Below are positions 1 through 64,000 of a stretch of 64,000 nt of DNA, in pieces; position 1 is the first letter of the stretch; each line of letters starts with the position of its first letter. This DNA comes from Rufibacter sp. LB8 (lineage in GTDB: Bacteria; Bacteroidota; Bacteroidia; Cytophagales; Hymenobacteraceae), in contig NZ_JADALJ010000001.1 of assembly GCF_014876185.1 (NCBI RefSeq), positions 2,213,501-2,277,500 of the forward strand, written 5' to 3'. The position numbers and the translations under genes are program-made. The notes beneath the pieces are model-generated. The model was given only the letters and a program-made list of their open reading frames with translations. It was not told where the DNA came from and did not search any database.

Positions 1-725
1 CTGATGCTCAGGAAAAACGGAAACGTGGTACCGTCTTTGCGCAAGCCCGTCACCTCACGCCCAATGCCAATAATCTTGCGGTGCCCGGTTGCCTGGTAAT
101 TATGAATGTAACCGTCATGCTGGCTTTTATCGGGCTCCGGCATGAGCATGTTGATACTTTTGCCAAACAGTTCCTGCGGTTCATAGCCAAACAGTTTGGC
201 CGCCGAAGGGTTGATCATTTCCATGGTGCCGCGCGTGTCAATGGTAATAATGCCATCTACGGCCGCCTGAATGATGGAAGAGATTTTGTTTTCGCTTTCG
301 CGAAGTGCGGCCTCTGCTTTCTTGAGGTTGGAAATGTCATGCACAATGCCCGTAAAAATCTGCTTGTCCTGCAGTTTCACTTCACTGATGCTCAGCAGAA
401 ACGGGAAAACCGTTCCGTCTTTTCTTCGGCCCAAAACCTCGCGTCCAATACCGATTATTTTGCCCACGCCGGTTTGGTGATAGTTCTCAATGTACTGGTC
501 GTGCTGGCTTCGGTCGGGCTCGGGCATGAGCATTCTGATGTTCTGGCCAATCACTTCGTCTGGCAAATACCCGAAGATGCGGGCCGCCGCCGGGTTCACG
601 CTCTCAATGGTGCCGCGCGCGTCAATGGTGATAATGCCGTCAATGGCGGTGTCAATGATGGCTTGCAGGCGAGTCCTGTCATCTATGTTCTGCGGGGTAA
701 CGTCTTGCGGGTTGTCTGGGGCCAT
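1..725 (-). CDS. PAS-domain sensor protein, two tandem FixL-type PAS domains (3' end outside window)
   Basis: Partial gene: the start lies at 725 and the frame is open to the left edge, giving 241 residues. The next in-frame ATG upstream is cut off by a stop, which fixes the start. Residues about 17-130 and 145-241 are two very similar PAS domains (NPAAARIFGY / NPSAAKLFGY, then LMPEPD, IIGIGREV, RKDGTVFPF / RKDGTTFPF). In FixL the haem-ligating His and a distal-pocket Arg lie 20 residues apart within this motif. Here H75/R95 and H203/R223 keep that spacing in both domains. Haem binding and oxygen or redox sensing are therefore possible, but the output domain (kinase or other) is not visible. 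Many FixL-like PAS domains have not been shown to bind haem. Confidence 0.85.
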   Translation of the reverse strand, partial: MAPDNPQDVTPQNIDDRTRLQAIIDTAIDGIITIDARGTIESVNPAAARIFGYLPDEVIGQNIRMLMPEPDRSQHDQYIENYHQTGVGKIIGIGREVLGRRKDGTVFPFLLSISEVKLQDKQIFTGIVHDISNLKKAEAALRESENKISSIIQAAVDGIITIDTRGTMEMINPSAAKLFGYEPQELFGKSINMLMPEPDKSQHDGYIHNYQATGHRKIIGIGREVTGLRKDGTTFPFFLSI

Positions 726-750
726 GCCGGTTCAGTTCTGGGTGCTAAGG

Positions 751-758
751 CAAAAATA
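751..758 (-). promoter_or_regulatory. -7 promoter box TATTTTTG for the PAS sensor
   Basis: On the minus strand TATTTTTG matches the Bacteroidota TAnnTTTG -7 consensus and lies 25 nt upstream of the start at 725. I see no convincing TTG -33 element. Confidence 0.45.
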
Positions 759-820
759 CGAATTTCAAGGTAGCATGGGTATGATGAATGTCATTTGTGG
801 GCTTTAGAAACCTGGTTTCC

Positions 821-856
821 GTTTTGGGGCTCAATTCTGAAAATGAGCCCCAAAAC
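821..856. repeat. R1 palindrome copy 1
   Basis: First of the interspersed R1 palindromes. Arms are GTTTTGGGGCTCAATTC and GAAAATGAGCCCCAAAAC around a centre of about 2 nt. It lies between the divergent-side start of the PAS gene and the 3' end of the TolC gene. R1 copies have no T-tract after the stem, so they do not look like ordinary intrinsic terminators. Confidence 0.9.
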
Positions 857-881
857 GAGAATCAGACATTCCTTGTCCATT

Positions 882-2312
882 CTAATTTCCCTCCGTTAAT
901 CTCCCCGCAGCCCACTGCAACAGGTATTTGGCCTTGCCGTATTTGGCCTTGAGTTCATAGAGTTTTATCTGTTGGTTGAGCAGGTTCATCTCTCTGGTGT
1001 TCACCAGAAAAACAGAGCTTTCGCCGTTCTCAAACCGTTGCTGTTCCCCATTGCGTAAGACAAGGCTGTTGGCCACCACCTGTTCCTGCAGGGCAAGCTG
1101 GGTTTCCAGTTGCAGCCGGTCATTGTAGGTGGCTTGTATCTGGTTCTGGGTTTCGCGGCGGCGTTGGGTTAGTTCTAGTTGCGTGCTGGTCACTTTAAGG
1201 CGGGTAAGTTGCAGTTTGCCGCGCTCCTGCCGCAGAAACAAGGGCATACTCACACTGGCCCCAATTTTATAGTTGTTCCGGAAGTATTGGTCCTGCAGCC
1301 AACCCTCGCCCACGGTGGTGCCTTTGCCAAGCAGGTTGTAGTCTAGGTTGACTTTGGGCAGCAGTTTGTTTTGCGCAAAGCGCCGCTCAATGTCCAGTTG
1401 GTTGAGTTTCACCTCTAATTTCAAAAGCTCCGGATGTTGCTGGCCCGCAGTTTCCAGCAGATCAGCCAGCGCCGCCGGTGACAGGACTTCTATTTCAGTG
1501 CCCACCATGGAAGGAACAACGCCGCCGGGAATCTCAACTGGCACGTTGTTTTCACGCCACAGGAAATTAGAAACCAGCAAAGCGGCATTCTGGGTTTCTA
1601 CCTGCGCCTGATTAGCGGACACCAACCGGCTCTGTGCTTCAATCAAGGCTTCCACTGAATCAATGGACGCTAAATCTCCCTGTATCACGCGCTCTTTAAT
1701 AGCCTGCAACCGTACCTGGGCCAGTTGAGAACCTTCCTGCAACAAGCGCCAGCGATGGTAGCTATAGGCCCAGTCCCAGTACGCTTTGGCCGCCTCAAAA
1801 TAAAGTTTGTTGATGAGTTTCACGCGCTCTGTTTCGGCCAAAGCCTGAGCCTGCTGAGCCAATTGCAAGGTGGCCCGGCGTTCATCTATGAGCAAGCCCT
1901 GCGCCAGGGGCAGCGAGAAACCTACATAATGCAGACCTTGTGTTGGGGTGCTATTTTCGCCGTTAACGTTGGGCCCGGTGTTGCGTTCATACCCTACTTT
2001 TATATCGCCCACCCAGAGGGGCACTTTCAAGACATTGTCCCAGAGGGTATAATAATGCTTGTCGTCTAATTCTTTGTTAGAGACTTTTACCGCGGCGCTG
2101 GGGTCAAAGCTGCCTCTGGCCATTCTGATTTCTTGCTTGGCCTGTTCAGAAAGCAAGGCGGCTTGCCGCGCCACCGGATGGTGCGTAGTAATCTGCCGCA
2201 GCAGGGCATTGACCGTGAAAACCGCAGTACTGTCTGCCGCCAACCCCGGTATAGGCATAAACCACAAAAAACCGGCTATCAAGAAAAGGAAGGCTTTACT
2301 TACCTGTTTCAT
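882..2312 (-). CDS. TolC-family outer membrane efflux protein
   Basis: 476 residues, the normal length for the family. An N-terminal signal peptide ends near residue 26 (GLAA), followed by long alpha-helical segments rich in Gln, Leu and Glu (about 150-250 and 370-460) typical of the TolC periplasmic barrel. It would form the outer membrane exit duct for the upstream membrane-fusion and ABC proteins. Its ATG overlaps the stop of the HlyD gene (ATGA), indicating translational coupling in one operon. The substrate cannot be read from the sequence. Confidence 0.9.
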   Translation of the reverse strand: MKQVSKAFLFLIAGFLWFMPIPGLAADSTAVFTVNALLRQITTHHPVARQAALLSEQAKQEIRMARGSFDPSAAVKVSNKELDDKHYYTLWDNVLKVPLWVGDIKVGYERNTGPNVNGENSTPTQGLHYVGFSLPLAQGLLIDERRATLQLAQQAQALAETERVKLINKLYFEAAKAYWDWAYSYHRWRLLQEGSQLAQVRLQAIKERVIQGDLASIDSVEALIEAQSRLVSANQAQVETQNAALLVSNFLWRENNVPVEIPGGVVPSMVGTEIEVLSPAALADLLETAGQQHPELLKLEVKLNQLDIERRFAQNKLLPKVNLDYNLLGKGTTVGEGWLQDQYFRNNYKIGASVSMPLFLRQERGKLQLTRLKVTSTQLELTQRRRETQNQIQATYNDRLQLETQLALQEQVVANSLVLRNGEQQRFENGESSVFLVNTREMNLLNQQIKLYELKAKYGKAKYLLQWAAGRLTEGN

Positions 2313-3682
2313 TTGCCTTCTTCCTCAGGAACGCTGGTTTTGGCTTGGGTTTCTTTTGGGGAGGTGGTTGGGCCCATGTAATCTGGCGGGAAGGCATTCA
2401 TCTGCCTCCACAACTCGTACCAGATGGGCACGTCATTCAGCATAGCCCAGCCGTAGGCCCCAGACCCAATCCGGACGGCTTCCGGCCATGGCCCCGAGGC
2501 CGGGTCTGGCACCACCAGAATACGGTATTTGCCGGCGCTGTCAATGTTGTCCATCACGGCCACTACACCGCCAAAGGTACCGAAGCCCACGTTGGGCCAA
2601 CCTGAAAAGACGAGCGTGGGCCAACCTTCAAACTGCAGCCGCACCTTTCGGCCAACATCCAGCAGCGGCATGTCAATGGGTTTTACATACAACTGGACCG
2701 CCAGCTGCGGGTTGGCCGGCATGATGCTGCAGATGGCTTCGCCTTCTTTCACCGTCTCGCCTAAACCAGATTTCAAGGCCCGTACAATATAGCCGTCTTG
2801 CGGGGCGGTGATTTGGTAAAATGAATTCCTGATTTGGGCATTGGCGTACTCGTTCTGCATCTTGGAGATGTCGGCCCGGGAATCACCTAGATACGCTCGG
2901 GTGGCGTTTAATTCTGACCGGGCCTTGGCAATCTTGTCCTGGTATTCGGCGTCTAGGGAAGAGAGTTCAATGCGCGCGTTCTGCACTTCATTTCTACTGA
3001 TGCTCAGTTTGTTCTGCACCCCTTGGAATTTGGCTTGCACCTCCTGTAGTTTCAGACGGCGGCTCTCTAATTCTGTGAGTGATTTAAGCCCTTGCTGGTA
3101 CAAGACTTCCTGCCGCCGGTACTGGTCCTGCGCCACCGCGAATTCTGCCTTGAGCGCCACTACCTCGGCACTGTCACTTTGCACTTTCAAGCGGCCTTGC
3201 CGCATTTTGTTACGCGCTTTCTCCAGACTGAACTGCAACCCCTCCTGCAACGCTACAATCTGGTTTTCAAGGGCCCCAGCCTTGGCTTGGGTGGCCTGCA
3301 GGCTACCTTCTTTGGCCTGCACCTGCTCTTGTATGCGGGGCAGTAGTTGCGGGTCAAAATACTTCTCTTTCACTTCAGACAACACTACTAGCGTATCACC
3401 TTTTCTCACCCGCTGGCCTTCCTGTACTTTCCAAATTTCAATGCGGCCGGCAATAGTGCTGTGCACCGTTTGCGGTCGGTCCTGGGGCTGCAAAGTGGTC
3501 ACAGAACCCGCGGACCGAATGTTCTGGGTCCAGGGCAGCAAGGTGAAGATGAAGAGCCCCGCAAATATGCCCGTTACCCAATAGGCCATCACTCGGCCTA
3601 GGCGGGGCTTGCTGACCAGCTGGAAAGACTGAAACTGCTCCCACGAGGCGGGGTACGGGCGTTTGGTAGTTGATTTTGCCAT
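2309..3682 (-). CDS. HlyD-family membrane-fusion protein
   Basis: 457 residues. One transmembrane segment lies at about residues 32-54. After it come a biotinyl/lipoyl-like half-motif (GRIEIWKVQEGQRVRKGDTL, about 92-111), a long coiled-coil hairpin (about 115-285) and the second half-motif (ITAPQDGYIVRAL) leading into a beta-barrel region. This is the periplasmic adaptor of a type I secretion or efflux complex joining the ABC protein to TolC. Its start overlaps the stop of the ABC gene by one base (TAATG), and its stop overlaps the tolC start, so the three are one operon. Confidence 0.9.
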   Translation of the reverse strand: MAKSTTKRPYPASWEQFQSFQLVSKPRLGRVMAYWVTGIFAGLFIFTLLPWTQNIRSAGSVTTLQPQDRPQTVHSTIAGRIEIWKVQEGQRVRKGDTLVVLSEVKEKYFDPQLLPRIQEQVQAKEGSLQATQAKAGALENQIVALQEGLQFSLEKARNKMRQGRLKVQSDSAEVVALKAEFAVAQDQYRRQEVLYQQGLKSLTELESRRLKLQEVQAKFQGVQNKLSISRNEVQNARIELSSLDAEYQDKIAKARSELNATRAYLGDSRADISKMQNEYANAQIRNSFYQITAPQDGYIVRALKSGLGETVKEGEAICSIMPANPQLAVQLYVKPIDMPLLDVGRKVRLQFEGWPTLVFSGWPNVGFGTFGGVVAVMDNIDSAGKYRILVVPDPASGPWPEAVRIGSGAYGWAMLNDVPIWYELWRQMNAFPPDYMGPTTSPKETQAKTSVPEEEGK

Positions 3683-5418
3683 TACACTAACGTTTGAAGC
3701 GCTTCTTTAGAAGTTTGATGTACCTGAATATCTTGCAGCAGTTGGCCTTTTTGGAGCAGCAGAACCCGGTGGCACAACTGCATGATGCCCACATCATTGG
3801 AGAGCAGCAGCACGGTCCAGGGCAAGTCTTGCTGCAATATGCGTTTGGCAATGCGCTCGCGTTGCACCCGGCTCACAGACGGTATAAAACTGTCTAGCAA
3901 CAGTAACTTGGGTTTCCGGACTATGCTGCGGGCCAGGGCCAGCCGCTGGGCCACGCCCACCGGTACGTTGAGCGCATTACTGTACAAGACCGTTTGCAAG
4001 CCATTGAGCAGCGCCTGCACATACTCAGACAACTCTACCAGTTCCAAGGCCCACAGCACTTCTGGCAGTGTCACCTCGGGCTGGCCCATGGTCATGTTTT
4101 CCAGCACGGTGCCTTCAAACAAAAGGCTTGGCAAAAGGTAAAACCCTATCTGACCTTGCATGCCCGCCGCCCCGTAATCCTGGAGAGACAAGCCGTTGAG
4201 CACCACGGTACCGGCATACTCGGTTTGGATGCCAGCCAGTATTTGCAGAAGCGTGGACCGGCCGGCTTCCTCTGAACCAGCCAGGCAAATTTTCTCGCCG
4301 GGCGCGCACGTGAAACTTATCTGGCTCAAGGCTTCACGGGTGGCACCGCCATAGGTAAAAGACACATTCCTAACCTCTACCGCTACGCCTTCTTGCTCCA
4401 TTACTACAGGCAGATTGGCTTCCTGCTTCTCCTGCATGGGCAAATCTGTGACGGCGCTCAGTTTCACTAGGCTGGTCAACACATCATACACCACATCTAA
4501 CTTCACAAGCAGTTTTTCAACGGCGTTGATGATTAAGATGATGATGATTTCGGTGGCTACAAATTGCCCCAGGTTGATTTCCTGATTGACCAGCAACAAA
4601 CTTCCCATCAACAGCAAGGCCGCGGTGATAACGGTTTTAAATCCCACAAAACCAATGTACTGGGTAATCAAGACCTTGAAATGCGCTTCCCTGGCTTTTA
4701 AATAGTTGCTGGTGTAGGCATCGGTTTTCTGCAGAGACAGGTTCTCGTGGGTGGAGACTTTAAAGATGGTGATGTTACGAGCCATCTCTTCCAGCCAATT
4801 CACCAGCCGGTATTTGTAGGTAGATTCCTCTAAACTGGTGTGCATGCCCCGGGGCGCGGTAAGCCTGAGAATAAGGACCAGAATTAAAATCAGCAGCACC
4901 CCGAAAATGATAAAGTACGGGTGGTAAAAAGACAGCAGAATCAGCCCGAACACAATTTGAATGGCCGCCGCAGAAAAGTCTGTGAGCATCTTGGCGATTC
5001 CTTTCTGCAGGGAAATCACGTCAAAAAACCGGTTCATGAGTTCCGGCAGGTTTTGCAGGGCCATCTGGTTGCTCTTGAGTTGCGTGAGGTGGCTGGAGAA
5101 CTCAAACGCTTTGGTGGCGAATATGCGCTGTTGAATATGTTCCACCAAGGAGAGTTGCATCACTTGCAGCGCCCCTACCACCAACACCCCCACCACAATG
5201 AAAAAGATAAGCACCGTGACAGACGTGACCAATTCCCCCCCAGACACAAACCCGATGAGGCTTTGAATGCCCAAGGGCAAAGACAAGCTGACTAACCCAG
5301 AGAAAACGGCATACAGATAAATATACCCAATCACCCTTTTCTCAGAGGACAGCAAATCAAGGAACTGCCTGAAAGGAGTGGCCTTGCCTTTGGTGCCAGC
5401 AGTAGAAGTAGTTGCCAT
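3682..5418 (-). CDS. ABC exporter-like protein with a degenerate nucleotide-binding domain
   Basis: 578 residues: an ABC_membrane-type region with several hydrophobic segments (about 28-310), then an ATPase-like domain (about 345-570) whose fold markers remain (VSFTYGGATREALSQISF, ILAGIQTEYAGTVVLNG). All catalytic motifs are altered. Walker A is GSEEAGRST (381-389), with Arg replacing the invariant Lys. The Q-loop reads GFYLLPS. The LSGGQ position reads VPVGVAQ (485-491). Walker B is LLLLDS (505-510), without the catalytic Glu. The switch His is absent (LLLSND, 537-542). The reading frame is intact and sits in a tight operon with HlyD and TolC. It may be a pseudo-ATPase, may need a canonical partner, or may act by another mechanism. 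Confidence 0.8.
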   Translation of the reverse strand: MATTSTAGTKGKATPFRQFLDLLSSEKRVIGYIYLYAVFSGLVSLSLPLGIQSLIGFVSGGELVTSVTVLIFFIVVGVLVVGALQVMQLSLVEHIQQRIFATKAFEFSSHLTQLKSNQMALQNLPELMNRFFDVISLQKGIAKMLTDFSAAAIQIVFGLILLSFYHPYFIIFGVLLILILVLILRLTAPRGMHTSLEESTYKYRLVNWLEEMARNITIFKVSTHENLSLQKTDAYTSNYLKAREAHFKVLITQYIGFVGFKTVITAALLLMGSLLLVNQEINLGQFVATEIIIILIINAVEKLLVKLDVVYDVLTSLVKLSAVTDLPMQEKQEANLPVVMEQEGVAVEVRNVSFTYGGATREALSQISFTCAPGEKICLAGSEEAGRSTLLQILAGIQTEYAGTVVLNGLSLQDYGAAGMQGQIGFYLLPSLLFEGTVLENMTMGQPEVTLPEVLWALELVELSEYVQALLNGLQTVLYSNALNVPVGVAQRLALARSIVRKPKLLLLDSFIPSVSRVQRERIAKRILQQDLPWTVLLLSNDVGIMQLCHRVLLLQKGQLLQDIQVHQTSKEALQTLV

Positions 5419-5438
5419 AGTTGAATAACCTGAGGTGT

Positions 5439-6143
5439 TTAAGATGGTTTCTGCGATGAAAAATCTCCTAAGCCCAAAGAAGAGAAGGCAATGTGGCGCA
5501 GAAAGGCTTCCAGGCTACTTTGGTTTTGCCCTTGGTCTTTCACCTCAGTGAGGGAAGGCAGGTGCTGCGCGAAAAACCGATGCTTGCGGGCGCTTTCAAT
5601 CAAGGTACTCACCAAAGCATGCGGATAAGGATAGGCAGGTTGTATGTCAAGGACCGTCTCGGCCATCTTGTGGCACAGGCTTTTGTATTCCTGAAACAAA
5701 CCTTCTTTGTTGTCTTGGTCCACTTCTTTGGTGAGGTAGGCTTTGGAGGCTTCCACCATTACCAACCGGGCCAACACCTCCACGTCTAGGTAAGTGGTCA
5801 AGGTGGAATTGGTTTGGTGGGTGGCCAGCAGATGGATGAACATCTGGAGTTTCTCCTGGGCATTGGTCATGTGGTGCGTATGGAACCCAATCTGGTAATC
5901 TACCCAGTTCCAATACCAAGACACCAGGTACAGCAACAATTTGTGCTTGTTCTAAAAATACCGGTACACAGACGCCTCCGTGCTCTGAATATGGTTGGCC
6001 AGCTTCTTAAAAGTGAAATGCTCAAACCCCAAGTCATCTATCAACCTGATGCTTTCTTTGATAATGGTCCGGCCCAGTTCTGTCTGGTCTGGGTTGCGTA
6101 AGAAAAGCTTTTGGTTCAGTTCAATCTGTAAGGCTGCACTCAT
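5439..6143 (-). pseudogene. TetR/AcrR-family regulator interrupted by an in-frame amber codon
   Basis: The first 63 codons encode a TetR-type helix-turn-helix (DDLGFEHFTFKKLANHIQ, EASVYRYF). The next codon is TAG at 5952-5954, and the same frame then continues NKHKLLLYLVSWYWNWVDY to 5439. TetR proteins normally read YRYF-x-NK at this point, so one substitution (for example GAG to TAG) explains the break. The downstream 166-residue piece alone would be a ligand-binding domain with no DNA-binding part. The gene lies just upstream of the ABC-HlyD-TolC genes and was presumably their regulator. A sequencing error or a suppressed stop are the alternatives to true inactivation. Confidence 0.85.
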
Positions 6144-6180
6144 GAGAGATTGTATAATCTGTTTACGCTTACAATTAATA

Positions 6181-6208
6181 GTATTACTATCACAAAATAA
6201 GGTAATAC
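6181..6208. promoter_or_regulatory. Candidate operator: inverted repeat GTATTAC-N14-GTAATAC
   Basis: Perfect 7-bp inverted repeat with a 14-bp spacer, 38 bp upstream of the tetR start and inside its probable promoter region. Its position fits a site for the TetR-type regulator. Only symmetry and position support this. Confidence 0.35.
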
Positions 6209-6360
6209 AATGCTAGCAACAAAGCAGCGCTTAGTTTGTTTTTTGATTGGCCCGAAAAAAAATGAAACCTGCACCCGCTAGGCTGTCCTTGACAATTTTA
6301 ACATACTGATTTACACATATCTATCTTTATTCTAATTCGAAATAAAAATCAAACATTCCA

Positions 6361-6395
6361 TTTTGGAGCTCAATTCTGGAAATGAGCCCCAAAAC
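6361..6395. repeat. R1 palindrome copy 2
   Basis: Arms TTTTGGAGCTCAATTC and GAAATGAGCCCCAAAAC. The GGAG/CCCC pair has one mismatch. It shares the CTCAATTC variant with copy 1 and with the copy inside ispE. Confidence 0.85.
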
Positions 6396-6414
6396 AGAAA
6401 GCTGTCCTCCTTTT

Positions 6415-6454
6415 CCGTTTTTGGCTCCGTTTCCGAAAACGAGGCCAAAAACGG
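6415..6454. repeat. R1 palindrome copy 3
   Basis: Divergent copy: CCGTTTTTGGCTCCGTTTC and GAAAACGAGGCCAAAAACGG. It lies only 20 bp from copy 2, so the two form a close pair. Confidence 0.8.
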
Positions 6455-6516
6455 CACCCTGTCATCTCATAACAATTCCATAACACGGCCATAATATTCA
6501 GGCAATAAGCCCTAGG

Positions 6517-6524
6517 TAGTTTTG
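6517..6524 (+). promoter_or_regulatory. -7 promoter box TAGTTTTG for the phosphate porin
   Basis: Matches TAnnTTTG, 135 bp before the porin ATG, which implies a long leader. No TTG is seen at -33. Confidence 0.45.
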
Positions 6525-6658
6525 CACTGAAAAAGAACAGCCTTGTACCTGCTGACTACAGAAGCCAGGCCCTCTTTCTCACTTCGTACGGCGGCCAGAG
6601 CTGTTGACTACAGCGCGGCAAGCAGCACGAATCTTAACCTTCAGCTAACCATTTGCTT

Positions 6659-7927
6659 ATGTTCTCACCCATAAACAAAGTAGCGGCCTGTTCTTCCTTT
6701 GTAAAAGCAAGCGCCCTGGCAACTATTCTCTTGATCTCCCCTTTGGCGAACGCGCAGGCACAGACAGTGGCCCAGGACTCGGTGGCGGAAACGGCCAGCA
6801 ACGCTGAACCGGCCAAAGCCCCTTGGTATGAGAAAATATCCTTGCGCGGCTACGTGCAGTTCAGATACAACCGCCTGCTGGAAACCAACCCCAACCTAAA
6901 AACCGACTATGACAAATCTGTGGGCGACAAAGGCGGTTTCTTGATCAGACGCGCCCGTCTGGTGTTCAGCGGAGATGTGCATGAGCGTGTGCAGGCCTAT
7001 ATACAAGTAGATTTGGCTTCCACACCTTCGGGGGGGTCTTCCATTCATTTCGCGCAGCTAAGAGACGCGTATTTTGACCTTTCGCTTGACAAGAAAAAAG
7101 AATACCGGCTGCGCGTGGGCCAGAGCAAGATTCCCTTCGGGTTTGAGAACATGCAGTCCAGCTCTAACCGCCTCACCCAAGACCGCGCCGATGCCTTGAA
7201 CAGCGCCCTGCCCAACGAGCGTGATTTAGGGGTAATGTTTTACTGGGCGCCAGCCCATATCAGAAAAAGATTCAATGAGCTGGCTAACAGCCGCATGAAA
7301 GGCTCCGGCGACTACGGCGTGTTCGGGCTGGGTGTTTACAACGGCCAAACCGTGAACCGCCCGGAGGCCAACAACAACCAGCACGTGGTGGCTCGCCTCT
7401 CCTACCCCTTCGCGTTTAAAAACGGCCAGATCATTGAGCCCGGCATACAGGCCTACACTGGTTTATACGCCGTGACCAAAGACCAATTGAGCAGTGATGC
7501 CGTAACGGGCGGCGATTTCAGGGACCAGCGCGTGGCAGCCAGTATTATGGTGTACCCGCAGCCGTTCGGGTTTGTGGCCGAGTACAACGTGGGCAAAGGG
7601 CCCGAGTTTGACACAGCCAGCGGCACCATTCAGACCAAATCATTGAAGGGCGGCTATGCGCAGGCCATGTACGCGTTCAGCATTGGGGAGCATGATTTCA
7701 TTCCGTTTGTGAAAGCCCAGTATTATGACGGCGGCAAGAAAACCGAAACCGATGCCCGCTACAGCAAGGTGTATGAAACCGAAATTGGCGTAGAATGGCA
7801 ACCCATCCAGAATTTTGAATTCGCGGCGCAATACACCATTTCTGACCGCACCACTTCAGACGGCAAAGCCAAAGACAACCGCCAGCATGGGCAATTTCTG
7901 CGCTTGCAGGCCCAATTCAACTTCTAA
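6659..7927 (+). CDS. OprO/OprP-type phosphate-selective outer membrane porin
   Basis: 422 residues from the ATG at 6659; a TTG two codons upstream is a weaker alternative. A signal peptide ends around LANAQA. The mature protein begins with ISLRGYVQFRYNR and contains the Porin_O_P signatures GGFLIRRARLVFSG and RLRVGQSKIPFGFE. It ends in FNF, the usual aromatic C-terminus of outer membrane barrels. It precedes pstS by 23 bp, so it probably feeds phosphate to the periplasmic binding protein of the same operon. Confidence 0.88.
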   Translation: MFSPINKVAACSSFVKASALATILLISPLANAQAQTVAQDSVAETASNAEPAKAPWYEKISLRGYVQFRYNRLLETNPNLKTDYDKSVGDKGGFLIRRARLVFSGDVHERVQAYIQVDLASTPSGGSSIHFAQLRDAYFDLSLDKKKEYRLRVGQSKIPFGFENMQSSSNRLTQDRADALNSALPNERDLGVMFYWAPAHIRKRFNELANSRMKGSGDYGVFGLGVYNGQTVNRPEANNNQHVVARLSYPFAFKNGQIIEPGIQAYTGLYAVTKDQLSSDAVTGGDFRDQRVAASIMVYPQPFGFVAEYNVGKGPEFDTASGTIQTKSLKGGYAQAMYAFSIGEHDFIPFVKAQYYDGGKKTETDARYSKVYETEIGVEWQPIQNFEFAAQYTISDRTTSDGKAKDNRQHGQFLRLQAQFNF

Positions 7928-7950
7928 CATAAAAGAATTTCCATAAAACC

Positions 7951-8850
7951 ATGAAAAACAAAGCATTCAACTCCATCAAGACCCAGGTGAGCAGCTTATT
8001 GGTAGTTACTTTACTGTTGGGCGCCTGCGGCGAAAGCGGCAAAAAAGAGAACGTAGAGAATGACAAATCTTCTGCCAATGCCACGTCTTCTGTCACCATC
8101 AAGGGCAGCGACACGGTGTTGCCTTTAGCCCAGCAGCAAGCCGAGAGGTACATGGCCAAGAATTCCGGTGCCTCGCTTACGGTAGTGGGCGGCGGAACGG
8201 GCGTAGGCCTGTCTGCCCTGCAGGAAGGCACCACTGACATTGCCATGGCATCGCGCGGCCTGAAAACCGAGGAGAAACTGAAACTGAAAGGCGCCAAGAT
8301 AGACACCCGCGAAACCTTGATCGCCTATGACGCGCTTTCCATCATTGTGCACCCCAAAAACAACGTAAGCCAACTCACCCGCGAGCAACTGGAGAGCATT
8401 TTCACCGGCAAAGTGACCAACTGGAAAGAAGTGGGCGGCAATGACGAGAAAATTGTGGCCTATTCCCGTGAGACCAGCTCCGGTACCTATGAATTCTTCA
8501 AAGAGCACGTGCTGGACAAGAAGAACTATGCCAACAACATTCTCATGATGCCCGCCACCGGTTCCATTGTGCAGTCGGTGAGCCAGACCACGGGCGCTAT
8601 TGGCTACATTGGCTTGGCCTACGAGTCTAACCAGGTGAAATCTTTGAAAGTGTCTTATGACCAGGGCAAAACCTTTGTGGCCCCCAGCATGGAATCTGCC
8701 AAAGACAAAACTTACCCAATCTCCCGCCCGCTTTTCTTCTTCTACAACGCCACGTCAGAAAGCAAAGTGAAGCCATTCATTGACTACGTGTTGTCTGACG
8801 AAGGCCAGAAAACCGTGCAGGAAACCGGTTACATCCCTTTGAGCAAATAA
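7951..8850 (+). CDS. pstS: PstS phosphate-binding lipoprotein
   Basis: 299 residues. A lipoprotein signal has its lipobox at LLLGAC (Cys26), so it is a membrane-anchored periplasmic binding protein. Typical PstS motifs follow: IKGSDTVLPLAQ, VVGGGTGVGLSAL, IAMASR, TNWKEVGG and the phosphate-loop-like SRETSSGTYEFF. It delivers phosphate to the PstCAB importer. It is first of the pst genes in this operon, 33 bp before pstC. Confidence 0.95.
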   Translation: MKNKAFNSIKTQVSSLLVVTLLLGACGESGKKENVENDKSSANATSSVTIKGSDTVLPLAQQQAERYMAKNSGASLTVVGGGTGVGLSALQEGTTDIAMASRGLKTEEKLKLKGAKIDTRETLIAYDALSIIVHPKNNVSQLTREQLESIFTGKVTNWKEVGGNDEKIVAYSRETSSGTYEFFKEHVLDKKNYANNILMMPATGSIVQSVSQTTGAIGYIGLAYESNQVKSLKVSYDQGKTFVAPSMESAKDKTYPISRPLFFFYNATSESKVKPFIDYVLSDEGQKTVQETGYIPLSK

Positions 8851-8882
8851 GTTTTACCTCTGCTTAACCTTACCAATTACCT

Positions 8883-10088
8883 GTGAAACGGCGACTCCAC
8901 CACCTGGGCGAAAAATTGATTGAAGGGTTGATTACCATCAGCGGGACGGTGACCAGCCTCACGGTGCTCCTGATTGTGTTCTACCTGTTCAAAGAAGGGT
9001 TGGGCATTTTCAGCCACACGCCCGTGGCCGAGGAATCTGTTCTGGCCGTGAACCGCCAGAACCCGGTCACGGAGCTGTCTGCCAACCAGGTGAAGGAAAT
9101 CTTTGACCAGAACATCACCAACTGGAAAGATGTGGGCGGGCCAGACGCGCCCATCAAACTGTTTCAGGTAGATGACATCACAGACTATTATTCTGAGGAA
9201 CAGATTGGGGCTAACTTTGAACACCTGCCCCAGCGCCTGAACGAAGTAGTGGCCAAAGACCCGCACATTCTGGCTTTCTTTCCAGATGAATACCTGGCCA
9301 AGGACTTCACGGGCAAGAAACTGGCCTTGGAGAAAATCAACCTGGGCAGCTTCTTGGGCGGCAAAGAGTGGTATCCAACTATTCAGCCGGCCGTGCAGAT
9401 GGGCGTGTTGTCGCTCATTCTGGGAACGCTTTGGGTGAGTTTGGGCGCCATAATCATTGCCTTGCCGCTGGGTTTAGCCACGGCTATTTACCTGGCTGAG
9501 ATTGCCAACCCCAAAATCAGAGGAATTCTAAAACCGGTGATTGAGTTGCTGGCGGGTATTCCGTCAGTGGTATATGGGTTCTTCGGGTTGGTGGTGATTG
9601 TGCCCATGATTCAAAGTGTGTTTGGTTTGCCGGTGGGCGAGACGGCGTTGGCGGGTAGCATTGTCTTGGGCATCATGGCCTTGCCTACCATCATCTCGGT
9701 GTCTGAAGATGCCATGCGCACCACGCCTCGCGCCATGAAGGAAGCCAGCCTGGCCCTGGGCGCCAACAAGTGGCAGACCATTTACAAAGTCATCATTCCG
9801 TATTCCATCTCGGGTATTTCCACGGCGGCCATCTTGGGTATTGGTCGGGCTATTGGCGAGACCATGGCGGTCTTGATGGTGACGGGTAATGCCGCGGTGA
9901 TCCCGAGCACGTTTCTGGAGCCGGTGCGCACCATTCCGGCCACCATTGCGGCAGAATTAGGCGAGGCGCCCCAGGGCGGCATCCATTACCAGTCTCTGTT
10001 TGCGCTGGGTTGCATCTTGTTCCTCATGACGCTTGCCATTAACCTCACCGTAGATTTTGTGTCTGCCAAAAAGAAAGCGAATAGATAA
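8883..10088 (+). CDS. pstC: PstC phosphate permease with a PstS-like periplasmic segment
   Basis: 401 residues from a GTG start; there is no earlier ATG and MKRRLHHLGEKLIE leads directly into the first membrane helix. The C-terminal ~235 residues are a normal PstC permease, with the EAA loop at LALGANKWQTIYKVIIPYSI. Residues about 50-152, between the first two membrane helices, are an extra periplasmic segment. Part of it (NPVTELSANQVKEIF, NITNWKDVGGPD) closely matches PstS residues 137-165 (NNVSQLTREQLESIF, KVTNWKEVGGND). The permease may thus carry its own fragment of a binding-protein lobe. Confidence 0.93.
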   Translation: MKRRLHHLGEKLIEGLITISGTVTSLTVLLIVFYLFKEGLGIFSHTPVAEESVLAVNRQNPVTELSANQVKEIFDQNITNWKDVGGPDAPIKLFQVDDITDYYSEEQIGANFEHLPQRLNEVVAKDPHILAFFPDEYLAKDFTGKKLALEKINLGSFLGGKEWYPTIQPAVQMGVLSLILGTLWVSLGAIIIALPLGLATAIYLAEIANPKIRGILKPVIELLAGIPSVVYGFFGLVVIVPMIQSVFGLPVGETALAGSIVLGIMALPTIISVSEDAMRTTPRAMKEASLALGANKWQTIYKVIIPYSISGISTAAILGIGRAIGETMAVLMVTGNAAVIPSTFLEPVRTIPATIAAELGEAPQGGIHYQSLFALGCILFLMTLAINLTVDFVSAKKKANR

Positions 10089-10090
10089 GT

Positions 10091-10975
10091 ATGGCGTTCG
10101 GCGAAAAAACTTCCAACAACAAAAGCAAGGCGTTCAGGCAGGGCGCGGCGTTTCTGGTTTTCCGGCTGCTGAGTTTCTCGGTGGTGGCCATTTTACTCAT
10201 CATTCTGGGCTTTATCATGGTGCAGGGCATTTCGGTGATCAGCTGGGAATTCCTCACAGAATCGCCCAAAGAGGGCATGACCGAGGGCGGCATTTTCCCG
10301 GCCATTGTGGGCACGCTGTGCTTAGTGCTGGGCAGCATGATTTTTGCGTTTCCCATTGGCATCATGTCGGGTATTTACATCAACGAATACGCCAAAGACA
10401 GCTGGTTCAAGCGGTTCATCAAGCTCATGACCAACAACCTGGCGGGCATTCCGTCTATTGTGTTCGGTTTGTTTGGCATGGCCCTGTTTGTGAACCAGTT
10501 CGGGTTTGGCGATTCTATTCTGGCGGGCTCGCTCACGCTGGGGCTCCTGGCCTTGCCGGTAGTGATCAGAACCACGGAGGAAGCCCTGAAAGCCATTGAC
10601 AACTCCTTTAGGATTGGGTCTCTGGCGCTGGGCGCCACCAAATGGCAGACCACCAGCCGCGTGGTGTTGCCCATGGCCTTCCCCAACATCATCACGGGTC
10701 TGATCCTGAGCATTGGCCGCGTGTCCGGGGAGACGGCGCCCATTCTGTTCACGGTGGCGGCCTATTTTTTACCCAAACTGCCCGGCAGCATCTTTGACCA
10801 GGTCATGGCCCTGCCCTACCACTTGTACGTGATCTCCACCAGCGGTACCAACATTGAAGCCTCGCGCACCATGGCCTACGGCACCGCCTTCGTGCTGATT
10901 ATGATTGTACTGTTAGTGAATTTGCTAGCCAACTGGCTGCGCCGTTACTTCGGTAAGAAAGTGAAAATGAATTAA
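10091..10975 (+). CDS. pstA: PstA phosphate permease
   Basis: 294 residues with about six membrane segments and the BPD_transp_1 EAA motif LALGATKWQTTSRVVLPMAF. It starts 2 bp after the pstC stop, so it is translationally coupled, and pairs with PstC as the channel. It is followed by two R1 copies before pstB. Confidence 0.95.
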   Translation: MAFGEKTSNNKSKAFRQGAAFLVFRLLSFSVVAILLIILGFIMVQGISVISWEFLTESPKEGMTEGGIFPAIVGTLCLVLGSMIFAFPIGIMSGIYINEYAKDSWFKRFIKLMTNNLAGIPSIVFGLFGMALFVNQFGFGDSILAGSLTLGLLALPVVIRTTEEALKAIDNSFRIGSLALGATKWQTTSRVVLPMAFPNIITGLILSIGRVSGETAPILFTVAAYFLPKLPGSIFDQVMALPYHLYVISTSGTNIEASRTMAYGTAFVLIMIVLLVNLLANWLRRYFGKKVKMN

Positions 10976-10977
10976 GG

Positions 10978-11018
10978 CCGTTTTCGGGCTCATTTCTGGA
11001 AACGAAGCCAAAAACAGG
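10978..11018. repeat. R1 palindrome copy 4
   Basis: Begins 2 bp after the pstA stop. Arms CCGTTTTCGGGCTCATTTC and GAAACGAAGCCAAAAACAGG. The right arm belongs to the AAGCCAAAAAC subtype, giving G-T and mismatched positions in the stem. Confidence 0.85.
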
Positions 11019-11061
11019 AATTCGGTGGAAACCATCCGGAGCATTAAAAAGAAAAGGAAAG

Positions 11062-11102
11062 CCGTTTTGGGGCTCATTCCCAGAAACGGGGCCAAAAACA
11101 GG
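11062..11102. repeat. R1 palindrome copy 5
   Basis: Arms CCGTTTTGGGGCTCATTCC and GAAACGGGGCCAAAAACAGG, between pstA and pstB in tandem with copy 4. Confidence 0.8.
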
Positions 11103-11134
11103 AAAGCTGGCGGAAACGCCTTTTTTACAACCAT

Positions 11135-11887
11135 ATGAACAGCGTAGAAACCAAAGACGTCCATTTATATTACGGCGATTTCCATGCGCTCAAGGGAATT
11201 TCCATGGACATGAAAAAGAACCACGTCACGGCCTTCATCGGCCCCTCGGGCTGCGGAAAGTCCACGTACCTGCGCTGCTTCAACCGCATGAACGACCTCA
11301 TTGACGGCGTAAAAATCACCGGCGACATTCTCATTGACGGCGTGGACATTTACAAAAGCAACATTCAGGTAGATGACCTGCGCAAGCACGTGGGCATGGT
11401 GTTCCAGAAGCCCAACCCGTTCCCCAAGTCCATCTTTGAGAACGTGGCCTATGGCCTGCGCGTGAACGGCAACAATGACAAAACCTTCGTGGAGGAGCGC
11501 GTAGAGCGTTCCCTGAAACAGGCCGCCCTCTGGGACGAAGTAAAAGACAAGCTCAAGAAATCGGCCTTTGAACTCTCCGGCGGGCAGCAGCAGCGCCTCT
11601 GCATTGCGCGCGCGCTGGCCATTGAACCCACCGTGCTGCTCATGGACGAACCCACCTCGGCGCTGGACCCTATTTCCACGGCCAAAACCGAAGAACTCAT
11701 TCATGAACTCAAGGAGCAATACACCATTGTGATTGTGACGCACAACATGCAGCAGGCCGGCCGAGTGAGCGATTTCACGGCGTTTTTCTACCTGGGCGAG
11801 TTGGTGGAGTTCGGGAAGACCAAGACCATTTTCACCAACCCCAAAGACACCCGCACCCAGAATTACATCACGGGTAGGTTTGGTTGA
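11135..11887 (+). CDS. pstB: PstB phosphate ABC transporter ATPase
   Basis: 250 residues, full length. Walker [10 protein letters not shown] (36-44), Q-loop [10 protein letters not shown], signature LSGGQQQRL (147-155), Walker [13 protein letters not shown] (167-178) and switch His203 (VTHN) are all intact, in contrast to the ABC protein at 3682-5418. It energises phosphate import through PstCA. It is separated from pstA by about 160 bp carrying two R1 palindromes, so its expression may be partly uncoupled from pstSCA. Confidence 0.96.
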
Positions 11888-11898
11888 GTATTAGAATT

Positions 11899-11938
11899 CC
11901 GTTTTAGGGCTCATTTCTGAAAACGAAGCCAAAAACAG
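11899..11938. repeat. R1 palindrome copy 6
   Basis: Arms CCGTTTTAGGGCTCATTTC and GAAAACGAAGCCAAAAACAG, between pstB and phoU. Confidence 0.82.
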
Positions 11939-11989
11939 AAAAAAATCGGCTTAAAATAAGTACGTTAGTACCACAGAACAGCGGGAAAC

Positions 11990-12703
11990 ATGAATTATTT
12001 AGACAAAGAGTTGCTGGCCATTAAAGTGAAAGTGCAGGAAATGTGGGCGCTGGTAGAATTCCAGGTACTGGCCGGCAAAGACGCGCTTTTACACCAGCAG
12101 GAAGAGGACCTGACCAAGAAGATTCTCAAGGCCGGCCGCAAGGTGAACGCCTATGACATAAAGATAGACCGCATGTGCGAGAACATCTTTGCGCTGTACA
12201 ACCCGGTGGCCGTGGACCTGCGCTGGCTTATGGCCATCTTGAAAATCAACGCCAACATTGAACGCATTGGAGATTCTGCCGAAGGCGTGGCCCAACTGGT
12301 GAAGGAAGCCAAAGGCCCCATTGCCCCCGCTTTGCTGGAGGTCACGCGCGTGGTGGAGATGTACAACGCCGCCGAAGCCATGCTGGCCGATGTGCAGCGC
12401 GCCTTTCATGAAGAAGACACTGAGCTGGCCCGCCAGATCATCAAGCAAGACAAGCTGCTCAACAAGATCCACGCAAAGACCGACAAAGTCATCATCAAAT
12501 ACATTCGGCAGAACCCAGACGCCATCAATCAGGCCCTGAAAGTATCTGGCATCATCAGAAAACTGGAACGCATTGGCGACCAAATCACCAACATAGCTGA
12601 GGAAATCATCTTCTATGTAGACGCCAAAGTGGTGAAGCACAAAGAGAAAGCCAAAAAGAAAAAGAAGAAAGGCGGCTCCGGCTCGCCGTTGCAGGACACC
12701 TAA
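11990..12703 (+). CDS. phoU: PhoU phosphate signalling regulator
   Basis: 237 residues with two PhoU repeats, each with the metal-site-like motif seen as INANIERIGDSAEGVA and IIRKLERIGDQITNIAEE. It modulates Pst activity and phosphate two-component signalling. The C-terminus is a Lys-rich tail (KEKAKKKKKKGG) that is not part of the PhoU fold. The TAA stop is the left flank of the MITE-like element, which may have supplied the end of the gene. Confidence 0.95.
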   Translation: MNYLDKELLAIKVKVQEMWALVEFQVLAGKDALLHQQEEDLTKKILKAGRKVNAYDIKIDRMCENIFALYNPVAVDLRWLMAILKINANIERIGDSAEGVAQLVKEAKGPIAPALLEVTRVVEMYNAAEAMLADVQRAFHEEDTELARQIIKQDKLLNKIHAKTDKVIIKYIRQNPDAINQALKVSGIIRKLERIGDQITNIAEEIIFYVDAKVVKHKEKAKKKKKKGGSGSPLQDT

Positions 12704-12863
12704 GAGCTTGTTTAAAATTTGATTTTGCAAGCGAAAATTGGGAGCGAAAGGTTCTGGCGAAGCGTTTTTTGAGCAGCATAGCAGCGCTATGGTGAGAAAA
12801 AAAGGCAAAGACAGGTTCTTTTGATACCAGTTTGCAGCGCGAAAGACAATTTTAAACATGCTC
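12704..12863 (+). mobile_element. MITE-like element, copy A (160 bp)
   Basis: Non-coding element with imperfect terminal inverted repeats: GAGCTTGTTTAAAATT at the left, and the right end ATTTTAAACATGCTC is its complement apart from one base (T/A). It is flanked by TAA on both sides (12701-12703 and 12864-12866), a candidate 3-bp target duplication. A central palindrome CATAGCAGCGCTATG could form a hairpin. A second copy of identical length and about 90% identity lies inverted at 25340-25499. It has no coding capacity, and no related transposase is in the window. Confidence 0.75.
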
Positions 12864-12872
12864 TAAAAACAT

Positions 12873-12909
12873 AAAAAAAGCCCGCTCTCAACAGAGCGGG
12901 CTTTTTTTA
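12873..12909. terminator. Bidirectional terminator between phoU and the repeat lipoprotein
   Basis: Stem AGCCCGCTCT / AGAGCGGGCT with an A-tract on one side and a T-tract on the other, between two convergent genes. Confidence 0.88.
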
Positions 12910-12927
12910 TGCTATCAATGTGTACTT

Positions 12928-14886
12928 TTATCTCTTTGTGAAAGTAGCCGAAGACGTGGTTCCGGAGAAAGGACTGGTTGAAACTACCGTGAACGATTTT
13001 TCATCTGCGCTCATGGTTAAAGTACCGGTTCCGTATTTCACTTCGGTCACCCCGCCGGTAGTGGTACCGTTCAACCAAAGGCTGGAGCACTTCCAGGTGT
13101 TGCTGGACTGAGGCACCAGGTTGGAGATGTAATAGCCGCCTAGACCCACCAAGCCTTTGCTAAAGGCATTGTACCAACTCAGCTTATCTGTGCTGGTGGC
13201 AAAGGAGGTGAATTTAAAACCGTTCACGCTACCGCTCAAGACAAACGCCCCGCCGCTTCTTTCCCAAACGCCGTTCAACGGGCTGCAGTCGCCTAAAATA
13301 GGTGCCGGGCTCTTGAAGTTGATTTCATTGCCATACGTTACCACGCCCGCAGTCGTAATGGCGTAAGCGCGCAAATAGTACTTGGTGCAGCTTTCCAGCG
13401 AGGGCACCAAAATGCCATTGTAAGTAAAGTTGTTCCCCCTGAAATTTGGCACCTGGGTTTTGGAATTATTGATGGTGGGGTTGGGCGACTTGCTCCAACA
13501 GACTCCCGCAGACTGCAGCTCAGCGGTTCCGGTTAGTTTAATACTCGCCGATGAATTGGTTTGGAAGAAGCTCATGTCATTGGTGACCACGGTGACCGTG
13601 CCGGCGGGGGTAGCAAAGGACACGCTGCTGCCGTACAGGGTGATGCCCGCGCTGGTGATGGCGTAGGCCCGTACGTAATAGGTTTTCCCGGCTTCTAACC
13701 CAGAGATGGCGCTGGCGAAAGATCCCGTTCCGGTCCCGTTGCTGGTTTTTGAGTTGCTGGTGGTTGGGTTGGCAGACGTGCTCCAGCAAACGCCCCGGGC
13801 AGTCACTGTTCCAGTTCCCGTGATAGTCCCGCCAGAGGCCGCCGCTGTGGTGGTGATTCCTGTCACTGGTGCCGTGGAAATGGCCAAGGGCGTAGCAGCG
13901 GAGACGGTGGTAAAGGAAACTGAGTTCCCGTACGTGGTGCCCGCACTAGTGGTGGCGTAGGCCCGCGCATAATACAGGGTTCCGGCTGTTAATCCCGTAA
14001 GATTGCTGTTGAAAGACCCGGTGCCACTGCCCAGCGTAGTCTTGCTGTTGCTGGTGGTGGGGTTAGGAGCTGTGTTGTAACAGATGCCGCGCGCCGTTAC
14101 CATAGCTGATCCAGTCACTACGCCGCCCACAATGGCAGAATTGGTGGTGACAGACTGCGCCGGGTCTGTGGTTACAGAAATGGTAGGCGTGCTGTTGCTG
14201 GAAGCCGTGAAACTGATGGTGTTGCCGTACACGGTTCCTACGCTAGTAACTGCATATGCCCGGGCATAATACACCGCATTGGCGGTCAGACCGGTCAGCG
14301 ACGCAGAGAAAACCCCAGGCCCCGAGCCGTTGGTGGACACGAAATGATTAACCGTAGGCACCGTCACATCCTTGCTCCAGCAGATTCCCCTGCCTATCAC
14401 CGTACTCGTTCCTACAATAGAAGCACTCACGGTAGCCGATGAAGCGGTGACAGCAGTGGCCGGGTTGGTGATAATATCAAAAGCATTAGAGGGTGGCGCC
14501 AACGTGGTGAATGTTTCCTGTTGGCTGTAGGTCACCTCATTGTCAGCATCCACGGAATAGACCCGCACATAATAGGTGGTGGAAGATGACAAATCATGGG
14601 CAGTGATCATGATTTCCCCGGGCCCTGAGCCAAAGGCATAGCTATCATCGGCTAAAGTTGGTTTAGGATTTATGCTCCAGACCATGCCTTTGCCTTCTAC
14701 TTCGTAATTGCCTTCAGCGGTGACCTCTCCGGAGAAAACAGCGCTGGTGGCAGTTATCTCTTCTGGGGGGTTAATGACGAAGGTGACTTTGCCGGTAGGT
14801 TCCTCCTCAGATTCCTCACAGGAAACAAACGCGAACAGCCCGCAGAAAAGGAGCAACAGGCTTTTAAGGGTAATGTTGTTTTTCAT
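12928..14886 (-). CDS. Surface lipoprotein with five Fn3-like repeats
   Basis: 652 residues from the ATG at 14886 (seven in-frame codons further upstream are ignored because MKNNITLKSLLLLF starts the signal peptide). Lipobox FVSC, Cys23. Five repeats of roughly 90 residues follow, each with a motif such as GRGICWSKD, ARGICYNTAPNPT or ARGVCWSTSANPT and ending YYARAYAxTSAGTxYGNxxxFT. A different C-terminal domain (about 530-652, NGVWERSGGAFVLSG) completes the protein. The repeats resemble Bacteroidota fibronectin-like modules. The function is unknown; adhesion or cell-surface binding is the obvious guess. Confidence 0.82.
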   Translation of the reverse strand: MKNNITLKSLLLLFCGLFAFVSCEESEEEPTGKVTFVINPPEEITATSAVFSGEVTAEGNYEVEGKGMVWSINPKPTLADDSYAFGSGPGEIMITAHDLSSSTTYYVRVYSVDADNEVTYSQQETFTTLAPPSNAFDIITNPATAVTASSATVSASIVGTSTVIGRGICWSKDVTVPTVNHFVSTNGSGPGVFSASLTGLTANAVYYARAYAVTSVGTVYGNTISFTASSNSTPTISVTTDPAQSVTTNSAIVGGVVTGSAMVTARGICYNTAPNPTTSNSKTTLGSGTGSFNSNLTGLTAGTLYYARAYATTSAGTTYGNSVSFTTVSAATPLAISTAPVTGITTTAAASGGTITGTGTVTARGVCWSTSANPTTSNSKTSNGTGTGSFASAISGLEAGKTYYVRAYAITSAGITLYGSSVSFATPAGTVTVVTNDMSFFQTNSSASIKLTGTAELQSAGVCWSKSPNPTINNSKTQVPNFRGNNFTYNGILVPSLESCTKYYLRAYAITTAGVVTYGNEINFKSPAPILGDCSPLNGVWERSGGAFVLSGSVNGFKFTSFATSTDKLSWYNAFSKGLVGLGGYYISNLVPQSSNTWKCSSLWLNGTTTGGVTEVKYGTGTLTMSADEKSFTVVSTSPFSGTTSSATFTKR

Positions 14887-15268
14887 TATGATGTAAATAG
14901 AATTCATTGCTGTTCAACCACAGTGGCCCTGCTGCCATTGGCTCTGTTGTAAAAATCAAGTAGACAACCCAAGAGATGGAGATGTCTTTTACCTTTTTTC
15001 GGAGCGCCTCAAAAACCCAGCACTCTAGAGTTTCCTAGAACCAACTTATAAAAGGCTCATGTTTACTTGGGCTGTCTTATGTAGCAGATATGAATTGAAA
15101 CAGTCTTGAAATGATAAGTTTTGGCAGTCAAAAATAGCAAGAGATAGGTAGGGCCGCAATACCTATAATTAGGTAATTATCTGAACACCTGCTGGTAGCA
15201 GCGGCAAGAATTCAGGAACCAATTATAAAAAGTGAACCTGTTTAGTAACGGATAATTATGTGCCGTCA

Positions 15269-15295
15269 CCCTTGTTGGTGATAATACCAACAAGG
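15269..15295. repeat. TTGTTGGTGATAA-type hairpin, copy 1 (R4)
   Basis: CCCTTGTTGGT and ACCAACAAGGG around GATAAT. The core TTGTTGGTGATAA recurs at 62583-62606 (with ACACCAACAA). It is followed by CTGCTTTTC, so it could also terminate transcription. Confidence 0.6.
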
Positions 15296-15608
15296 GCTGC
15301 TTTTCTACTCACCCATTCTTCTATACTAAACAAGCTCGTAATAGGATCCTGTCATTGCTGATGGCCAGAAACATAAACGCTTAATTTCAATTCTGTAAAA
15401 TCATCACCACTCGTCTTCCCTTCCAGAAAAACTACAGCCAAGCGCCTGGAATAGCCTTTATGTTAAGACCGAAGGCCCGAATAACTAGCCGACACTTGCG
15501 TGACGCGCATCATATGGCAAAAGCAGTTTCGGCCTTTAACCACTGGGTGCTTTGTCAGTTTTCAATGTCCTGCAGTTGAAATTCATTTGATTTCTTGCGG
15601 CACTTCCT

Positions 15609-15648
15609 CCGTTTTCGGGCTCATTTCCGGAAATGAGCCCGAAAACGG
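15609..15648. repeat. R1 palindrome copy 7
   Basis: Perfect copy: CCGTTTTCGGGCTCATTTC and GAAATGAGCCCGAAAACGG around a CG centre. Confidence 0.92.
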
Positions 15649-15793
15649 AAAAAGCACTTTTCTTAAAACCGAAGGGCTGACAGGCTGCTTTACATAAGCC
15701 TACAATTGACCGAATACTTATTAAATAATTGTAAAATGTCTGGATAATTCTGTCAGGGTCAGCAAATTCCTACCATAAGCCAGTTGGGCTTCG

Positions 15794-15801
15794 TACCTTT
15801 G
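15794..15801 (+). promoter_or_regulatory. -7 promoter box TACCTTTG for the secreted nuclease
   Basis: Exact TAnnTTTG match 23 bp upstream of the ATG, leaving a leader of about 15-18 nt. Confidence 0.55.
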
Positions 15802-15824
15802 TAATTCAAATCCAACGCTTTTTT

Positions 15825-18221
15825 ATGAACAAGAATTTACGGTCCCTGTTTACCTTCCTGCTTCTAGGTTGGGGCGGCCTGACGGCAACATTTGCCCAAA
15901 CGGCTCCTCCTGCCAACCTGAGTGGCACAGAGTTACGTACCTGGCTCAGACAGAACTGGTATGACGGCAAACGCCAGGTGCTCAGCTACAGCACCGCCCG
16001 CGGCAAAATGTACAACTACATTGACAATGACAACGGCAAAGTAACCTGCGTGTATTCTGGCTACCAGCAGCCGTTTAGCTACAGTGAGACCAGCACGTCC
16101 ACGTCCATCGCCAACATTAACTCTGAGCACACCGTGCCGCAGTCTTGGTTTAATGAGGCGGAACGCATGCGCTCAGACATTCACCACCTGTTCCCTACTG
16201 TAAACCAGTGGAACAGTGACCGTGGCTCAGACCCTTTCGCGGAAATCCCAGATGCCCAGACCCAGAAATGGATCATCGGCCTTAATAACGCCCAGACCTC
16301 CATTCCTACCAGTAATATTGATGATTACAGCGAGGACACCAACTCTGAGTTTGAGCCCCGCGAAGTGCACAAAGGCAACCTGGCCCGCGCCATTTTCTAT
16401 TTCTACACCATGCATGACGGCCAAACCTTTGACCCAGGTAAAGGCACTATCAGCGCGGTGGCCAACCTGCAGACCCTGTACCAGTGGCACTTACAAGATC
16501 CCGTAGATGCCCGCGAAATTGAGCGCAACAACCGTGTGCAACGTTCGCAGGGGAACCGTAACCCCTACATTGATTATCCGGAGTTGGTGGCCAATGCCTG
16601 GGGCTTCACACCAACGACGGCCTGTTCTCCTGCCACCCAGGCGTCTCAGGTAACCATCTCCGGTGCCACGCAGACTACCTTTACCGTTAACTGGACCAAC
16701 GGCAGCGGCAACAGACGGTTGGTAGTGGTGAAAGAAGGCGCAGCGGCTAACTTCAGCCCAAGTGGTGCTTATACCACCGGCATCAACGCAGATTTCTCCC
16801 AGGCTACCGCCCAGGCCAACGACAACAAGATTGTGTACAGTGGCACCGCCACCAACGTAACCGTGACCGGCCTGATTGCGGCGCGGACCTACCATGTACA
16901 GGTGTTTGAGTACTGCAGCACAGACAATGCCTTCAACACCACCAACGTGCCGGCTGCCCAAGTGACTTTGCCAGATTACAACTGCTTCAACGCGCCAAAC
17001 CAGACCGTGACCAACCTTACTTCTTCTGAGATTGGTTCTTCTGGTTTTATGGCCACGTTCACGGCGGGTAACGGCGACAGCCGCCTGCTTTTGGTGAAAG
17101 AAGGAAGCGCCCCAACAGCTTTGCCTACTACTGGCACCTCTTACACCGCCACCGCCAATGCCAACTATGCCTCTGCGCCTATGTTGTCAGACGGGTCACG
17201 TGTGGTATACAGCGGCACTGGGTTACAAGCCTCCATCACTGGTTTGAGATCTAACACTACGTATTATGTGGTAGCCCTGGAAGCCTGCTCTAACGGCTGG
17301 CGCTACAGCACGGCTTCGGTGCCTTTGCAAGTGGCAACTACCGTAGCCGGTGGCGTTCTGCCTGAAGGTGTAGTAGCCAGACAGGATTTTGAGAACGGTT
17401 CTGAAGATGGCTGGGAGGTTTTAACGGGCTTCAGCAGTTCCACAGATAACACGGGCACACCCAATGGTCAAAGAATAAAGAGTGGAGCCAAATCTTTCCA
17501 ACACATTCCTACCACCACTGGCGTGCCTACTTTAGGTCAGCTGATTTTCGCACCTATCAACACCACTGACTTCAAAGACTTAACCGTAGAGATTTTCAAC
17601 AGCTCAATATCTGTCACTTCGGGCAATGGTATGGATGCCGGTGATTTTATTGAGGCCTATGTTACGTTGAACGGCAGTGAATTCTCTAACACTCCAGACC
17701 TTAAAATCACCTCTTCTGAGTTGAACGTACGCTATGGCATGAACGGAACAGGCGTTGTGGAAACAACCGCAGGAACCCCTGTCACCAAAACGATTAGCAC
17801 GCCTGGAGACATTTCTGGTGACGCTGCGCCTTCCCGAATGATTATTAGAGTCCCGGCTGGCACTACCTCTGTTCAATTGAAACTGGTATTGTCTGCTAAC
17901 GCACCCAATGAAGTCCTAAACATTGATGACGTGACCTTGTATGGTACTTCTACTGTGACTGGCTTGCCCAAGGAAATAGATGAGCAGTTTGTGGTGTACC
18001 CTAACCCAACCACGGGCACCTTCACGGTGCAAGCCCCAGCTGGCCTGCGGTTGCTGGAAGCGGCGGTATTCAATGCGGTAGGTCAACAGATCACTGCTAA
18101 GAAACCTGCTTCGGCTAACCAACCTGTCACGTTCAACCTGCAGAATGCCGCCAAAGGCATTTACATCCTGCACCTGAGAACTGACAAAGGAACCTTGGTA
18201 CGCCGCATTGTAGTGCAATAA
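15825..18221 (+). CDS. Secreted endonuclease I-family nuclease with T9SS sorting domain
   Basis: 798 residues. A signal peptide ends near ATFAQ. The endonuclease I domain (about 30-262) carries the expected motifs NSEHTVPQSWF (His102), DIHHLFPT (118-125) and NRNPYIDYPE (244-253). Two Fn3-like repeats follow, then a jelly-roll-like region, then a C-terminal type IX secretion sorting domain (QFVVYPNPTTGTFTVQ to GIYILHLRTDKGTLVRRIVV). It is predicted to be exported by the Por system and to degrade extracellular DNA or RNA, for nutrient (including phosphate) scavenging or biofilm turnover. Confidence 0.9.
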   Translation: MNKNLRSLFTFLLLGWGGLTATFAQTAPPANLSGTELRTWLRQNWYDGKRQVLSYSTARGKMYNYIDNDNGKVTCVYSGYQQPFSYSETSTSTSIANINSEHTVPQSWFNEAERMRSDIHHLFPTVNQWNSDRGSDPFAEIPDAQTQKWIIGLNNAQTSIPTSNIDDYSEDTNSEFEPREVHKGNLARAIFYFYTMHDGQTFDPGKGTISAVANLQTLYQWHLQDPVDAREIERNNRVQRSQGNRNPYIDYPELVANAWGFTPTTACSPATQASQVTISGATQTTFTVNWTNGSGNRRLVVVKEGAAANFSPSGAYTTGINADFSQATAQANDNKIVYSGTATNVTVTGLIAARTYHVQVFEYCSTDNAFNTTNVPAAQVTLPDYNCFNAPNQTVTNLTSSEIGSSGFMATFTAGNGDSRLLLVKEGSAPTALPTTGTSYTATANANYASAPMLSDGSRVVYSGTGLQASITGLRSNTTYYVVALEACSNGWRYSTASVPLQVATTVAGGVLPEGVVARQDFENGSEDGWEVLTGFSSSTDNTGTPNGQRIKSGAKSFQHIPTTTGVPTLGQLIFAPINTTDFKDLTVEIFNSSISVTSGNGMDAGDFIEAYVTLNGSEFSNTPDLKITSSELNVRYGMNGTGVVETTAGTPVTKTISTPGDISGDAAPSRMIIRVPAGTTSVQLKLVLSANAPNEVLNIDDVTLYGTSTVTGLPKEIDEQFVVYPNPTTGTFTVQAPAGLRLLEAAVFNAVGQQITAKKPASANQPVTFNLQNAAKGIYILHLRTDKGTLVRRIVVQ

Positions 18222-18235
18222 TATTCTTCTAACTC

Positions 18236-18275
18236 CCGTTTTCGGGCTCATTTTCAGAAATGAGCCCGAAAACGG
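18236..18275. repeat. R1 palindrome copy 8
   Basis: CCGTTTTCGGGCTCATTTT and AGAAATGAGCCCGAAAACGG, immediately upstream of a true terminator. R1 therefore coexists with a terminator here and does not replace it. Confidence 0.92.
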
Positions 18276-18277
18276 AA

Positions 18278-18309
18278 AGAGGCCACCCAGCTGGGCGGCC
18301 TCTTTTTTT
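18278..18309 (+). terminator. Terminator of the nuclease gene
   Basis: Stem AGAGGCCACCCAG / CTGGGCGGCCTCT followed by a run of T. Confidence 0.85.
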
Positions 18310-18374
18310 ATGTCATACTCTACGGAAATCATTCTTGATGCCAGCCAAACCGAAGTAGCAAACCTTGTAAAAGC

Positions 18375-18406
18375 AAAAACCGCCGAAGGGTCATCGGCGG
18401 TTTTTT
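18375..18406 (-). terminator. Terminator of the small gene at 18453
   Basis: AACCGCCGA / TCGGCGGTT stem with A- and T-runs on either side. On the minus strand it follows the small reading frame. Confidence 0.8.
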
Positions 18407-18452
18407 ATATAGACAGAGCGGGTTTTTAAACCAATGCAGAGGAAAAGGAAGC

Positions 18453-18629
18453 TTAGAACTCCAACTCTAGTTTCTGGCGGTATTTTTCTTTCAACGCGGC
18501 TAAGCGGGCCTGCGCCGACAGCACCATTTGGTCTGCGTGTTCAAACTTCTCCTCTTGGTCAACGGTCTCTTCCTGGGCCTTTGCCACAAGGCAACTTTCA
18601 TTCTTCACCTCAACCTTTGAATACAGCAT
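18453..18629 (-). CDS. Small hypothetical protein (58 aa)
   Basis: 58 residues from the ATG at 18629; a GTG two codons upstream is possible. Charged and helical, with a likely short coiled coil at the C-terminus (LSAQARLAALKEKYRQKLEL). No signal peptide or known domain. It is supported as a gene by a TACCTTTG promoter box upstream and a terminator just downstream on the same strand. Function unknown. Confidence 0.55.
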   Translation of the reverse strand: MLYSKVEVKNESCLVAKAQEETVDQEEKFEHADQMVLSAQARLAALKEKYRQKLELEF

Positions 18630-18656
18630 ACGCACATGTGTTTGTTCTGAACTGAT

Positions 18657-18664
18657 GCAAAGGT
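18657..18664 (-). promoter_or_regulatory. -7 promoter box TACCTTTG for the small gene
   Basis: Exact TAnnTTTG on the minus strand, 28 nt before the small gene's ATG. Confidence 0.5.
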
Positions 18665-18782
18665 ACCCCCTTTTAAAACAGACCTTTTCACTTTTAGACT
18701 TAACCCGTGGCCTAACCGATGAATGCTCCCAAACTCCCGATGAACCTCTGCGTCAGCTAGCTATGCCTTTCCACCTTATGCG

Positions 18783-18814
18783 TTTGACGGCCTTGCCATT
18801 AAAGCGTAAATTTG
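18783..18814 (+). promoter_or_regulatory. Promoter TTTG-N20-TAAATTTG for the YheT-like hydrolase
   Basis: A -33 TTTG (18783-18786) and -7 TAAATTTG (18807-18814) with 20-bp spacing match the full Bacteroidota consensus. It lies inside the longest open frame, which places the true start at 18835. Confidence 0.75.
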
Positions 18815-18834
18815 CGGTAGTTCCAGCCTTTGCC

Positions 18835-19797
18835 ATGCCGCTACTTCCCACGCCTGCCTTTTCTTCGCCGTATTACCTGTTCAATGGGCATTTGCAAACC
18901 ATTCTGCCAAGCATGGCCCGCCGCGCGCCGGTGATTTCCTACACGCGGGAGCGCCTCACCACCCCAGACCATGATTTCCTGGATCTGGACTGGTCCAAAG
19001 TGGGGTCAGACACATTGGTGGTACTGTCTCATGGCCTGGAGGGCGATTCCCATAGGCCGTACATAAAAGGCATGGTGCGGGCGCTCAACTCCGCTGGCTG
19101 GGATGCCCTGGCCTGGAATTTCAGGAGTTGCAGCGGCGAACCCAACCACTTGCTTCGGTCTTACCACATGGGCGCCATTGAGGATTTGGATTTGGTGGTG
19201 CGCCATGCGTTGGCTACCAAGCCGTATGCCCGCATTTTTCTGGTAGGTTTCAGCATGGGCGGCAACCTCACGCTTAATTACCTGGCGCAGGGCAATGGTC
19301 AACTCCCCGAGCAGGTGCAGCGGGCCGCGGTGTTTTCTGTGCCCTGCCATTTGAAAGGTTCCTGCCTGCAGTTGGCCAAGCCCCAGAACCGGGTCTACAT
19401 GAAACGCTTCCTGAAAAGCCTACACCTAAAACTCTCTGAGAAAGCCCAGCGGTTTGAACTGGACCTGACGCAGTATGACCGCATAAAGACTTTTGAGCAG
19501 TTTGACGAGCGCTACACCGCCCCGCTGCATGGCTTCAAAAGCGCCGATGACTATTATGAAAGCTGCAGTTCTGTTCAGCGCCTGCACCAGATTGAGATTC
19601 CCACGCTCATGGTCAACGCCCTGAATGATCCCTTTCTGTCACCGGAGTGTTTTCCGGTGGAGCAGGCCCGGCAAAACCCACATTTCTACCTGGAGATGCC
19701 TGCCACGGGCGGCCATGTGGGGTTTGCAGAGAATTTCGCGAAGGGCCACTATTACTCAGAACGCCGGGCGGTGGAATTTTTAAGCCAAGCCTTCTAA
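18835..19797 (+). CDS. YheT-family alpha/beta hydrolase
   Basis: 320 residues from the ATG at 18835. The frame is open for 60 more codons upstream, but the promoter lies within that stretch and the family's N-terminus (SPYYLFNGHLQTILPS) begins just after the chosen start. Catalytic triad: Ser140 (GFSMGG), Asp265 (NALNDPF) and His294 (GGHVGF). The oxyanion-region motif VVLSHGLEG is present. YheT-like proteins are esterases of poorly known substrate. The gene appears monocistronic. Confidence 0.9.
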   Translation: MPLLPTPAFSSPYYLFNGHLQTILPSMARRAPVISYTRERLTTPDHDFLDLDWSKVGSDTLVVLSHGLEGDSHRPYIKGMVRALNSAGWDALAWNFRSCSGEPNHLLRSYHMGAIEDLDLVVRHALATKPYARIFLVGFSMGGNLTLNYLAQGNGQLPEQVQRAAVFSVPCHLKGSCLQLAKPQNRVYMKRFLKSLHLKLSEKAQRFELDLTQYDRIKTFEQFDERYTAPLHGFKSADDYYESCSSVQRLHQIEIPTLMVNALNDPFLSPECFPVEQARQNPHFYLEMPATGGHVGFAENFAKGHYYSERRAVEFLSQAF

Positions 19798-20000
19798 TCT
19801 TTTTGGACTGCCTACGGAATACTAAGCCTGGCAAGGCCGCGTTCAAGAATTACTGTCTGTCTGCGCAGGGTAAGGAGCTTGGCAACTAAGTCACCAGCCA
19901 CTTCTGGGGCTAGGGCAGATTCCAGATTCAGGCTTTTTTCATTTCATCTGAAAGCGGAAAGAAGTATATTTATCATCCAGACCTACCCCAACCTTGCGTT

Positions 20001-20672
20001 ATGGCTGTGCACCGCGCTTTTTACCATTTTTCTCTTTTGCTGCTGGGCCTTGTCTTTCTGGTGAGTTCCTGCGGTAAATCCTCATATGCCACGTTCAGCA
20101 AGCCCGGCGACCAATACAAGTCTGCCCAGGAAATTGCCGAACTCAAGCGCACCGAGCGCCAGCAGCGCAGACTGGCCCGTAAATCTGGGCTGCTCACGCC
20201 CACTGAGAAAAAGAAAATGGCCGCCAAGCCAAGTAAGGACCGGCGCAAGCGCGTGTCTTCCATTCATTTGGGAAGCGCTGACAAAAACATTCAGAAAGTG
20301 ATTTCCACGGCCCGTTCTTACCGCGGCACGCCTTACAAGTTTGGGGGCACCACCCGCATTGGCATGGACTGTTCTGGTTTGTTGTGCACCTCGTTCCAGG
20401 CTATTAACGTCACCTTGCCGCGCACCTCCGGGGAACAGAGCCAATTCGGCCCATCTGTCTCTACCCGTGACCTGAAAGCCGGCGACCTGGTCTTCTTCAG
20501 CTCGTCCAGAAACGTGAACAACATCACGCATGTGGGCATGGTCACCGAAGTAAAAGGCGCCAATGAAGTCTATTTCATCCATTCCTCCACCTCCTTGGGC
20601 GTAACCGAAGACAACCTCTACGCCCCTTATTACCAGAAAATCTTCGTAAAAGCGGTAAGACCGAACATCTAG
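20001..20672 (+). CDS. NlpC/P60-family lipoprotein (peptidoglycan endopeptidase)
   Basis: 223 residues. Lipoprotein signal with lipobox LVSSC (Cys24). A basic linker (about 45-85) is followed by an NlpC/P60 domain (about 95-220) with catalytic Cys124 (MDCSGLL), His177 (NITHVGMV) and third residue His194 (FIHSS). Predicted to cleave peptide stems of peptidoglycan from the outer membrane's inner face. A TATATTTA sequence upstream is a weak promoter candidate. Confidence 0.9.
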   Translation: MAVHRAFYHFSLLLLGLVFLVSSCGKSSYATFSKPGDQYKSAQEIAELKRTERQQRRLARKSGLLTPTEKKKMAAKPSKDRRKRVSSIHLGSADKNIQKVISTARSYRGTPYKFGGTTRIGMDCSGLLCTSFQAINVTLPRTSGEQSQFGPSVSTRDLKAGDLVFFSSSRNVNNITHVGMVTEVKGANEVYFIHSSTSLGVTEDNLYAPYYQKIFVKAVRPNI

Positions 20673-20772
20673 AACTTCCCGCTTCCTGTAACTCAGAACA
20701 TCCTTTCAACCATTACCTCCATTGGTGTTTGGTAAGGGTGGATTGATGGTTATTCTTCCAGAATCTTCCTTT

Positions 20773-20812
20773 CCGTTTTCGGGCTCATTTCTGAAAACGA
20801 AGCCAAAAACAG
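20773..20812. repeat. R1 palindrome copy 9
   Basis: CCGTTTTCGGGCTCATTTC and GAAAACGAAGCCAAAAACAG. Mixed subtype with imperfect pairing at the outer stem. Confidence 0.85.
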
Positions 20813-21050
20813 AAACTACTGGTTGCCAAAACTGCCGGGTGGTCTGTCTATTCCTTCAACTTCTTCTTGCTTTAGCTGCGGTATGTGCCGCCCAAGTCTA
20901 TTTGGTATGGGCAGTCACTTAAGGTAAAATCAATTGAAAACCACGCTTAAAAGAAAGATGCTGCGGCCCAGAGGCAGGATGGCTATTTGCTTCCTACGCT
21001 TTCAGATTAACCAAAGGGTTTATCGGTTGGTTTTCCTTCACATAAAAAGT

Positions 21051-21096
21051 CTTCTGTTTTGGGGCTCATTTCTGGAAATGAGCCCCAAAACAGAAG
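21051..21096. repeat. R1 palindrome copy 10 (46 bp, perfect)
   Basis: The longest perfect copy: CTTCTGTTTTGGGGCTCATT and its exact complement AATGAGCCCCAAAACAGAAG around TCTGGA. Relative to copy 7, the CGG/CCG positions are changed to TGG or GGG with matching changes in the other arm. Confidence 0.93.
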
Positions 21097-21131
21097 ATGG
21101 CAGAATTACATATCCTTGATTGGAGATGATA

Positions 21132-21180
21132 TAAAAAAGGAAGCCCCGCCTGGCAAGTGCCAAGCGGGGCTTCCTTTTAC
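21132..21180 (-). terminator. Terminator of the TonB receptor/lipoprotein operon
   Basis: AAGGAAGCCCCGC / GCGGGGCTTCCTT stem flanked by A and T runs, 13 bp past the last stop codon on the minus strand. Confidence 0.87.
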
Positions 21181-21192
21181 AGGTGAAGAGTA

Positions 21193-22371
21193 CTAGTTGG
21201 CAGGGACTACAAACTTGCCATTTTCTTTCACCAAGATAACGCTGGCCGGGCCGGTAGGACCGGTGTGCAGCATATAGGTCACCTGGAATCTCTGACCTTC
21301 AGTGGCCGTAGGGAAACGGTCCTGTACCAAGGCAGCCAGGGCCTCTACCAATTCATCTTGTTTCCAGTAGTTCACGTTGTCTGTGAAACGCTGGTAGAAG
21401 TTCTTGAACTGTTTCAGGTTGTCTCTTTTGCCTTTAGAGGCTGTCAAGGTTTCATTGTTGCCAATCCACTCATAATCAGCATCTTTCAAGGTGTATCTGG
21501 TCACTGGGTTAGCTACCCACACGCCTTGCTTTTTCACGAAGGAAAGCGTGGCTGGGGTGGTGCGCTGCCAGTTGTTTCCATCATAGAACAACGGAATCAC
21601 TTGCATTAAGGTAGAAGAGGCACTTAACCTTACCAGGAAGCTACCATATTGAATGTCGCCTACTTTGGCGCCAACAATGTTACGCTTGAAAATCTGGTTG
21701 AAAGCCGCAGGAACCAACGTTCCCTCATCCCCTGAAGCAAACGCATTGTTCCGGCTACGGTCAACGGCTGCGTAATCAGCTGGGGTCATGGCGTAGGTAT
21801 TATACCATTTTCCGCCGGTGTAGTAGAAAGGAACCGTCATGGTTCTGGTTACTACCCCGCCGCTACCATCACCTACGTTGGTGTTGAACCAAGTATAGGT
21901 AAGTGTAGCCAGCCTGCCTTCAACAGGAGCGCCAAACTTAGCGTTGAGGAAGGTCTCAATCTGCCCCATGCTTTCAAACTGCATTCTGTTGTTGGTCACG
22001 CCGCCCATGTTGTAATCTTCCTGGGTAGCCAAGGTGAAAGCTACACGCTCAGTTACCGTTGAAGGAGACGCTGTGTTGTAGGTTACGTCCACCACGTCAC
22101 CATCTCTCAAATGGCCGAAGGTAGCGTTCAGGTACAACGGAATCAAATCACCGGCCTCTTTCTCAGACGCGAAGTAATAGCTGGTGCCCACATATGCCGG
22201 CACCCCTGTTTTACCTCTCAAAGACTCATAGTTGGGAACAGTGAACGTAATCTCCATCTCCCGTCTGGGCGTGGTACCCGCAGCCTCCACTTCATCATAT
22301 ACATCTTCCAGGGGCTCACAGGCCGAAGCCGTCACCAATACGGAACAGATTAAATAAAATAATTTTTTCAT
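21193..22371 (-). CDS. Hypothetical lipoprotein, partner of the TonB receptor
   Basis: 392 residues with a lipoprotein signal (lipobox TASAC, Cys18). The body is rich in beta-prone segments with an internal pseudo-repeat (FASEKEAGDLIPLYLN and TPADYAAVDRSRNNAF regions). I do not recognise a named domain. It begins 12 bp after the TonB receptor stop and shares its terminator, so it is probably a surface lipoprotein that captures the ligand imported by that receptor, in the role SusD plays for SusC, although it does not look like SusD. Confidence 0.75.
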   Translation of the reverse strand: MKKLFYLICSVLVTASACEPLEDVYDEVEAAGTTPRREMEITFTVPNYESLRGKTGVPAYVGTSYYFASEKEAGDLIPLYLNATFGHLRDGDVVDVTYNTASPSTVTERVAFTLATQEDYNMGGVTNNRMQFESMGQIETFLNAKFGAPVEGRLATLTYTWFNTNVGDGSGGVVTRTMTVPFYYTGGKWYNTYAMTPADYAAVDRSRNNAFASGDEGTLVPAAFNQIFKRNIVGAKVGDIQYGSFLVRLSASSTLMQVIPLFYDGNNWQRTTPATLSFVKKQGVWVANPVTRYTLKDADYEWIGNNETLTASKGKRDNLKQFKNFYQRFTDNVNYWKQDELVEALAALVQDRFPTATEGQRFQVTYMLHTGPTGPASVILVKENGKFVVPAN

Positions 22372-22383
22372 CTTACTAGAGAC

Positions 22384-24990
22384 TTAAAAGTTAATTCTTA
22401 AAGTAGTTGTCCAGGTTCTGCCGGCGCCAAAATACACAGAGGAGTTAGTGGCGTTGCTTACCGCAGGACGGTTCTCACCAGGAGCTACAAAGTTGGCCAG
22501 CGCGTCTGAGATGTACTCAGTGTCTAACACGTTGTTCACGTTGCCAATCAAAGAAGCGTTCATGCCTGCAAATTTAAATCTGAACACCGCGTTCAAATCC
22601 AACAAAGAGTAGTTTGGTACTTTCCAGGTGTACGGGTCTCTGTTCACTGGTAAGCTGGTTGGGTTAAAGTCTGAGCTGAAGTTGGCATAGTAGTTATAGT
22701 CTGCTCCAATTTTCAAGTCATCAATCACGTTAATGTTCAAGCCCAAAGCAGCTGTGGTCTGCGGAGCGTCTCCCACTTTAAGGCCGGCAATGTTGAATGG
22801 TCCAATCACTTCTGGTCTGTTGCTGCTTAATTGAGAAGCTTCCACCACTACTTCACTAATGTCATTGGTCCAGGTCCAGTCACCTACTGACAGCATACCG
22901 GTTAGGGTTACTCTTCTGATAGGCTCATATCTGAAATCAATCTCCAATCCTTGGTGCAGGGCGTCTACTCCTAACAAATTAACAAACAAAGGGTTCCCGT
23001 CCTGGCCAGTAAGATTTCTAGAGAGTGTTCTGTCTTTCCAGGTGGTGCGGTACAAGTTCACGTTGGCCGTGAAATTAGCGGTCCTGAAACCGTAGCCTAA
23101 CTCGTAGCTCAAGATTTTCTCATTCTCTGCGTCTGCGTTAGGAACGTTCTGGTTTCTTGACAAATCACGACCTGGGAATACGGTGGTGAAGAAAGGCGCT
23201 TTCTCAAAATAACCCACGTTGGCGAACACGTTGTGGTTCTCTGTCAGGTTATAGTTGGCACCACCTTTAGTCTGGAACCCGAAGAAGTTTACTTTCTCGC
23301 TCTTACGGGCTGGGTCATTAGAAGCATATCTGAAACGGTCTAAACGCTGATAAGACGTGTTAGAAGCGGCCAAGGACACAAACGCGGCCAAAGGACCTAC
23401 TTTATACTCCCCTTGCAGGAAGCCACCGCCCCAGTTCACAATACCATCCCAGTCAAATTGAATTTTGTCACCGGTTCTGGCAATGTTATTTGGGTTGTTG
23501 ATATCACCACGGCCACCAGTATAACGGTCCAGCACATACTCAGCGCCTAACAAGTTACGTACTGAGTTGTAGTGAATACCTCTGTAGTAACGCAAATCCA
23601 CCCCAGCCAATAAGTCAAAGTTTTCAGTCAATGATTTCTGATAGGTGCTCAACACACCCGTCCATATGTGGTCATTTCTGTTTGACTGTAAATATGCCAC
23701 GGCGTTTCCGTCTGTAGAAGCCACGTTCATGTCAACCAGTTTGTCAATATCTACGGGAGAATACTCACCAGCGGTTCTAGTGCCTAAAAATAAGTTAGCA
23801 TTGTTCGGGAATTCATTACCACCCTGGCCCAAAGAACCATACACCGCCGTTGACAAAGAAGAAGTCTCATTGATGGTCCAGTAGTGGTTCAAAGAAACCT
23901 GTGGTTTATGGTAGAAGTTACCGCTAATGGTTTGGTTCTCGCCGTTCAACACACCCCAGTTAGGGTTAAATCTGATGCCCTGTGGAGCATCTTTGTAATA
24001 TTGAATGCCTCTTCTCTCAAATCTTGAGCCGTGGTACTGTGGCGCGCCAAAACCAGTCAAAGAAAGCGTGTGTTTCTCATTGATCACTTTAGACACGTTG
24101 AAGAAATACGTGTACGCCTCGTAGGCTAATCCTTCAAACCAACCGTCACCGGTGTTTTTAGAGCCGGCAATAGAGAATGCCCAGCCTTTTTCTGACAACC
24201 CAGAAGAAAGCGAGAAAGCGGTTTTGTTATAGTTGTTGTTACCGAAAGACTGAGAGATAAACCCGCCTTGCTTGGCATCTGTGGTTCTGGTTTGGATGTT
24301 GATGGTACCACCAATAGAAGGCACTGCCACTTTAGAAGCTCCCAATCCTCTTTGGGTCTGCATGAATTTGGTCACGTCGGTCAAACCGGCCCAGTTAGAC
24401 CAGAAAACGCGGCCGCTTTCCATGTCATTCACCGGAATTCCGTTGATCAATACCGCAATGTTGGCACTCTGGAAACCACGCATGTTGATTCTGGAGTCTC
24501 CAAAACCACCGCCTGAGCCTCTGGTGGCATATACACCGGGCGTAGACTTCAACAACTCAGGGAATTCCTGCTGGCTGGCTTTCTCCACAATCACCTCACT
24601 GGTGATGGTTGACATGGCCACCGGGGTTTCCCGCTCAATAGCGAAGCTGTTACCAGTCACCACTACTTCATTGATGTTGTTTTCTGAAGCCCGTAAGCGC
24701 AGGGTACCTGCGTTAGAACCAGACACCGGAAACTCCAATTGTCCATAACCCAGGTAGTTTACCACCAAGGTTACGTTCTCTGCGTTGGTTTTCAGGGTGA
24801 ACGACCCGTCAACCTCTGTTGTGGTGCCGTCAGTGGTCCCTTTCACAGACACCGAAGCCCCTGGCAAAGACTCTTGGGTAACCGCATCAATCACTTTTCC
24901 TCTAATAGTCCGCTGCGCGAAGGCCGAGGACGCAACAAGAAGCATTAAGGCAACTATTGAGAATAGTTTCCGTTGTAAAGAGTTTTTCAT
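22384..24990 (-). CDS. TonB-dependent outer membrane receptor with CarboxypepD_reg-like domain
   Basis: 868 residues from the ATG at 24990. The frame extends 13 codons further, but the TACCTTTG promoter lies in that stretch and MKNSLQRKLFSIVALMLLV is a clean signal peptide. Residues about 27-105 are a carboxypeptidase-regulatory-like domain (GKVIDAVTQESLPGASVSVK), 110-240 the plug (ELLKSTPGVYATRGSG, INMRGFQSANIAVLINGIPV), and the rest a 22-strand barrel ending RINF. Its ligand is not identifiable. Confidence 0.92.
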   Translation of the reverse strand: MKNSLQRKLFSIVALMLLVASSAFAQRTIRGKVIDAVTQESLPGASVSVKGTTDGTTTEVDGSFTLKTNAENVTLVVNYLGYGQLEFPVSGSNAGTLRLRASENNINEVVVTGNSFAIERETPVAMSTITSEVIVEKASQQEFPELLKSTPGVYATRGSGGGFGDSRINMRGFQSANIAVLINGIPVNDMESGRVFWSNWAGLTDVTKFMQTQRGLGASKVAVPSIGGTINIQTRTTDAKQGGFISQSFGNNNYNKTAFSLSSGLSEKGWAFSIAGSKNTGDGWFEGLAYEAYTYFFNVSKVINEKHTLSLTGFGAPQYHGSRFERRGIQYYKDAPQGIRFNPNWGVLNGENQTISGNFYHKPQVSLNHYWTINETSSLSTAVYGSLGQGGNEFPNNANLFLGTRTAGEYSPVDIDKLVDMNVASTDGNAVAYLQSNRNDHIWTGVLSTYQKSLTENFDLLAGVDLRYYRGIHYNSVRNLLGAEYVLDRYTGGRGDINNPNNIARTGDKIQFDWDGIVNWGGGFLQGEYKVGPLAAFVSLAASNTSYQRLDRFRYASNDPARKSEKVNFFGFQTKGGANYNLTENHNVFANVGYFEKAPFFTTVFPGRDLSRNQNVPNADAENEKILSYELGYGFRTANFTANVNLYRTTWKDRTLSRNLTGQDGNPLFVNLLGVDALHQGLEIDFRYEPIRRVTLTGMLSVGDWTWTNDISEVVVEASQLSSNRPEVIGPFNIAGLKVGDAPQTTAALGLNINVIDDLKIGADYNYYANFSSDFNPTSLPVNRDPYTWKVPNYSLLDLNAVFRFKFAGMNASLIGNVNNVLDTEYISDALANFVAPGENRPAVSNATNSSVYFGAGRTWTTTLRINF

Positions 24991-25013
24991 ATTTGGTTGG
25001 TTGTTCTTTGACA

Positions 25014-25021
25014 CAAAGGTA
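25014..25021 (-). promoter_or_regulatory. -7 promoter box TACCTTTG for the TonB receptor operon
   Basis: Exact TAnnTTTG on the minus strand, 23 nt before the chosen ATG. Confidence 0.6.
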
Positions 25022-25339
25022 ACAACCATTTCACATATTTTTTAGCGCCTCTCCCAATTTGACATTATTAAACAGTTAAATCTTGCTCTGGTCCTGTCTT
25101 GCTTTAAGATATGGGGGCTACTGCGCTGTTTCTCTGTCGCTAAACTCTCTTACAACTTCCCACTTCCTTGTCAAATTTATCAGGCAACTCCTTGTTTTTT
25201 GTGAGTTTTCAAACCACCGCCAACAGGCCTGCAGTTCCCTTCCCTTTCTTGATTCCCCTAAAATTTTTACAAGAAGATACGCCTCACAATCTTCTCCATT
25301 CCGCAGCCTCTCCCCCTTGCCCTTTATGACGCTATATTA

Positions 25340-25499
25340 GAGCATGTTTAAAATTGTCTTTCACGCTACAAACTGGCATCAAAAGAACCTGACTTTGCCA
25401 TTTTCTCGCACCATAGCGCTGCTATGCTGCAAGAAAAACGCTTCGCCAGAACCTTTCGCTCCCAATTTTCGCTTGCAAAATCAAAATTTAAACAAGCTT
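25340..25499 (-). mobile_element. MITE-like element, copy B (160 bp, inverted)
   Basis: Minus-orientation copy of the element at 12704-12863 with exactly the same length and roughly 90% identity. Differences are single substitutions and short shifts in the T- and A-runs. It is flanked by TTA on both sides (25337-25339 and 25500-25502), the complement of copy A's TAA. One terminal base differs (CAAGCTT instead of CAAGCTC). Confidence 0.75.
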
Positions 25500-25681
25500 T
25501 TATAAGAGCCGAAATTTTTTATCTGCCGGTTCATGGCTTCTATTAGAATTTGCCCCACTACGAATTTTACCATGGGAGCAGAAAGACCGTAGGCGGCTAT
25601 GGGCTCATGAAATTCTTTTGCCATGGAAGACAAGCGCTTACAACACAATAGAGAAATATTTAACAGAATGGCTTTGTAAAA

Positions 25682-25713
25682 TTTGGCAGTTATTAAAAAC
25701 CGTCTTACTTTTG
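25682..25713 (+). promoter_or_regulatory. Promoter TTTG-N20-TACTTTTG for tRNA-Ala
   Basis: -33 TTTG (25682-25685), 20-bp spacer, -7 TACTTTTG (25706-25713), 15 nt before the mature tRNA. A textbook Bacteroidota promoter. Confidence 0.8.
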
Positions 25714-25728
25714 CATCATCATCCAAAC

Positions 25729-25802
<74 letters not shown>

Positions 25803-25806
25803 CGTT

Positions 25807-25840
25807 AAAAAGCCTACTCACACGAGTAGGCTTTTTTTTA
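25807..25840 (+). terminator. Terminator of tRNA-Ala
   Basis: AGCCTACTC / GAGTAGGCT stem followed by eight or more T. Confidence 0.9.
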
Positions 25841-25854
25841 TTTCTACCTGCTTT

Positions 25855-25892
25855 CGTTTTAGGCCTCATTTCTGAAAATGAGGCCTAAAACG
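25855..25892. repeat. R1 palindrome copy 11 (GGCCTC variant)
   Basis: CGTTTTAGGCCTCATTTC and GAAAATGAGGCCTAAAACG. Both arms carry the TAGGCC/GGCCTA variant in step, a clear compensatory difference from the GGGGCTC and CGGGCTC types. Confidence 0.9.
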
Positions 25893-25965
25893 CCATCTGC
25901 CTCACCATCCCACAACCTAGTAAGTCCCTATCCCCGTTTAAGAACCTTTGTCTACCTTTACCGCC

Positions 25966-27819
25966 ATGGCATTTTGGTCTAATATATTCGGGAAGAAGCC
26001 CCCAGTACAGGGCAAGCCGCCGCTGTCTGTGCAGCAGCGGGTGAGCGCGCTCAAGCACCTTCCGCCTTTTCTAAAACTGGTCTGGCAGACCAACCCCAAA
26101 ATGGCCATGGCTAACGTGGTGCTGCGGCTTCTGCGCGCCACGGTGCCGCTGGGCATGCTGTATGTGGGGCAGTTGATCATTGACGAAGTGGTGCGCCTCA
26201 CCAATGCTGCAGACAAAGACCTCACCCAATTGCTAACCTTGGTGGCCATAGAATTTGGGCTGGCCGTGGTTTCTGACATTTTGAACCGAGGCATTGCGTT
26301 GCTAGACGGGCTTTTGGGTGATCTCTTCGCGAACCAATCGTCCATCAGGTTAATGGAGCACGCCGCCGATCTGGACCTGGATCAGTTTGAGGACTCGGCG
26401 TTTTATGACAAGCTGGAACGTGCCCGTCGGCAGACTTTGAGCCGAACCATCTTGATGAGCCAGGTCTTGGGTCAGATGCAGGATATGCTCACCATGGTCA
26501 TTCTGGCCGTGGGCTTGATTTCTTTCTACCCCTGGCTTTTAATGCTTTTGCTGGTGGCCGTGCTGCCCGCATTTCTGGGCGAATCACATTTCAACGAACG
26601 CAGCTATTCTCTGGTGCATGGCTGGACGCCTGAACGCCGTGAACTGGATTACCTGCGCCAGGTGGGCGCCAGCGATGACACGGCCAAAGAAGTCAAGATC
26701 TTCGGGCTGTCAGATTTCTTGACCAACCGGTTTAGAGAACTTTCCACGCAATTTTACCTTGATAACAAAAAGCTGGTGGTCAAACGGGCCGGCTGGGGAA
26801 CCGTGTTCGCGGCGCTGGGCAGTGCCGGTTATTATGGCGCGTACGGGTATTTGGTGATGCAGACCGTGCAAGGCCAGGTTTCCCTAGGGCAGCTCACTTT
26901 TTTGGCCGGTTCTTTTATGCGCCTTCGCGGATTATTAGAAGCTGTGCTCAACCGGTTCACCAGTGTGGCCGAAGGCGCGCTCTACCTCCAGGATTTCTTC
27001 GATTTCTTTGAGTTGCAGCCACGCATCAAGCGCAAGGCCTCGGCCCCTCCATTTCCCAAGCCCATCCGGCACGGATTCACGTTTGAGAACGTGGGTTTCA
27101 AGTACCGCAACGCTGAAAAATGGGCCATCCGGAACCTCAACTTTACGCTGCACGCCGGCGAAAAACTGGCCTTGGTGGGCGAAAACGGAGCCGGCAAAAC
27201 CACGTTGGTCAAGCTTCTCTCCCGCCTCTATGACCCCACAGAAGGCCGAATTCTGCTGGACGGCATTGACCTGCGTGAGTACGACCCCGCCGATTTACGC
27301 AGCGAGATTGGTGTGATTTTCCAGGATTTTGTGCGGTTTCAGATGAGCGCGGGCACCAACATCGCCATTGGCAGAATTGACCAGAAAGAGAACCGGCCCC
27401 GCATTGAGTCCTCGGCGCAGCAAAGCCTGGCAGATACCGTGGTGGCCAAACTCCCCGATGGCTATGACCAGATCATTGGCCGCCGGTTCAACAAAGGCGT
27501 GGATTTGTCTGGCGGCGAATGGCAGAAAATAGCGCTGGGTCGGGCCTACATGCGAGATGCGCAACTGCTTATTCTGGACGAACCCACCGCCGCCTTGGAC
27601 GCCCGCGCCGAGCACGAAGTCTTCCAACGCTTCTCAGAACTCACCCGCGGCAAAACCGCCGTGTTAATCTCCCACCGCTTCTCCACCGTGCGCATGGCCG
27701 ACAGGATTCTGGTCATTGAAAACGGCCAATTCGTGGAGATGGGCTCACATGAAGACTTGATTGCCAAAGGCGTCCGCTACGCAGAACTGTTTAGGTTACA
27801 AGCGAAGGGATACATGTAA
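25966..27819 (+). CDS. ABC exporter, fused permease-ATPase
   Basis: 617 residues from the ATG at 25966; a TTG six codons earlier is less likely. The N-terminal half has several membrane segments (about 45-340). The ATPase domain (370-610) is intact: Walker A GENGAGKTT (405-413), LSGGE (514-518), Walker B LLILDEP (534-540) and switch His570 (LISHR). This is a half-transporter of the ABCB type that works as a dimer; the substrate (lipid or drug) is unknown. It stands alone, without HlyD or TolC. Confidence 0.9.
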   Translation: MAFWSNIFGKKPPVQGKPPLSVQQRVSALKHLPPFLKLVWQTNPKMAMANVVLRLLRATVPLGMLYVGQLIIDEVVRLTNAADKDLTQLLTLVAIEFGLAVVSDILNRGIALLDGLLGDLFANQSSIRLMEHAADLDLDQFEDSAFYDKLERARRQTLSRTILMSQVLGQMQDMLTMVILAVGLISFYPWLLMLLLVAVLPAFLGESHFNERSYSLVHGWTPERRELDYLRQVGASDDTAKEVKIFGLSDFLTNRFRELSTQFYLDNKKLVVKRAGWGTVFAALGSAGYYGAYGYLVMQTVQGQVSLGQLTFLAGSFMRLRGLLEAVLNRFTSVAEGALYLQDFFDFFELQPRIKRKASAPPFPKPIRHGFTFENVGFKYRNAEKWAIRNLNFTLHAGEKLALVGENGAGKTTLVKLLSRLYDPTEGRILLDGIDLREYDPADLRSEIGVIFQDFVRFQMSAGTNIAIGRIDQKENRPRIESSAQQSLADTVVAKLPDGYDQIIGRRFNKGVDLSGGEWQKIALGRAYMRDAQLLILDEPTAALDARAEHEVFQRFSELTRGKTAVLISHRFSTVRMADRILVIENGQFVEMGSHEDLIAKGVRYAELFRLQAKGYM

Positions 27820-27962
27820 GAAAGGAGTGGATTCTCCCCCCTTGAGGATTGCCCAAACGAGAGTTTGAGGCAGCGAGCGAAGCTCTGCAGAGGGTTTTAG
27901 CAAAGGAGGACACGTATTTCGTCCCCCTTTAAAGGGATTGGGGATAATGACAAGGCCTGATT

Positions 27963-28045
27963 GTAGAGACGCAATACCTTGCGTCTTGGCGCTATGGAAC
28001 AGGAACGTTGGCATGCGTGGGAGACGCAAGGTATTGCGTCTCTAC
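27963..28045. repeat. R3 inverted repeat, intact unit (83 bp)
   Basis: Ends are reverse complements: GTAGAGACGCAATACCTTGC and GCAAGGTATTGCGTCTCTAC. Each arm is itself palindromic around TACC/GGTA, so the unit can form two small hairpins or one large one. Related half-units occur at 62464 and 62800, and a diverged form at 50608. Confidence 0.75.
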
Positions 28046-28109
28046 AGAATCAATCGCGAACGAATTATCAAAAATAGAAAGAGAACAAAGGCGCGCATTT
28101 TCCTTTCCT

Positions 28110-28147
28110 CGTTTTTGCCTTCATTTCAAAAACTGAGCTCCAAAACG
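28110..28147. repeat. R1 palindrome copy 12 (degenerate)
   Basis: CGTTTTTGCCTTCATTTC and AAAAACTGAGCTCCAAAACG. Several unpaired positions; probably decaying. Confidence 0.65.
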
Positions 28148-28352
28148 AAAGCTTTCCCGCCACCAACAGCGCAGTCCCTTCTCCCTCTGGGAGAAGGTTA
28201 GGATGAGGGCGAATTGTTTTGCCTTTCCTGTAAATTCGCTGGCGAGAGTCTCCAGACTCGCGCCAGAAGAAGCCAGGAGAAGCCAAAGTTTACTTCCTCA
28301 TAAAATTACTCCCTTCCCCTCTCCCAAAGGGAGAGGGGGATTTTCTCCTATC

Positions 28353-28392
28353 CCGTTTTAGGCTTCATTTCTGAAAATGAGCCCAAAAACGG
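28353..28392. repeat. R1 palindrome copy 13
   Basis: CCGTTTTAGGCTTCATTTC and GAAAATGAGCCCAAAAACGG, just beyond the 3' end of the MFS gene. Confidence 0.83.
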
Positions 28393-28395
28393 AAA

Positions 28396-29583
28396 TCACA
28401 CCAATTCTTCCTGTGACTTGTATTTAGCATGTGACCCGAACATCAGATAAAGAAACGCCGCAAAGCAAAGCGCACCCGCGGTCCAGAAAGCCAGAGGTAA
28501 TCTAGCCGCATTGTTCCCATATAACCAACCAGATAAGAAAGCACCCAGGCCAATTCCCAGTTCCAGGGCAATGTAGATGGTGGCCATGGCGCGGCCGCGG
28601 CTCTCGGGGTGGCTCAGGTCAATGCACCAGGCGTAGAGCGTGGGCGAATTCATGCCGGACCCAATCCCAAACAACACCGCCGAAGCCAGGAACTGAAACT
28701 TAGTCTGCGCCGTGGCCAGAATCACCATGGAAATCACTAATAATAAAGACGACACCCGCAGGATTTGTACGCGCCCGTATTTGTCGGAGGCGCGGCCTGC
28801 CAGAAACCTGATGCCCAGCGAGGAAACGGTGAAACAAGTGAAGAACAGCCCTTTATTGCCCATGTTCAAATGTTCGCTGAAATCTGGGGTGAGGGTGAGC
28901 ACGGCGCCAAAGCAGAATACCGTCAAGATCATAACAATAAACGGCGGCAACACGTTGGGTTCAAAGAGTTCGTGGCGGCGCACGCGCAGCAGTTTCCAGG
29001 AGAATTTCTGCGGATTGGGCAAGGTTTCCTTCATGCCCGCCAAGACCAAAACAGAAATGGCGGCCAGCGCCGAAGACGTGTAAAAGAGAATCTCCACCGG
29101 AAAATACTTCGCCATCTCACCGCCCAGGGCCGGACCCGCCGCCATGCCCAGACTTCCGGCCAAACCAAAAATCCCGATGGCTTCGCCGCGGCGTTCCAGC
29201 GGCACCACGTCTGCAATGTACGCGCTGTTGCCCGTGGGCGTGAACCCCGTGGAAAAACCGTGCAGAAACCGAAGAACCAGAAAACCCGTCACCGTGGCGA
29301 ACAGCGGGTACAGCAAGCCACAGAGCACGCAGACTAGCACGCCCGCGTACATCACCGGCAGACGACCCCAGGTGTCGGCCAATTTTCCGCTGAACGGGCG
29401 TGCAAGGCAGGCCGTGACCGCAAACAGCCCAATAATCAGGCCTTTGTAATCGGCGCCGCCCAGTTGGGTTAAATAGGCGGGCAACTCCGGAATCAATAAA
29501 TTAAAGCTGGCGAAAAACAGAAACGAGCTCAGGCACATAAGCCAGAAATGCCAGGAATAGACCCGTTGGGAAGCTGTTGCCAT
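28396..29583 (-). CDS. MFS transporter (drug/metabolite efflux type)
   Basis: 395 residues with about 12 membrane segments. Motif A is seen as GKLADTWGRLPVMYAG after helix 2 and repeated in weaker form (GRASDKYGRVQILR) in the second half. A proton-driven efflux or uptake permease; the substrate is not predictable. A near-consensus -7 box (GACCTTTG on the minus strand, 29603-29610) lies about 20 nt before the start. Confidence 0.87.
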   Translation of the reverse strand: MATASQRVYSWHFWLMCLSSFLFFASFNLLIPELPAYLTQLGGADYKGLIIGLFAVTACLARPFSGKLADTWGRLPVMYAGVLVCVLCGLLYPLFATVTGFLVLRFLHGFSTGFTPTGNSAYIADVVPLERRGEAIGIFGLAGSLGMAAGPALGGEMAKYFPVEILFYTSSALAAISVLVLAGMKETLPNPQKFSWKLLRVRRHELFEPNVLPPFIVMILTVFCFGAVLTLTPDFSEHLNMGNKGLFFTCFTVSSLGIRFLAGRASDKYGRVQILRVSSLLLVISMVILATAQTKFQFLASAVLFGIGSGMNSPTLYAWCIDLSHPESRGRAMATIYIALELGIGLGAFLSGWLYGNNAARLPLAFWTAGALCFAAFLYLMFGSHAKYKSQEELV

Positions 29584-29641
29584 GCGATTAGAAAAGAAGG
29601 CGCAAAGGTCAGAAAGATTCCGCTAGGCCACAACGCCGTTT

Positions 29642-29680
29642 CTGTTTTTGTGCTCGTTTTCAGAAATGAGCCCCAAAACA
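29642..29680. repeat. R1 palindrome copy 14
   Basis: CTGTTTTTGTGCTCGTTTTC and AGAAATGAGCCCCAAAACA. The left arm has diverged (TGTGCTCG); it lies between divergent genes. Confidence 0.75.
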
Positions 29681-29792
29681 TAAGCGCCCGCCCCTGCGTA
29701 AGCGGCACGGCGCCCGTATGACCCAGCTTCCAGCAGAACCAACTGCCCTTGCCGGCGCATTTTTTTGTATCTTCCTGCCTTTAACGCTCCCT

Positions 29793-31736
29793 ATGAAAAA
29801 AACCCTTCGCACCGCCACCGCGCTGCTGCTCTTTGCTGCGGCCTGTGGTCAGCCCGGCCAGAAAAGTGGCGGCACCGTCCATAAATTCTCAGACGCCACC
29901 CTGCGCAACATCTACACCCTGCAAGACGAACGCAAAACCCAGGAACTCCTCCCCTTTCTGCAACGCCCCGAAGCCATGTACCGGCAGGAGGCTGCCATGG
30001 CGTTCGGCTCTGTACAGGACAGCACCGTGATTCCGCAGCTCAGCGCCTTGCTGCAGGACTCTGACCTGGGCGTGAAGAAAGCCGCCGCCTACGCCTTGGG
30101 CCAGACGTATAGCCCCCAGGCCGAGCAAGCCTTGATCACCGCCTACGGCAGCAACACAGACCCTGGGTTGCGGGCCGAACTACTGGAAGCCTGGGGAAAA
30201 TGCGCCTCGCAGCGCGGATTGGACATGCTGGCCATGTTCAGCACGGCCCAACCGCAGTTGCAGGTGGGCCAGGCCTGGGCTTTGTACCGCGCCGGACAGC
30301 GCCGCCTGAACTACGGCCCCGCCCTCAAAAAAGCGAATGAACTGTTGAAATCCACGGAAGAAGGAGCCCGCTTAGGCGCGGCGCATTTCTTAGGGAGAAC
30401 CCCGCGTTTAGATGCCAGCTCGGTTAAAGAGCAGATTTTTGCCGTGGTTCAGAAAGACCCCAGCGCCAACGTGCGCATGGCCGCCGTGTTGGCGCTGGGC
30501 AAAATGACCGACACTTCCAGAGTGGCGGCCGTGGCCATGGCTGCACTTAAAAACGATACTGATTACCGCGTGCGCGTGAACGCCGTTCGACCACTCAACG
30601 CGTTCCCATATGAGCAGGTGAAAACTGCTGCTTGGGCAGCCTTGGCAGATACTCATCCGCACGTAGCATTGAGCGCCGCCGACTATTTAACTGCCAAAGC
30701 CCCCGCCACAGAAGCCAACAGATTAGCCGAAGCCGCCAACAAACAGCCTGACTGGCGCGTGCGGGCTACCTTGTTTGGGGCTGCCTTGGCCGCCACGCCG
30801 GCCAGCCAGAAAGCCAGTGTATCGCAGGAAATTCAGAAGCGGTTCACGGCCAGCAGCAATGCCTATGAAAAAGCGGCCTTGCTCACCGCCCTGGCCAAAG
30901 ATCAGAGCCAGCATACGTTTATTCAGCAACAGGTTTTTTCGGCTAGTCACCCTGCCATTGGCACCGCCGGTTTAGAGGCACTGGTGAGCATGCGCGGGCA
31001 AAAAGATTTCCCCGGGGCCGATATTCCGGCGTTTAACCAGTATTTCCAGAAAGCCATTCAGAGCGGCGAGATTGCGTTGGTGGGCATTGCCGCGGGCGCC
31101 ATCAGAAACCCGAGCCTGGGCTTGAAAGACGCCTACCCAGACCGTTCGTTTTTAACCCAGGCCCGCGACAAACTGCAGCTGCCGCGTGATGTGGAGACGT
31201 ACCAGGAGTTGCAGCGCAGCATTGACTTCCTGGAAGGGAAAACCACAGCCCCGGCCACCAAAACCCCGTTCACGCACCCTACCAACTGGACCACGGTCAA
31301 CAGCCTTCGCAAAAACCAGCAGGTGCAGCTGCGCACGTCTAAAGGCAACATTACTTTTGAGCTGTTTGTAGAGGAAGCTCCCGCCAGCGTGGCCAATTTT
31401 GTGGAGCTGGTGCAGAAAAAGTTTTATGACGGCAAGAACTTCCACCGCGTGGTGCCCAACTTTGTGGCCCAGGGCGGCGACCCGCGCGGTGACGGCTGGG
31501 GCAGCAGCGACTATTCCATCCGGTCAGAATTTGCTGATCTGAACTTCCTGGAAGGCTACGTGGGCATGGCCAGCGCCGGCAAAGACACTGAGAGCGTGCA
31601 GTGGTTCATCACCCATTCGCCCACCCCGCACCTGGACGGCAAATACACCATCTTTGCCCGCGTGGTCAAAGGCATGGACGTGGTGCATAAACTGAACATT
31701 GGCGATACCATTGAGAAGGTGACCTTGGTGAAGTAG
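29793..31736 (+). CDS. HEAT-repeat lipoprotein fused to a cyclophilin-type peptidyl-prolyl isomerase
   Basis: 647 residues from the ATG at 29793; upstream in-frame codons lack a signal peptide. Lipobox FAAAC (Cys18). Residues about 40-450 are tandem HEAT-like helical repeats (for example VIPQLSALLQDSDLGVKKAA). Residues about 495-645 are a cyclophilin domain with FVELVQKKFYDGKNFHRVV, FVAQGGDPRGDGWG and SVQWFITHSPTPHLDGKYT. The Arg of FHRVV and the Phe and His positions of the active site are present. It is likely a periplasmic fold catalyst tethered to the outer membrane, with the repeats binding client proteins. Confidence 0.88.
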   Translation: MKKTLRTATALLLFAAACGQPGQKSGGTVHKFSDATLRNIYTLQDERKTQELLPFLQRPEAMYRQEAAMAFGSVQDSTVIPQLSALLQDSDLGVKKAAAYALGQTYSPQAEQALITAYGSNTDPGLRAELLEAWGKCASQRGLDMLAMFSTAQPQLQVGQAWALYRAGQRRLNYGPALKKANELLKSTEEGARLGAAHFLGRTPRLDASSVKEQIFAVVQKDPSANVRMAAVLALGKMTDTSRVAAVAMAALKNDTDYRVRVNAVRPLNAFPYEQVKTAAWAALADTHPHVALSAADYLTAKAPATEANRLAEAANKQPDWRVRATLFGAALAATPASQKASVSQEIQKRFTASSNAYEKAALLTALAKDQSQHTFIQQQVFSASHPAIGTAGLEALVSMRGQKDFPGADIPAFNQYFQKAIQSGEIALVGIAAGAIRNPSLGLKDAYPDRSFLTQARDKLQLPRDVETYQELQRSIDFLEGKTTAPATKTPFTHPTNWTTVNSLRKNQQVQLRTSKGNITFELFVEEAPASVANFVELVQKKFYDGKNFHRVVPNFVAQGGDPRGDGWGSSDYSIRSEFADLNFLEGYVGMASAGKDTESVQWFITHSPTPHLDGKYTIFARVVKGMDVVHKLNIGDTIEKVTLVK

Positions 31737-31819
31737 ATTTTTGGGAACACAAGATTCAAGACGCAAGATTTTCTTATCGTCAACTAGAATAAATCTTGTG
31801 CCGAATCAATATTCCAACA

Positions 31820-31863
31820 TTCTGTTTTGGGGCTCATTTTCAGAAATGAGCCCCAAAACGGAA
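31820..31863. repeat. R1 palindrome copy 15
   Basis: TTCTGTTTTGGGGCTCATTT and AGAAATGAGCCCCAAAACGG. It lies inside the extended open frame of the next gene and shows that this extension is not coding. Confidence 0.9.
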
Positions 31864-31881
31864 AACCCAACTCCCCATTTT

Positions 31882-32565
31882 ATGAAACACAGGTATTGGA
31901 AATTGCTGATCATGGCCCTGCTCGTCTTTTCGCCTTTGCTCCGGGTGGCCGCTGATGGGTATTCAGCAGGTGACAAGTTGTATGTGGCGCCAACCTCAGG
32001 CGTAAACCTGCGGGCGAATCCTTCCGGAAAAGCTCCTGTGCTACAGCAACTCCATTACAATACCATGGTCACCGTTCTGCCTGACTCTGTGCCGGAGAAT
32101 CCTTATCAGGTTTCGGTTACAAATTTTGACAATGGGAAACTGGAGCTGAAAGGGCATTGGGTGAAGGTACAAGCCGGCAACCGCACGGGCTATGTGTTTG
32201 ATGGCATGCTCTCGCCATTTAAAGGCCAGCCCATGGCTCCTACGCACCTATCTCAGGAGCAGGATGATGCGTATTACGCTTCTCTTTTCGGGAAACCCAG
32301 CACCAAGACGTTGCAAAAGACCACTGTCTTACAAGGGAAAAAGTTTCCCTATGAAACGGTTATTAAAACCTACCCGAAGGGGATGGTGGAAGAATCCACT
32401 TTTTTTGATGGCTGCTACGAACTCAACTTCACGTTCAAAACAACTTTTAACCAGGCGTACTGGCTTATAGAACAAATGCTGGTTGACGCAGATGCCGCCC
32501 AGGACATTAAAATAAAGAAGGTACAAGAAGGGAAAGTGTTATTAAGCTTCGATAGCTGCACTTAA
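31882..32565 (+). CDS. Exported SH3b-domain protein
   Basis: 227 residues from the ATG at 31882, chosen because the frame upstream translates R1 copy 15. A signal peptide is followed by a bacterial SH3 domain (about 30-105: KLYVAPTSGVNLRANPS, HWVKVQAGNRTGYVFDGML). The C-terminal 120 residues are not recognised. SH3b domains often bind peptidoglycan peptides. Confidence 0.75.
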   Translation: MKHRYWKLLIMALLVFSPLLRVAADGYSAGDKLYVAPTSGVNLRANPSGKAPVLQQLHYNTMVTVLPDSVPENPYQVSVTNFDNGKLELKGHWVKVQAGNRTGYVFDGMLSPFKGQPMAPTHLSQEQDDAYYASLFGKPSTKTLQKTTVLQGKKFPYETVIKTYPKGMVEESTFFDGCYELNFTFKTTFNQAYWLIEQMLVDADAAQDIKIKKVQEGKVLLSFDSCT

Positions 32566-32594
32566 AAACCACTCCAAAAAACGCGTTCAACATT

Positions 32595-32634
32595 CCGTTT
32601 TTGGCTCCATTTCTGGAAATGAGCCCGAAAACGG
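32595..32634. repeat. R1 palindrome copy 16
   Basis: CCGTTTTTGGCTCCATTTC and GAAATGAGCCCGAAAACGG, between convergent genes. Confidence 0.85.
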
Positions 32635-32669
32635 AAAATTCATCCTCCCTTTTTATTTTCTAAAGAAGA

Positions 32670-35132
32670 TTAAAGGCTGCTTTTTACCTGAATGGTGTGC
32701 ACGGCGCTGCCTGGCTTGCCGTCTTTGGTAAGGCCTTCCACAATAATCTGGTAGGTGCCGGGTTGGTCTGAGGTGAAGAACTCCACGGTTCGGCGGCCTT
32801 TGGCATCTAGGGTCAGGTTGGGTTCCCAGTGCAGGAGGTGGCGCAGGTCGGCTATGCGGCTTTTGGCCTGTTCCGGGGTTTGGTAACGCGGGGCGTAAAA
32901 CTCGCGCTGCAGCTGCATGCCTTCATATTGTAGGATCAGCGCGCTGGGGTCTAGCCTGATGTCATTGGCCTTGCCCTGGTAGGTAGTATAGCTGACCAAG
33001 CCATGGTAAGTGTCACCCAGGTATTTGAATTCCCGCTCCAGCAAGTCAATGCGTTTCACTTTCAAAGGATTATAGGCAATGATGCTGTCCACGGAAAATA
33101 CGGGCACGCCATCCAGCACTAGCAAAGGGTTTTGCCTGAACATGCGCCGGCTGCCTTTTTCATAGACATGGAACTTGAACCCGTCTTTCCTTTTGCGCAC
33201 GCGCAAGCCTAGCACGTACTCGCGCATGACTTCCTCCATGGTGGGGAAACGGGTGAAATCGTCCAGAAAATAGCGACTGTCTGGTGTGTCATAGAACGGA
33301 ATGGTATCTAAATACTGCTGCTTGAAACGTTTTATTTGTTTTCCGACAAAAGCGTTCTCCACCTGTACCTGCAAGTGCCGCTGGGCCAGACTTTCTTTCC
33401 AGGCGTTGGTCAGTTGGAGCGCAGGCACCTTGGTAGAAGAAGGCGCGTCTGAAAACGGATTCTCCACGGTGAACATATAGCCTTTTTCTTTGAGGTAATT
33501 GGTCTGCAAGATGAGGTCACTGGGGCCGTCAAAATGCCATACTTCAAAATTTAACTGTCCGTTGGGCTGGGTCTGGGCTTTGTAAAACCGCGGGTTAAAC
33601 GTGGGGATTGCCAAATACGCGGCAATCCCTTCTGGGGCCGGCGCGCCGGTGGTTTGGTTTGTTAGTTTGGCTTTGATCGTATGCCCCGCGTATTCTGGCT
33701 GGAACAGGTGGAGGGCGTACCGTTGGGTGAAAATGTTGTCCCAGGAAAATCGGCTCCAGCCTTGGGTGAGCATCAGAAGGTCGGCGGCCTGGGCTATGTC
33801 TGCACTTTTGGCCGCCGAAAAATAATACGTAGGCTCCTCTACTCGGCCTTTCACCTCAGACTCCAGATAAAAATACGTTTTCATGTCGCCCCCCGTGGGT
33901 TGCCCGGTGTCTTCTTTCTTAAACACGGCCAAGGAAACCTGTGCGTCGGCGGCGGCGGTATTCCCATTTCCCTGACCAGCCAGAGTTAACTGCACTGGCT
34001 CACGGTGCCCGTAGATTGGCTTAGACGAGTTAACCTGAAGCTGCAGATGGTTGGTGACCGGGGCAAAGTACAAGCGTTCGGCAATTGGTTTCTGGGTGCC
34101 GTCAAAGACGGTGAAGTGGGTCACGCCTTCGGGGAGTTTGCGTTTGTCTATGGTAAACACGGCCTCGCCTTCAGGGGTCAATGCTGCGGTTTCCAGGGCC
34201 GAGATTTTCTGCCGGGTGTGGCCCAAGAGGTACAGTTGTGTTGGTGCGTTGCCACCTGCGTCTATATTCTGTTGCACGCGCAGCAGTAACTGCTGATTTT
34301 CTGCTTCTTCCAGCCGGAGCACATAGCCTTGCGACGTTACCTGGGGCAGTTCCTGCGTCATCAATCTCCCCGAACTGGTTTTTACTCTGGCAGTATAGGT
34401 GGTACCGGTGGTTGGTGTGAAGACAAAGCTGCCCATGCCAAATTTCTGTGTCTGAAAAGAGACCACCCGCTTGCCTGCTCCGTCTATTATTTCTCCGGTA
34501 GCTTGTATTCCCTTGCCAGCGGCATCTGTTAGTTTAAACGCCACTTTGCTTTCCAGACCATTGACCAGATAGCCGCCTTCCGGGAAAAACTGCAAATCCA
34601 GGGTGGGTTCTTCAGAGGCAGCAGTAGCCAGACTGTCTTCATAACCAGTGAAGGTGTTGATGATGGCAACCGGCTTCTCAAAAAAGAAATCTGGGCTGAA
34701 ATTCTTTAGGGTATTAGTGTAGGCCCGCAACAGATAGCGGCCCGAGGGCAAGGTAAACGGTAACAGAAAAGAACCGTTGCCCAGGCCGTCTTTCATTCCA
34801 ATTTTAGCCTGCATCACGGGTGTTCTGTCGGCGGCCAATAACTCCACATACACCACAGAACTCACGTCGGTTAGCGTATGATTGGTGCCCTCCACACAAT
34901 AGACTTTGAACCAGAGCACTTCGCCGCACACATAAGACTCCTGGGCTACGTGCAGAAACAGTTTTTCATTGTACGTGTGGCGTTTGAACTGGTAAAGCTG
35001 CTGCACAGCGGTGCCTAACACATCTATCTGCGCCAATACTTGCCGAGGGTTACTCCCTAGCAGCAACACCAAGACCAGCGCCAGCCACTTTTGCTTGAAC
35101 AATATTAAGGTTTGCAGTTTTGTGAGCGCCAT
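32670..35132 (-). CDS. Macroglobulin (MG2)-like exported protein with TonB-plug-like C-terminal region
   Basis: 820 residues from the ATG at 35132; this start begins the signal peptide (WLALVLVLLLGSNPRQVLAQ) and avoids overlap with the upstream gene. The N-terminal part contains MG2-like beta domains (LFLHVAQESYVCGEVLWFKV, GNGSFLLPFTLPSGRYLLRA). Residues about 640-725 resemble a TonB-receptor plug (PLLVLDGVPVFSVDSI, KRIDLLEREF) with no barrel after it. It is last in a three-gene operon with a DUF4249 lipoprotein and a TonB receptor, so it may act with that receptor at the cell surface. Confidence 0.75.
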   Translation of the reverse strand: MALTKLQTLILFKQKWLALVLVLLLGSNPRQVLAQIDVLGTAVQQLYQFKRHTYNEKLFLHVAQESYVCGEVLWFKVYCVEGTNHTLTDVSSVVYVELLAADRTPVMQAKIGMKDGLGNGSFLLPFTLPSGRYLLRAYTNTLKNFSPDFFFEKPVAIINTFTGYEDSLATAASEEPTLDLQFFPEGGYLVNGLESKVAFKLTDAAGKGIQATGEIIDGAGKRVVSFQTQKFGMGSFVFTPTTGTTYTARVKTSSGRLMTQELPQVTSQGYVLRLEEAENQQLLLRVQQNIDAGGNAPTQLYLLGHTRQKISALETAALTPEGEAVFTIDKRKLPEGVTHFTVFDGTQKPIAERLYFAPVTNHLQLQVNSSKPIYGHREPVQLTLAGQGNGNTAAADAQVSLAVFKKEDTGQPTGGDMKTYFYLESEVKGRVEEPTYYFSAAKSADIAQAADLLMLTQGWSRFSWDNIFTQRYALHLFQPEYAGHTIKAKLTNQTTGAPAPEGIAAYLAIPTFNPRFYKAQTQPNGQLNFEVWHFDGPSDLILQTNYLKEKGYMFTVENPFSDAPSSTKVPALQLTNAWKESLAQRHLQVQVENAFVGKQIKRFKQQYLDTIPFYDTPDSRYFLDDFTRFPTMEEVMREYVLGLRVRKRKDGFKFHVYEKGSRRMFRQNPLLVLDGVPVFSVDSIIAYNPLKVKRIDLLEREFKYLGDTYHGLVSYTTYQGKANDIRLDPSALILQYEGMQLQREFYAPRYQTPEQAKSRIADLRHLLHWEPNLTLDAKGRRTVEFFTSDQPGTYQIIVEGLTKDGKPGSAVHTIQVKSSL

Positions 35133-35158
35133 GACCTTTTTTGCTATCTTTTGTAGTG

Positions 35159-36322
35159 CTAATCTTCCCAAAACGCTGGTTTGATGTTGGTGCCCCTGAA
35201 ACGGCAGTCCACGCAATCTGCCCTATAAAAATAGGCCCCTACTAAAAACCCTTGCTTAATAATTGGCCCTAACAACCGGATCTCAGACTGTTCAGAATCT
35301 GCTCCTATGGCCATGTTCATACTACCTAAGTAGGTTGAATCTACTGCACCCCGGCAGTTGCTGTATTCGTCTTCAAACTGCCAGGTGGCAGGCAATTGTG
35401 ACCTGTCAATAAAAATTCGTTTTTCCTGCACGGAAGTGGCACTGACATAGCCAATCACGGTTTCCTTGGGGTCAGAGAGCGACTGCACGTTTCCGGTGAG
35501 CACGGTGGGCAAGGGGTCATAGAGAGAGCCAATATCCTGCGTGTTTTTCTTGAGCTTCTCCCAATACGCAAACGCCTCTTTGGTCTGTGCGTACTGTTTC
35601 ACCAAGATGCTGTATCTATGCTTGAGTTTAAAGTTGGATGAATTGAGTTTCACCAGTGCCGCTTCATGAATGACATCTTGGGCAAGTTTCACGCTAGACC
35701 CTAGGTAAAACAACCCTGGGGCGGCATCTCGCCAACACATAAAAATATTGTCTTTCCTATACGTGAGTTGGTTATTCTGAAATACCATCTGCGAATAGAA
35801 AGCAGAGGAGAATTGAAAAGTTTCCTCAAAATCCCAGCGGTAATAGCGGGTATTCTGTTGGTCGTCATGGGTACTCACGTAGATCTGCACGCCATCCAAC
35901 TCCACTTTCCAGGTAACGGCGTCGATGGGGGGCGTGACCATGACGGGCACATAGTCAGAGGCGTATTCTTTTCCAGCCGAGGTTTTGAGGTAGAGCCGGT
36001 ACTTTTTGGCGGGATTTATGACGCCGGCCGCTCCTTTATAGGTACCACCGGCTACTTCCGCTAAAGCATGGCTGGGTCCATCTAGCTCCTGCACCTGCAC
36101 GGTGGCGCCGCGCTCCACGGCTGCGTTTTCCTCTTGGCTAATAGGCTGCGTTCTGGAAAGCTTGATGGTAGTGGCACCCTGGCTGTTAATGAACCCGTCT
36201 ACCACCAGGTAGTTGGTGGTCACATCCTCCACGTCTGGGGTGTACTGCTCCACGCACGCACATAAACCTACCAACAGCCACACCAGGCACTTTCTCAGAC
36301 GAATAGAAATAACAGAAGCCAT
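35159..36322 (-). CDS. DUF4249 family lipoprotein
   Basis: 387 residues; lipobox LCAC (Cys23). The N-terminal VTTNYLVVDGFINSQG and ATTIKLSRTQPIS and the C-terminal CVDCRFRGTNIKPAFWED match the DUF4249 pattern of Bacteroidota lipoproteins found next to FecA-like TonB receptors. It starts 5 bp after the receptor stop. Role unknown, probably ligand capture. Confidence 0.85.
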   Translation of the reverse strand: MASVISIRLRKCLVWLLVGLCACVEQYTPDVEDVTTNYLVVDGFINSQGATTIKLSRTQPISQEENAAVERGATVQVQELDGPSHALAEVAGGTYKGAAGVINPAKKYRLYLKTSAGKEYASDYVPVMVTPPIDAVTWKVELDGVQIYVSTHDDQQNTRYYRWDFEETFQFSSAFYSQMVFQNNQLTYRKDNIFMCWRDAAPGLFYLGSSVKLAQDVIHEAALVKLNSSNFKLKHRYSILVKQYAQTKEAFAYWEKLKKNTQDIGSLYDPLPTVLTGNVQSLSDPKETVIGYVSATSVQEKRIFIDRSQLPATWQFEDEYSNCRGAVDSTYLGSMNMAIGADSEQSEIRLLGPIIKQGFLVGAYFYRADCVDCRFRGTNIKPAFWED

Positions 36323-36327
36323 CTGAT

Positions 36328-39120
36328 TTAAAACTTAAAATTGTAGGTCACATTAGGAATGGGGTTCCCGAAGATGGAGAGTTTGTACCCGCCAATGGAA
36401 CGCCCTTCGGTTTTGAAATACACAGAGTACGGGTTTTTTCTGCCCAGCAGGTTGTACACGCCAGCAGTCCAGGAACTGTGCTTCAACTTCTGGATGCGGT
36501 GGTTGCCCTCTATGTTCATGCCCACATCTACCCTGAAATAATCTGGGATGCGGTGCCGGTTTCTGTCTGAGTACAGCAACCGCTCTGCGCCGTTGTACAT
36601 GTATTTGGCAATGGGCAGCGTAATGGGCCTGCCGGTGCTGTAGGTCACGTTCATGGAAGCGCTGAACCGGTGGCTTACCTTTACATTGCCTACCAGCGTA
36701 AAATCATGGGGCTTGTCAAAATTACTGGGGTAGTACTCGCCCCGGTTTATGAGTTCTATGCCCGCGCCCCGCGACCGCACCAAAGACCTGGAATAAGTGT
36801 AAGAAAACCACCCGTTCACCTTGCCCGCGGCCCGTTTCACCATGAACTCCACGCCGTAGGCCTTGCCCTTTACGTTCATCAAGTCTGCCTCTATCTGCCG
36901 GTTCAGGAGCAAGACCGCCCCGCTTTTATAATCCAGGAAATCTTTGGTCCATTTGTAATAGGTCTCTATGGAGGTCTCAATGTTGTTGTTCTCAAAGTTT
37001 CGGTAAAAACCCAGGGCCACCTGGTCGCCTACCTGGGGCTTGATGTTGGAGTCACTCAATTTCCAGGTGTCTGTGGGCGAGATGGCAGCGGTATTGGACA
37101 GCATGTGCAGATACTGGCGCATGCGGTTATAACTCACTTTCACCGATGACTTTTCATTGAGCGCAAATCTACCAGACGCCCGGTACTCTGGCCCGTGGTA
37201 GGTGGCCACCGTTTCGCCTGAACCATATGCCCTGGCCCCGGTGAGTGTGTTTTCAGAACGTATCTCGCCGGGTAAGTAGGTGTTTTCCTGTTTAGGTCCC
37301 AAGGCGTGGTAGAAAGAATAGCGCAGCCCCACTTCAATGGTTAACCTGGGGCTGAGTTCATATTTATCTGAGAGGTAGTAAGCATGTTCCAACCCGTATT
37401 CGCTGGGCAATTGGTCTGGCAACAAAATAGATTCAGACCCCAGGGGCAGGCTGCTGCCCGGCGCTACCTGGTAATGGGTGGCCTGTACCCCTGCTTCCAG
37501 GGCATGTTTTTCATTGTACTGGTAGGCCACACCTGCTTGCAGGCTGGTCTGGTTAATGCTGTAGGCTAACTCAGAGGCGCTGACCGCGTTTTTCTCACTG
37601 GCTACTTTGTATTTGTAGTGGCTGTAACTGCCCGTTACGGTGGCCAGCACGTCTGGGGTGAATTCATGGCGCCATTTTACGCTGCCCAGTTTGTTGGCAT
37701 ATTTAAACGAAGTGTCGGCGTTGAGGGTGAAGGCGTCCTGGCTTACGTACCCCGAAATATCCAGCGTGCTTTTGTCATTGAAAGCGTGGCTGATGTTGGC
37801 ATTCACGTCATAAAAAGAAGCGGTACTTTGGCGGTAAGCACTGGGCAACAAACCAAATAACCAGTCTGAATACGTGGTTCGGCCACCCAGCATAAATGAT
37901 GTCTTGTTTCTGATGATGGGGCCTTCTAAGTTCAGGCGGCTGGTGAGCAAGCCAATACCGCCCGCGCCCGTGAACGTTTTAGCCGACGGAATTCTTGTTT
38001 TCACATCTACCACTGAGGCCAGGCGCCCCCCATACCGTGCCGGAATACCACTTTTATAAATCTCAGCGGACTGCACCGCGTCTGGGTTAAAGGCAGAGAA
38101 AAACCCGAACAGGTGTGAAGGGTTGTAAATCACGGCATCATTGTAGAGAATGAGGTTCTGGTCGGCGCTGCCGCCGCGTACATTCAGGCCGGTGCTGCCC
38201 TCACCCACAGACTTCACGCCAGGCAGCATCAGGAGCACGCGTAGCACATCGGTCTCGCCAAACACCGTGGGTACAATCTTCAGGTTTCTGATGTCTAATT
38301 TCTCCATGCCCATCTGCTGGCCCAGTACGTTCTTGTACTTGTCGGCCTTCACCAGCACCTCGCCCAGGGCCAGTGCGTCTGGCAAAACATCAATGTTAAG
38401 TTGGCCGCTGGAGAGCAGATGCACCTGGCGGCTGGTTTCCCGTTTGCCCACCACCCGAATTCTGAGTTCATGCCGCCCGGGCGGAAGAGCGAGTTGGTAG
38501 TTTCCGTTTTCATCTGTGGTGACGCCCGTGGTGGGCGAGGCCGCCAGAAAAACCGCGGCACCCACTACCGCCGACTGCGTTTCCACGTCCCGCACCTGTC
38601 CAGAAAGGGTGGCCAGCCTTTTGTTGCCATTGCCCCCTTTAAACCCTATTTCATAAAGCTTTTTCTCTGATGAGGTGGTCTTCACCGCTCCGTCTTCTAT
38701 CTGGAGGGCAGGCGGCACCAAGCGGCCCGCCATGGCGGGTACGGCATTATTAGTGGCTGGTGAGGAAGAAGCCGGTTGCAGAGAGGGCGGCAGCGCGAGC
38801 TGTACTTGCAAGCCCTTGGTCACGTACACCCGCAGGTTGGGGGCAATGGCCGCAGAAATGTCAGTATTCAGGAAAATGCTTCGGAGCACGTCTTCCAGGG
38901 GCTTTTCCTGCACCACCAACTGCACCACAATACTGTCTAGTTCCTCTGGCTGAAAGTAAAATCTGTAGGGTGTTTTGGCTTCTACGGCTCTGGCGAATTC
39001 CTCAAACGTGAAGCCGGTAAAATCGCCGTAGATGGGGTATTTGGTTTTCTGCTGCGCCATGGCCACCTGCGTTCCGAAGAGCACACACAGCAAAAAAAGA
39101 CATCTGAAAAGGGCAGCCAT
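36328..39120 (-). CDS. FecA-like TonB-dependent receptor with N-terminal STN-like domain
   Basis: 930 residues. A signal peptide ends at VAMAQ. Residues about 32-110 form a secretin/TonB N-terminal (STN) signalling-type domain (FTFEEFARAVEAKTPYRFYF, KPLEDVLRSIFLNTDI). Then come a CarboxypepD_reg-like domain (about 170-255), a plug (about 280-390, GLNVRGGSADQNLILYNDAV) and a barrel ending TYNFKF. STN domains usually pass signals to an anti-sigma factor, but no such gene is adjacent. First gene of the operon with the DUF4249 and MG2-like proteins. Confidence 0.92.
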   Translation of the reverse strand: MAALFRCLFLLCVLFGTQVAMAQQKTKYPIYGDFTGFTFEEFARAVEAKTPYRFYFQPEELDSIVVQLVVQEKPLEDVLRSIFLNTDISAAIAPNLRVYVTKGLQVQLALPPSLQPASSSPATNNAVPAMAGRLVPPALQIEDGAVKTTSSEKKLYEIGFKGGNGNKRLATLSGQVRDVETQSAVVGAAVFLAASPTTGVTTDENGNYQLALPPGRHELRIRVVGKRETSRQVHLLSSGQLNIDVLPDALALGEVLVKADKYKNVLGQQMGMEKLDIRNLKIVPTVFGETDVLRVLLMLPGVKSVGEGSTGLNVRGGSADQNLILYNDAVIYNPSHLFGFFSAFNPDAVQSAEIYKSGIPARYGGRLASVVDVKTRIPSAKTFTGAGGIGLLTSRLNLEGPIIRNKTSFMLGGRTTYSDWLFGLLPSAYRQSTASFYDVNANISHAFNDKSTLDISGYVSQDAFTLNADTSFKYANKLGSVKWRHEFTPDVLATVTGSYSHYKYKVASEKNAVSASELAYSINQTSLQAGVAYQYNEKHALEAGVQATHYQVAPGSSLPLGSESILLPDQLPSEYGLEHAYYLSDKYELSPRLTIEVGLRYSFYHALGPKQENTYLPGEIRSENTLTGARAYGSGETVATYHGPEYRASGRFALNEKSSVKVSYNRMRQYLHMLSNTAAISPTDTWKLSDSNIKPQVGDQVALGFYRNFENNNIETSIETYYKWTKDFLDYKSGAVLLLNRQIEADLMNVKGKAYGVEFMVKRAAGKVNGWFSYTYSRSLVRSRGAGIELINRGEYYPSNFDKPHDFTLVGNVKVSHRFSASMNVTYSTGRPITLPIAKYMYNGAERLLYSDRNRHRIPDYFRVDVGMNIEGNHRIQKLKHSSWTAGVYNLLGRKNPYSVYFKTEGRSIGGYKLSIFGNPIPNVTYNFKF

Positions 39121-39255
39121 GGGGAGGAAGAATACTACTTTCCTCTAAATGTATTTAAAAAAGCAGATATAATCCAGTAGCCAGGGAATTTAGGAGTATC
39201 TGTGGCTAGAAAGTTTTATAAGTAACTATTTAGACGAACCGCTATTCAAAACATT

Positions 39256-39295
39256 CCGTTTTCGGCTTCATTTCCAGAAATGAGCCCGAAAACAG
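39256..39295. repeat. R1 palindrome copy 17
   Basis: CCGTTTTCGGCTTCATTTC and GAAATGAGCCCGAAAACAG, 4 bp beyond the rsmG stop. Confidence 0.87.
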
Positions 39296-39298
39296 AAA

Positions 39299-39940
39299 TC
39301 AGGCCGTTGGGTGCTGCGGCACGTAGACCACTTTCTTCGTCTCAAAAAACTCCTCCTTAAAATACGTGTTCAGGTCATAGACCTGGTGGACCAAGCCAGA
39401 CTCGGCCAGCTCCTCAGACAAATCGCCGCCTTTGAGGTAATACAAGCCCTGCTCCGGCACGCTTTCTTTCTTGAAGCTGAACTGAATCCATTGGTAAAAA
39501 GTAGCCAATCTGGCCACGGCGCGGCTCACAATGAAATCATATTTCTCCGGCACCTGCTCGGCGCGGGTGTGCGAGGCTTTCACATTGTGCAGTTTCAGTT
39601 CATGGGCAATTTCCTCCACCACATGAATTTTCTTGCCAATGGAATCTACTAGGTGAAACTTCACCTCGGGGAATAGAATAGCCAACGGAATTCCGGGCAA
39701 ACCGCCGCCCGTGCCCACATCCAGCACACTGGTACCCGCCGGAAACTGTACCACCTTGGCAATGCCTAACGAATGCAGCAGATGGTTCACCATGATATTC
39801 TCCGTGTCTTTGCGCGAAATCACGTTGATTTTGGCGTTCCAGTCCACGTACAGCGCGGCCAGGCGGCTAAACTGCTGCTGTTGCTCTGGCGTGAGGTCAG
39901 GGAAATACTGAAGGAGAAGGTCTGCGGAATTCTGGTTCAT
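39299..39940 (-). CDS. rsmG: RsmG, 16S rRNA (guanine-527 N7) methyltransferase
   Basis: 213 residues, normal for the family. The SAM-binding motif VLDVGTGGGLPGIPLAI is at about 71-87, followed by the family motifs VDSIGKKIHVV and FIVSRAVARL. It methylates N7 of G527 in 16S rRNA. Its -7 box lies only 5 nt before the ATG, so the transcript may be leaderless. Confidence 0.95.
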   Translation of the reverse strand: MNQNSADLLLQYFPDLTPEQQQQFSRLAALYVDWNAKINVISRKDTENIMVNHLLHSLGIAKVVQFPAGTSVLDVGTGGGLPGIPLAILFPEVKFHLVDSIGKKIHVVEEIAHELKLHNVKASHTRAEQVPEKYDFIVSRAVARLATFYQWIQFSFKKESVPEQGLYYLKGGDLSEELAESGLVHQVYDLNTYFKEEFFETKKVVYVPQHPTA

Positions 39941-39945
39941 AGGCC

Positions 39946-39974
39946 CAAAGATAGGAAAAGGAGTTCTGAGTCAA
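39946..39974 (-). promoter_or_regulatory. Promoter TTG-N18-TATCTTTG for rsmG, possibly giving a leaderless mRNA
   Basis: Minus strand: -33 TTG at 39972-39974 and -7 TATCTTTG at 39946-39953. Transcription would begin about 6-7 nt after the box, which is the ATG itself (39938-39940). Confidence 0.65.
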
Positions 39975-40001
39975 TAGTTCTGAGTCCTGAGTTTTGGAAG
40001 G

Positions 40002-40039
40002 CGTTTTCGGGCTCTGTTTTGGAAATGAAGGCGAAAACG
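40002..40039. repeat. R1 palindrome copy 18
   Basis: CGTTTTCGGGCTCTGTTTT and GGAAATGAAGGCGAAAACG. Its GAAGGCGAAA right arm is the closest match to that of the copy inside ispE. Confidence 0.8.
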
Positions 40040-40065
40040 ATTCGGTGGGTTAGGAATTAAAGCTG

Positions 40066-40293
40066 TTAAAAATATTTTTTCAGCAATTTAAGATTCACTG
40101 CCATAATCAGTACAAAAGGCACCACAAATATCAGGAAGAGCAAAAGACAATTCACCCAACCAGCAGAATAAATGCTGGTATGCCAACCCGGGAGCAGTGA
40201 ACTGATCAAGTCAGAACCGAAGGTATTGAGAAGCAGGAATTCAATTAAGATTGTGAGAACGACACTTAACACCGCACGAAAAAGAGGTTTCAT
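40066..40293 (-). CDS. Small membrane protein (75 aa)
   Basis: 75 residues from the ATG at 40293; the frame upstream runs through a GC-rich repeat and is unlikely to be coding. Two membrane segments (about 7-25 and 45-66) and a basic C-terminus (LKLLKKYF). No known domain. It stands alone between rsmG and the sigma-factor operon, so the call rests on composition and start position only. Confidence 0.5.
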   Translation of the reverse strand: MKPLFRAVLSVVLTILIEFLLLNTFGSDLISSLLPGWHTSIYSAGWVNCLLLFLIFVVPFVLIMAVNLKLLKKYF

Positions 40294-40499
40294 CTTGCTA
40301 CCGGTTCTTTGGAGTTCAAATCTAATAAAGTCAGCGCTATACTCTTGCGGAAAAGCAAGGCGTGTTCTCCTATGTAAACATCCCCCTTCGCCCCCTTCAA
40401 TGGGGAAATCTGCGTGTGGCTGGCTTTCTTGATTAAGCCACCGCCGAGGATAGGTCAAGCCCTGTCCGTACATGATCAGGAATGCCTAATCAGAAATGC

Positions 40500-40537
40500 C
40501 GTTTTGGGGCTCATTTCCAGAAATGAGCCCCAAAACG
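40500..40537. repeat. R1 palindrome copy 19
   Basis: CGTTTTGGGGCTCATTTC and GAAATGAGCCCCAAAACG around CA. Perfect GGGG/CCCC subtype. Confidence 0.92.
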
Positions 40538-40538
40538 C

Positions 40539-40564
40539 AGAAAGCAGCCCTGGGGCTGCTTTCT
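40539..40564 (-). terminator. Hairpin AGAAAGCAGCCC / GGGCTGCTTTCT, likely terminator of the sigma-factor operon
   Basis: Strong 12-bp stem directly next to R1 copy 19 and 42 bp past the sigma-factor stop. The T-run is short. Confidence 0.6.
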
Positions 40565-40605
40565 AAAAATCTTATATCTTGCTACGTGATACCTGCTACC
40601 TGATA

Positions 40606-41214
40606 CTAAATCAAGTGCTTCTTGTTCTTCACCATGTCATAGAGCAATTCACGGGCGCGGTGCAGCTGGGCTTTTACGGTGCCAAGCGGGGCGCTGAGTT
40701 CGGTGGCAATCTCTTCGTAAGAAAGCTCATCAAAGTAACGCAACGTGACCAGGCGCTGGTATTTGTCTGGCAGCTTGCTCACAATGTACTGCATGATCTC
40801 AATCTTCTGGTTCTTGATGGCCGTCTCCTGCGGGTTGAGGTTGTTGTCTTTGAAGTCAATGGTGATTTCATCGCCGTTGTCAATCTTGATGGCTGAGTCA
40901 ATGCTCATGGTCTTGATCTTGTTCTTCCGGATGAAGTCAATGCAGTTGTTGGTGGCAATTCTGAACAGCCAGGTAGAGAACGCATACTCTGGGTTGAACT
41001 TGTGCAGGTTGCGGAAGGCTTTGGCGAAGGCTTCAATGGTGAGGTCCTCGGCGTCATCGGCGTTGCGCACCATCTTGAGAACCACGTGGTAAACCGGCTT
41101 TTTGTAGATCTGCATCAATTCAGCGTACGCCTTCTCGTCCCCATCCTCTACCGCTGACTGGATTAGTTTAAAATCGTGTTTCGCTTTCGCGGAGAATTGC
41201 TTATTTACTTCCAT
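40606..41214 (-). CDS. ECF-family RNA polymerase sigma factor
   Basis: 202 residues. Region 2 (about 27-95: YHVVLKMVRNADDAEDLTIE, FSTWLFRIATNNCIDFIRKN) and region 4 (about 143-195: LPDKYQRLVTLRYFDELSYE, GTVKAQLHRAREL) are intact. Region 3 is absent, as expected for ECF factors. No anti-sigma gene is adjacent. The start overlaps the end of the glycosyltransferase gene by 10 bp, so it is the second gene of that operon. Confidence 0.93.
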   Translation of the reverse strand: MEVNKQFSAKAKHDFKLIQSAVEDGDEKAYAELMQIYKKPVYHVVLKMVRNADDAEDLTIEAFAKAFRNLHKFNPEYAFSTWLFRIATNNCIDFIRKNKIKTMSIDSAIKIDNGDEITIDFKDNNLNPQETAIKNQKIEIMQYIVSKLPDKYQRLVTLRYFDELSYEEIATELSAPLGTVKAQLHRARELLYDMVKNKKHLI

Positions 41215-42374
41215 CTTACCTTGTTAGTTCTTAAAACAGAGATCAGGATCCCTATATAATTGAGGTAATACCCCAGTTCCAGTACAGGCAGCAGCCACCA
41301 GTTGAGCGGGTCTTTGAGCCGACTGGCCACTGGCAGGTAGGTGGCATACAGCGCCGCAAACCGTGCCCCAATAATAACGCCAACCCAGGGCACTTGGTAC
41401 TGCAAGCTCAAAAGAATGGGTGATATTACATAAAATAGTATGTTAGACAGGACAAAAAGTCCGATTCTGGCTTGTTCACTTTTCTTGTAGCGGCGCCCCG
41501 CCGATAAATGCCGTCGTTTCTGGGTCCACCAGGCGCGCCAGCTGGTTTCTGGCAAACTCTGGGTCTGGGCGTCTTTGTCTAAGACAATTGCCACCCTTGA
41601 ATGTTTTGCCGCTTCCTGCACAAAAAGGTCATCATCACCGCCCAAAGACCTGATGTGGCTGGCGAAGCCTTTGTTCCGGAGGAAGGTGGTTTTGGTGTAG
41701 GCCAGGTTTCTGCCCACGCCCATGTACGCCCGCCCCCGCTTGGCAAACGACAGATACTGCATTGCCGTCAAGAAGGTTTCAAACCGGATTAATTGATTTA
41801 AAAATCCATATATACGCATATACGGAGAAAAGCCCAAAATGATGTCAGAATTGTTGGCGTAACCCGCGGCCATGCCCTGCGCCCACACCGCAGAAACCGG
41901 CCTGCAATCTGCGTCTGTGAGCAGCAGGTGCTCATGTTGCGCCGCTTTAATGCCCAGGAACAGCGCCACTTTTTTGGGACTCATGTAGCGGGCCTGCTCC
42001 TTCACCCGCACCAGTTTCACCTCCGGGTGATCTAGTTGGTATTCCTGTACCAGCAAGTGCGTGCCGTCCCAGGAGCGGTCATCAATGATAATAATTTCCC
42101 AGGGCGCGGGATATTCCTGCTGCACCAGTAAGGGCAGAAGTTCCTGCAAATTCTTCACTTCATTATGCGCGCAGACCAGGATTGAGAGCGGCGGCAAGTG
42201 CTGCGGGTTTTCTACCGGATCTTTGTGAAACGCCAGCGGCAGGAAATAATAAAGCTCATAGAAAAGCTGGATCAGCACCAAAAGGCCGAGCAGCGCGAGC
42301 GGAAGATATTCTAGAAGTAGGCGGTAGTCCAAGGCAAATCTAAAACGGAACCCAAAAGTAGCACAAAATTTCAT
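41205..42374 (-). CDS. Membrane glycosyltransferase, family 2
   Basis: 389 residues. An N-terminal membrane anchor (about 20-45) precedes a GT-A domain: LSILVCAHNEVKNLQELLPL, IIIIDDRSWDG, DXD-like TDADCRP, acceptor-side GGDDDLF and QKRRHLSAG. Several membrane helices follow (about 300-385). Probably adds sugars to a lipid or surface polymer. The start is uncertain: a TACTTTTG box lies at 42353-42360 inside the first codons, and a TTG at 42332 would be a downstream alternative. It overlaps the ECF sigma gene. Confidence 0.85.
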   Translation of the reverse strand: MKFCATFGFRFRFALDYRLLLEYLPLALLGLLVLIQLFYELYYFLPLAFHKDPVENPQHLPPLSILVCAHNEVKNLQELLPLLVQQEYPAPWEIIIIDDRSWDGTHLLVQEYQLDHPEVKLVRVKEQARYMSPKKVALFLGIKAAQHEHLLLTDADCRPVSAVWAQGMAAGYANNSDIILGFSPYMRIYGFLNQLIRFETFLTAMQYLSFAKRGRAYMGVGRNLAYTKTTFLRNKGFASHIRSLGGDDDLFVQEAAKHSRVAIVLDKDAQTQSLPETSWRAWWTQKRRHLSAGRRYKKSEQARIGLFVLSNILFYVISPILLSLQYQVPWVGVIIGARFAALYATYLPVASRLKDPLNWWLLPVLELGYYLNYIGILISVLRTNKVRWK

Positions 42375-42402
42375 GCGCGGCGGTAATCAGCAGGGCAATC
42401 TG

Positions 42403-42410
42403 TATCTTTG
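42403..42410 (+). promoter_or_regulatory. -7 promoter box TATCTTTG for tgt
   Basis: Exact TAnnTTTG match 92 bp upstream of the chosen tgt start. No -33 TTG is evident. Confidence 0.45.
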
Positions 42411-42502
42411 CGGCTTGGAGAACGGCGAAGGGCGCATAGGCACCTCTTCCACCTGGGTTGCTACGGCAAACGGCACATTCTCCGGCACTTTACCTAGTAC
42501 AC

Positions 42503-43633
42503 ATGACTTTTGATTTAGTAGCGAAAGATCCCGCTTCCAAAGCCCGCGCCGGTACGTTGACCACGGCGCACGGCACCATACAAACTCCTATTTTCATGCC
42601 GGTGGGCACCGCCGGTACCGTCAAAGCCGTGCACCAGCGCGAACTTAAAGAAGACGTAAAAGCGCAGATTATTCTGGGTAATACCTACCACCTGTATTTG
42701 AGACCGGGCCTGAACGTGCTGGAAAAAGCCGGCGGACTGCACAAATTCAACGGCTGGGACGGCCCAATCCTCACCGACAGCGGCGGGTACCAGGTGTTCT
42801 CTTTGTCAGGTACGCGCAAGATCATTGAAGACGGCGTCAAGTTCCGGAGCCACATTGACGGCAGCAGCCATTTGTTCACGCCAGAGAACGTGATGGACAC
42901 ACAGCGCACCATTGGCGCCGACATCATCATGGCCTTTGACGAATGCACGCCGTACCCGTGTGACTACCATTACGCCAAGAACTCCATGGACCGCACGCAC
43001 CGCTGGCTGCAGCGCTGCATTGACCGCTTTGACAGCACAAACCCCAAATACGGATACGAGCAGACGCTTTTCCCTATTGTGCAAGGCAGTACTTACAAAG
43101 ATCTGCGCATTCAGTCTGCCGAGATGATTGCCAGCAAAGGCCGCCCAGGTAACGCCATTGGCGGGTTGAGTGTGGGTGAACCGGCGGAGATGATGTACGA
43201 AATGACCGAACTGGTCTGTGATATACTGCCCGCAGACAAACCGCGTTACCTCATGGGCGTGGGAACGCCGGCCAATATTCTGGAGAACATTGCCCTGGGC
43301 GTAGACATGTTTGACTGCGTATTGCCCACCCGTAATGCCAGAAACGGCATGCTGTTCACCACGCAGGGCATTATCAACATCAGGAACGAACGCTGGAAAG
43401 AAGACTACTCACCCATTGACGCCGAGTTAGGCGGCTACGCGAGTACCTTCTACAGCAAAGCCTACCTGCGCCATTTAATGCACGCCACTGAGATGCTGGG
43501 CGCCCAGATTGCCAGCGTGCACAACCTTACCTTCTACCTGTGGCTGGTGGGCCAGGCCCGCGAGCAGATTCTGGCCGGCACGTTCAGCACCTGGAAAGAC
43601 CAGATGGTGAAGAAACTGATGACCCGCTTATAA
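42503..43633 (+). CDS. tgt: Tgt, tRNA-guanine transglycosylase, lacking the zinc-site cysteines
   Basis: 376 residues from the ATG at 42503; the extra 15 codons upstream do not match the family. Catalytic motifs are present: TDSGGYQVFSLS (general base Asp) and GVDMFDCVLPTRNARNG (nucleophile Asp in FDCVLPTR). It exchanges guanine for a queuine precursor at position 34 of tRNAs. The usual C-x-C-x2-C zinc site just before YSRAYLRHL is replaced by AELGGYASTFYSKAYLRHL, with no cysteines, while the fourth-ligand His (SVHNLTFY) remains. I recall a similar loss in other Bacteroidota Tgt proteins, but cannot check it here. Confidence 0.95.
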   Translation: MTFDLVAKDPASKARAGTLTTAHGTIQTPIFMPVGTAGTVKAVHQRELKEDVKAQIILGNTYHLYLRPGLNVLEKAGGLHKFNGWDGPILTDSGGYQVFSLSGTRKIIEDGVKFRSHIDGSSHLFTPENVMDTQRTIGADIIMAFDECTPYPCDYHYAKNSMDRTHRWLQRCIDRFDSTNPKYGYEQTLFPIVQGSTYKDLRIQSAEMIASKGRPGNAIGGLSVGEPAEMMYEMTELVCDILPADKPRYLMGVGTPANILENIALGVDMFDCVLPTRNARNGMLFTTQGIINIRNERWKEDYSPIDAELGGYASTFYSKAYLRHLMHATEMLGAQIASVHNLTFYLWLVGQAREQILAGTFSTWKDQMVKKLMTRL

Positions 43634-43648
43634 TTGAGACCGATTATA

Positions 43649-43754
43649 ATTAAGAATTCAGAATTAGGAATTAAGAATTAGGTAAACGTGCATTTCAAGT
43701 GTCTATCATTTGCAAAGCAATTCCTAATTCTTAATTCTTACTTCCTAATTAAAC
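43649..43754. repeat. AATTAAGAATTAGG-type inverted repeat
   Basis: Direct repeats of AATTAAGAATT(AGG) at 43649-43682 face their complements CCTAATTCTTAATTC at 43724-43752, filling the tgt-permease gap. Related AATTCTTAATTC tracts lie at 44964-44998. Confidence 0.6.
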
Positions 43755-43758
43755 GAAT

Positions 43759-44841
43759 GTGAAGTTAAAGCTTTTAGACAAGTACATTCTTTTCAAGTTC
43801 CTGACCACGTTTGTGTTTGTGGTGCTCATTCTCATTGCGGTCATCTGCGTGATTGACTTCGTGGAGAAGAATGATGACTTCATTCAGCACAACCTGCCGG
43901 TCAAGACCATCATCTTTGATTATTACGTCAACCTTATTCCGCACTACATTAACCTGCTGAGCCCCATAACGGTGTTCATTGCCACGGTGTTTGTGACGGC
44001 CAAGTTGGCATCACACACTGAGATTGTGGCCATTCTGAGCAGCGGGGTATCATTCAAGCGCATGTTGGTGCCCTACATCATCGGGTCTATTCTCATTGGA
44101 ATTTTCATCTTCTTCTTCGCGTCTTACGTGATTCCTACGGCCAACAAAACACGCGTGGCGTTTGAGATCAAATACGTAAAAAACCCCTACACCTTTGAAG
44201 GCCGAAACGTGCATTTTAGGATTGGGCCGGAGACTTTCGCTTATCTGGAAAGCTATAACAACCACGCCAACGTGGGCTACAAATTCACGCTGGAGACCAT
44301 TAAAAACCAGGAACTGTTCAGCAAACTGTCGTCAGAAAGCATACGCTGGGACAGCCTCACCCAGAAATGGCACATGGACAGTTACACCCTGCGCACGTTT
44401 AAAGGCGACAAGGAAGTAGTCTTCCAGGGCGGGGCCCTGGACACCACCATCAACATGCTGCCCAAGGACTTCGCCAGCACCTACCGCCTCAAAGAAACGC
44501 TCACCAACGCCGAACTCAACGCCCTCATTGACGAAAAAGTCCTGCGCGGCGCCACCGATGTGGAGATGTACATGACCGAAAAATATGAGCGCATGAGCTA
44601 TCCCTTCGCCATTACGGTGCTGACCATTATTGGCGTGATTCTGAGTTCCCGCAAGGTGCGAGGCGGCGTGGGTCTGCAGATTGCCTTGGGCTTTATTCTG
44701 GCGTTTGTGTTCATCATCTTCGTGATGATGTCCAGGAGCCTGGCCTCGGTGGGCGGAATTCCGCCGCAGTTGGCCGCCTTTGTGCCGCTCTTCGTGTTCA
44801 CCATTATTGGCATTGTGCTTTATAGAACCGTACCGAGGTAA
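43759..44841 (+). CDS. LptF/LptG-family lipopolysaccharide export permease
   Basis: 360 residues from a GTG start; KLKLLDKYILFKFLTTFVFV is the standard N-terminus of the family, so the start is secure. Three membrane segments at the N-terminal side (about 12-120), a periplasmic beta domain (about 125-265) and three more at the C-terminus fit YjgP/YjgQ. It would take LPS from the inner membrane as part of the LptB2FG complex. Only one of the pair is present here, so F versus G cannot be assigned. Confidence 0.9.
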   Translation: MKLKLLDKYILFKFLTTFVFVVLILIAVICVIDFVEKNDDFIQHNLPVKTIIFDYYVNLIPHYINLLSPITVFIATVFVTAKLASHTEIVAILSSGVSFKRMLVPYIIGSILIGIFIFFFASYVIPTANKTRVAFEIKYVKNPYTFEGRNVHFRIGPETFAYLESYNNHANVGYKFTLETIKNQELFSKLSSESIRWDSLTQKWHMDSYTLRTFKGDKEVVFQGGALDTTINMLPKDFASTYRLKETLTNAELNALIDEKVLRGATDVEMYMTEKYERMSYPFAITVLTIIGVILSSRKVRGGVGLQIALGFILAFVFIIFVMMSRSLASVGGIPPQLAAFVPLFVFTIIGIVLYRTVPR

Positions 44842-44908
44842 TTGATTGTTGGTTGTTGATTGTTTTTTTGTCAACTCGAAATCAAACCAATTACAGATTA
44901 ACAATTTT

Positions 44909-44948
44909 CCGTTTTCGGGCTCATTTCTGGAAATGAGCCCGAAAACGG
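44909..44948. repeat. R1 palindrome copy 20
   Basis: Perfect CGGG/CCCG copy: CCGTTTTCGGGCTCATTTC and GAAATGAGCCCGAAAACGG; symmetry extends to TTT/AAA outside. Confidence 0.93.
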
Positions 44949-45002
44949 AAAAATTCATACCTTTCAATTCTTAATTCCCCATTCTTAATTCTCAATTCAC
45001 CC

Positions 45003-45926
45003 TTGGAGACGCCTCGCTTTAAAGACTTCCTGGAATTACACTTAATTATTCTGCTGTGGGGCTTTACGGCTATTCTGGGCAAGTTTATTTCTATTCCGGC
45101 GGTGGAGCTGGTGTTTTACCGGACCATTCTGGCGGCGGTGGCGCTGGCCATTATCATAAAATTCAGGGGGCAGTCGCTCAAGATTGGCCGGGCGAACATC
45201 ATTAAGATTTTGGGCGTGGGTTTTCTAATTGCGGCGCACTGGATTCTGTTCTTCGCCTCGGCTAGGGTTTCCAGCGTGTCTATCTGTCTGGCGGGCATGG
45301 CCACGGCAAGTCTCTGGACTTCGCTGCTGGAACCTATGTTCACCAAGAAGAAGATCAAACCGCACGAAGTTGCCTTGGCGCTGCTGATCATGGTGGGGCT
45401 GTACATCATCTTCCGGTTTGAGTTTGACCACGCGGTGGGCATTGCCATGGCGGTGGGCTCAGCGTTTCTGGCCTCGGTGTTCACCATCATCAACAGCGGC
45501 CTCACCAAAAAACACGCAGCCACTACCATCACCTGCTATGAAATGGCCGGCGCCTGGCTGGCGACGTGCCTGTTTCTGCCCTTTTACCGTGCGTTTATGA
45601 CCGAATCTGGGGAACTGCAGTTTACCCTTTCTGGGGTAGATATGTTCTGCATTGGCGTGTTGGCCTTGGTCTGCACGGTGTACGCCTACACGGCGGCGGT
45701 GCGCTTGATGCAGAAATTCAGTGCCTATACCATGAACCTGACCGTGAATCTGGAACCCGTGTATGGCATTCTGCTGGCCTGGTTTATTTTCAAGGAAGGC
45801 GAAGTAATGTCGGCGGGGTTTTACTACGGCGCAGCCATTATCTTGCTCAGCGTGTTCCTCCACCCCATCATTGAAGCCGTTTTGGCTAGAAGACAGCGGA
45901 AACTAAAGGACGCCCTGCCAAACTGA
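45003..45926 (+). CDS. EamA/DMT-family transporter with TTG start
   Basis: 307 residues with about ten membrane segments in two EamA repeats (LLWGFTAILGKFISIPAVEL and GLYIIFRFEFDHAVGIAMAV regions). A metabolite or amino-acid exporter of unknown substrate. The frame opens at TTG (45003); there is no in-frame ATG before residue about 98, so TTG or another rare start must be used. It overlaps the convergent ispE gene by 24 bp at the 3' end. Confidence 0.85.
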   Translation: METPRFKDFLELHLIILLWGFTAILGKFISIPAVELVFYRTILAAVALAIIIKFRGQSLKIGRANIIKILGVGFLIAAHWILFFASARVSSVSICLAGMATASLWTSLLEPMFTKKKIKPHEVALALLIMVGLYIIFRFEFDHAVGIAMAVGSAFLASVFTIINSGLTKKHAATTITCYEMAGAWLATCLFLPFYRAFMTESGELQFTLSGVDMFCIGVLALVCTVYAYTAAVRLMQKFSAYTMNLTVNLEPVYGILLAWFIFKEGEVMSAGFYYGAAIILLSVFLHPIIEAVLARRQRKLKDALPN

Positions 45927-46721
45927 GTACTCCTTCGGGAAAGGCAACGGCTGTGCGGGCGCTTGCTTAAACAGCCCATACATAGTAGACCCAGACCCCG
46001 ACATAGACGCATACACCGCGCCCATTTCATAAAGTTGTGCCTTCAAGGCGTGCAACACCGGGTACTTTGGAAACAGACTCTTCTCGAAATCATTCACCAC
46101 TGTTTCTTTCCAGGTAGAAATATCCTGGGCCAAAGCCGTTTTCAGGCTCAATTCTGGAAACGCAGGCGAAACCGCAGCATAAGCCTCGGCGGTACTGATG
46201 GCCAGGTTGGGATAAACTAACAGCAGATGGTAGGCGGCTAATTCTAGGGCAATCGGTTCAAAGACATCGCCTTTCTCCACGGCCAGCACGGGTTTATTCT
46301 GGATGAAGAAGGCGCAGTCACTGCCTAATTTTCTGGCATAAGCTTGCAGGGTTTCGTCTGAAAGTTCTAATGCAAAAACCTGGTTTAGCAGCTTTAACGT
46401 GAAGGCCGCATCTGCGGAACCGCCGCCCAAGCCCGCGCCCATGGGAATGACCTTGTGCAGGTGCAGTTGAATGTTGGGTAGATCATGTTCCTGGCGCAGA
46501 AGTTCATAGGCTTTCCAGCAGAGGTTGCTTTTGGGGTCGCCGGGCACGGGCAGGCCGGAGAGCGTGAAGGAGTTTTCTGCGGCTTGAGCGGCGGGGAGCA
46601 TCTCCAGGGCATCGGTCCAGGGCACGGGGTAAAAGCAGGACACCAGGTTATGGAAGCCGTCGGGGCGTTTTTCCGTCAGTTGCAGGCCCAGGTTTATCTT
46701 CGCGTTGGGGAACAGGATCAT
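45903..46721 (-). CDS. ispE: IspE, 4-diphosphocytidyl-2-C-methyl-D-erythritol kinase
   Basis: 272 residues. The GHMP-kinase motif PMGAGLGGGSADAAF (about 92-106) binds ATP, and NAKINLGLQLTEKRPDGFH at the N-terminus is diagnostic. It carries out the ATP-dependent step of the MEP isoprenoid pathway. Codons around SPAFPELSLKTA are encoded by an R1-like element (46136-46174), yet the length and flanking motifs (AEAYAAV, ISTWKETVVNDFE) are normal. Confidence 0.94.
   Translation of the reverse strand: MILFPNAKINLGLQLTEKRPDGFHNLVSCFYPVPWTDALEMLPAAQAAENSFTLSGLPVPGDPKSNLCWKAYELLRQEHDLPNIQLHLHKVIPMGAGLGGGSADAAFTLKLLNQVFALELSDETLQAYARKLGSDCAFFIQNKPVLAVEKGDVFEPIALELAAYHLLLVYPNLAISTAEAYAAVSPAFPELSLKTALAQDISTWKETVVNDFEKSLFPKYPVLHALKAQLYEMGAVYASMSGSGSTMYGLFKQAPAQPLPFPKEYSVWQGVL
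46136..46174. repeat. R1-like element inside ispE
   Basis: CCGTTTTCAGGCTCAATTC followed by TGGAAACGCAGGCGAAACCG. The left arm through the centre matches the R1 consensus at about 23 of 25 bases, and the right arm matches copy 18 at 16 of 19. It is the only copy I found inside an apparently functional coding sequence. Confidence 0.6.
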
Positions 46722-46841
46722 GCCCGCAAATTACGAAGGTTGCCGAAACATTCCCTTTAAAACTGTTTCACTCAGAATTTGACGGCGAATAAGGGCAAGA
46801 ACTAAACTCGGTTTATAGTTTGTTGAACAGAAACCGAGTGG

Positions 46842-46879
46842 CGTTTTTGGCTTCGTTTTCAGAAATGAGACCAAAAACG
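46842..46879. repeat. R1 palindrome copy 21
   Basis: CGTTTTTGGCTTCGTTTTC and AGAAATGAGACCAAAAACG. It lies in the extended frame of the transglutaminase gene and argues for the later start. Confidence 0.83.
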
Positions 46880-46957
46880 GGTTTTCAATTTACCAGAAAC
46901 CGTTGTTCATTCGTTGTCTTGGCACGGGCTTGCCCTTTCATCGTTTTCATTTTTCAG

Positions 46958-48064
46958 ATGCGCTTTCTAGTTTCCTTTTTTAGTTTGATTTTATTGCCGC
47001 TGGCGCTTTCGGCGCAAGCCGTCTCCTCATTTGCGCACGTTGACAAGAAGGTATTGGGAATGCCCGCGCAGAAAGAAATCACCCTGGAGGCGCTTTCTGG
47101 GTTTATCAACCAGCAGTTTAAATCCCCGGAAGACCGGGCCCGGGCGGCTTTTATGTGGCTGGCGCAGAACGTGGCCTATGATGTGGTGGCGTTCAATTCA
47201 GCCGCGCCGCCGGTGCCGGCCCAGCAAGTCATTGCACAGACGCTGGCCCAACGCAAAGCCGTTTGTCAGGGCTACGCCGAGGTGTTTCAGGCGCTCTGCA
47301 CCCGCGCGGGCATTCCTAATTACCTGGTTTCGGGCTATACCAAACAGCAGGGCACGGTGGACTATGTGGCGCACGCTTGGGTGGCCGCGCAGCTGAACGG
47401 CCAGTGGCTTTTCTTTGACCCCACCTGGGGCGCGGGTTACGTGAACGGGAATCTGTTTGTGAAGAAGCTCAATGAAAATTACTTTAAGGTCACGTCCGCC
47501 CAGATGATTAAATCGCATTACCCGTTTGACCCGCTGTGGCAGTTTTCTACTTCGCCCATTAAAGCCCGGGAGTTCAACACAGGCCAGCCAATGCCTAAGG
47601 CAAAGAAACCTTTTCTATTTGCAGACACGCTCAAGACCCATGCAGGTTTATCGGAATTTCAGCAATTAGCAGGCACCGTGCGCCGCATGGAGGCCCACGG
47701 CGCCGACAATCCGTTTATAGTGTCACGGTTGACGTACCTCAAACAGGGCCTAGACATTCAGCGCTACAACCAGTTGACCGACACCTTTAACCAGGGCGTG
47801 GATTTGCTGAACCAGTTCATTTATTACCGCAACAACCGCTTGCTGAACACCAAAAGCCCGGAGACCCTCAGCCAAATGCTATCTACCACCGTGGCCACGT
47901 TCAACACCGTGAAACAGCAATTAACGGCCACCAGATGGCACCAGAGTAGCCAAAACCTTGTACTTTTGGAACAGAACCTGGGCAAAGTCATGACCCAGGC
48001 CCAGCAGCAGGAAGCCTTCCTGGCCAATTATTTCCAGAAGAACGGCCCCAGCCAGAAACGCTAA
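46958..48064 (+). CDS. Exported transglutaminase-like protein
   Basis: 368 residues from the ATG at 46958, which begins the signal peptide (FFSLILLPLALSAQ). Transglutaminase-like fold (about 60-160) with Cys103 (RKAVCQGYAEVF), His139 (DYVAHAWVA) and Asp154 (FFDPTWGAG). Such domains act as peptidases or amidases, or as structural modules. The C-terminal 200 residues are helical and unassigned. It is followed after 8 bp by the sugar-phosphate transferase gene. Confidence 0.85.
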   Translation: MRFLVSFFSLILLPLALSAQAVSSFAHVDKKVLGMPAQKEITLEALSGFINQQFKSPEDRARAAFMWLAQNVAYDVVAFNSAAPPVPAQQVIAQTLAQRKAVCQGYAEVFQALCTRAGIPNYLVSGYTKQQGTVDYVAHAWVAAQLNGQWLFFDPTWGAGYVNGNLFVKKLNENYFKVTSAQMIKSHYPFDPLWQFSTSPIKAREFNTGQPMPKAKKPFLFADTLKTHAGLSEFQQLAGTVRRMEAHGADNPFIVSRLTYLKQGLDIQRYNQLTDTFNQGVDLLNQFIYYRNNRLLNTKSPETLSQMLSTTVATFNTVKQQLTATRWHQSSQNLVLLEQNLGKVMTQAQQQEAFLANYFQKNGPSQKR

Positions 48065-48072
48065 GCACCCTT

Positions 48073-48687
48073 ATGTACCACCCCACCGGAAAACGAATAC
48101 TGGACCTTGCCTTGGCGGCTTCGGCCTTGCTGTGGCTTTGGCCGGTGATGCTAGTGGTGACAGTAGTGGTTTGGTTTGGGTTTGACGGGAAGGTCCTGTT
48201 CAAGCAACTCCGGCCTGGGCTTCACGGTCAGCCGTTCACGTTCTACAAGTTCACCACCATGACCCAGGCCCAGGACCAACATGGAGATCTGCTGCCTGAT
48301 GGCCAAAGGTTAACCAACCTGGGCAAGTTCCTCCGGAGAACCTCTTTAGATGAGTTGCCGCAGCTGTTCAATGTGCTGAAAGGCGATATGAGCGTGGTGG
48401 GCCCGCGGCCTTTGTTGATGGACTATCTGCCCTTATACAGCCCAGAACAAGCCCGGCGGCACCACGTAAAACCCGGCATCACCGGCTGGGCGCAAGTCAA
48501 CGGCCGAAACCACCTGCGTTGGGAAGAAAAGTTTACCTTTGATGTGTGGTACGTGACCCACATCTCTTTGCGGCTGGACCTGCGTATCTTGTGGCTCACC
48601 GTGCGGCATTTGTTTCAACCCAGAGGGATTTCTGCCCCGGGCACGGCCACCATGGAACGCTTTACCGGTTCATCCTCTAAATCATGA
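48073..48687 (+). CDS. pglC: PglC-like phosphosugar transferase
   Basis: 204 residues. A short N-terminal re-entrant membrane helix (about 9-36) precedes the bacterial sugar transferase domain with VLFKQLRPGL, the catalytic Asp93-Glu94 pair (TSLDELPQL), MSVVGPRPLL and KPGITGWAQVNGRN. It transfers a sugar 1-phosphate, probably diacetyl-bacillosamine, to undecaprenyl phosphate, starting a glycan. Its stop overlaps the start of the acetyltransferase gene (ATGA). Confidence 0.88.
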   Translation: MYHPTGKRILDLALAASALLWLWPVMLVVTVVVWFGFDGKVLFKQLRPGLHGQPFTFYKFTTMTQAQDQHGDLLPDGQRLTNLGKFLRRTSLDELPQLFNVLKGDMSVVGPRPLLMDYLPLYSPEQARRHHVKPGITGWAQVNGRNHLRWEEKFTFDVWYVTHISLRLDLRILWLTVRHLFQPRGISAPGTATMERFTGSSSKS

Positions 48688-49343
48688 GTACAGAGAAACA
48701 ACCCATTGTCATAGTTGGGGCCGGAGGCCTGGGCCGCGAGGTCCTGATGCTCCTCCTCCAAATCAACCATACGCGCCCAACCTGGGAAATAATGGGCTTT
48801 TATGACGATGCCGTTCCCGTGGGTGGTTTGTTGCGCTACCCGTACCTCGGCACTATTGACCAACTGAATATTGTGACCTCAAAGACGTTGCACGTAGCTG
48901 TGGCCATTGGCAGTTGCCAGGCCAAAAGCCACGTAGTGCAACGCCTGACCAATCCTTTCCTGAAATTCCCGGTGCTGCTTCACCCTTCAGTCATCCATCA
49001 ACCTGAGCAGGAAAACCAGCTGGGCGAAGGCACCATCATTTGCCAAAACTCCATCTTGACCACCAACATCAAGGTAGGCAAGCATGTGTTTGTGAACTTG
49101 GCCTGTACCATTGGCCATGATGCCGTTTTAGACGATTTCTGCTCGCTAATGCCCCAGGTGGCCATCAGTGGCGGCGTACGTTTGGGCAAAGGCGTATATT
49201 TTGGAACCAACAGTTCTATTCTGCAGAATCTGAATGTTGGCGTATTCACAACCGTAGGAGCCGGCGCGGTGGTCACGCAAAATTTGCCCAGTTATGCCAC
49301 CGCTGTGGGCGTTCCGGCCCGCGTAATCCGGCAGACCGCATGA
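48684..49343 (+). CDS. pglD: PglD-like sugar O/N-acetyltransferase
   Basis: 219 residues. A Rossmann-like N-terminal domain (VIVGAGGLGREVLMLL) is followed by left-handed beta-helix hexapeptides (about 115-215) with the catalytic-region His in CTIGHDAVLDDF. It acetylates a UDP-4-amino-sugar. It overlaps both neighbours by 4 bp (ATGA), so the three genes are translationally coupled. Confidence 0.87.
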   Translation: MSTEKQPIVIVGAGGLGREVLMLLLQINHTRPTWEIMGFYDDAVPVGGLLRYPYLGTIDQLNIVTSKTLHVAVAIGSCQAKSHVVQRLTNPFLKFPVLLHPSVIHQPEQENQLGEGTIICQNSILTTNIKVGKHVFVNLACTIGHDAVLDDFCSLMPQVAISGGVRLGKGVYFGTNSSILQNLNVGVFTTVGAGAVVTQNLPSYATAVGVPARVIRQTA

Positions 49344-50476
49344 ACCAGCCCCAGGACTTCATTTACCTGTCGCCGCCGCACATGGGCGGGCGCGAGGAAT
49401 TCTACGTGCAGCAGGCTTTCCAGCAGAACTGGATCACGACCGCGGGCGCCAATGTAGATGGCTTTGAAAAAGAACTGGGCGCATATTTACAGGTGCCTGA
49501 CGTTGCAGCGCTATCTTCTGGTACTGCTGCGCTGCACCTGGCTTTGCTGACCTTGGGCATTGGCCCCGGAGACGAAGTTTTGTGCTCCAGTTTTACGTTT
49601 GTAGCCAGCGCCAATCCTGTACGGTACGTAGGCGCCACGCCCATTTTCATCGACAGCGAACCCACCACCTGGAACCTTTGCCCCACGGCCCTGGAACAAG
49701 CTCTTCAAGCCAGACAACGTGTCGGTAAATTACCCAAAGCACTAATACTGGTGCATCTCTACGGCATGCCTGCTCAGCTACAGAAAATCCAGGAAATCAC
49801 CCAGCACTACGGCATTCCCATTATTGAAGACGCCGCCGAAGGCCTGGGGTCCCGTTACCAAAACCAGTTGCTGGGCACCTTTGGTCAACTGGGCGCTTTT
49901 TCTTTCAACGGAAATAAAATTGTGACTACCTCGGGAGGCGGGGCCTTGGTGTCTGCGGATGAAGCATTGATCCAGACCTCGCGCTGGTTGGCCACCCAAG
50001 CCAAAGAACCAGCGCCACACTACGAACACACCACCCTGGGCTACAATTACCGCCTGAGTAATGTGAGTGCCGGCATTGGCCGCGGACAGTTAGAAGTGCT
50101 GGATTTACGCGTACAGCAACGACGCACCATTTTTGACAACTACCGCCAACTTTTGCAAGACATAGAGGAAATTCAATGGCAACCGGAACCGGCTGGATTT
50201 TCCAGCAACCGCTGGCTTTCCTGTTTCACGCTAAAGAAAGGCTGCCGCATTTCCCCTGACCAAATTAGGCTGGCCTTGTTGGCTGCCCATATAGAAAGCC
50301 GCCCGCTCTGGAAACCCATGCACCAACAGCCTTTGTATCAAGAATGTGCACATTTCGGGGAGCGCGTCAGCGACGATTTGTTTGCCCGTGGCCTGTGCCT
50401 GCCTTCCGGCTCCAGCCTGACCTTCGCACAGCAGGAAAAGATTGCCGAGGTCATCAAGCGGGTGTTCAAAGGGTAA
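49340..50476 (+). CDS. pglE: PglE-like PLP-dependent sugar aminotransferase (DegT/DnrJ/EryC1 family)
   Basis: 378 residues. PLP-binding Lys193 (FSFNGNKIVTTSGGG), Asp163 (IIEDAAEGLGS) and the N-terminal ALSSGTAALHLAL motif. It aminates a UDP-4-keto-6-deoxy-sugar, the substrate step before PglD. The dehydratase (PglF) that makes the keto-sugar is not in the window, so it must lie elsewhere. Confidence 0.88.
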   Translation: MNQPQDFIYLSPPHMGGREEFYVQQAFQQNWITTAGANVDGFEKELGAYLQVPDVAALSSGTAALHLALLTLGIGPGDEVLCSSFTFVASANPVRYVGATPIFIDSEPTTWNLCPTALEQALQARQRVGKLPKALILVHLYGMPAQLQKIQEITQHYGIPIIEDAAEGLGSRYQNQLLGTFGQLGAFSFNGNKIVTTSGGGALVSADEALIQTSRWLATQAKEPAPHYEHTTLGYNYRLSNVSAGIGRGQLEVLDLRVQQRRTIFDNYRQLLQDIEEIQWQPEPAGFSSNRWLSCFTLKKGCRISPDQIRLALLAAHIESRPLWKPMHQQPLYQECAHFGERVSDDLFARGLCLPSGSSLTFAQQEKIAEVIKRVFKG

Positions 50477-50494
50477 TCTTCTTCTCTGGCATTT

Positions 50495-50533
50495 CCTTTT
50501 TTGGGCTCGTTTCCAGAAATGAGCCCAAAAACG
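50495..50533. repeat. R1 palindrome copy 22
   Basis: CCTTTTTTGGGCTCGTTTC and AGAAATGAGCCCAAAAACG. The following bases CAATTG are shared with copy 23, suggesting duplication with some flank. Confidence 0.83.
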
Positions 50534-50607
50534 CAATTGGCACAGACACTCGTAGGAGCTGCGCACACTACGAGGTCATTTGAGTAACAGCAGTCAGGAC
50601 CTCAACC

Positions 50608-50636
50608 GTAGAGACAAGGCAGTGCCTGGTCTCTAC
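50608..50636. repeat. Diverged R3 hairpin
   Basis: GTAGAGACAAGGCA and TGCCTGGTCTCTAC. The outer GTAGAGAC/GTCTCTAC matches R3, while the inner sequence differs. Confidence 0.55.
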
Positions 50637-50653
50637 AACCGGCACACGCATTT

Positions 50654-50693
50654 CCTAGTTTCGCCTCCATTTCCAAAACAGAGCCCGAAAACG
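50654..50693. repeat. R1 palindrome copy 23 (degenerate)
   Basis: CCTAGTTTCGCCTCCATTTC and AAAACAGAGCCCGAAAACG. Several unpaired bases; followed by CAATTG like copy 22. Confidence 0.65.
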
Positions 50694-51051
50694 CAATTGA
50701 CAGAAAGGCTCCCCTCCTGTTTTAGGAGGGGTTGGGGGTGGTCACCCTTCCCAGCCTTTCCATCGAGCGCCTAAGCAGGTTCCGTCGCCGGCAGGCGGGT
50801 GCCGGAGGCGCCAAGGAGCTGGTACAGCGCGAGAGGGGAAGGCGGGGCCTCGCGGCCGTGAGCGCTCGGAGCTTGGCTATAGAAAGGGCCGTCCTGTAAA
50901 ACTCAGGATGCAGCGGTCATTTGGAAGAAAAGCAAACTGCGTGCACAAATCAGGCATTAACAAGACTTCGCTAGATCCTTCGACAGGCTCAGGATGTCCG
51001 ATTAGAGACTCCCGTCGCAGGAATGCTAAGGATAATCAAAAAATAATCAAA

Positions 51052-51092
51052 CCTAGTTTCTCTGTCATTTACAAGTCAGAGCCTAAAAACGG
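51052..51092. repeat. R1 palindrome copy 24 (degenerate)
   Basis: CCTAGTTTCTCTGTCATTT and AAGTCAGAGCCTAAAAACGG. The weakest copy counted. Confidence 0.5.
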
Positions 51093-51106
51093 AACGCCAG
51101 AAAAAG

Positions 51107-51142
51107 AAAAATCCTGCCCGGCAAAAGCCAGGCAGGATTTTT
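51107..51142 (-). terminator. Terminator of rplY
   Basis: AAATCCTGCC(C) / GGCAGGATTT stem with A and T runs, 23 bp past the rplY stop. Confidence 0.85.
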
Positions 51143-51164
51143 AAATGCTTGAAAAAAGCCAGGC

Positions 51165-51749
51165 TTATTTCTTGCCTTTTTTCTCCTCGGTCTGAGCGCT
51201 CTTCAGGGCTCTTGGGATGGTTACCGTGGCAACCGGGGCCAATGGGTTAGACAAGATGGTGTAGTTCTCAGGCGTGATTTTGTTCACCTTGATAGACTTA
51301 CCCAACTCCAGTTCAGAGATGTCAACCGCAATAGAATCTGGCAAGTTGGCAGGAAGCGCCTTCACACGCAGTTTGCGCAGTTTGGTCACCAATTTACCAC
51401 CGGCCATAACTCCTGGAGACGTACCCACAAAACGTACCGGAACGTCTACTTTCACTTCTTTCTCGTCTTGCAACAATAAGAAATCTACGTGCAACAACTG
51501 CTCGTTCACGGGGTGGAACTGCAGGTCTTGCATGATGGCTTTGTAAATAGTGCCTTCTACGTTGAGGTTCACCTGGTACACATCTGGGGTGTACACCAAT
51601 TCACGGAACAAGATGGCTGGGGCAGAGAAATGAACTTGCTCCGAGCCGCCGTAAAGGACACATGGAACTTGAGCTTCCTCACGAAGCGCCTTGGCTTCGG
51701 ATTTACCGAGATTTGCTCTTTTAAACCCTATAATCTCTAAGCTTTGCAT
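51165..51749 (-). CDS. rplY: 50S ribosomal protein L25/general stress protein Ctc
   Basis: 194 residues, the long Ctc form: an N-terminal L25 5S-rRNA-binding domain (about 1-90: RANLGKSEAKALREEAQVPC, VLYGG) and a C-terminal TL5/CTC beta domain (about 95-180: VDVPVRFVGTSPGVMAGGKL). A Lys-rich tail ends the protein. It lies 106 bp downstream of prs, the common rplY-prs pairing. Confidence 0.95.
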   Translation of the reverse strand: MQSLEIIGFKRANLGKSEAKALREEAQVPCVLYGGSEQVHFSAPAILFRELVYTPDVYQVNLNVEGTIYKAIMQDLQFHPVNEQLLHVDFLLLQDEKEVKVDVPVRFVGTSPGVMAGGKLVTKLRKLRVKALPANLPDSIAVDISELELGKSIKVNKITPENYTILSNPLAPVATVTIPRALKSAQTEEKKGKK

Positions 51750-51855
51750 AAAAAATGGTTATAAATAAAAAATGAAAAAACTCTTTTGAAGTAGCAAGTA
51801 TCAGGTAGCAAGACACAAGACTTCTTTTAAACAATCAGCAATAATCAACAAGCAA

Positions 51856-52788
51856 TTAAATAAACAGCGAGCTGATGGAATCATGCGTGACCACGTTGCT
51901 GATGGCCCGTGCAAACAGGTCTGAGAACGTAAGCACCTTGATTTTATCACTCTGCTGGCGCAATGGAATAGTGTCTGAAATCACCAACTCCTCTAGCACA
52001 GAACTCTCAATGCGTTCGTAGGCCGGGCCCGACAACACACCGTGCGTGGCAATTGCGCGTACCGTTTTCGCGCCTTTGCCTTTCAATAGCTCAGCGGCTT
52101 TGGTGATGGTACCAGCAGTGTCTACCAGGTCATCTACCAATACCACATCCATGCCTTCCACGTCACCAATCACCTGCATAGAGGCAATCTCGTTGGCGCG
52201 CTTGCGGTGCTTGTCGCAGACTACCATCTCCACGCCAAATACTTTGGCGAAGCTTCTGGTTCTAACCACGCCCCCAACATCTGGCGAGGCGAAAATCAAA
52301 TCCTGGCCCAGGTTAAGGCTGCGCAGGTAGGGCACAAAAATGGCCGACCCATCCAGATGATCCACCGGAATGTCAAAGAAGCCCTGAATCTGACCGGCGT
52401 GTAAGTCACAGGTCATGAGGCGGTCAGCGCCTACGCACTGAATGGCGTTGGCCATCACTTTGGCGCCAATGGAAACCCGCGGCTTGTCTTTCCTGTCCTG
52501 GCGGGCATAGCCGTAATACGGCATCACCACAATCACCTTGTGCGCCGAGGCGCGCTTGGCCGCATCTACCAGCAGCATCAACTCCATTAAGTTGTCAGCG
52601 GGCGGAAACGTGGACTGAATCAAAAACACCTCACAACCGCGCACGCTCTCGTTGAAATGGACCGAGATTTCCCCGTCAGAAAAACGTTGAACCGTGATGT
52701 CACCAAGCGGAAGCCCGTAGGCATCAGCCACTTTTTCAGCGAAATAACGGGAGGCACTTCCAGAGAAAATCTTGACCGTAGGGTTCAT
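51856..52788 (-). CDS. prs: Ribose-phosphate pyrophosphokinase
   Basis: 310 residues. VKIFSGSASRYFAEKVADAY at the N-terminus, the flexible-loop and catalytic region YGYARQDRKDKPRVSIGAK, and the PRPP-binding loop VVLVDDLVDTAGTITKAAEL are all present. It makes PRPP for nucleotide, His and Trp synthesis, supplying the pathway that includes purL at the end of the window. Confidence 0.97.
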   Translation of the reverse strand: MNPTVKIFSGSASRYFAEKVADAYGLPLGDITVQRFSDGEISVHFNESVRGCEVFLIQSTFPPADNLMELMLLVDAAKRASAHKVIVVMPYYGYARQDRKDKPRVSIGAKVMANAIQCVGADRLMTCDLHAGQIQGFFDIPVDHLDGSAIFVPYLRSLNLGQDLIFASPDVGGVVRTRSFAKVFGVEMVVCDKHRKRANEIASMQVIGDVEGMDVVLVDDLVDTAGTITKAAELLKGKGAKTVRAIATHGVLSGPAYERIESSVLEELVISDTIPLRQQSDKIKVLTFSDLFARAISNVVTHDSISSLFI

Positions 52789-52817
52789 GTGGCAGGTGAG
52801 GTTGCTGAATGAAGGTG

Positions 52818-52848
52818 CAAAATTAGGGCTTAATTCCTTACCCTCAAA
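52818..52848 (-). promoter_or_regulatory. Promoter TTTG-N19-TAATTTTG for prs
   Basis: Minus strand: -33 TTTG at 52845-52848, -7 TAATTTTG at 52818-52825, 29 nt before the prs ATG. Matches consensus in both boxes and spacing. Confidence 0.78.
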
Positions 52849-52914
52849 CCACTAAGGCAAAAAATGCGCAGGAACTTTGAAATAATTAAATCCCTGAAAT
52901 ACATTTAGTTGCAC

Positions 52915-52954
52915 CCGTTTTTGGCCTAGTTTCCGGAAATGAAGCCAAAAACAG
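52915..52954. repeat. R1 palindrome copy 25
   Basis: CCGTTTTTGGCCTAGTTTC and GGAAATGAAGCCAAAAACAG. Confidence 0.83.
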
Positions 52955-53132
52955 ACATCCGTAGTAATACGAAGTCCCAAAAAAGAACAGGAATAGCTGG
53001 CAAACTGAAGCGACTGCCCTTTCGCAAAGAACCAACCCCTGCCCCTCCCAGGAGGGGAATTAGAATGCGTGCTATTTACAATGACTTCTACTTTTACAGG
53101 TTTTCCCCTCGGGTGGGTTCCTATACTGCGCC

Positions 53133-55808
53133 CTACAACTGCTGCATGCTGCCGGCGCCGGTTTTCACCATGCTTTTCACCGACGTAGCACAGCCAGCCG
53201 CCGCCGCACTTTTGCCCGGACCAGCGCCCATGATGCCTCCTTTGTGTACTTTGAAGGTGTTCCGTTTCTCCACCAATACCAGTTTGGCGGTTTTGGCCAC
53301 GCAGAGAAAACCACCGGCTTCTACCGTCACTGTGCTGCTGCCTTTGAACTGCACCTGCGCTTTGGCGGGCACCTGCAACACGCCGCCGCGCTGCACGGTG
53401 ATGCGCACATTGCTCACCTGCGCCGTGGGGACTTCCAGGGTTCCGCCGGCCAAGACCACAATATCAGCCGTGCCGGTGGCCAGAAGCGTTTGGGTTAGTT
53501 TCAGTTTGGTGCCTTTCCGTACTTCAATCCGGCTGCCGTTGCCCAGCGCCAAGGTAGGACCAGTTAAGGACACATTTGTTTCCTCAAATGCCACGAGAGA
53601 CTTGCCTTTCAGTTGGAACTGACTTCCTTTCTGCAGCTGCAGCTGGCTTTTGCCCTTCACCAGAAATACGGCGCCGCTCTCCAGCACCGCTTTGGCCTGG
53701 GGTTTAAGAATAAACGTGCTGCCCTGGTCCAGGACCACGGTAGAATTGGTTTCCTGGTGGAAAATGGTTTTGCCTTCGCAGGTGTAGGTTGTGGGGTTCA
53801 CCAATTCCTGGGTGCCGGGCAAGGGCCGATGCCGGTTGGGGGTACCGCTTTTGTTGATTTGCAAGGTAACGCCCTGGGCCACATTCACATCATAGCCGTT
53901 GGGTGCTCCGGGCACGGGCCGTTGCACCACATTGCCAGTGAAGCGCTGGTTTTTCCTGATGTGCGTATCATTGTATTTGATTTCCAGCTCGTATTCCTGC
54001 CCTGCATTCTTGCCGCCCGCGTCTGGCCTAATCGCTTTAATCACCACTGAGATGCCATTGAGGTAGAGCGGCGTCAGGGTCAGGTTGGGGTCATATTGCT
54101 GATAGGTTTGCAGCGGCACCACCACCGGGTTATATGAAAGGCCCACCCCCTGCCCCACCTGGTTGAATGCCACCGACGTGGAGCCTGGCACCTTGGGGTC
54201 ATAGGCGCCCACGTGCCCATAGGTCCATCGGCCGTTTTTCTTGTTCACCTGAAAGCCTTCCAGCTGCCCGCGCTGGTTCCAGTTGGTGTTGTAAGACAAG
54301 TTTCCATCCGAGGGTTTCAGGATTTTGCTGCCGTCTGCGGCCCATTCTGGGTTGTCATGCGGTACAATGCCCAAGTCATTGCCTCCGCTCAGCGGGTTGG
54401 GGGTTTGTTTCAGGCTGAGGTCGGCAATCCAGTTGTTCCACCAGCGCGGGTCCCGCATGAAGCTTTGCACGGTGTAGTCATGGTTTCCGGCGGCGTGCAG
54501 CATCTGAATACGGTTGGCGCGCTGCACAAAACTACCGGGGTTCTGGAGGTAATGGGAGTGGCGGGTGGGCGCCATGTCTTCTATGTACATGAAAAGGCCC
54601 TTCGGCACGTTTGGAATAGTGTCTGAGAGGCCGTCAATGCCGTAATGGTTGCGCTTGTCAAAGATGCTCACGCCCTGCCGGTTCTCAATCCAGAGATACT
54701 GCACGGGGTTGGTATGCGGAATGGCCACGCGCAGGGCTTGTTGGTAGCTGAGAAAATCGCGGAGCACCACGGGTTTGATTGGCGGCGTGGCGGGCGAAAT
54801 GTCATGACCGGGCAGAAGGTTCACCCAACCCAAATACCAGGCTTCCCAGGCGTTGCAGCTGAAAGACAGTTCACCCAGTTTCATCATGCCGTGCCCGTTG
54901 CCCACCTGAAACCGGTTGCCTACCACGCTGTTGGTGTTGAACGAATGCGGACTGTCAAACAACTCATGGGCCAGCTCATGGATGAACAGAACTTTCCAGT
55001 GGCTGGGACCGGTGTCAGCGGGCGTCATGTAGGTGAAGCCGGCGTTGGTGCCGTTCTTGGGGAAGAATTGGTAGTCTTTGCCGTCGGTGCCTTTGATGGA
55101 GAGTTCCTGGCCGGTGCCGTTGAAGATAGAATATGCGTTGCCGCCGTACGGAATGTTGCCCGGCCACACCATTTTGCCGTCTTTCTGCCAGTGCGTGCTC
55201 AGGCGGTACACCATCACCACATAATCTGGGACTTGGTCTGGGGCCGAGGCGCTGTTGTCATATTTATAGTTGGGTTTGTTGGTGCGGCGGTCATACTTAG
55301 ACCAGTCAATCTTGCCGTTGTACAGCTCTTTCACTTTCTCCATCACGCGCTGGTTGGCCTCTGCGAAGGAATTTAAGCCTGTGGGGTCTACATTAATACG
55401 CTCCGGCTGGCCCGTGGCCGGATTGGAAAGAATATCTGCCGTAACCCTGAATTTTCCGCCCGACATTTCATAGAAGTAGCGCGAGACCGAGGTGTTGTTG
55501 GGGTCCTGGTTATTGGGGAACTGGCTGTTCTGACTGAAGAAAAACGCATTTTGATTTCCGCCTCTGGGCGGGTCAAACCCAGATTGAATGGCGGTCATGG
55601 GCTCCGCGGGCCAATCTGATGCATTTTGTTTGCCCTCCGGCGAGTCAAATCCCGCAAAAATAATCAGAAACCGAAGATCGCCTTTGGGCGTGAACACTTT
55701 GCCGTAGGTAGAGGATACCGCCGGGGCAGCCGGTTTACCTGACGTTTGGGCAAAGCTGGGAACCGCCAAAAAAGCCAGGCACACAGAAAGCAAAAGAAGA
55801 AATCGCAT
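53133..55808 (-). CDS. Secreted M6-like zinc metalloprotease with a beta-repeat C-terminal region
   Basis: 891 residues from the ATG at 55808, five codons into the longest frame, where the signal peptide begins (LLLLSVCLAFLAVPSFAQ). The zinc motif HELAH (277-281) is followed by ELFDSPHSF. It departs from the M6 pattern HExxHxxGxxD, with Phe284 in place of Gly and Asp285/His288 as possible third ligands. CNAWEAWYLGWV downstream is like the M6 W/K-LGW segment. The last ~200 residues are short beta repeats (GSTFILKPQAKAVLES, GSRIEVRKGTKLKLTQ) suggesting a beta-helix. There is no T9SS sorting domain. Confidence 0.78.
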   Translation of the reverse strand: MRFLLLLSVCLAFLAVPSFAQTSGKPAAPAVSSTYGKVFTPKGDLRFLIIFAGFDSPEGKQNASDWPAEPMTAIQSGFDPPRGGNQNAFFFSQNSQFPNNQDPNNTSVSRYFYEMSGGKFRVTADILSNPATGQPERINVDPTGLNSFAEANQRVMEKVKELYNGKIDWSKYDRRTNKPNYKYDNSASAPDQVPDYVVMVYRLSTHWQKDGKMVWPGNIPYGGNAYSIFNGTGQELSIKGTDGKDYQFFPKNGTNAGFTYMTPADTGPSHWKVLFIHELAHELFDSPHSFNTNSVVGNRFQVGNGHGMMKLGELSFSCNAWEAWYLGWVNLLPGHDISPATPPIKPVVLRDFLSYQQALRVAIPHTNPVQYLWIENRQGVSIFDKRNHYGIDGLSDTIPNVPKGLFMYIEDMAPTRHSHYLQNPGSFVQRANRIQMLHAAGNHDYTVQSFMRDPRWWNNWIADLSLKQTPNPLSGGNDLGIVPHDNPEWAADGSKILKPSDGNLSYNTNWNQRGQLEGFQVNKKNGRWTYGHVGAYDPKVPGSTSVAFNQVGQGVGLSYNPVVVPLQTYQQYDPNLTLTPLYLNGISVVIKAIRPDAGGKNAGQEYELEIKYNDTHIRKNQRFTGNVVQRPVPGAPNGYDVNVAQGVTLQINKSGTPNRHRPLPGTQELVNPTTYTCEGKTIFHQETNSTVVLDQGSTFILKPQAKAVLESGAVFLVKGKSQLQLQKGSQFQLKGKSLVAFEETNVSLTGPTLALGNGSRIEVRKGTKLKLTQTLLATGTADIVVLAGGTLEVPTAQVSNVRITVQRGGVLQVPAKAQVQFKGSSTVTVEAGGFLCVAKTAKLVLVEKRNTFKVHKGGIMGAGPGKSAAAAGCATSVKSMVKTGAGSMQQL

Positions 55809-55838
55809 GCGGCAAGATAACACTTCTGGATTTGCTTT

Positions 55839-55878
55839 CCGTTTTCGGGCTCATTTCTGGAAATGAAGCCAAAAACGG
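55839..55878. repeat. R1 palindrome copy 26
   Basis: CCGTTTTCGGGCTCATTTC and GAAATGAAGCCAAAAACGG, between two minus-strand genes. Confidence 0.87.
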
Positions 55879-55980
55879 AAATAGTCTTCGGTGGCCCTGC
55901 TATTTATAATCCGTAGTTTGGGATGGCTGAGAGCGGAATAGAATTCGTGCGGAATGTATTCTGTTGAACACGCCAGCAAT

Positions 55981-57057
55981 TTACCCGGAACGCCTTCCCG
56001 AGGACAGTTTTTCGCCTGATGTTGCTGGTGCGCCTTCCACGTTCCGTTTAGATGAATTTCTGGGAATCAGGATTGGGTCCAGCACTATGCGGGCCGGCAC
56101 TTTGGAATAGAACGAATCTCCTTCAATCAAAGATAAAAACAGCCGGGCCGTCTCTTCGCCCATTTTAATGGTCTGTTGGTCAACGGTTGACAAAGACGGG
56201 CTCACGAACGCCCCGAACGCCTCATTGGCAAAACCCATCACCCCAACTTCCTGTGGCACTTTATAGCCCAGCTCCTGCAATTGCTGCAGTGCGCCCATGG
56301 CAGTGTAGTCTTCGGCGGCAAAAATAGCATCAAACAACGTGTTGCTTTCCAGCAGCGCCGCCACGGTGGTTTTCCCTAATTCCAACGATAGGTTTCCTGC
56401 ATACACCCACGCCGCCTGGGGCTGCACGCCAAACTCCAGCAAGGCAGCCTCATAGCCCCGTTTCCTTTCGCTGAAAATGGTTAATTCTTTTTCTGAGGTA
56501 ATATGGACGATTTTTTTATAGCCCTGCTCCAGCAAATGGCGCGTCGCCAAATACCCGCCTTGAAAGTCATTGATGGTGACCGAAGGAACCGACAACTGCT
56601 GAATGGCCCGGTCAAAGAACAACAGCGGAATCTGCCGTTTTCTGAGGTCTCCGTAAAACTCGGTTTGCCTTTCCTCCGCTGACACAGACGCCAGAATGCC
56701 ATCTACCATAGATTTCAGGAACGTATCCACGCCTTTCTGTTCCTGCTGCAGAGATTCGCCAGTTTGGTACAACAGCACGCTGTAGCCGTTTTCATTCATG
56801 ACTTTTTCAATGCCATGCACCACCGAACTGAAGAAACTGGTATCTAAACTTGGGATGATGATGCCGATCACGTGGCTTTTGCCGGAGCGCAACGTGGAGG
56901 CGAGTTTGTTTTGCCGATAGTTTAACTTCTTGGCCATCTCCAACACCGCCGCCTTGGTAGCCACGCTAATGCCTGGGTGGTCATTTAAGGCGCGCGCTAC
57001 CGTTGAGAAAGTAACATCCAATTCATTGGCGATATCATGTATGGTTGTTTTTTTCAC
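55981..57057 (-). CDS. LacI-family transcriptional regulator, probably of xylose genes
   Basis: 358 residues. The N-terminal LacI helix-turn-helix (TTIHDIANELDVTFSTVARA) is followed by a periplasmic-binding-protein-like effector domain (IGIIIPSLDTSFFSSVVHGI to about 340). It is divergent from xylB across 669 bp that contain an 18-bp palindromic operator, so it likely represses the xylose operon and releases it on binding a sugar. A TACCTTTA sequence on the minus strand upstream may be its -7 box. A Cre-like global role is possible but less likely given the position. Confidence 0.88.
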   Translation of the reverse strand: MKKTTIHDIANELDVTFSTVARALNDHPGISVATKAAVLEMAKKLNYRQNKLASTLRSGKSHVIGIIIPSLDTSFFSSVVHGIEKVMNENGYSVLLYQTGESLQQEQKGVDTFLKSMVDGILASVSAEERQTEFYGDLRKRQIPLLFFDRAIQQLSVPSVTINDFQGGYLATRHLLEQGYKKIVHITSEKELTIFSERKRGYEAALLEFGVQPQAAWVYAGNLSLELGKTTVAALLESNTLFDAIFAAEDYTAMGALQQLQELGYKVPQEVGVMGFANEAFGAFVSPSLSTVDQQTIKMGEETARLFLSLIEGDSFYSKVPARIVLDPILIPRNSSKRNVEGAPATSGEKLSSGRRSG

Positions 57058-57245
57058 AAGACTCTATAGTATGATAGGAGAAGAAACCGGTATTGAAATG
57101 TAAAGGTAAGATTTGGCAACAGAAAGCGTAACCCAACCTGCGGCCTTACAAGAAAACTTTCATGAATGTCTGCCTTATGGTGGAACATATATTCTTGAAT
57201 TGGTTCACGCAGCTATTTTACTCAAGATTTCCCCTCTATGCGTTT

Positions 57246-57285
57246 CCGTTTTCGGGCTCATTTTCAGAAATGAGCCCGAAAACGG
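57246..57285. repeat. R1 palindrome copy 27
   Basis: CCGTTTTCGGGCTCATTTT and AGAAATGAGCCCGAAAACGG; identical in its arms to copy 8. Confidence 0.92.
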
Positions 57286-57630
57286 AAATCACAAGCAAGC
57301 CACCGCTCTCCTAAAACGTCCTTCCCAGAAAATTACATCTCGCTTTAATTTCGAAAAAGGAATTAATCAAAAACCACACAGTGCAGGCAGCGGAAGACAA
57401 TAGTCATGAACTTGGCCGTGGTCTTTCCATATTTATACCCGATGCTGATTATTTAATAATTTTAATAAGTAATCAGGTAAATGAAACCGATTGCAATTAT
57501 TTTGCAAAACCTGTTGGTTCTTCAATAACTTTTAATATTTTTGACTGAAAGACGCACTTTCAACTAAATCTTATAAAATCTTCCTGCTTTGGCACTGGGA
57601 ATTTTCGAATTCCCAAAATTTAGATAAAGT

Positions 57631-57648
57631 TATGCCAACGTTGGCATA
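57631..57648. promoter_or_regulatory. LacI-type operator TATGCCAACGTTGGCATA
   Basis: Perfect 18-bp palindrome with the central CG typical of LacI-family operators, 78 bp upstream of xylB. Probably the binding site of the adjacent divergent regulator. Confidence 0.75.
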
Positions 57649-57726
57649 AAGAAGAAAACGAAAGAAAATTACCAGAAGGAAACCTTACCCAAATTCCCGA
57701 AACACAACCTTAACCAACCTTATTCT

Positions 57727-59208
57727 ATGCTCTTACTTGGAATCGACATTGGTACTTCTTCAATCAAAGTCTCGGTGGTGGATTCACAATCGCAGAAAAG
57801 CCTCGCGGCCGCGCAATACCCAGACGAAGAGTCTAAAATCACCGCCTTGCAGCCGGGTTGGGCAGAGCAATCGCCGGAGATGTGGTGGGAACATGCACAG
57901 CAGGCTATTTTAAAGGTCAACGCTTCTGGCACCTACAACCCGCAGGACATTGGCGCCATTGGCATTGCCTACCAGATGCACGGCCTAGTCATTGTTGACC
58001 AAAACCAGCAAGTGCTCCGCGACTCTATTATTTGGTGTGATAGCCGGGCGGTGCCCTACGGCACTGGCGCCTTTGACCACATTGGGCATGAGAAAAGCCT
58101 TTCCCGGCTTTTAAACTCTCCCGGCAACTTCACCGCCGCCAAGCTGGCCTGGGTGAAAGACAAGGAACCGCAGACCTTCCAAAAAATTCACAAGGTCATG
58201 CTCCCCGGCGACTTTATTAGCATGAAACTCACCGGCGAAATCACCACCAGCGCCTCTGCCCTCTCGGAAGGCATTTTCTGGGATTTTCAGAAAGATGAAG
58301 TGTCCCAGGATGTCCTGGACTACTTCGGGTTCAGCCACAACATCATTCCAGACATCAGGCCGCTTTTCTCCTCTCACGGTGAAGTAACCGCCGCGGTGGC
58401 GGAGAAACTTAATCTAAAAAAGGGAATTCCGGTGGCCTATAAATCCGGGGACCAGCCCAACAACGCCTTGTCTTTGAATGTGTTGAACCCTGGGGAAGTA
58501 GCCGCAACAGCAGGTACATCCGGTGTCATCTATGGCGTAAGTGACCAACTGGTGCACGACTCGCAGTCACGGGTGAACACGTTTGCGCACGTCAATTATG
58601 CCACCAATCAGAAACGGGTTGGAGTGTTGCTGTGCATCAATGGAACTGGCATCTTGAATAGCTGGTCCAAGAACAACCTGGCCGCCGGGCAGTCTTATCA
58701 TGACATGAACGCCAAAGCCAGCGAAATTAACATTGGCAGCGACGGTTTGCGCATCATGCCTTTCGGGAACGGGGCCGAGCGCATCTTGAACAACAAAATC
58801 ATTGGTACGCACTTCCACAACATTGACCTGAACCTGCACACCCAGGCGCATATCTTTAGGGCTATTCAGGAAGGCATTGCCTTTTCCTTTCGGTACGGCC
58901 TAGACATTATGCGGGAGAATGGCATGAACCCCAAGGTAATCAGAGCCGGAAAAGCCAACCTGTTCCAGAGCAAGCTGTTTGCCGAGGCCTTCGTGAATGC
59001 CACCCATGTACCGGTAGAACTTTACCAGAATGACGGCAGCGTGGGGGCCGCCCTGGGCGCTGGCATTGGCGCCGGAATCTTCGATTCCCCAGAAGAAGCC
59101 TTCCAGTATTTTGAGCCGGTAGAATTGGTGGAGCCTACTCTTATAGACCAGTATGAACCCGCCTACCAAAACTGGAAAACCTTTTTAGAGAAACACTTAC
59201 AGAACTAA
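57727..59208 (+). CDS. xylB: Xylulokinase
   Basis: 493 residues, normal for FGGY kinases. The N-terminal [18 protein letters not shown] phosphate-binding motif, the xylulose-site region [15 protein letters not shown] and [10 protein letters not shown] are present. It phosphorylates D-xylulose to xylulose 5-phosphate. First gene of the operon; xylA follows after 25 bp. Confidence 0.95.
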
Positions 59209-59233
59209 TCTTTTACAATCAATACTTTTTATC

Positions 59234-60565
59234 ATGGCAAATCTGACTTTAGGAGACAAAGAATTTTTTAAAGGAATTGGACAAATAAAATTTGAAGGGC
59301 TGGAGTCTGACAACCCGCTGGCTTTCCGGTGGTATGACGAAAACCGCGTGGTGGCCGGCAAGACATTAAAAGACCATTTGAAGTTTGCCGTGGCGTACTG
59401 GCACTCTTTCAATGCCAACGGTTCTGACCCTTTCGGTGGCCCTACCCTCAATTTTGCTTGGGATGAAAGTTCAGATGTGATTACCCGCGCCAAAGCCAAG
59501 ATGGACGCCGCTTTTGAGTTCACCACTAAAATAGGCATGCCTTATTACTGCTTCCATGATGTAGACGTGGTGGATTATGGCAATGACATTGCTGAGAACG
59601 AGCGCCGCCTGCAGACCATGGTGGAGTACGCCAAGCAAAAGCAAGCCGCCAGCGGCGTGAAACTGCTGTGGGGCACGGCCAATGTGTTCTCGCACCAGCG
59701 CTACATGAACGGGGCTTCTACCAACCCAGATTTCCATGTGCTGGCCCACGCCGGTGCCCAAGTGAAAGCCGCCTTAGATGCCACCATTGCCCTAGATGGC
59801 GAAAATTATGTATTCTGGGGAGGCAGAGAAGGTTACATGACCCTGCTCAACACCAACATGAAACGGGAGCAAGAGCACTTTGCCCGCTTCCTGCATACCG
59901 CTAAAGATTATGCCCGCGCCCAAGGCTTTAAAGGTGCTTTCTTTATTGAGCCCAAGCCCATGGAGCCTACCAAGCACCAGTATGACTATGACTGCGCCAC
60001 AGTGATAGGCTTCCTGCGCCAGCATGACCTCTTAGGTGACTTCAAAATCAACATTGAGGTTAACCACGCAACCCTGGCGGGCCATACGTTCCAGCATGAA
60101 TTACAGGTGGCCGCAGATGCCGGCGTGCTGGGCTCCATTGACGCCAACCGCGGCGACTACCAGAACGGCTGGGACACCGACCAGTTCCCCAACAACTTAA
60201 ATGAATTAACGGAGGCAATGCTTGTCTTCTTAGAAGCGGGCGGGTTGCAAGGCGGTGGCGTGAACTTTGACGCCAAAATCAGAAGAAACTCCTCTGACCC
60301 AAAAGACCTGTTCTACGCCCACATTGGCGGAGCCGATACATTTGCCCGCGCCCTGATCACTGCAGACAACATCCTACAGAACTCTGACTTCCTCAAAGTG
60401 CGCGAAGAGCGTTACTCTTCCTTTGACAACGGCAAGGGAAAAGAGTTTGAGAACGGCAAATTGTCTTTGGAAGACCTGCGAGCCTATGCCGTTGAAAACG
60501 GTGAGCCAGAAGTCCGCAGCGGCCGCCAGGAATACCTGGAGAATCTGATCAACCGGTTTATCTAA
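59234..60565 (+). CDS. xylA: Xylose isomerase
   Basis: 443 residues, the class II length. The active-site His lies in [11 protein letters not shown], the metal-site segments are [17 protein letters not shown] and [13 protein letters not shown], and VFWGGREGY is the family signature. It converts D-xylose to D-xylulose, upstream of XylB. The symporter gene follows after 33 bp. Confidence 0.97.
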
Positions 60566-60598
60566 GCCTTTCACTCACAAACCCTTTTTTCTTTTCCT

Positions 60599-62053
60599 AT
60601 GATCAAGAACGAAAAAGTAACAACGGGCCAGAACTTGCCTTACATAGCCGGAATAACTTTGATTGCCACGTTAGGCGGTTTGTTGTTTGGGTATGACACT
60701 GCGGTTATCTCTGGTGCAGAAAAATCTGTGCAAGCGTATTTGATTACCGGCCAGGGCCTCAGTACCTGGGTGCACGGGGTCACCATCTCCAGTGCTTTGA
60801 TTGGCTGCATTCTAGGCGGGGCGGTGTCTGGCCTTTTCTCCTCCAGGCTTGGCCGCAAGAAAACGCTGATCATTGCCGCGGTTCTTTTCTTATTGTCGGC
60901 CCTGGGTTCTGGCTATCCTGAGTTCTTGTTCTTTGAAGAAGGGAAACCCACCATGGGTCTGCTGTACATGTTCAATTTTTACCGCATTATAGGTGGCATT
61001 GGCGTTGGGCTGGCCTCAGCGGTGTGCCCGGTCTATATAGGTGAGATTGCCCCGGCTAACCTGCGGGGGCGCCTGGTTTCTCTGAACCAGTTTGCCATCA
61101 TCTTCGGGATGCTGATTGTGTACTTCGTGAATTGGGGCATTGCCAATGGCCAAAACATTGAATGGTTAAACGAAACCGGCTGGCGGTACATGTTTTTGTC
61201 AGAAGCTATTCCAGCCGCCCTTTTTGGTGTCCTGCTGTTTTTCGTACCAGAATCACCCCGGTACTTGAGCATGGTGAACAGAGATGAGGAAGCTCTGCAA
61301 ATCTTGACCAAAGTAAACGGAAGCGTGAACGCCAGAACCATTTTCGCGGAGATTAAACAGACTGTGGAGCACCATTCGGGCAAGCTGTATTCTTATGGCA
61401 AAACGGTCATCATCATTGGTATTCTTCTTTCGGTTTTCCAGCAGTTTGTGGGTATCAATGTAGCCTTGTACTATGCGCCCCGCATTTTTGAGAGCATGGG
61501 TGCCGGGAAAGATGCGTCTATGCTACAGACGGTGGTAATGGGCGTGGTCAACGTGCTATTCACGGTGTTGGCCATCATGACCGTGGACAGATGGGGTAGA
61601 AAACCACTCTTAATGGTAGGATCTGTAGGCATGGCCATTGGCATGTTTGCCATCTCCGGACTTGCCTATTATGAAGTGATAGGCATTAGCACATTGGTCT
61701 TCATCATTATCTACACGGCTTCTTTCATGATGTCCTGGGGACCTATTTGCTGGGTATTGATTTCAGAGATATTCCCTAATAAAATAAGAGGGAAAGCGGT
61801 GGCGGTGGCCGTGGCTGCACAATGGGCGGCCAACTATTTCATCTCAGCCACCTACCCTTCCATGATGGAGTTCAGCGGTGCCTTTACCTATGGCTTTTAC
61901 GGCGTCATGAGTGTGCTGTCACTGCTGTTTGTTTGGAAAATGATACCAGAAACCAAAGGCAAGTCTTTGGAAGAACTGGAATCTCTGTGGCAAAACAGCC
62001 CAGACGTGCCAACTGTAAAATCAAATGTGCTTACGCCAACAACCACTATTTAA
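60599..62053 (+). CDS. xylE: Sugar:H+ symporter, XylE-like (MFS sugar porter)
   Basis: 484 residues with 12 membrane segments. Sugar-porter motifs are present: GGLLFGYDTAVISGAEKS, SSRLGRKKTL, the PESPRYL motif after helix 6, QQFVGINVALYYAPRIFES and PETKGKSLEELE at the end. Its position after xylB and xylA makes xylose the probable substrate. Last gene of the operon, followed by a terminator-like hairpin. Confidence 0.92.
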   Translation: MIKNEKVTTGQNLPYIAGITLIATLGGLLFGYDTAVISGAEKSVQAYLITGQGLSTWVHGVTISSALIGCILGGAVSGLFSSRLGRKKTLIIAAVLFLLSALGSGYPEFLFFEEGKPTMGLLYMFNFYRIIGGIGVGLASAVCPVYIGEIAPANLRGRLVSLNQFAIIFGMLIVYFVNWGIANGQNIEWLNETGWRYMFLSEAIPAALFGVLLFFVPESPRYLSMVNRDEEALQILTKVNGSVNARTIFAEIKQTVEHHSGKLYSYGKTVIIIGILLSVFQQFVGINVALYYAPRIFESMGAGKDASMLQTVVMGVVNVLFTVLAIMTVDRWGRKPLLMVGSVGMAIGMFAISGLAYYEVIGISTLVFIIIYTASFMMSWGPICWVLISEIFPNKIRGKAVAVAVAAQWAANYFISATYPSMMEFSGAFTYGFYGVMSVLSLLFVWKMIPETKGKSLEELESLWQNSPDVPTVKSNVLTPTTTI

Positions 62054-62061
62054 TAGGTAGC

Positions 62062-62100
62062 GCCTGCCCTGTTCCTCCAGAACATAGGCAGGCCTTTTTA
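62062..62100 (+). terminator. Candidate terminator of the xylose operon
   Basis: GCCTGCC and GGCAGGC with an 18-nt loop, followed by CTTTTTA. It overlaps the first codons of the GH5 remnant, so it may be partly fortuitous. Confidence 0.5.
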
Positions 62101-62265
62101 GACGAGCATAACATCTCCTGGTGCAACTGGTCAGTAGCCGATAAAGAGGAAACCGCCTCTGCCCTTAAACCAGGCGCCAGCAAGACCGGCAACTGGCCCG
62201 AAGACCAAATCACCCCCTCGGGCAAACTGGTACGGTCTGAACTTCTTCGGAAAGCCAAACCGTGA
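62077..62265 (+). pseudogene. C-terminal remnant of a GH5-family endoglucanase
   Basis: 62 codons ending in a stop. They read AFLDEHNISWCNWSVADKEE, then ASALKPGA and GNWPEDQITPSGKLVRSEL, the normal C-terminal segment of GH5 cellulases (W-x-NWS-x-DK, SGxxVR). The rest of the enzyme (about 300 residues) is absent: xylE lies directly upstream. There is no start codon or promoter for it. It is probably what is left after deletion of a cellulase gene beside the xylose operon. Confidence 0.65.
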
Positions 62266-62333
62266 TAGCGCAAATGGTCTATACACTTCTAAAAGCCAAG
62301 ACGCCAACAACCGTTCTGCGCCAGAATTTAAAC

Positions 62334-62373
62334 CCGTTTTCGGGCTCATTTCTGGAAATGGAGCCAAAAACGG
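62334..62373. repeat. R1 palindrome copy 28
   Basis: CCGTTTTCGGGCTCATTTC and GAAATGGAGCCAAAAACGG. Confidence 0.87.
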
Positions 62374-62463
62374 ACGCTCCAAGATTTTTACGCGGTGCTT
62401 TCTACAGGTCTCTGTCTGGAAATAGCAGCGTCACAATTGTCAATGAAGGCTTGACCGAAGAAG

Positions 62464-62487
62464 GTAGAGACGCAATACTTTGCGTCT
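62464..62487. repeat. R3 left half-unit
   Basis: GTAGAGACGCAATACTTTGC then GTCT, followed by TGGCGCCATG-AACA as in the intact unit at 27963. The right half lies 312 bp away. Confidence 0.65.
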
Positions 62488-62582
62488 TGGCGCCATGCAA
62501 CATCTAGGCTGCCTTCCATGAAAGCTGCCTTAGGTGGGAATTTGCGCCCTTGTCGTGTTTTCACCAACAAGGCACCCTTGGG

Positions 62583-62606
62583 TTTGTTGGTGATAACACC
62601 AACAAA
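62583..62606. repeat. R4 hairpin, copy 2
   Basis: TTTGTTGGTG-ATAA-CACCAACAAA. A half site CACCAACAAGG at 62562 makes a second possible pairing. Confidence 0.55.
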
Positions 62607-62706
62607 GGCGGCTATGCGTTTCCTGCAGGCTATTACAGTTTGCTACCAAGATCCTTCCAGGATGACAAAAGCGGTGAGTCAAAATCTAACCGTGGGGACA
62701 ATTTTT

Positions 62707-62748
62707 CCTGTTTTTGGGCTCATTTTCATAAATGAGCCCGAAAACAGG
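62707..62748. repeat. R1 palindrome copy 29
   Basis: CCTGTTTTTGGGCTCATTTT and TAAATGAGCCCGAAAACAGG. The outer CCTG/CAGG pair has changed in both arms compared with CCG/CGG. It sits in the sequence separating the two R3 halves. Confidence 0.88.
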
Positions 62749-62799
62749 AAATAGTGATAGCCGAGAAATTGAATTATCAGAAAGAGTAGCAATGCGTGG

Positions 62800-62824
62800 G
62801 AGACGCAAGGTATTGCGTCTCTAC
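62800..62824. repeat. R3 right half-unit
   Basis: GAGACGCAAGGTATTGCGTC then TCTAC, preceded by ATGCGTGG exactly as in the intact unit at 27963-28045. Confidence 0.7.
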
Positions 62825-62878
62825 AGAAATGCGGCAGCTTTGCACGAATTTCAACGGATACAAAACCACCTGAAAAGA

Positions 62879-62910
62879 AAAAGCCCCTCAGATTTCTCTA
62901 AGGGGCTTTC
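62879..62910 (-). terminator. Terminator of tRNA-Gln
   Basis: AAAGCCCCT and AGGGGCTTT stem with a T-run on the minus strand, directly after the tRNA 3' end. Confidence 0.85.
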
Positions 62911-62914
62911 CAGG

Positions 62915-62987
62915 TTGTCCGACCAGGTTTCGAACCTGGACTCTTCTGAACCAAAATCAGACGTGTTGCCAGTTACACCATCGGACA
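62915..62987 (-). tRNA. tRNA-Gln (anticodon TTG)
   Basis: 73 nt. The acceptor TGTCCGA pairs with TCGGACA. The anticodon stem TCTGA/TCAGA encloses TTTTGGT with anticodon TTG. The T-arm CCAGG-TTCGAAA-CCTGG is intact. CCA is not encoded. Confidence 0.95.
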
Positions 62988-63025
62988 ATCTCTCACGACA
63001 AACAGGTTGTCGTCGTTTGGTGATG

Positions 63026-63055
63026 CAAAGGTAGGAAAGAATTTATTCAGCGCAA
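63026..63055 (-). promoter_or_regulatory. Promoter TTG-N19-TACCTTTG for tRNA-Gln
   Basis: Minus strand: -33 TTG at 63053-63055, -7 TACCTTTG at 63026-63033, about 38 nt before the mature tRNA. Confidence 0.72.
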
Positions 63056-63083
63056 TAGCACCGGGTAAAAAATTTCAGAAAAA

Positions 63084-64000
63084 TTATTCCATAATCCGCT
63101 CCAGCGCGGTGTCATAGCTGTTTTTGATAGTAGCCAGGGCATGGAAGTTCTCGCCGTCCACCACACAGTTCTGGCCGGTCACGGCGCCAAGTTTCGTGAG
63201 GGTCAGGTTATTAGCGGATACCAATTTTTCAAAAGCTTCCTGTTGTGCGGCAGAAATGCTCACTACCACACGGCCCTGGCTTTCGCCAAACAAGTACGCG
63301 TCTTTCCGGAAATTTTTATCGGTGACCACCTCAAAACCGAGGTCGTTCGGCATGGCAGATTCCAGCAGCGTGATGTAGAGACCACCATCGGCGCAGTCAT
63401 GGGCAGATTGAATTAGGCCTTCAGCAATCAAGCTAGCCACGGTTTTCTGCAGCAACAGCTCTTTGTCCATGTCAAACATGGGGGCCGGCGACAATTTCAC
63501 ACCGTGGTAGGAATACAGGTACTCACTAGATGCGATGCAGTTGGCTGGGTCACCTAATAAATAGATGGCATCGCCTTCCTGCTGGAACGCCAGGGTCATG
63601 GTCTTGGTTTTGTCTTCCACAATGCCCAGCATACCAATGGTTGGCGTAGGGAACACAGGGCCTTCGTCTGAAGACTGGTTGTAGAAACTTACGTTACCGC
63701 CGGTCACGGGCGTCCCGAAGGCGGTGCAGGCTTTGCCCATGCCTTTGATAGCGCCCACAAACTGCCAGTAGACTTCCGGCACGTACGGGTTCCCGAAGTT
63801 CAAACAGTTGGTGATGGCCACAGGCTCGCCGCCGGCGCAGACAATGTTACGGGCGGCTTCGGCCACGGCAATGGCGGTGCCTTCCTCGGGGTCGGCATTT
63901 ACGTAGCGGCTGTTGCAATCCACGGTGATGGCAATGGCTTTATCAGACCCTTTCACCTTCACTAGGGCCGCATCTGCCGGGCGATTGGTGGTCAAGGTGG
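63084..64000 (-). CDS. purL: PurL, phosphoribosylformylglycinamidine synthase subunit II (5' end outside window)
   Basis: Only the C-terminal ~305 residues are in the window; the frame is open to the right edge. DAALVKVKGSDKAIAITVDC, AVAEAARNIVCAGGEPVAIT, NCLNFGNP and GTPVTGGNVSFYNQSSDEG match the small, Bacillus-type PurL. It makes FGAM from FGAR in purine synthesis, working with PurS and PurQ. It is transcribed toward tRNA-Gln. Confidence 0.93.
   Translation of the reverse strand, partial: TLTTNRPADAALVKVKGSDKAIAITVDCNSRYVNADPEEGTAIAVAEAARNIVCAGGEPVAITNCLNFGNPYVPEVYWQFVGAIKGMGKACTAFGTPVTGGNVSFYNQSSDEGPVFPTPTIGMLGIVEDKTKTMTLAFQQEGDAIYLLGDPANCIASSEYLYSYHGVKLSPAPMFDMDKELLLQKTVASLIAEGLIQSAHDCADGGLYITLLESAMPNDLGFEVVTDKNFRKDAYLFGESQGRVVVSISAAQQEAFEKLVSANNLTLTKLGAVTGQNCVVDGENFHALATIKNSYDTALERIME

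What the first reader, a model, noticed from the sequence alone, without database searches (positions are those of the whole stretch)
821..62748. R1: a dense family of ~40-bp near-perfect palindromes filling intergenic gaps
I count 29 intergenic copies in 64 kb. The core is CTCATTTC-NN-GAAATGAG with outer arms CCGTTTTCGGG/CCCGAAAACGG or variants. The outer arms differ between copies in matched ways: CGGG/CCCG (copy 7), GGGG/CCCC (copies 10, 19), TAGGCC/GGCCTA (copy 11), CCTG/CAGG ends (copy 29). Matched change in both arms indicates that pairing ability is maintained or renewed, beyond simple descent. Copies lie in tandem, divergent and convergent gaps, lack T-tracts, and may sit beside a separate true terminator (copy 8). 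They resemble REP/RAYT-type or architecture-protein-binding repeats, but I know of no named family with this sequence.
Basis: partly seen in the sequence, partly recalled or inferred. Interest (0 to 1): 0.8.

Follow-up and report, generated by a model that had tools for sequence, protein, structure and literature searches.

The report
Genus-wide palindromes with species dialects
The gaps between genes in one genus of bacteria hold about two thousand short mirror-image DNA sequences per genome that stay in the same places while several species have rewritten their spelling half by half, which points to an unexplained copying process and perhaps a DNA-binding role.

Summary
In detail: 29 copies of a 46-bp dyad, 28 intergenic, one in ispE. 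The genome belongs to Rufibacter (Hymenobacteraceae). In 464 kb sampled there are 0.43 copies/kb, about 2,000 per chromosome if uniform. All 16 Rufibacter genomes searched reach the match cap; 43 genomes of other genera have 0-2 matches each.

Three results go beyond the finding. (1) Copies sit at orthologous places across the genus, so most are inherited. (2) Some species have nonetheless rewritten them in place into a dialect. (3) In R. immobilis the unit rewritten is the half-palindrome: 22 of 46 copies have one dialect half and one old half, as expected if halves change independently.

Matched arm changes are real but mainly in the outer ~6 bp and column 11, where the outer ones are all-or-none, as template switching would give; most core columns do not covary. 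In diverged species core pairing is near shuffle level while T/A-tracts persist. There is no overall G·U excess, no T-tract tail, no strand bias, no target duplication, and no enrichment at RAYTs, which have other hairpins. Best reading: REP-like DNA-level sites under half-wise concerted evolution; the binding factor is inferred and unknown.

The parts
816..861 (.). copy 1 of the 46-bp dyad, 20 nt behind the stop of the minus-strand gene 882-2312
   Evidence: PWM score 64.7
6355..6400 (.). copy 2 (divergent gap)
   Evidence: 59.0
6412..6457 (.). copy 3 (same gap as copy 2)
   Evidence: 55.0
10975..11020 (.). copy 4, starts at the pstA stop codon; an element in this gap in 7 of 10 syntenic congeners (the 3 without have a diverged pstA and a 31-34 bp gap)
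   Evidence: 60.4
11059..11104 (.). copy 5 (pstA-pstB gap)
   Evidence: 53.2
11896..11941 (.). copy 6 (pstB-phoU gap); an element in 10 of 10 syntenic congeners
   Evidence: 64.7
15606..15651 (.). copy 7 (divergent gap)
   Evidence: 69.9
18233..18278 (.). copy 8, followed by a separate terminator-like hairpin at 18276-18305
   Evidence: 70.4
20770..20815 (.). copy 9 (convergent gap)
   Evidence: 67.6
21051..21096 (.). copy 10, perfect 23-nt arms around a 2-nt centre
   Evidence: 68.9
25851..25896 (.). copy 11, downstream of tRNA-Ala
   Evidence: 56.2
28106..28151 (.). copy 12 (diverged)
   Evidence: 41.4
28350..28395 (.). copy 13, abuts the stop codon of the minus-strand gene 28396-29538
   Evidence: 66.8
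29639..29684 (.). copy 14 in a divergent gap; element at closely similar offset (79-88, G000 100) in 10 of 10 syntenic congeners
   Evidence: 57.5
31819..31864 (.). copy 15
   Evidence: 71.1
32592..32637 (.). copy 16
   Evidence: 68.1
39253..39298 (.). copy 17, abuts the rsmG stop codon
   Evidence: 70.0
39998..40043 (.). copy 18 (diverged); gap 39941-40605 holds an element in 10 of 10 syntenic congeners
   Evidence: 30.9
40496..40541 (.). copy 19 (same gap as copy 18)
   Evidence: 64.0
44906..44951 (.). copy 20, perfect; an element in this gap in 10 of 10 syntenic congeners
   Evidence: 75.3
46133..46178 (.). copy 21, inside the ispE coding sequence
   Evidence: 24.7
46838..46883 (.). copy 22
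   Evidence: 48.5
50492..50537 (.). copy 23
   Evidence: 64.7
50652..50697 (.). copy 24 (diverged)
   Evidence: 36.5
52912..52957 (.). copy 25, 123 nt upstream of prs; no element within 220 nt upstream of prs in 15 congeners, two have one 260-317 nt upstream
   Evidence: 53.5
55836..55881 (.). copy 26
   Evidence: 72.8
57243..57288 (.). copy 27 (divergent gap)
   Evidence: 73.8
62331..62376 (.). copy 28
   Evidence: 58.3
62705..62750 (.). copy 29
   Evidence: 63.7

Best explanation
The 46-48 bp palindromes are a REP-like family of intergenic DNA dyads that filled the genome of the ancestor of Rufibacter (GTDB sense) and has since been inherited largely in place, about 2,000 copies per genome. 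Shown here: shared positions, near restriction to the genus, dialects in place, half-wise chimeras in R. immobilis, all-or-none outer arms, a conserved T/A-tract skeleton, and no overall RNA-level signal. Inferred: (a) the skeleton GTTT-N9-TTT-N4-AAA-N9-AAAC, four tracts spaced about 11, 8 and 11 bp and so roughly on one helical face, is kept because a DNA-binding protein or DNA shape uses it; (b) a stall, nick or break at the dyad centre leaves a half-palindrome end that is repaired from another copy, overwriting one half and spreading a dialect, or from the opposite arm of the same copy, copying one unique flank to the other side and giving the fully paired, extended arms. The elements lie away from promoters and often just after stop codons, perhaps because that is where they are tolerated. 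They probably do not work as terminators or RNA hairpins.
For: Genome: 201 copies in 464 kb; 288 exact 18-mer cores. Genus: with model R2, 16 of 16 Rufibacter genomes had 105-107 matches (the cap) and 5 of 43 others had 1-2 (strict filters, 105 candidates scored per genome); weight-matrix density 37-65 per 100 kb in 15 species. Position: orthologous gaps hold an element in 63 of 71 cases if G000 does, 12 of 40 if not (Fisher p 3e-10); in the eight diverged species alone 49 of 56 and 10 of 32; within 10 nt in 52 of 64 pairs for G005 (12.9 expected), 43 of 51 for G001 (11.2), 28 of 63 for G000 (15.3). Dialects in place: GTTTAG halves 13 of 18 in G005 against 6 of 168 in others; TCA halves 9 of 14 in G000 against 0 of 172; G000 paralogues 0.76 alike, its orthologous pairs 0.63 in the same measure. 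Half unit: in G005 diagnostic columns are linked within a half (phi 0.27-0.75) and not across halves (-0.35 to 0.14); both/one/none dialect halves 20/22/4 against 20.9/20.2/4.9 if independent. Arms: copies with 6/6 outer pairing 26 against 4.5 expected (G000), 19 against 0.7 (G007+G013), 8 against 0.5 (G006), 5 against 0.2 (G005). Skeleton: T/A columns match the genus consensus at 87%, GC columns at 57%, in 289 copies of eight diverged species.
Against: No binding protein was found; HU is not expanded. Eight diverged species show weak homogenisation (paralogue identity 0.55-0.67), so conversion is not constant. The skeleton columns weigh most in the matrix used to find copies, so part of their conservation is ascertainment. 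G000 positions coincide less well than those of G005 or G001, and its copy upstream of prs has no counterpart at that place in 15 congeners, so gains and losses also occur. In G000 some columns are linked across halves (phi 0.30-0.33), so the half as unit is clear only in G005. In diverged species a few columns still covary (2, 10, 11, 19; z 2.4-3.8). No intermediate of a conversion event was seen.
Confidence: 0.6

Rival explanations
1. Canonical REP elements moved by resident RAYT (TnpA_REP, HUH) transposases.
For: Each of the 16 Rufibacter genomes has at least one RAYT-like match at E<=0.001; four genes in G000 pass the NF047646 cut-off. In five RAYT loci of one lineage, in five species, an element lies 34-35 nt upstream of the start codon. 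Intergenic location and copy number are REP-like.
Against: RAYT lineages have other short hairpins beside them (by eye in the loci). The element is within 200 nt upstream of 9 of 24 and downstream of 6 of 24 RAYTs, against 37 and 51 of 124 ordinary G000 genes. G007 has the family but its best RAYT match is only E 5e-9, and RAYTs occur in genera without the family; G007 may however have lost one recently, since G013 with the same dialect has RAYTs. No GTAG tag, no strand bias, no target duplication. The five genes with the -35 element are one lineage, so that position may simply be inherited.
Confidence: 0.08
2. RNA-level function: intrinsic terminator or 3' mRNA-stabilising hairpin.
For: Copies crowd behind stop codons: 28 of 107 within 15 nt against 9.3 expected; 41 of 48 convergent gaps hold one. 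G.U leads A.C 54 to 34 in the outer ten columns of tandem-gap copies.
Against: No T-tract; over all columns G.U and A.C mismatches are equal in the sense strand of 105 tandem-gap copies (143 and 129, p 0.43). Terminators do not differ significantly with or without the element (G000 tandem 25 of 90 and 11 of 70, p 0.087; convergent 23 of 41 and 3 of 7), and in tandem gaps the element comes after the terminator more often than before (13 and 7; 15 and 6). It is present in divergent gaps; core pairing is near shuffle level in diverged species while tracts remain.
Confidence: 0.1
3. Dialects driven by selection rather than copying: thousands of sites for one abundant protein (nucleoid, insulator or uptake-type receptor) whose specificity shifted in each lineage, as with DNA uptake sequence dialects.
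For: A skeleton shared by the genus with a variable middle, dialects in place, low density on the second contig (5 hits in 60 kb), isolated half-sites close to control (8 and 4).
Against: In G005 dialect letters move as blocks within a half, which independent selected substitutions would not give. Almost all copies are intergenic. Eight species lack a sharp dialect.
Confidence: 0.17
4. Neutral relic of an ancient mobile palindrome, kept only by slow loss, with template switching polishing the arms.
For: Low identity in eight species; all-or-none arm extension.
Against: T/A columns stay at 87% while GC columns fall to 57%; if all columns decayed alike the simulated detection rate is about 0.07-0.23, against 49 of 56 observed in the diverged species (simulation).
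Confidence: 0.12

Closest known systems
REP / palindromic units (GTAG and CGTC superfamilies; PMC3733652, passages)
   Same: Short intergenic palindromes in high copy, mostly downstream of genes; CGTC REPs also lack a dedicated transposase.
   Different: Arms of about 22-24 bp against stems of 5-13 bp in that paper's Table 1; no GTAG/CGTC tag; symmetric; genus-wide shared positions with dialects and half-wise chimeras.
RAYT subclass 2.6 / group 5 of Bacteroidetes with 'atypical secondary structures' (PMC6006769, passages)
   Same: Most G000 RAYTs show its motifs (NH[VL]H, FWQ, Y[IV]HxNP; one has SHAH and YIHENS), 181-188 aa, with hairpins beside the genes.
   Different: Those hairpins are not this family.
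DNA uptake sequence dialects of Neisseriaceae (PMC3630211, search listing and start of abstract only)
   Same: Many dispersed copies and species dialects (details recalled).
   Different: Here much longer, strictly dyadic, nearly all intergenic; uptake untested.
Template switching in inverted repeats (PMC8794818, PMC8604942, PMC7202029; search listing and starts of abstracts only)
   Same: Renews pairing of arms in one step and homogenises arms; fits the all-or-none outer arms.
   Different: Does not by itself explain copying of dialect halves between dispersed loci.
'Repetitive extragenic palindromic sequences ... evolution by gene conversion?' (Higgins 1988; only the title seen, in the reference list of PMC12306157)
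   Same: Asks whether conversion is how such families evolve.
   Different: Here shared positions, dialects and half-chimeras allow it to be tested.

Membership tests
REP (GTAG or CGTC) | conserved unpaired tetranucleotide tag at one end of the stem | tested here: not met
   The genus consensus has unconserved outermost columns (consensuses there are symmetrised) and aligned copies show no shared GTAG/CGTC at either end
REP (GTAG or CGTC) | extragenic, high copy, palindromic | tested here: met
   201 copies in 464 kb, 7 in called genes
REP/RAYT (REPtron) | the same palindrome flanks the RAYT gene | tested here: not met
   24 loci: no enrichment of the element; other hairpins beside the genes. 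One lineage has an element 34-35 nt upstream in five loci
REP/RAYT (REPtron) | RAYT binds and cleaves the palindrome | not testable with these tools
   needs protein
Intrinsic terminator | T-tract after a GC-rich stem | tested here: not met
   The dominant ends are TTTCC...GGAAA on both strands; terminators occur separately
RNA hairpin | pairing kept on the transcribed strand (G.U above A.C) | tested here: not met
   143 and 129 in 105 tandem copies; outer ten columns 54 and 34
MITE / IS-derived element | target-site duplication | tested here: not met
   At most 5 copies per set of 153-208 share a flanking k-mer at the best of 81 boundary choices
DNA uptake sequence | dialects shared with kin, receptor-dependent uptake | tested here: inconclusive
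   Dialects seen; uptake not testable here; copies almost absent from genes
Architectural-protein site | bound by a protein in vivo | not testable with these tools
   Only the conserved phased tracts
Phage- or plasmid-borne repeat | present on mobile DNA | tested here: inconclusive
   0 exact matches of two dialect cores in IMG/VR; no PLSDB match to one 101-bp query; but 5 hits in 60 kb of the genome's own second contig

The most novel reading that the evidence does not exclude
Rufibacter chromosomes carry about 2,000 fixed DNA dyads whose half-palindromes are overwritten one at a time from a dialect by repair that starts at the dyad centre, while a genus-specific DNA-binding factor preserves the phased T/A-tract skeleton. 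That would be a genome-wide system of half-site conversion with species dialects, a form of concerted evolution that my paper searches did not show for bacterial intergenic repeats.
Probability: 0.3. Interest if true: 0.9.

Novelty: new variant of a known kind. Interest (0 to 1): 0.74.

Why it matters
How families of short bacterial palindromes stay alike within a species but differ between species is an old question (transposition, gene conversion or selection). Here positions are shared, some dialects are sharp and half-chimeras can be counted across 16 genomes, so the three answers make different predictions and conversion can be tested directly. If a protein reads the skeleton, it would be a chromosome-wide binding system special to one genus. 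Apparent RNA covariation of such elements would also be a warning: arm pairing here looks like a by-product of DNA copying.

Tried and rejected
Covariation on the window alone: not above shuffles. First orthology test with a palindrome score: weaker (30 of 71 and 5 of 41, p 0.0013) because diverged copies were missed; replaced by a genus weight matrix trained on the same stretches (5.2 control hits per Mb at the threshold used). Exact 24-mer in relatives: 0 of 58, which alone would have suggested a species-specific family; the covariance model then hit all 15 congeners. Rfam: no family for the palindrome; a marginal Phe_leader hit over copy 8 and its neighbour hairpin. RAYT link: not supported. 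HU expansion: 1-2 matches per genome in Rufibacter as elsewhere. Strand or replication bias: none (GC skew of single stretches is only a rough proxy). Whole-element replacement: disfavoured because the halves of one G005 element are unlinked. Insertion into terminator loops: a few copies look like that (L068, L075, L074), but G013 and G007 have differently paired arms at one orthologous copy (L062:1769), and three gaps show two species with different fully paired outer arms at offsets 7 nt or less apart (gaps 7, 15, 30). Phage and plasmid records: no match. Naming the window's own species through its second contig: no close record. Only 3 of 10 stretch pairs fetched from G007 proved collinear with G013. 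A check for this report found that L208 (20 kb of G014) lay wholly within other fetched stretches and 1 kb of G001 was fetched twice, so these were counted twice. Without them G014 has 58.3 hits per 100 kb, the diverged set has 289 copies instead of 301 (same percentages), and fully paired copies in G001+G008 are 4 of 50 instead of 5 of 51. One search compared paralogues in the better of two orientations with orthologues in one; in one measure the G000 values are 0.76 and 0.63.
Full report
WHAT WAS CHECKED. The window is G000:C1:2213501-2277500 of a 4.75-Mb genome in two contigs. A protein scan names the genus: the best PstA relatives (88-90% identity) are mostly Rufibacter, with Sabulibacter, and Adhaeribacter just below at 83-86%. 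The 29 copies are real; 28 are intergenic by my gene calls and one lies in ispE. Gene calls are from a simple Markov gene finder of my own, not from an annotation.

ABUNDANCE AND PLACE. 201 copies score above 20 in 464 kb; nothing scored above 5 in a 400-kb second-order Markov control. Extrapolated, this is about 2,000 in the chromosome; one of the 20-kb stretches, L049, had none. Gaps of 60 bp or more hold a copy in 41 of 48 convergent, 90 of 160 tandem and 20 of 54 divergent cases; 7 copies are in called genes. In tandem gaps 28 of 107 copies lie within 15 nt of the upstream stop codon (9.3 expected) and 2 within 15 nt of the start. Of 345 half-site matches, 8 are isolated; a reversed-pattern control gave 4.

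GENUS-WIDE, NOT SPECIES-SPECIFIC. The exact G000 24-mer is absent from 58 relatives, yet a covariance model of the 29 copies hits all 15 congeners. De novo palindromes in congeners show the same size and plan with other letters. A genus weight matrix finds 37-65 copies per 100 kb in 15 Rufibacter species, 1 hit in 120 kb of four genomes of other genera, and 5 in 60 kb of the second contig. A sequence-only model reaches the cap in 16 of 16 Rufibacter genomes (105-107 matches) and gives 1-2 matches in 5 of 43 other genomes (strict filters, 105 candidates scored per genome).

SAME PLACES. In a 40-kb syntenic region from 10 congeners, orthologous gaps hold an element in 63 of 71 cases when G000 has one and in 12 of 40 when it has not; in the eight diverged species alone 49 of 56 and 10 of 32. 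A divergent gap (29539-29792) has it at a closely similar offset in 11 of 11 species, with poorly conserved flanks directly on both sides. Offsets agree within 10 nt far more often than uniform re-insertion would give (G005 52 of 64, 12.9 expected; G001 43 of 51, 11.2; G000 28 of 63, 15.3; none of 2,000 simulations as high). The G000 copy 123 nt upstream of prs has no counterpart within 220 nt in 15 congeners, so turnover exists.

DIALECTS IN PLACE. Within-species identity of copies (better of two orientations) is 0.80 in G000, 0.75-0.78 in G005, G001, G007 and G013, and 0.55-0.70 in the other ten sampled. In one fixed orientation G000 paralogues are 0.76 alike and 23 orthologous pairs of G000 and congeners 0.63, hardly above non-orthologous copies at 0.62. 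Among the eight diverged species orthologues stay closer than non-orthologues (0.66 and 0.60). At positions shared by at least three other species, G005 halves read GTTTAG in 13 of 18 and other species in 6 of 168; G000 halves read TCA at columns 16-18 in 9 of 14 and others in 0 of 172.

THE HALF IS THE UNIT. In G005, four diagnostic columns are linked within a half (phi 0.27-0.75) and unlinked or negative across the two halves of an element (-0.35 to 0.14). Of 46 elements, 20 have the dialect letter of column 10 in both halves, 22 in one and 4 in none; independence predicts 20.9, 20.2 and 4.9. Whole-element transposition or replacement would link the halves; stepwise substitution would not link columns within a half. 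G000 is less clear: some columns are linked across halves (phi 0.30-0.33).

ARM PAIRING. Against within-species shuffles, pairing excess in G000 sits in columns -1 to 5 and in column 11 (z 6-7), less in column 12, with nothing consistent further out. Most core columns do not covary; exceptions are column 17 in G000 (z 3.3, 0.8), columns 16 and 20 in G007 and column 19 in G013. The outer excess is all-or-none: copies with 6 of 6 outer pairs number 26 (4.5 expected) of 204 in G000, 19 (0.7) of 185 in G007+G013, 8 (0.5) of 69 in G006 and 5 (0.2) of 46 in G005, and 4 of 50 in G001+G008 after removing a doubly fetched locus. In many of these the pairing runs on into unique flank. One orthologous copy of G013 and G007 has fully paired but different outer arms, and three gaps show the same between other species. 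This fits one-step template switching (PMC8794818 and PMC8604942, listing and abstract starts only) better than gradual compensation.

NOT RNA, NOT TERMINATOR. In 105 tandem-gap copies oriented by transcription, G.U and A.C mismatches are equal (143 and 129; the outer ten columns lean 54 to 34). Terminators do not differ significantly with the element (G000 tandem leans to more, p 0.087), and in tandem gaps the element follows the terminator 13 to 7 (G000) and 15 to 6 (G007+G013). No bias to transcription or GC skew. In eight diverged species pairing at most GC columns is near shuffle level, while columns 2, 10, 11 and 19 still show z of 2.4-3.8. T/A-tract columns match the genus consensus at 87% against 57% for the GC columns (289 copies). 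The matrix leans on these tracts, so some of this is ascertainment; but if every column had decayed like the GC ones, simulation gives a detection rate of about 0.07-0.23, against 49 of 56 orthologous gaps.

NOT RESIDENT RAYTs. G000 has four genes over the NF047646 cut-off. Of 24 RAYT loci of the genus, the ones printed show other short hairpins beside the genes, lineage by lineage, as judged by eye. The element is within 200 nt upstream of 9 and downstream of 6 of 24, against 37 and 51 of 124 ordinary genes of similar size. Against this: in five loci of one lineage an element sits 34-35 nt upstream of the start. RAYT numbers do not follow the family. Target duplications are absent. The phage and plasmid collections gave no match to the queries used.

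READING. A REP-like family fixed in the genus ancestor, kept in place, read at the DNA level through a phased tract skeleton, and rewritten half by half in at least one species. The break-or-stall step at the dyad centre and the binding protein are inferences; HU is not expanded. Literature: REP superfamilies, RAYT subclass 2.6 and RepRanger were seen in passages only. No paper on such repeats in Rufibacter was found in the searches, nor a matching Bacteroidota family in those; these cover only open-licence PMC papers.

Noticed in passing
G000:C1:2135573-2136804 (L011, L012); further loci L266-L285: Several RAYT lineages in Rufibacter have their own short hairpins beside the genes (e.g. GTTCGGGATT...AATCCCGAAC; GGAAGTTACTTCC; GAGTCTGGAGACTC), which may be the 'atypical structures' of RAYT subclass 2.6.
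   Followed up: partly
window 46133-46178: A diverged copy lies within the ispE coding sequence.
   Followed up: no
L049 (G000:C1:3400001-3420000): A 20-kb stretch with no copy of the family and few called genes, possibly acquired DNA.
   Followed up: no
L206, centre at 10672 (second contig of G000): The second contig carries a copy with a TGTTTT core, as in other species' dialects, at low density.
   Followed up: no
window 27962-28046: A perfect 25-bp inverted repeat with a 35-nt spacer (TGTAGAGACGCAATACCTTGCGTCT), unrelated to the family.
   Followed up: no
window 43648-43750: AT-rich imperfect inverted repeats built of AATTAAGAATT-like units.
   Followed up: no
window 18220-18308: Marginal Rfam Phe_leader match (56.4 bits, gathering score 55) over copy 8 and its neighbour hairpin, probably spurious.
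   Followed up: no
G017, G022, G026, G035, G049: One or two family-like matches each in other genera (best 4.1e-8), perhaps transferred copies or chance.
   Followed up: no
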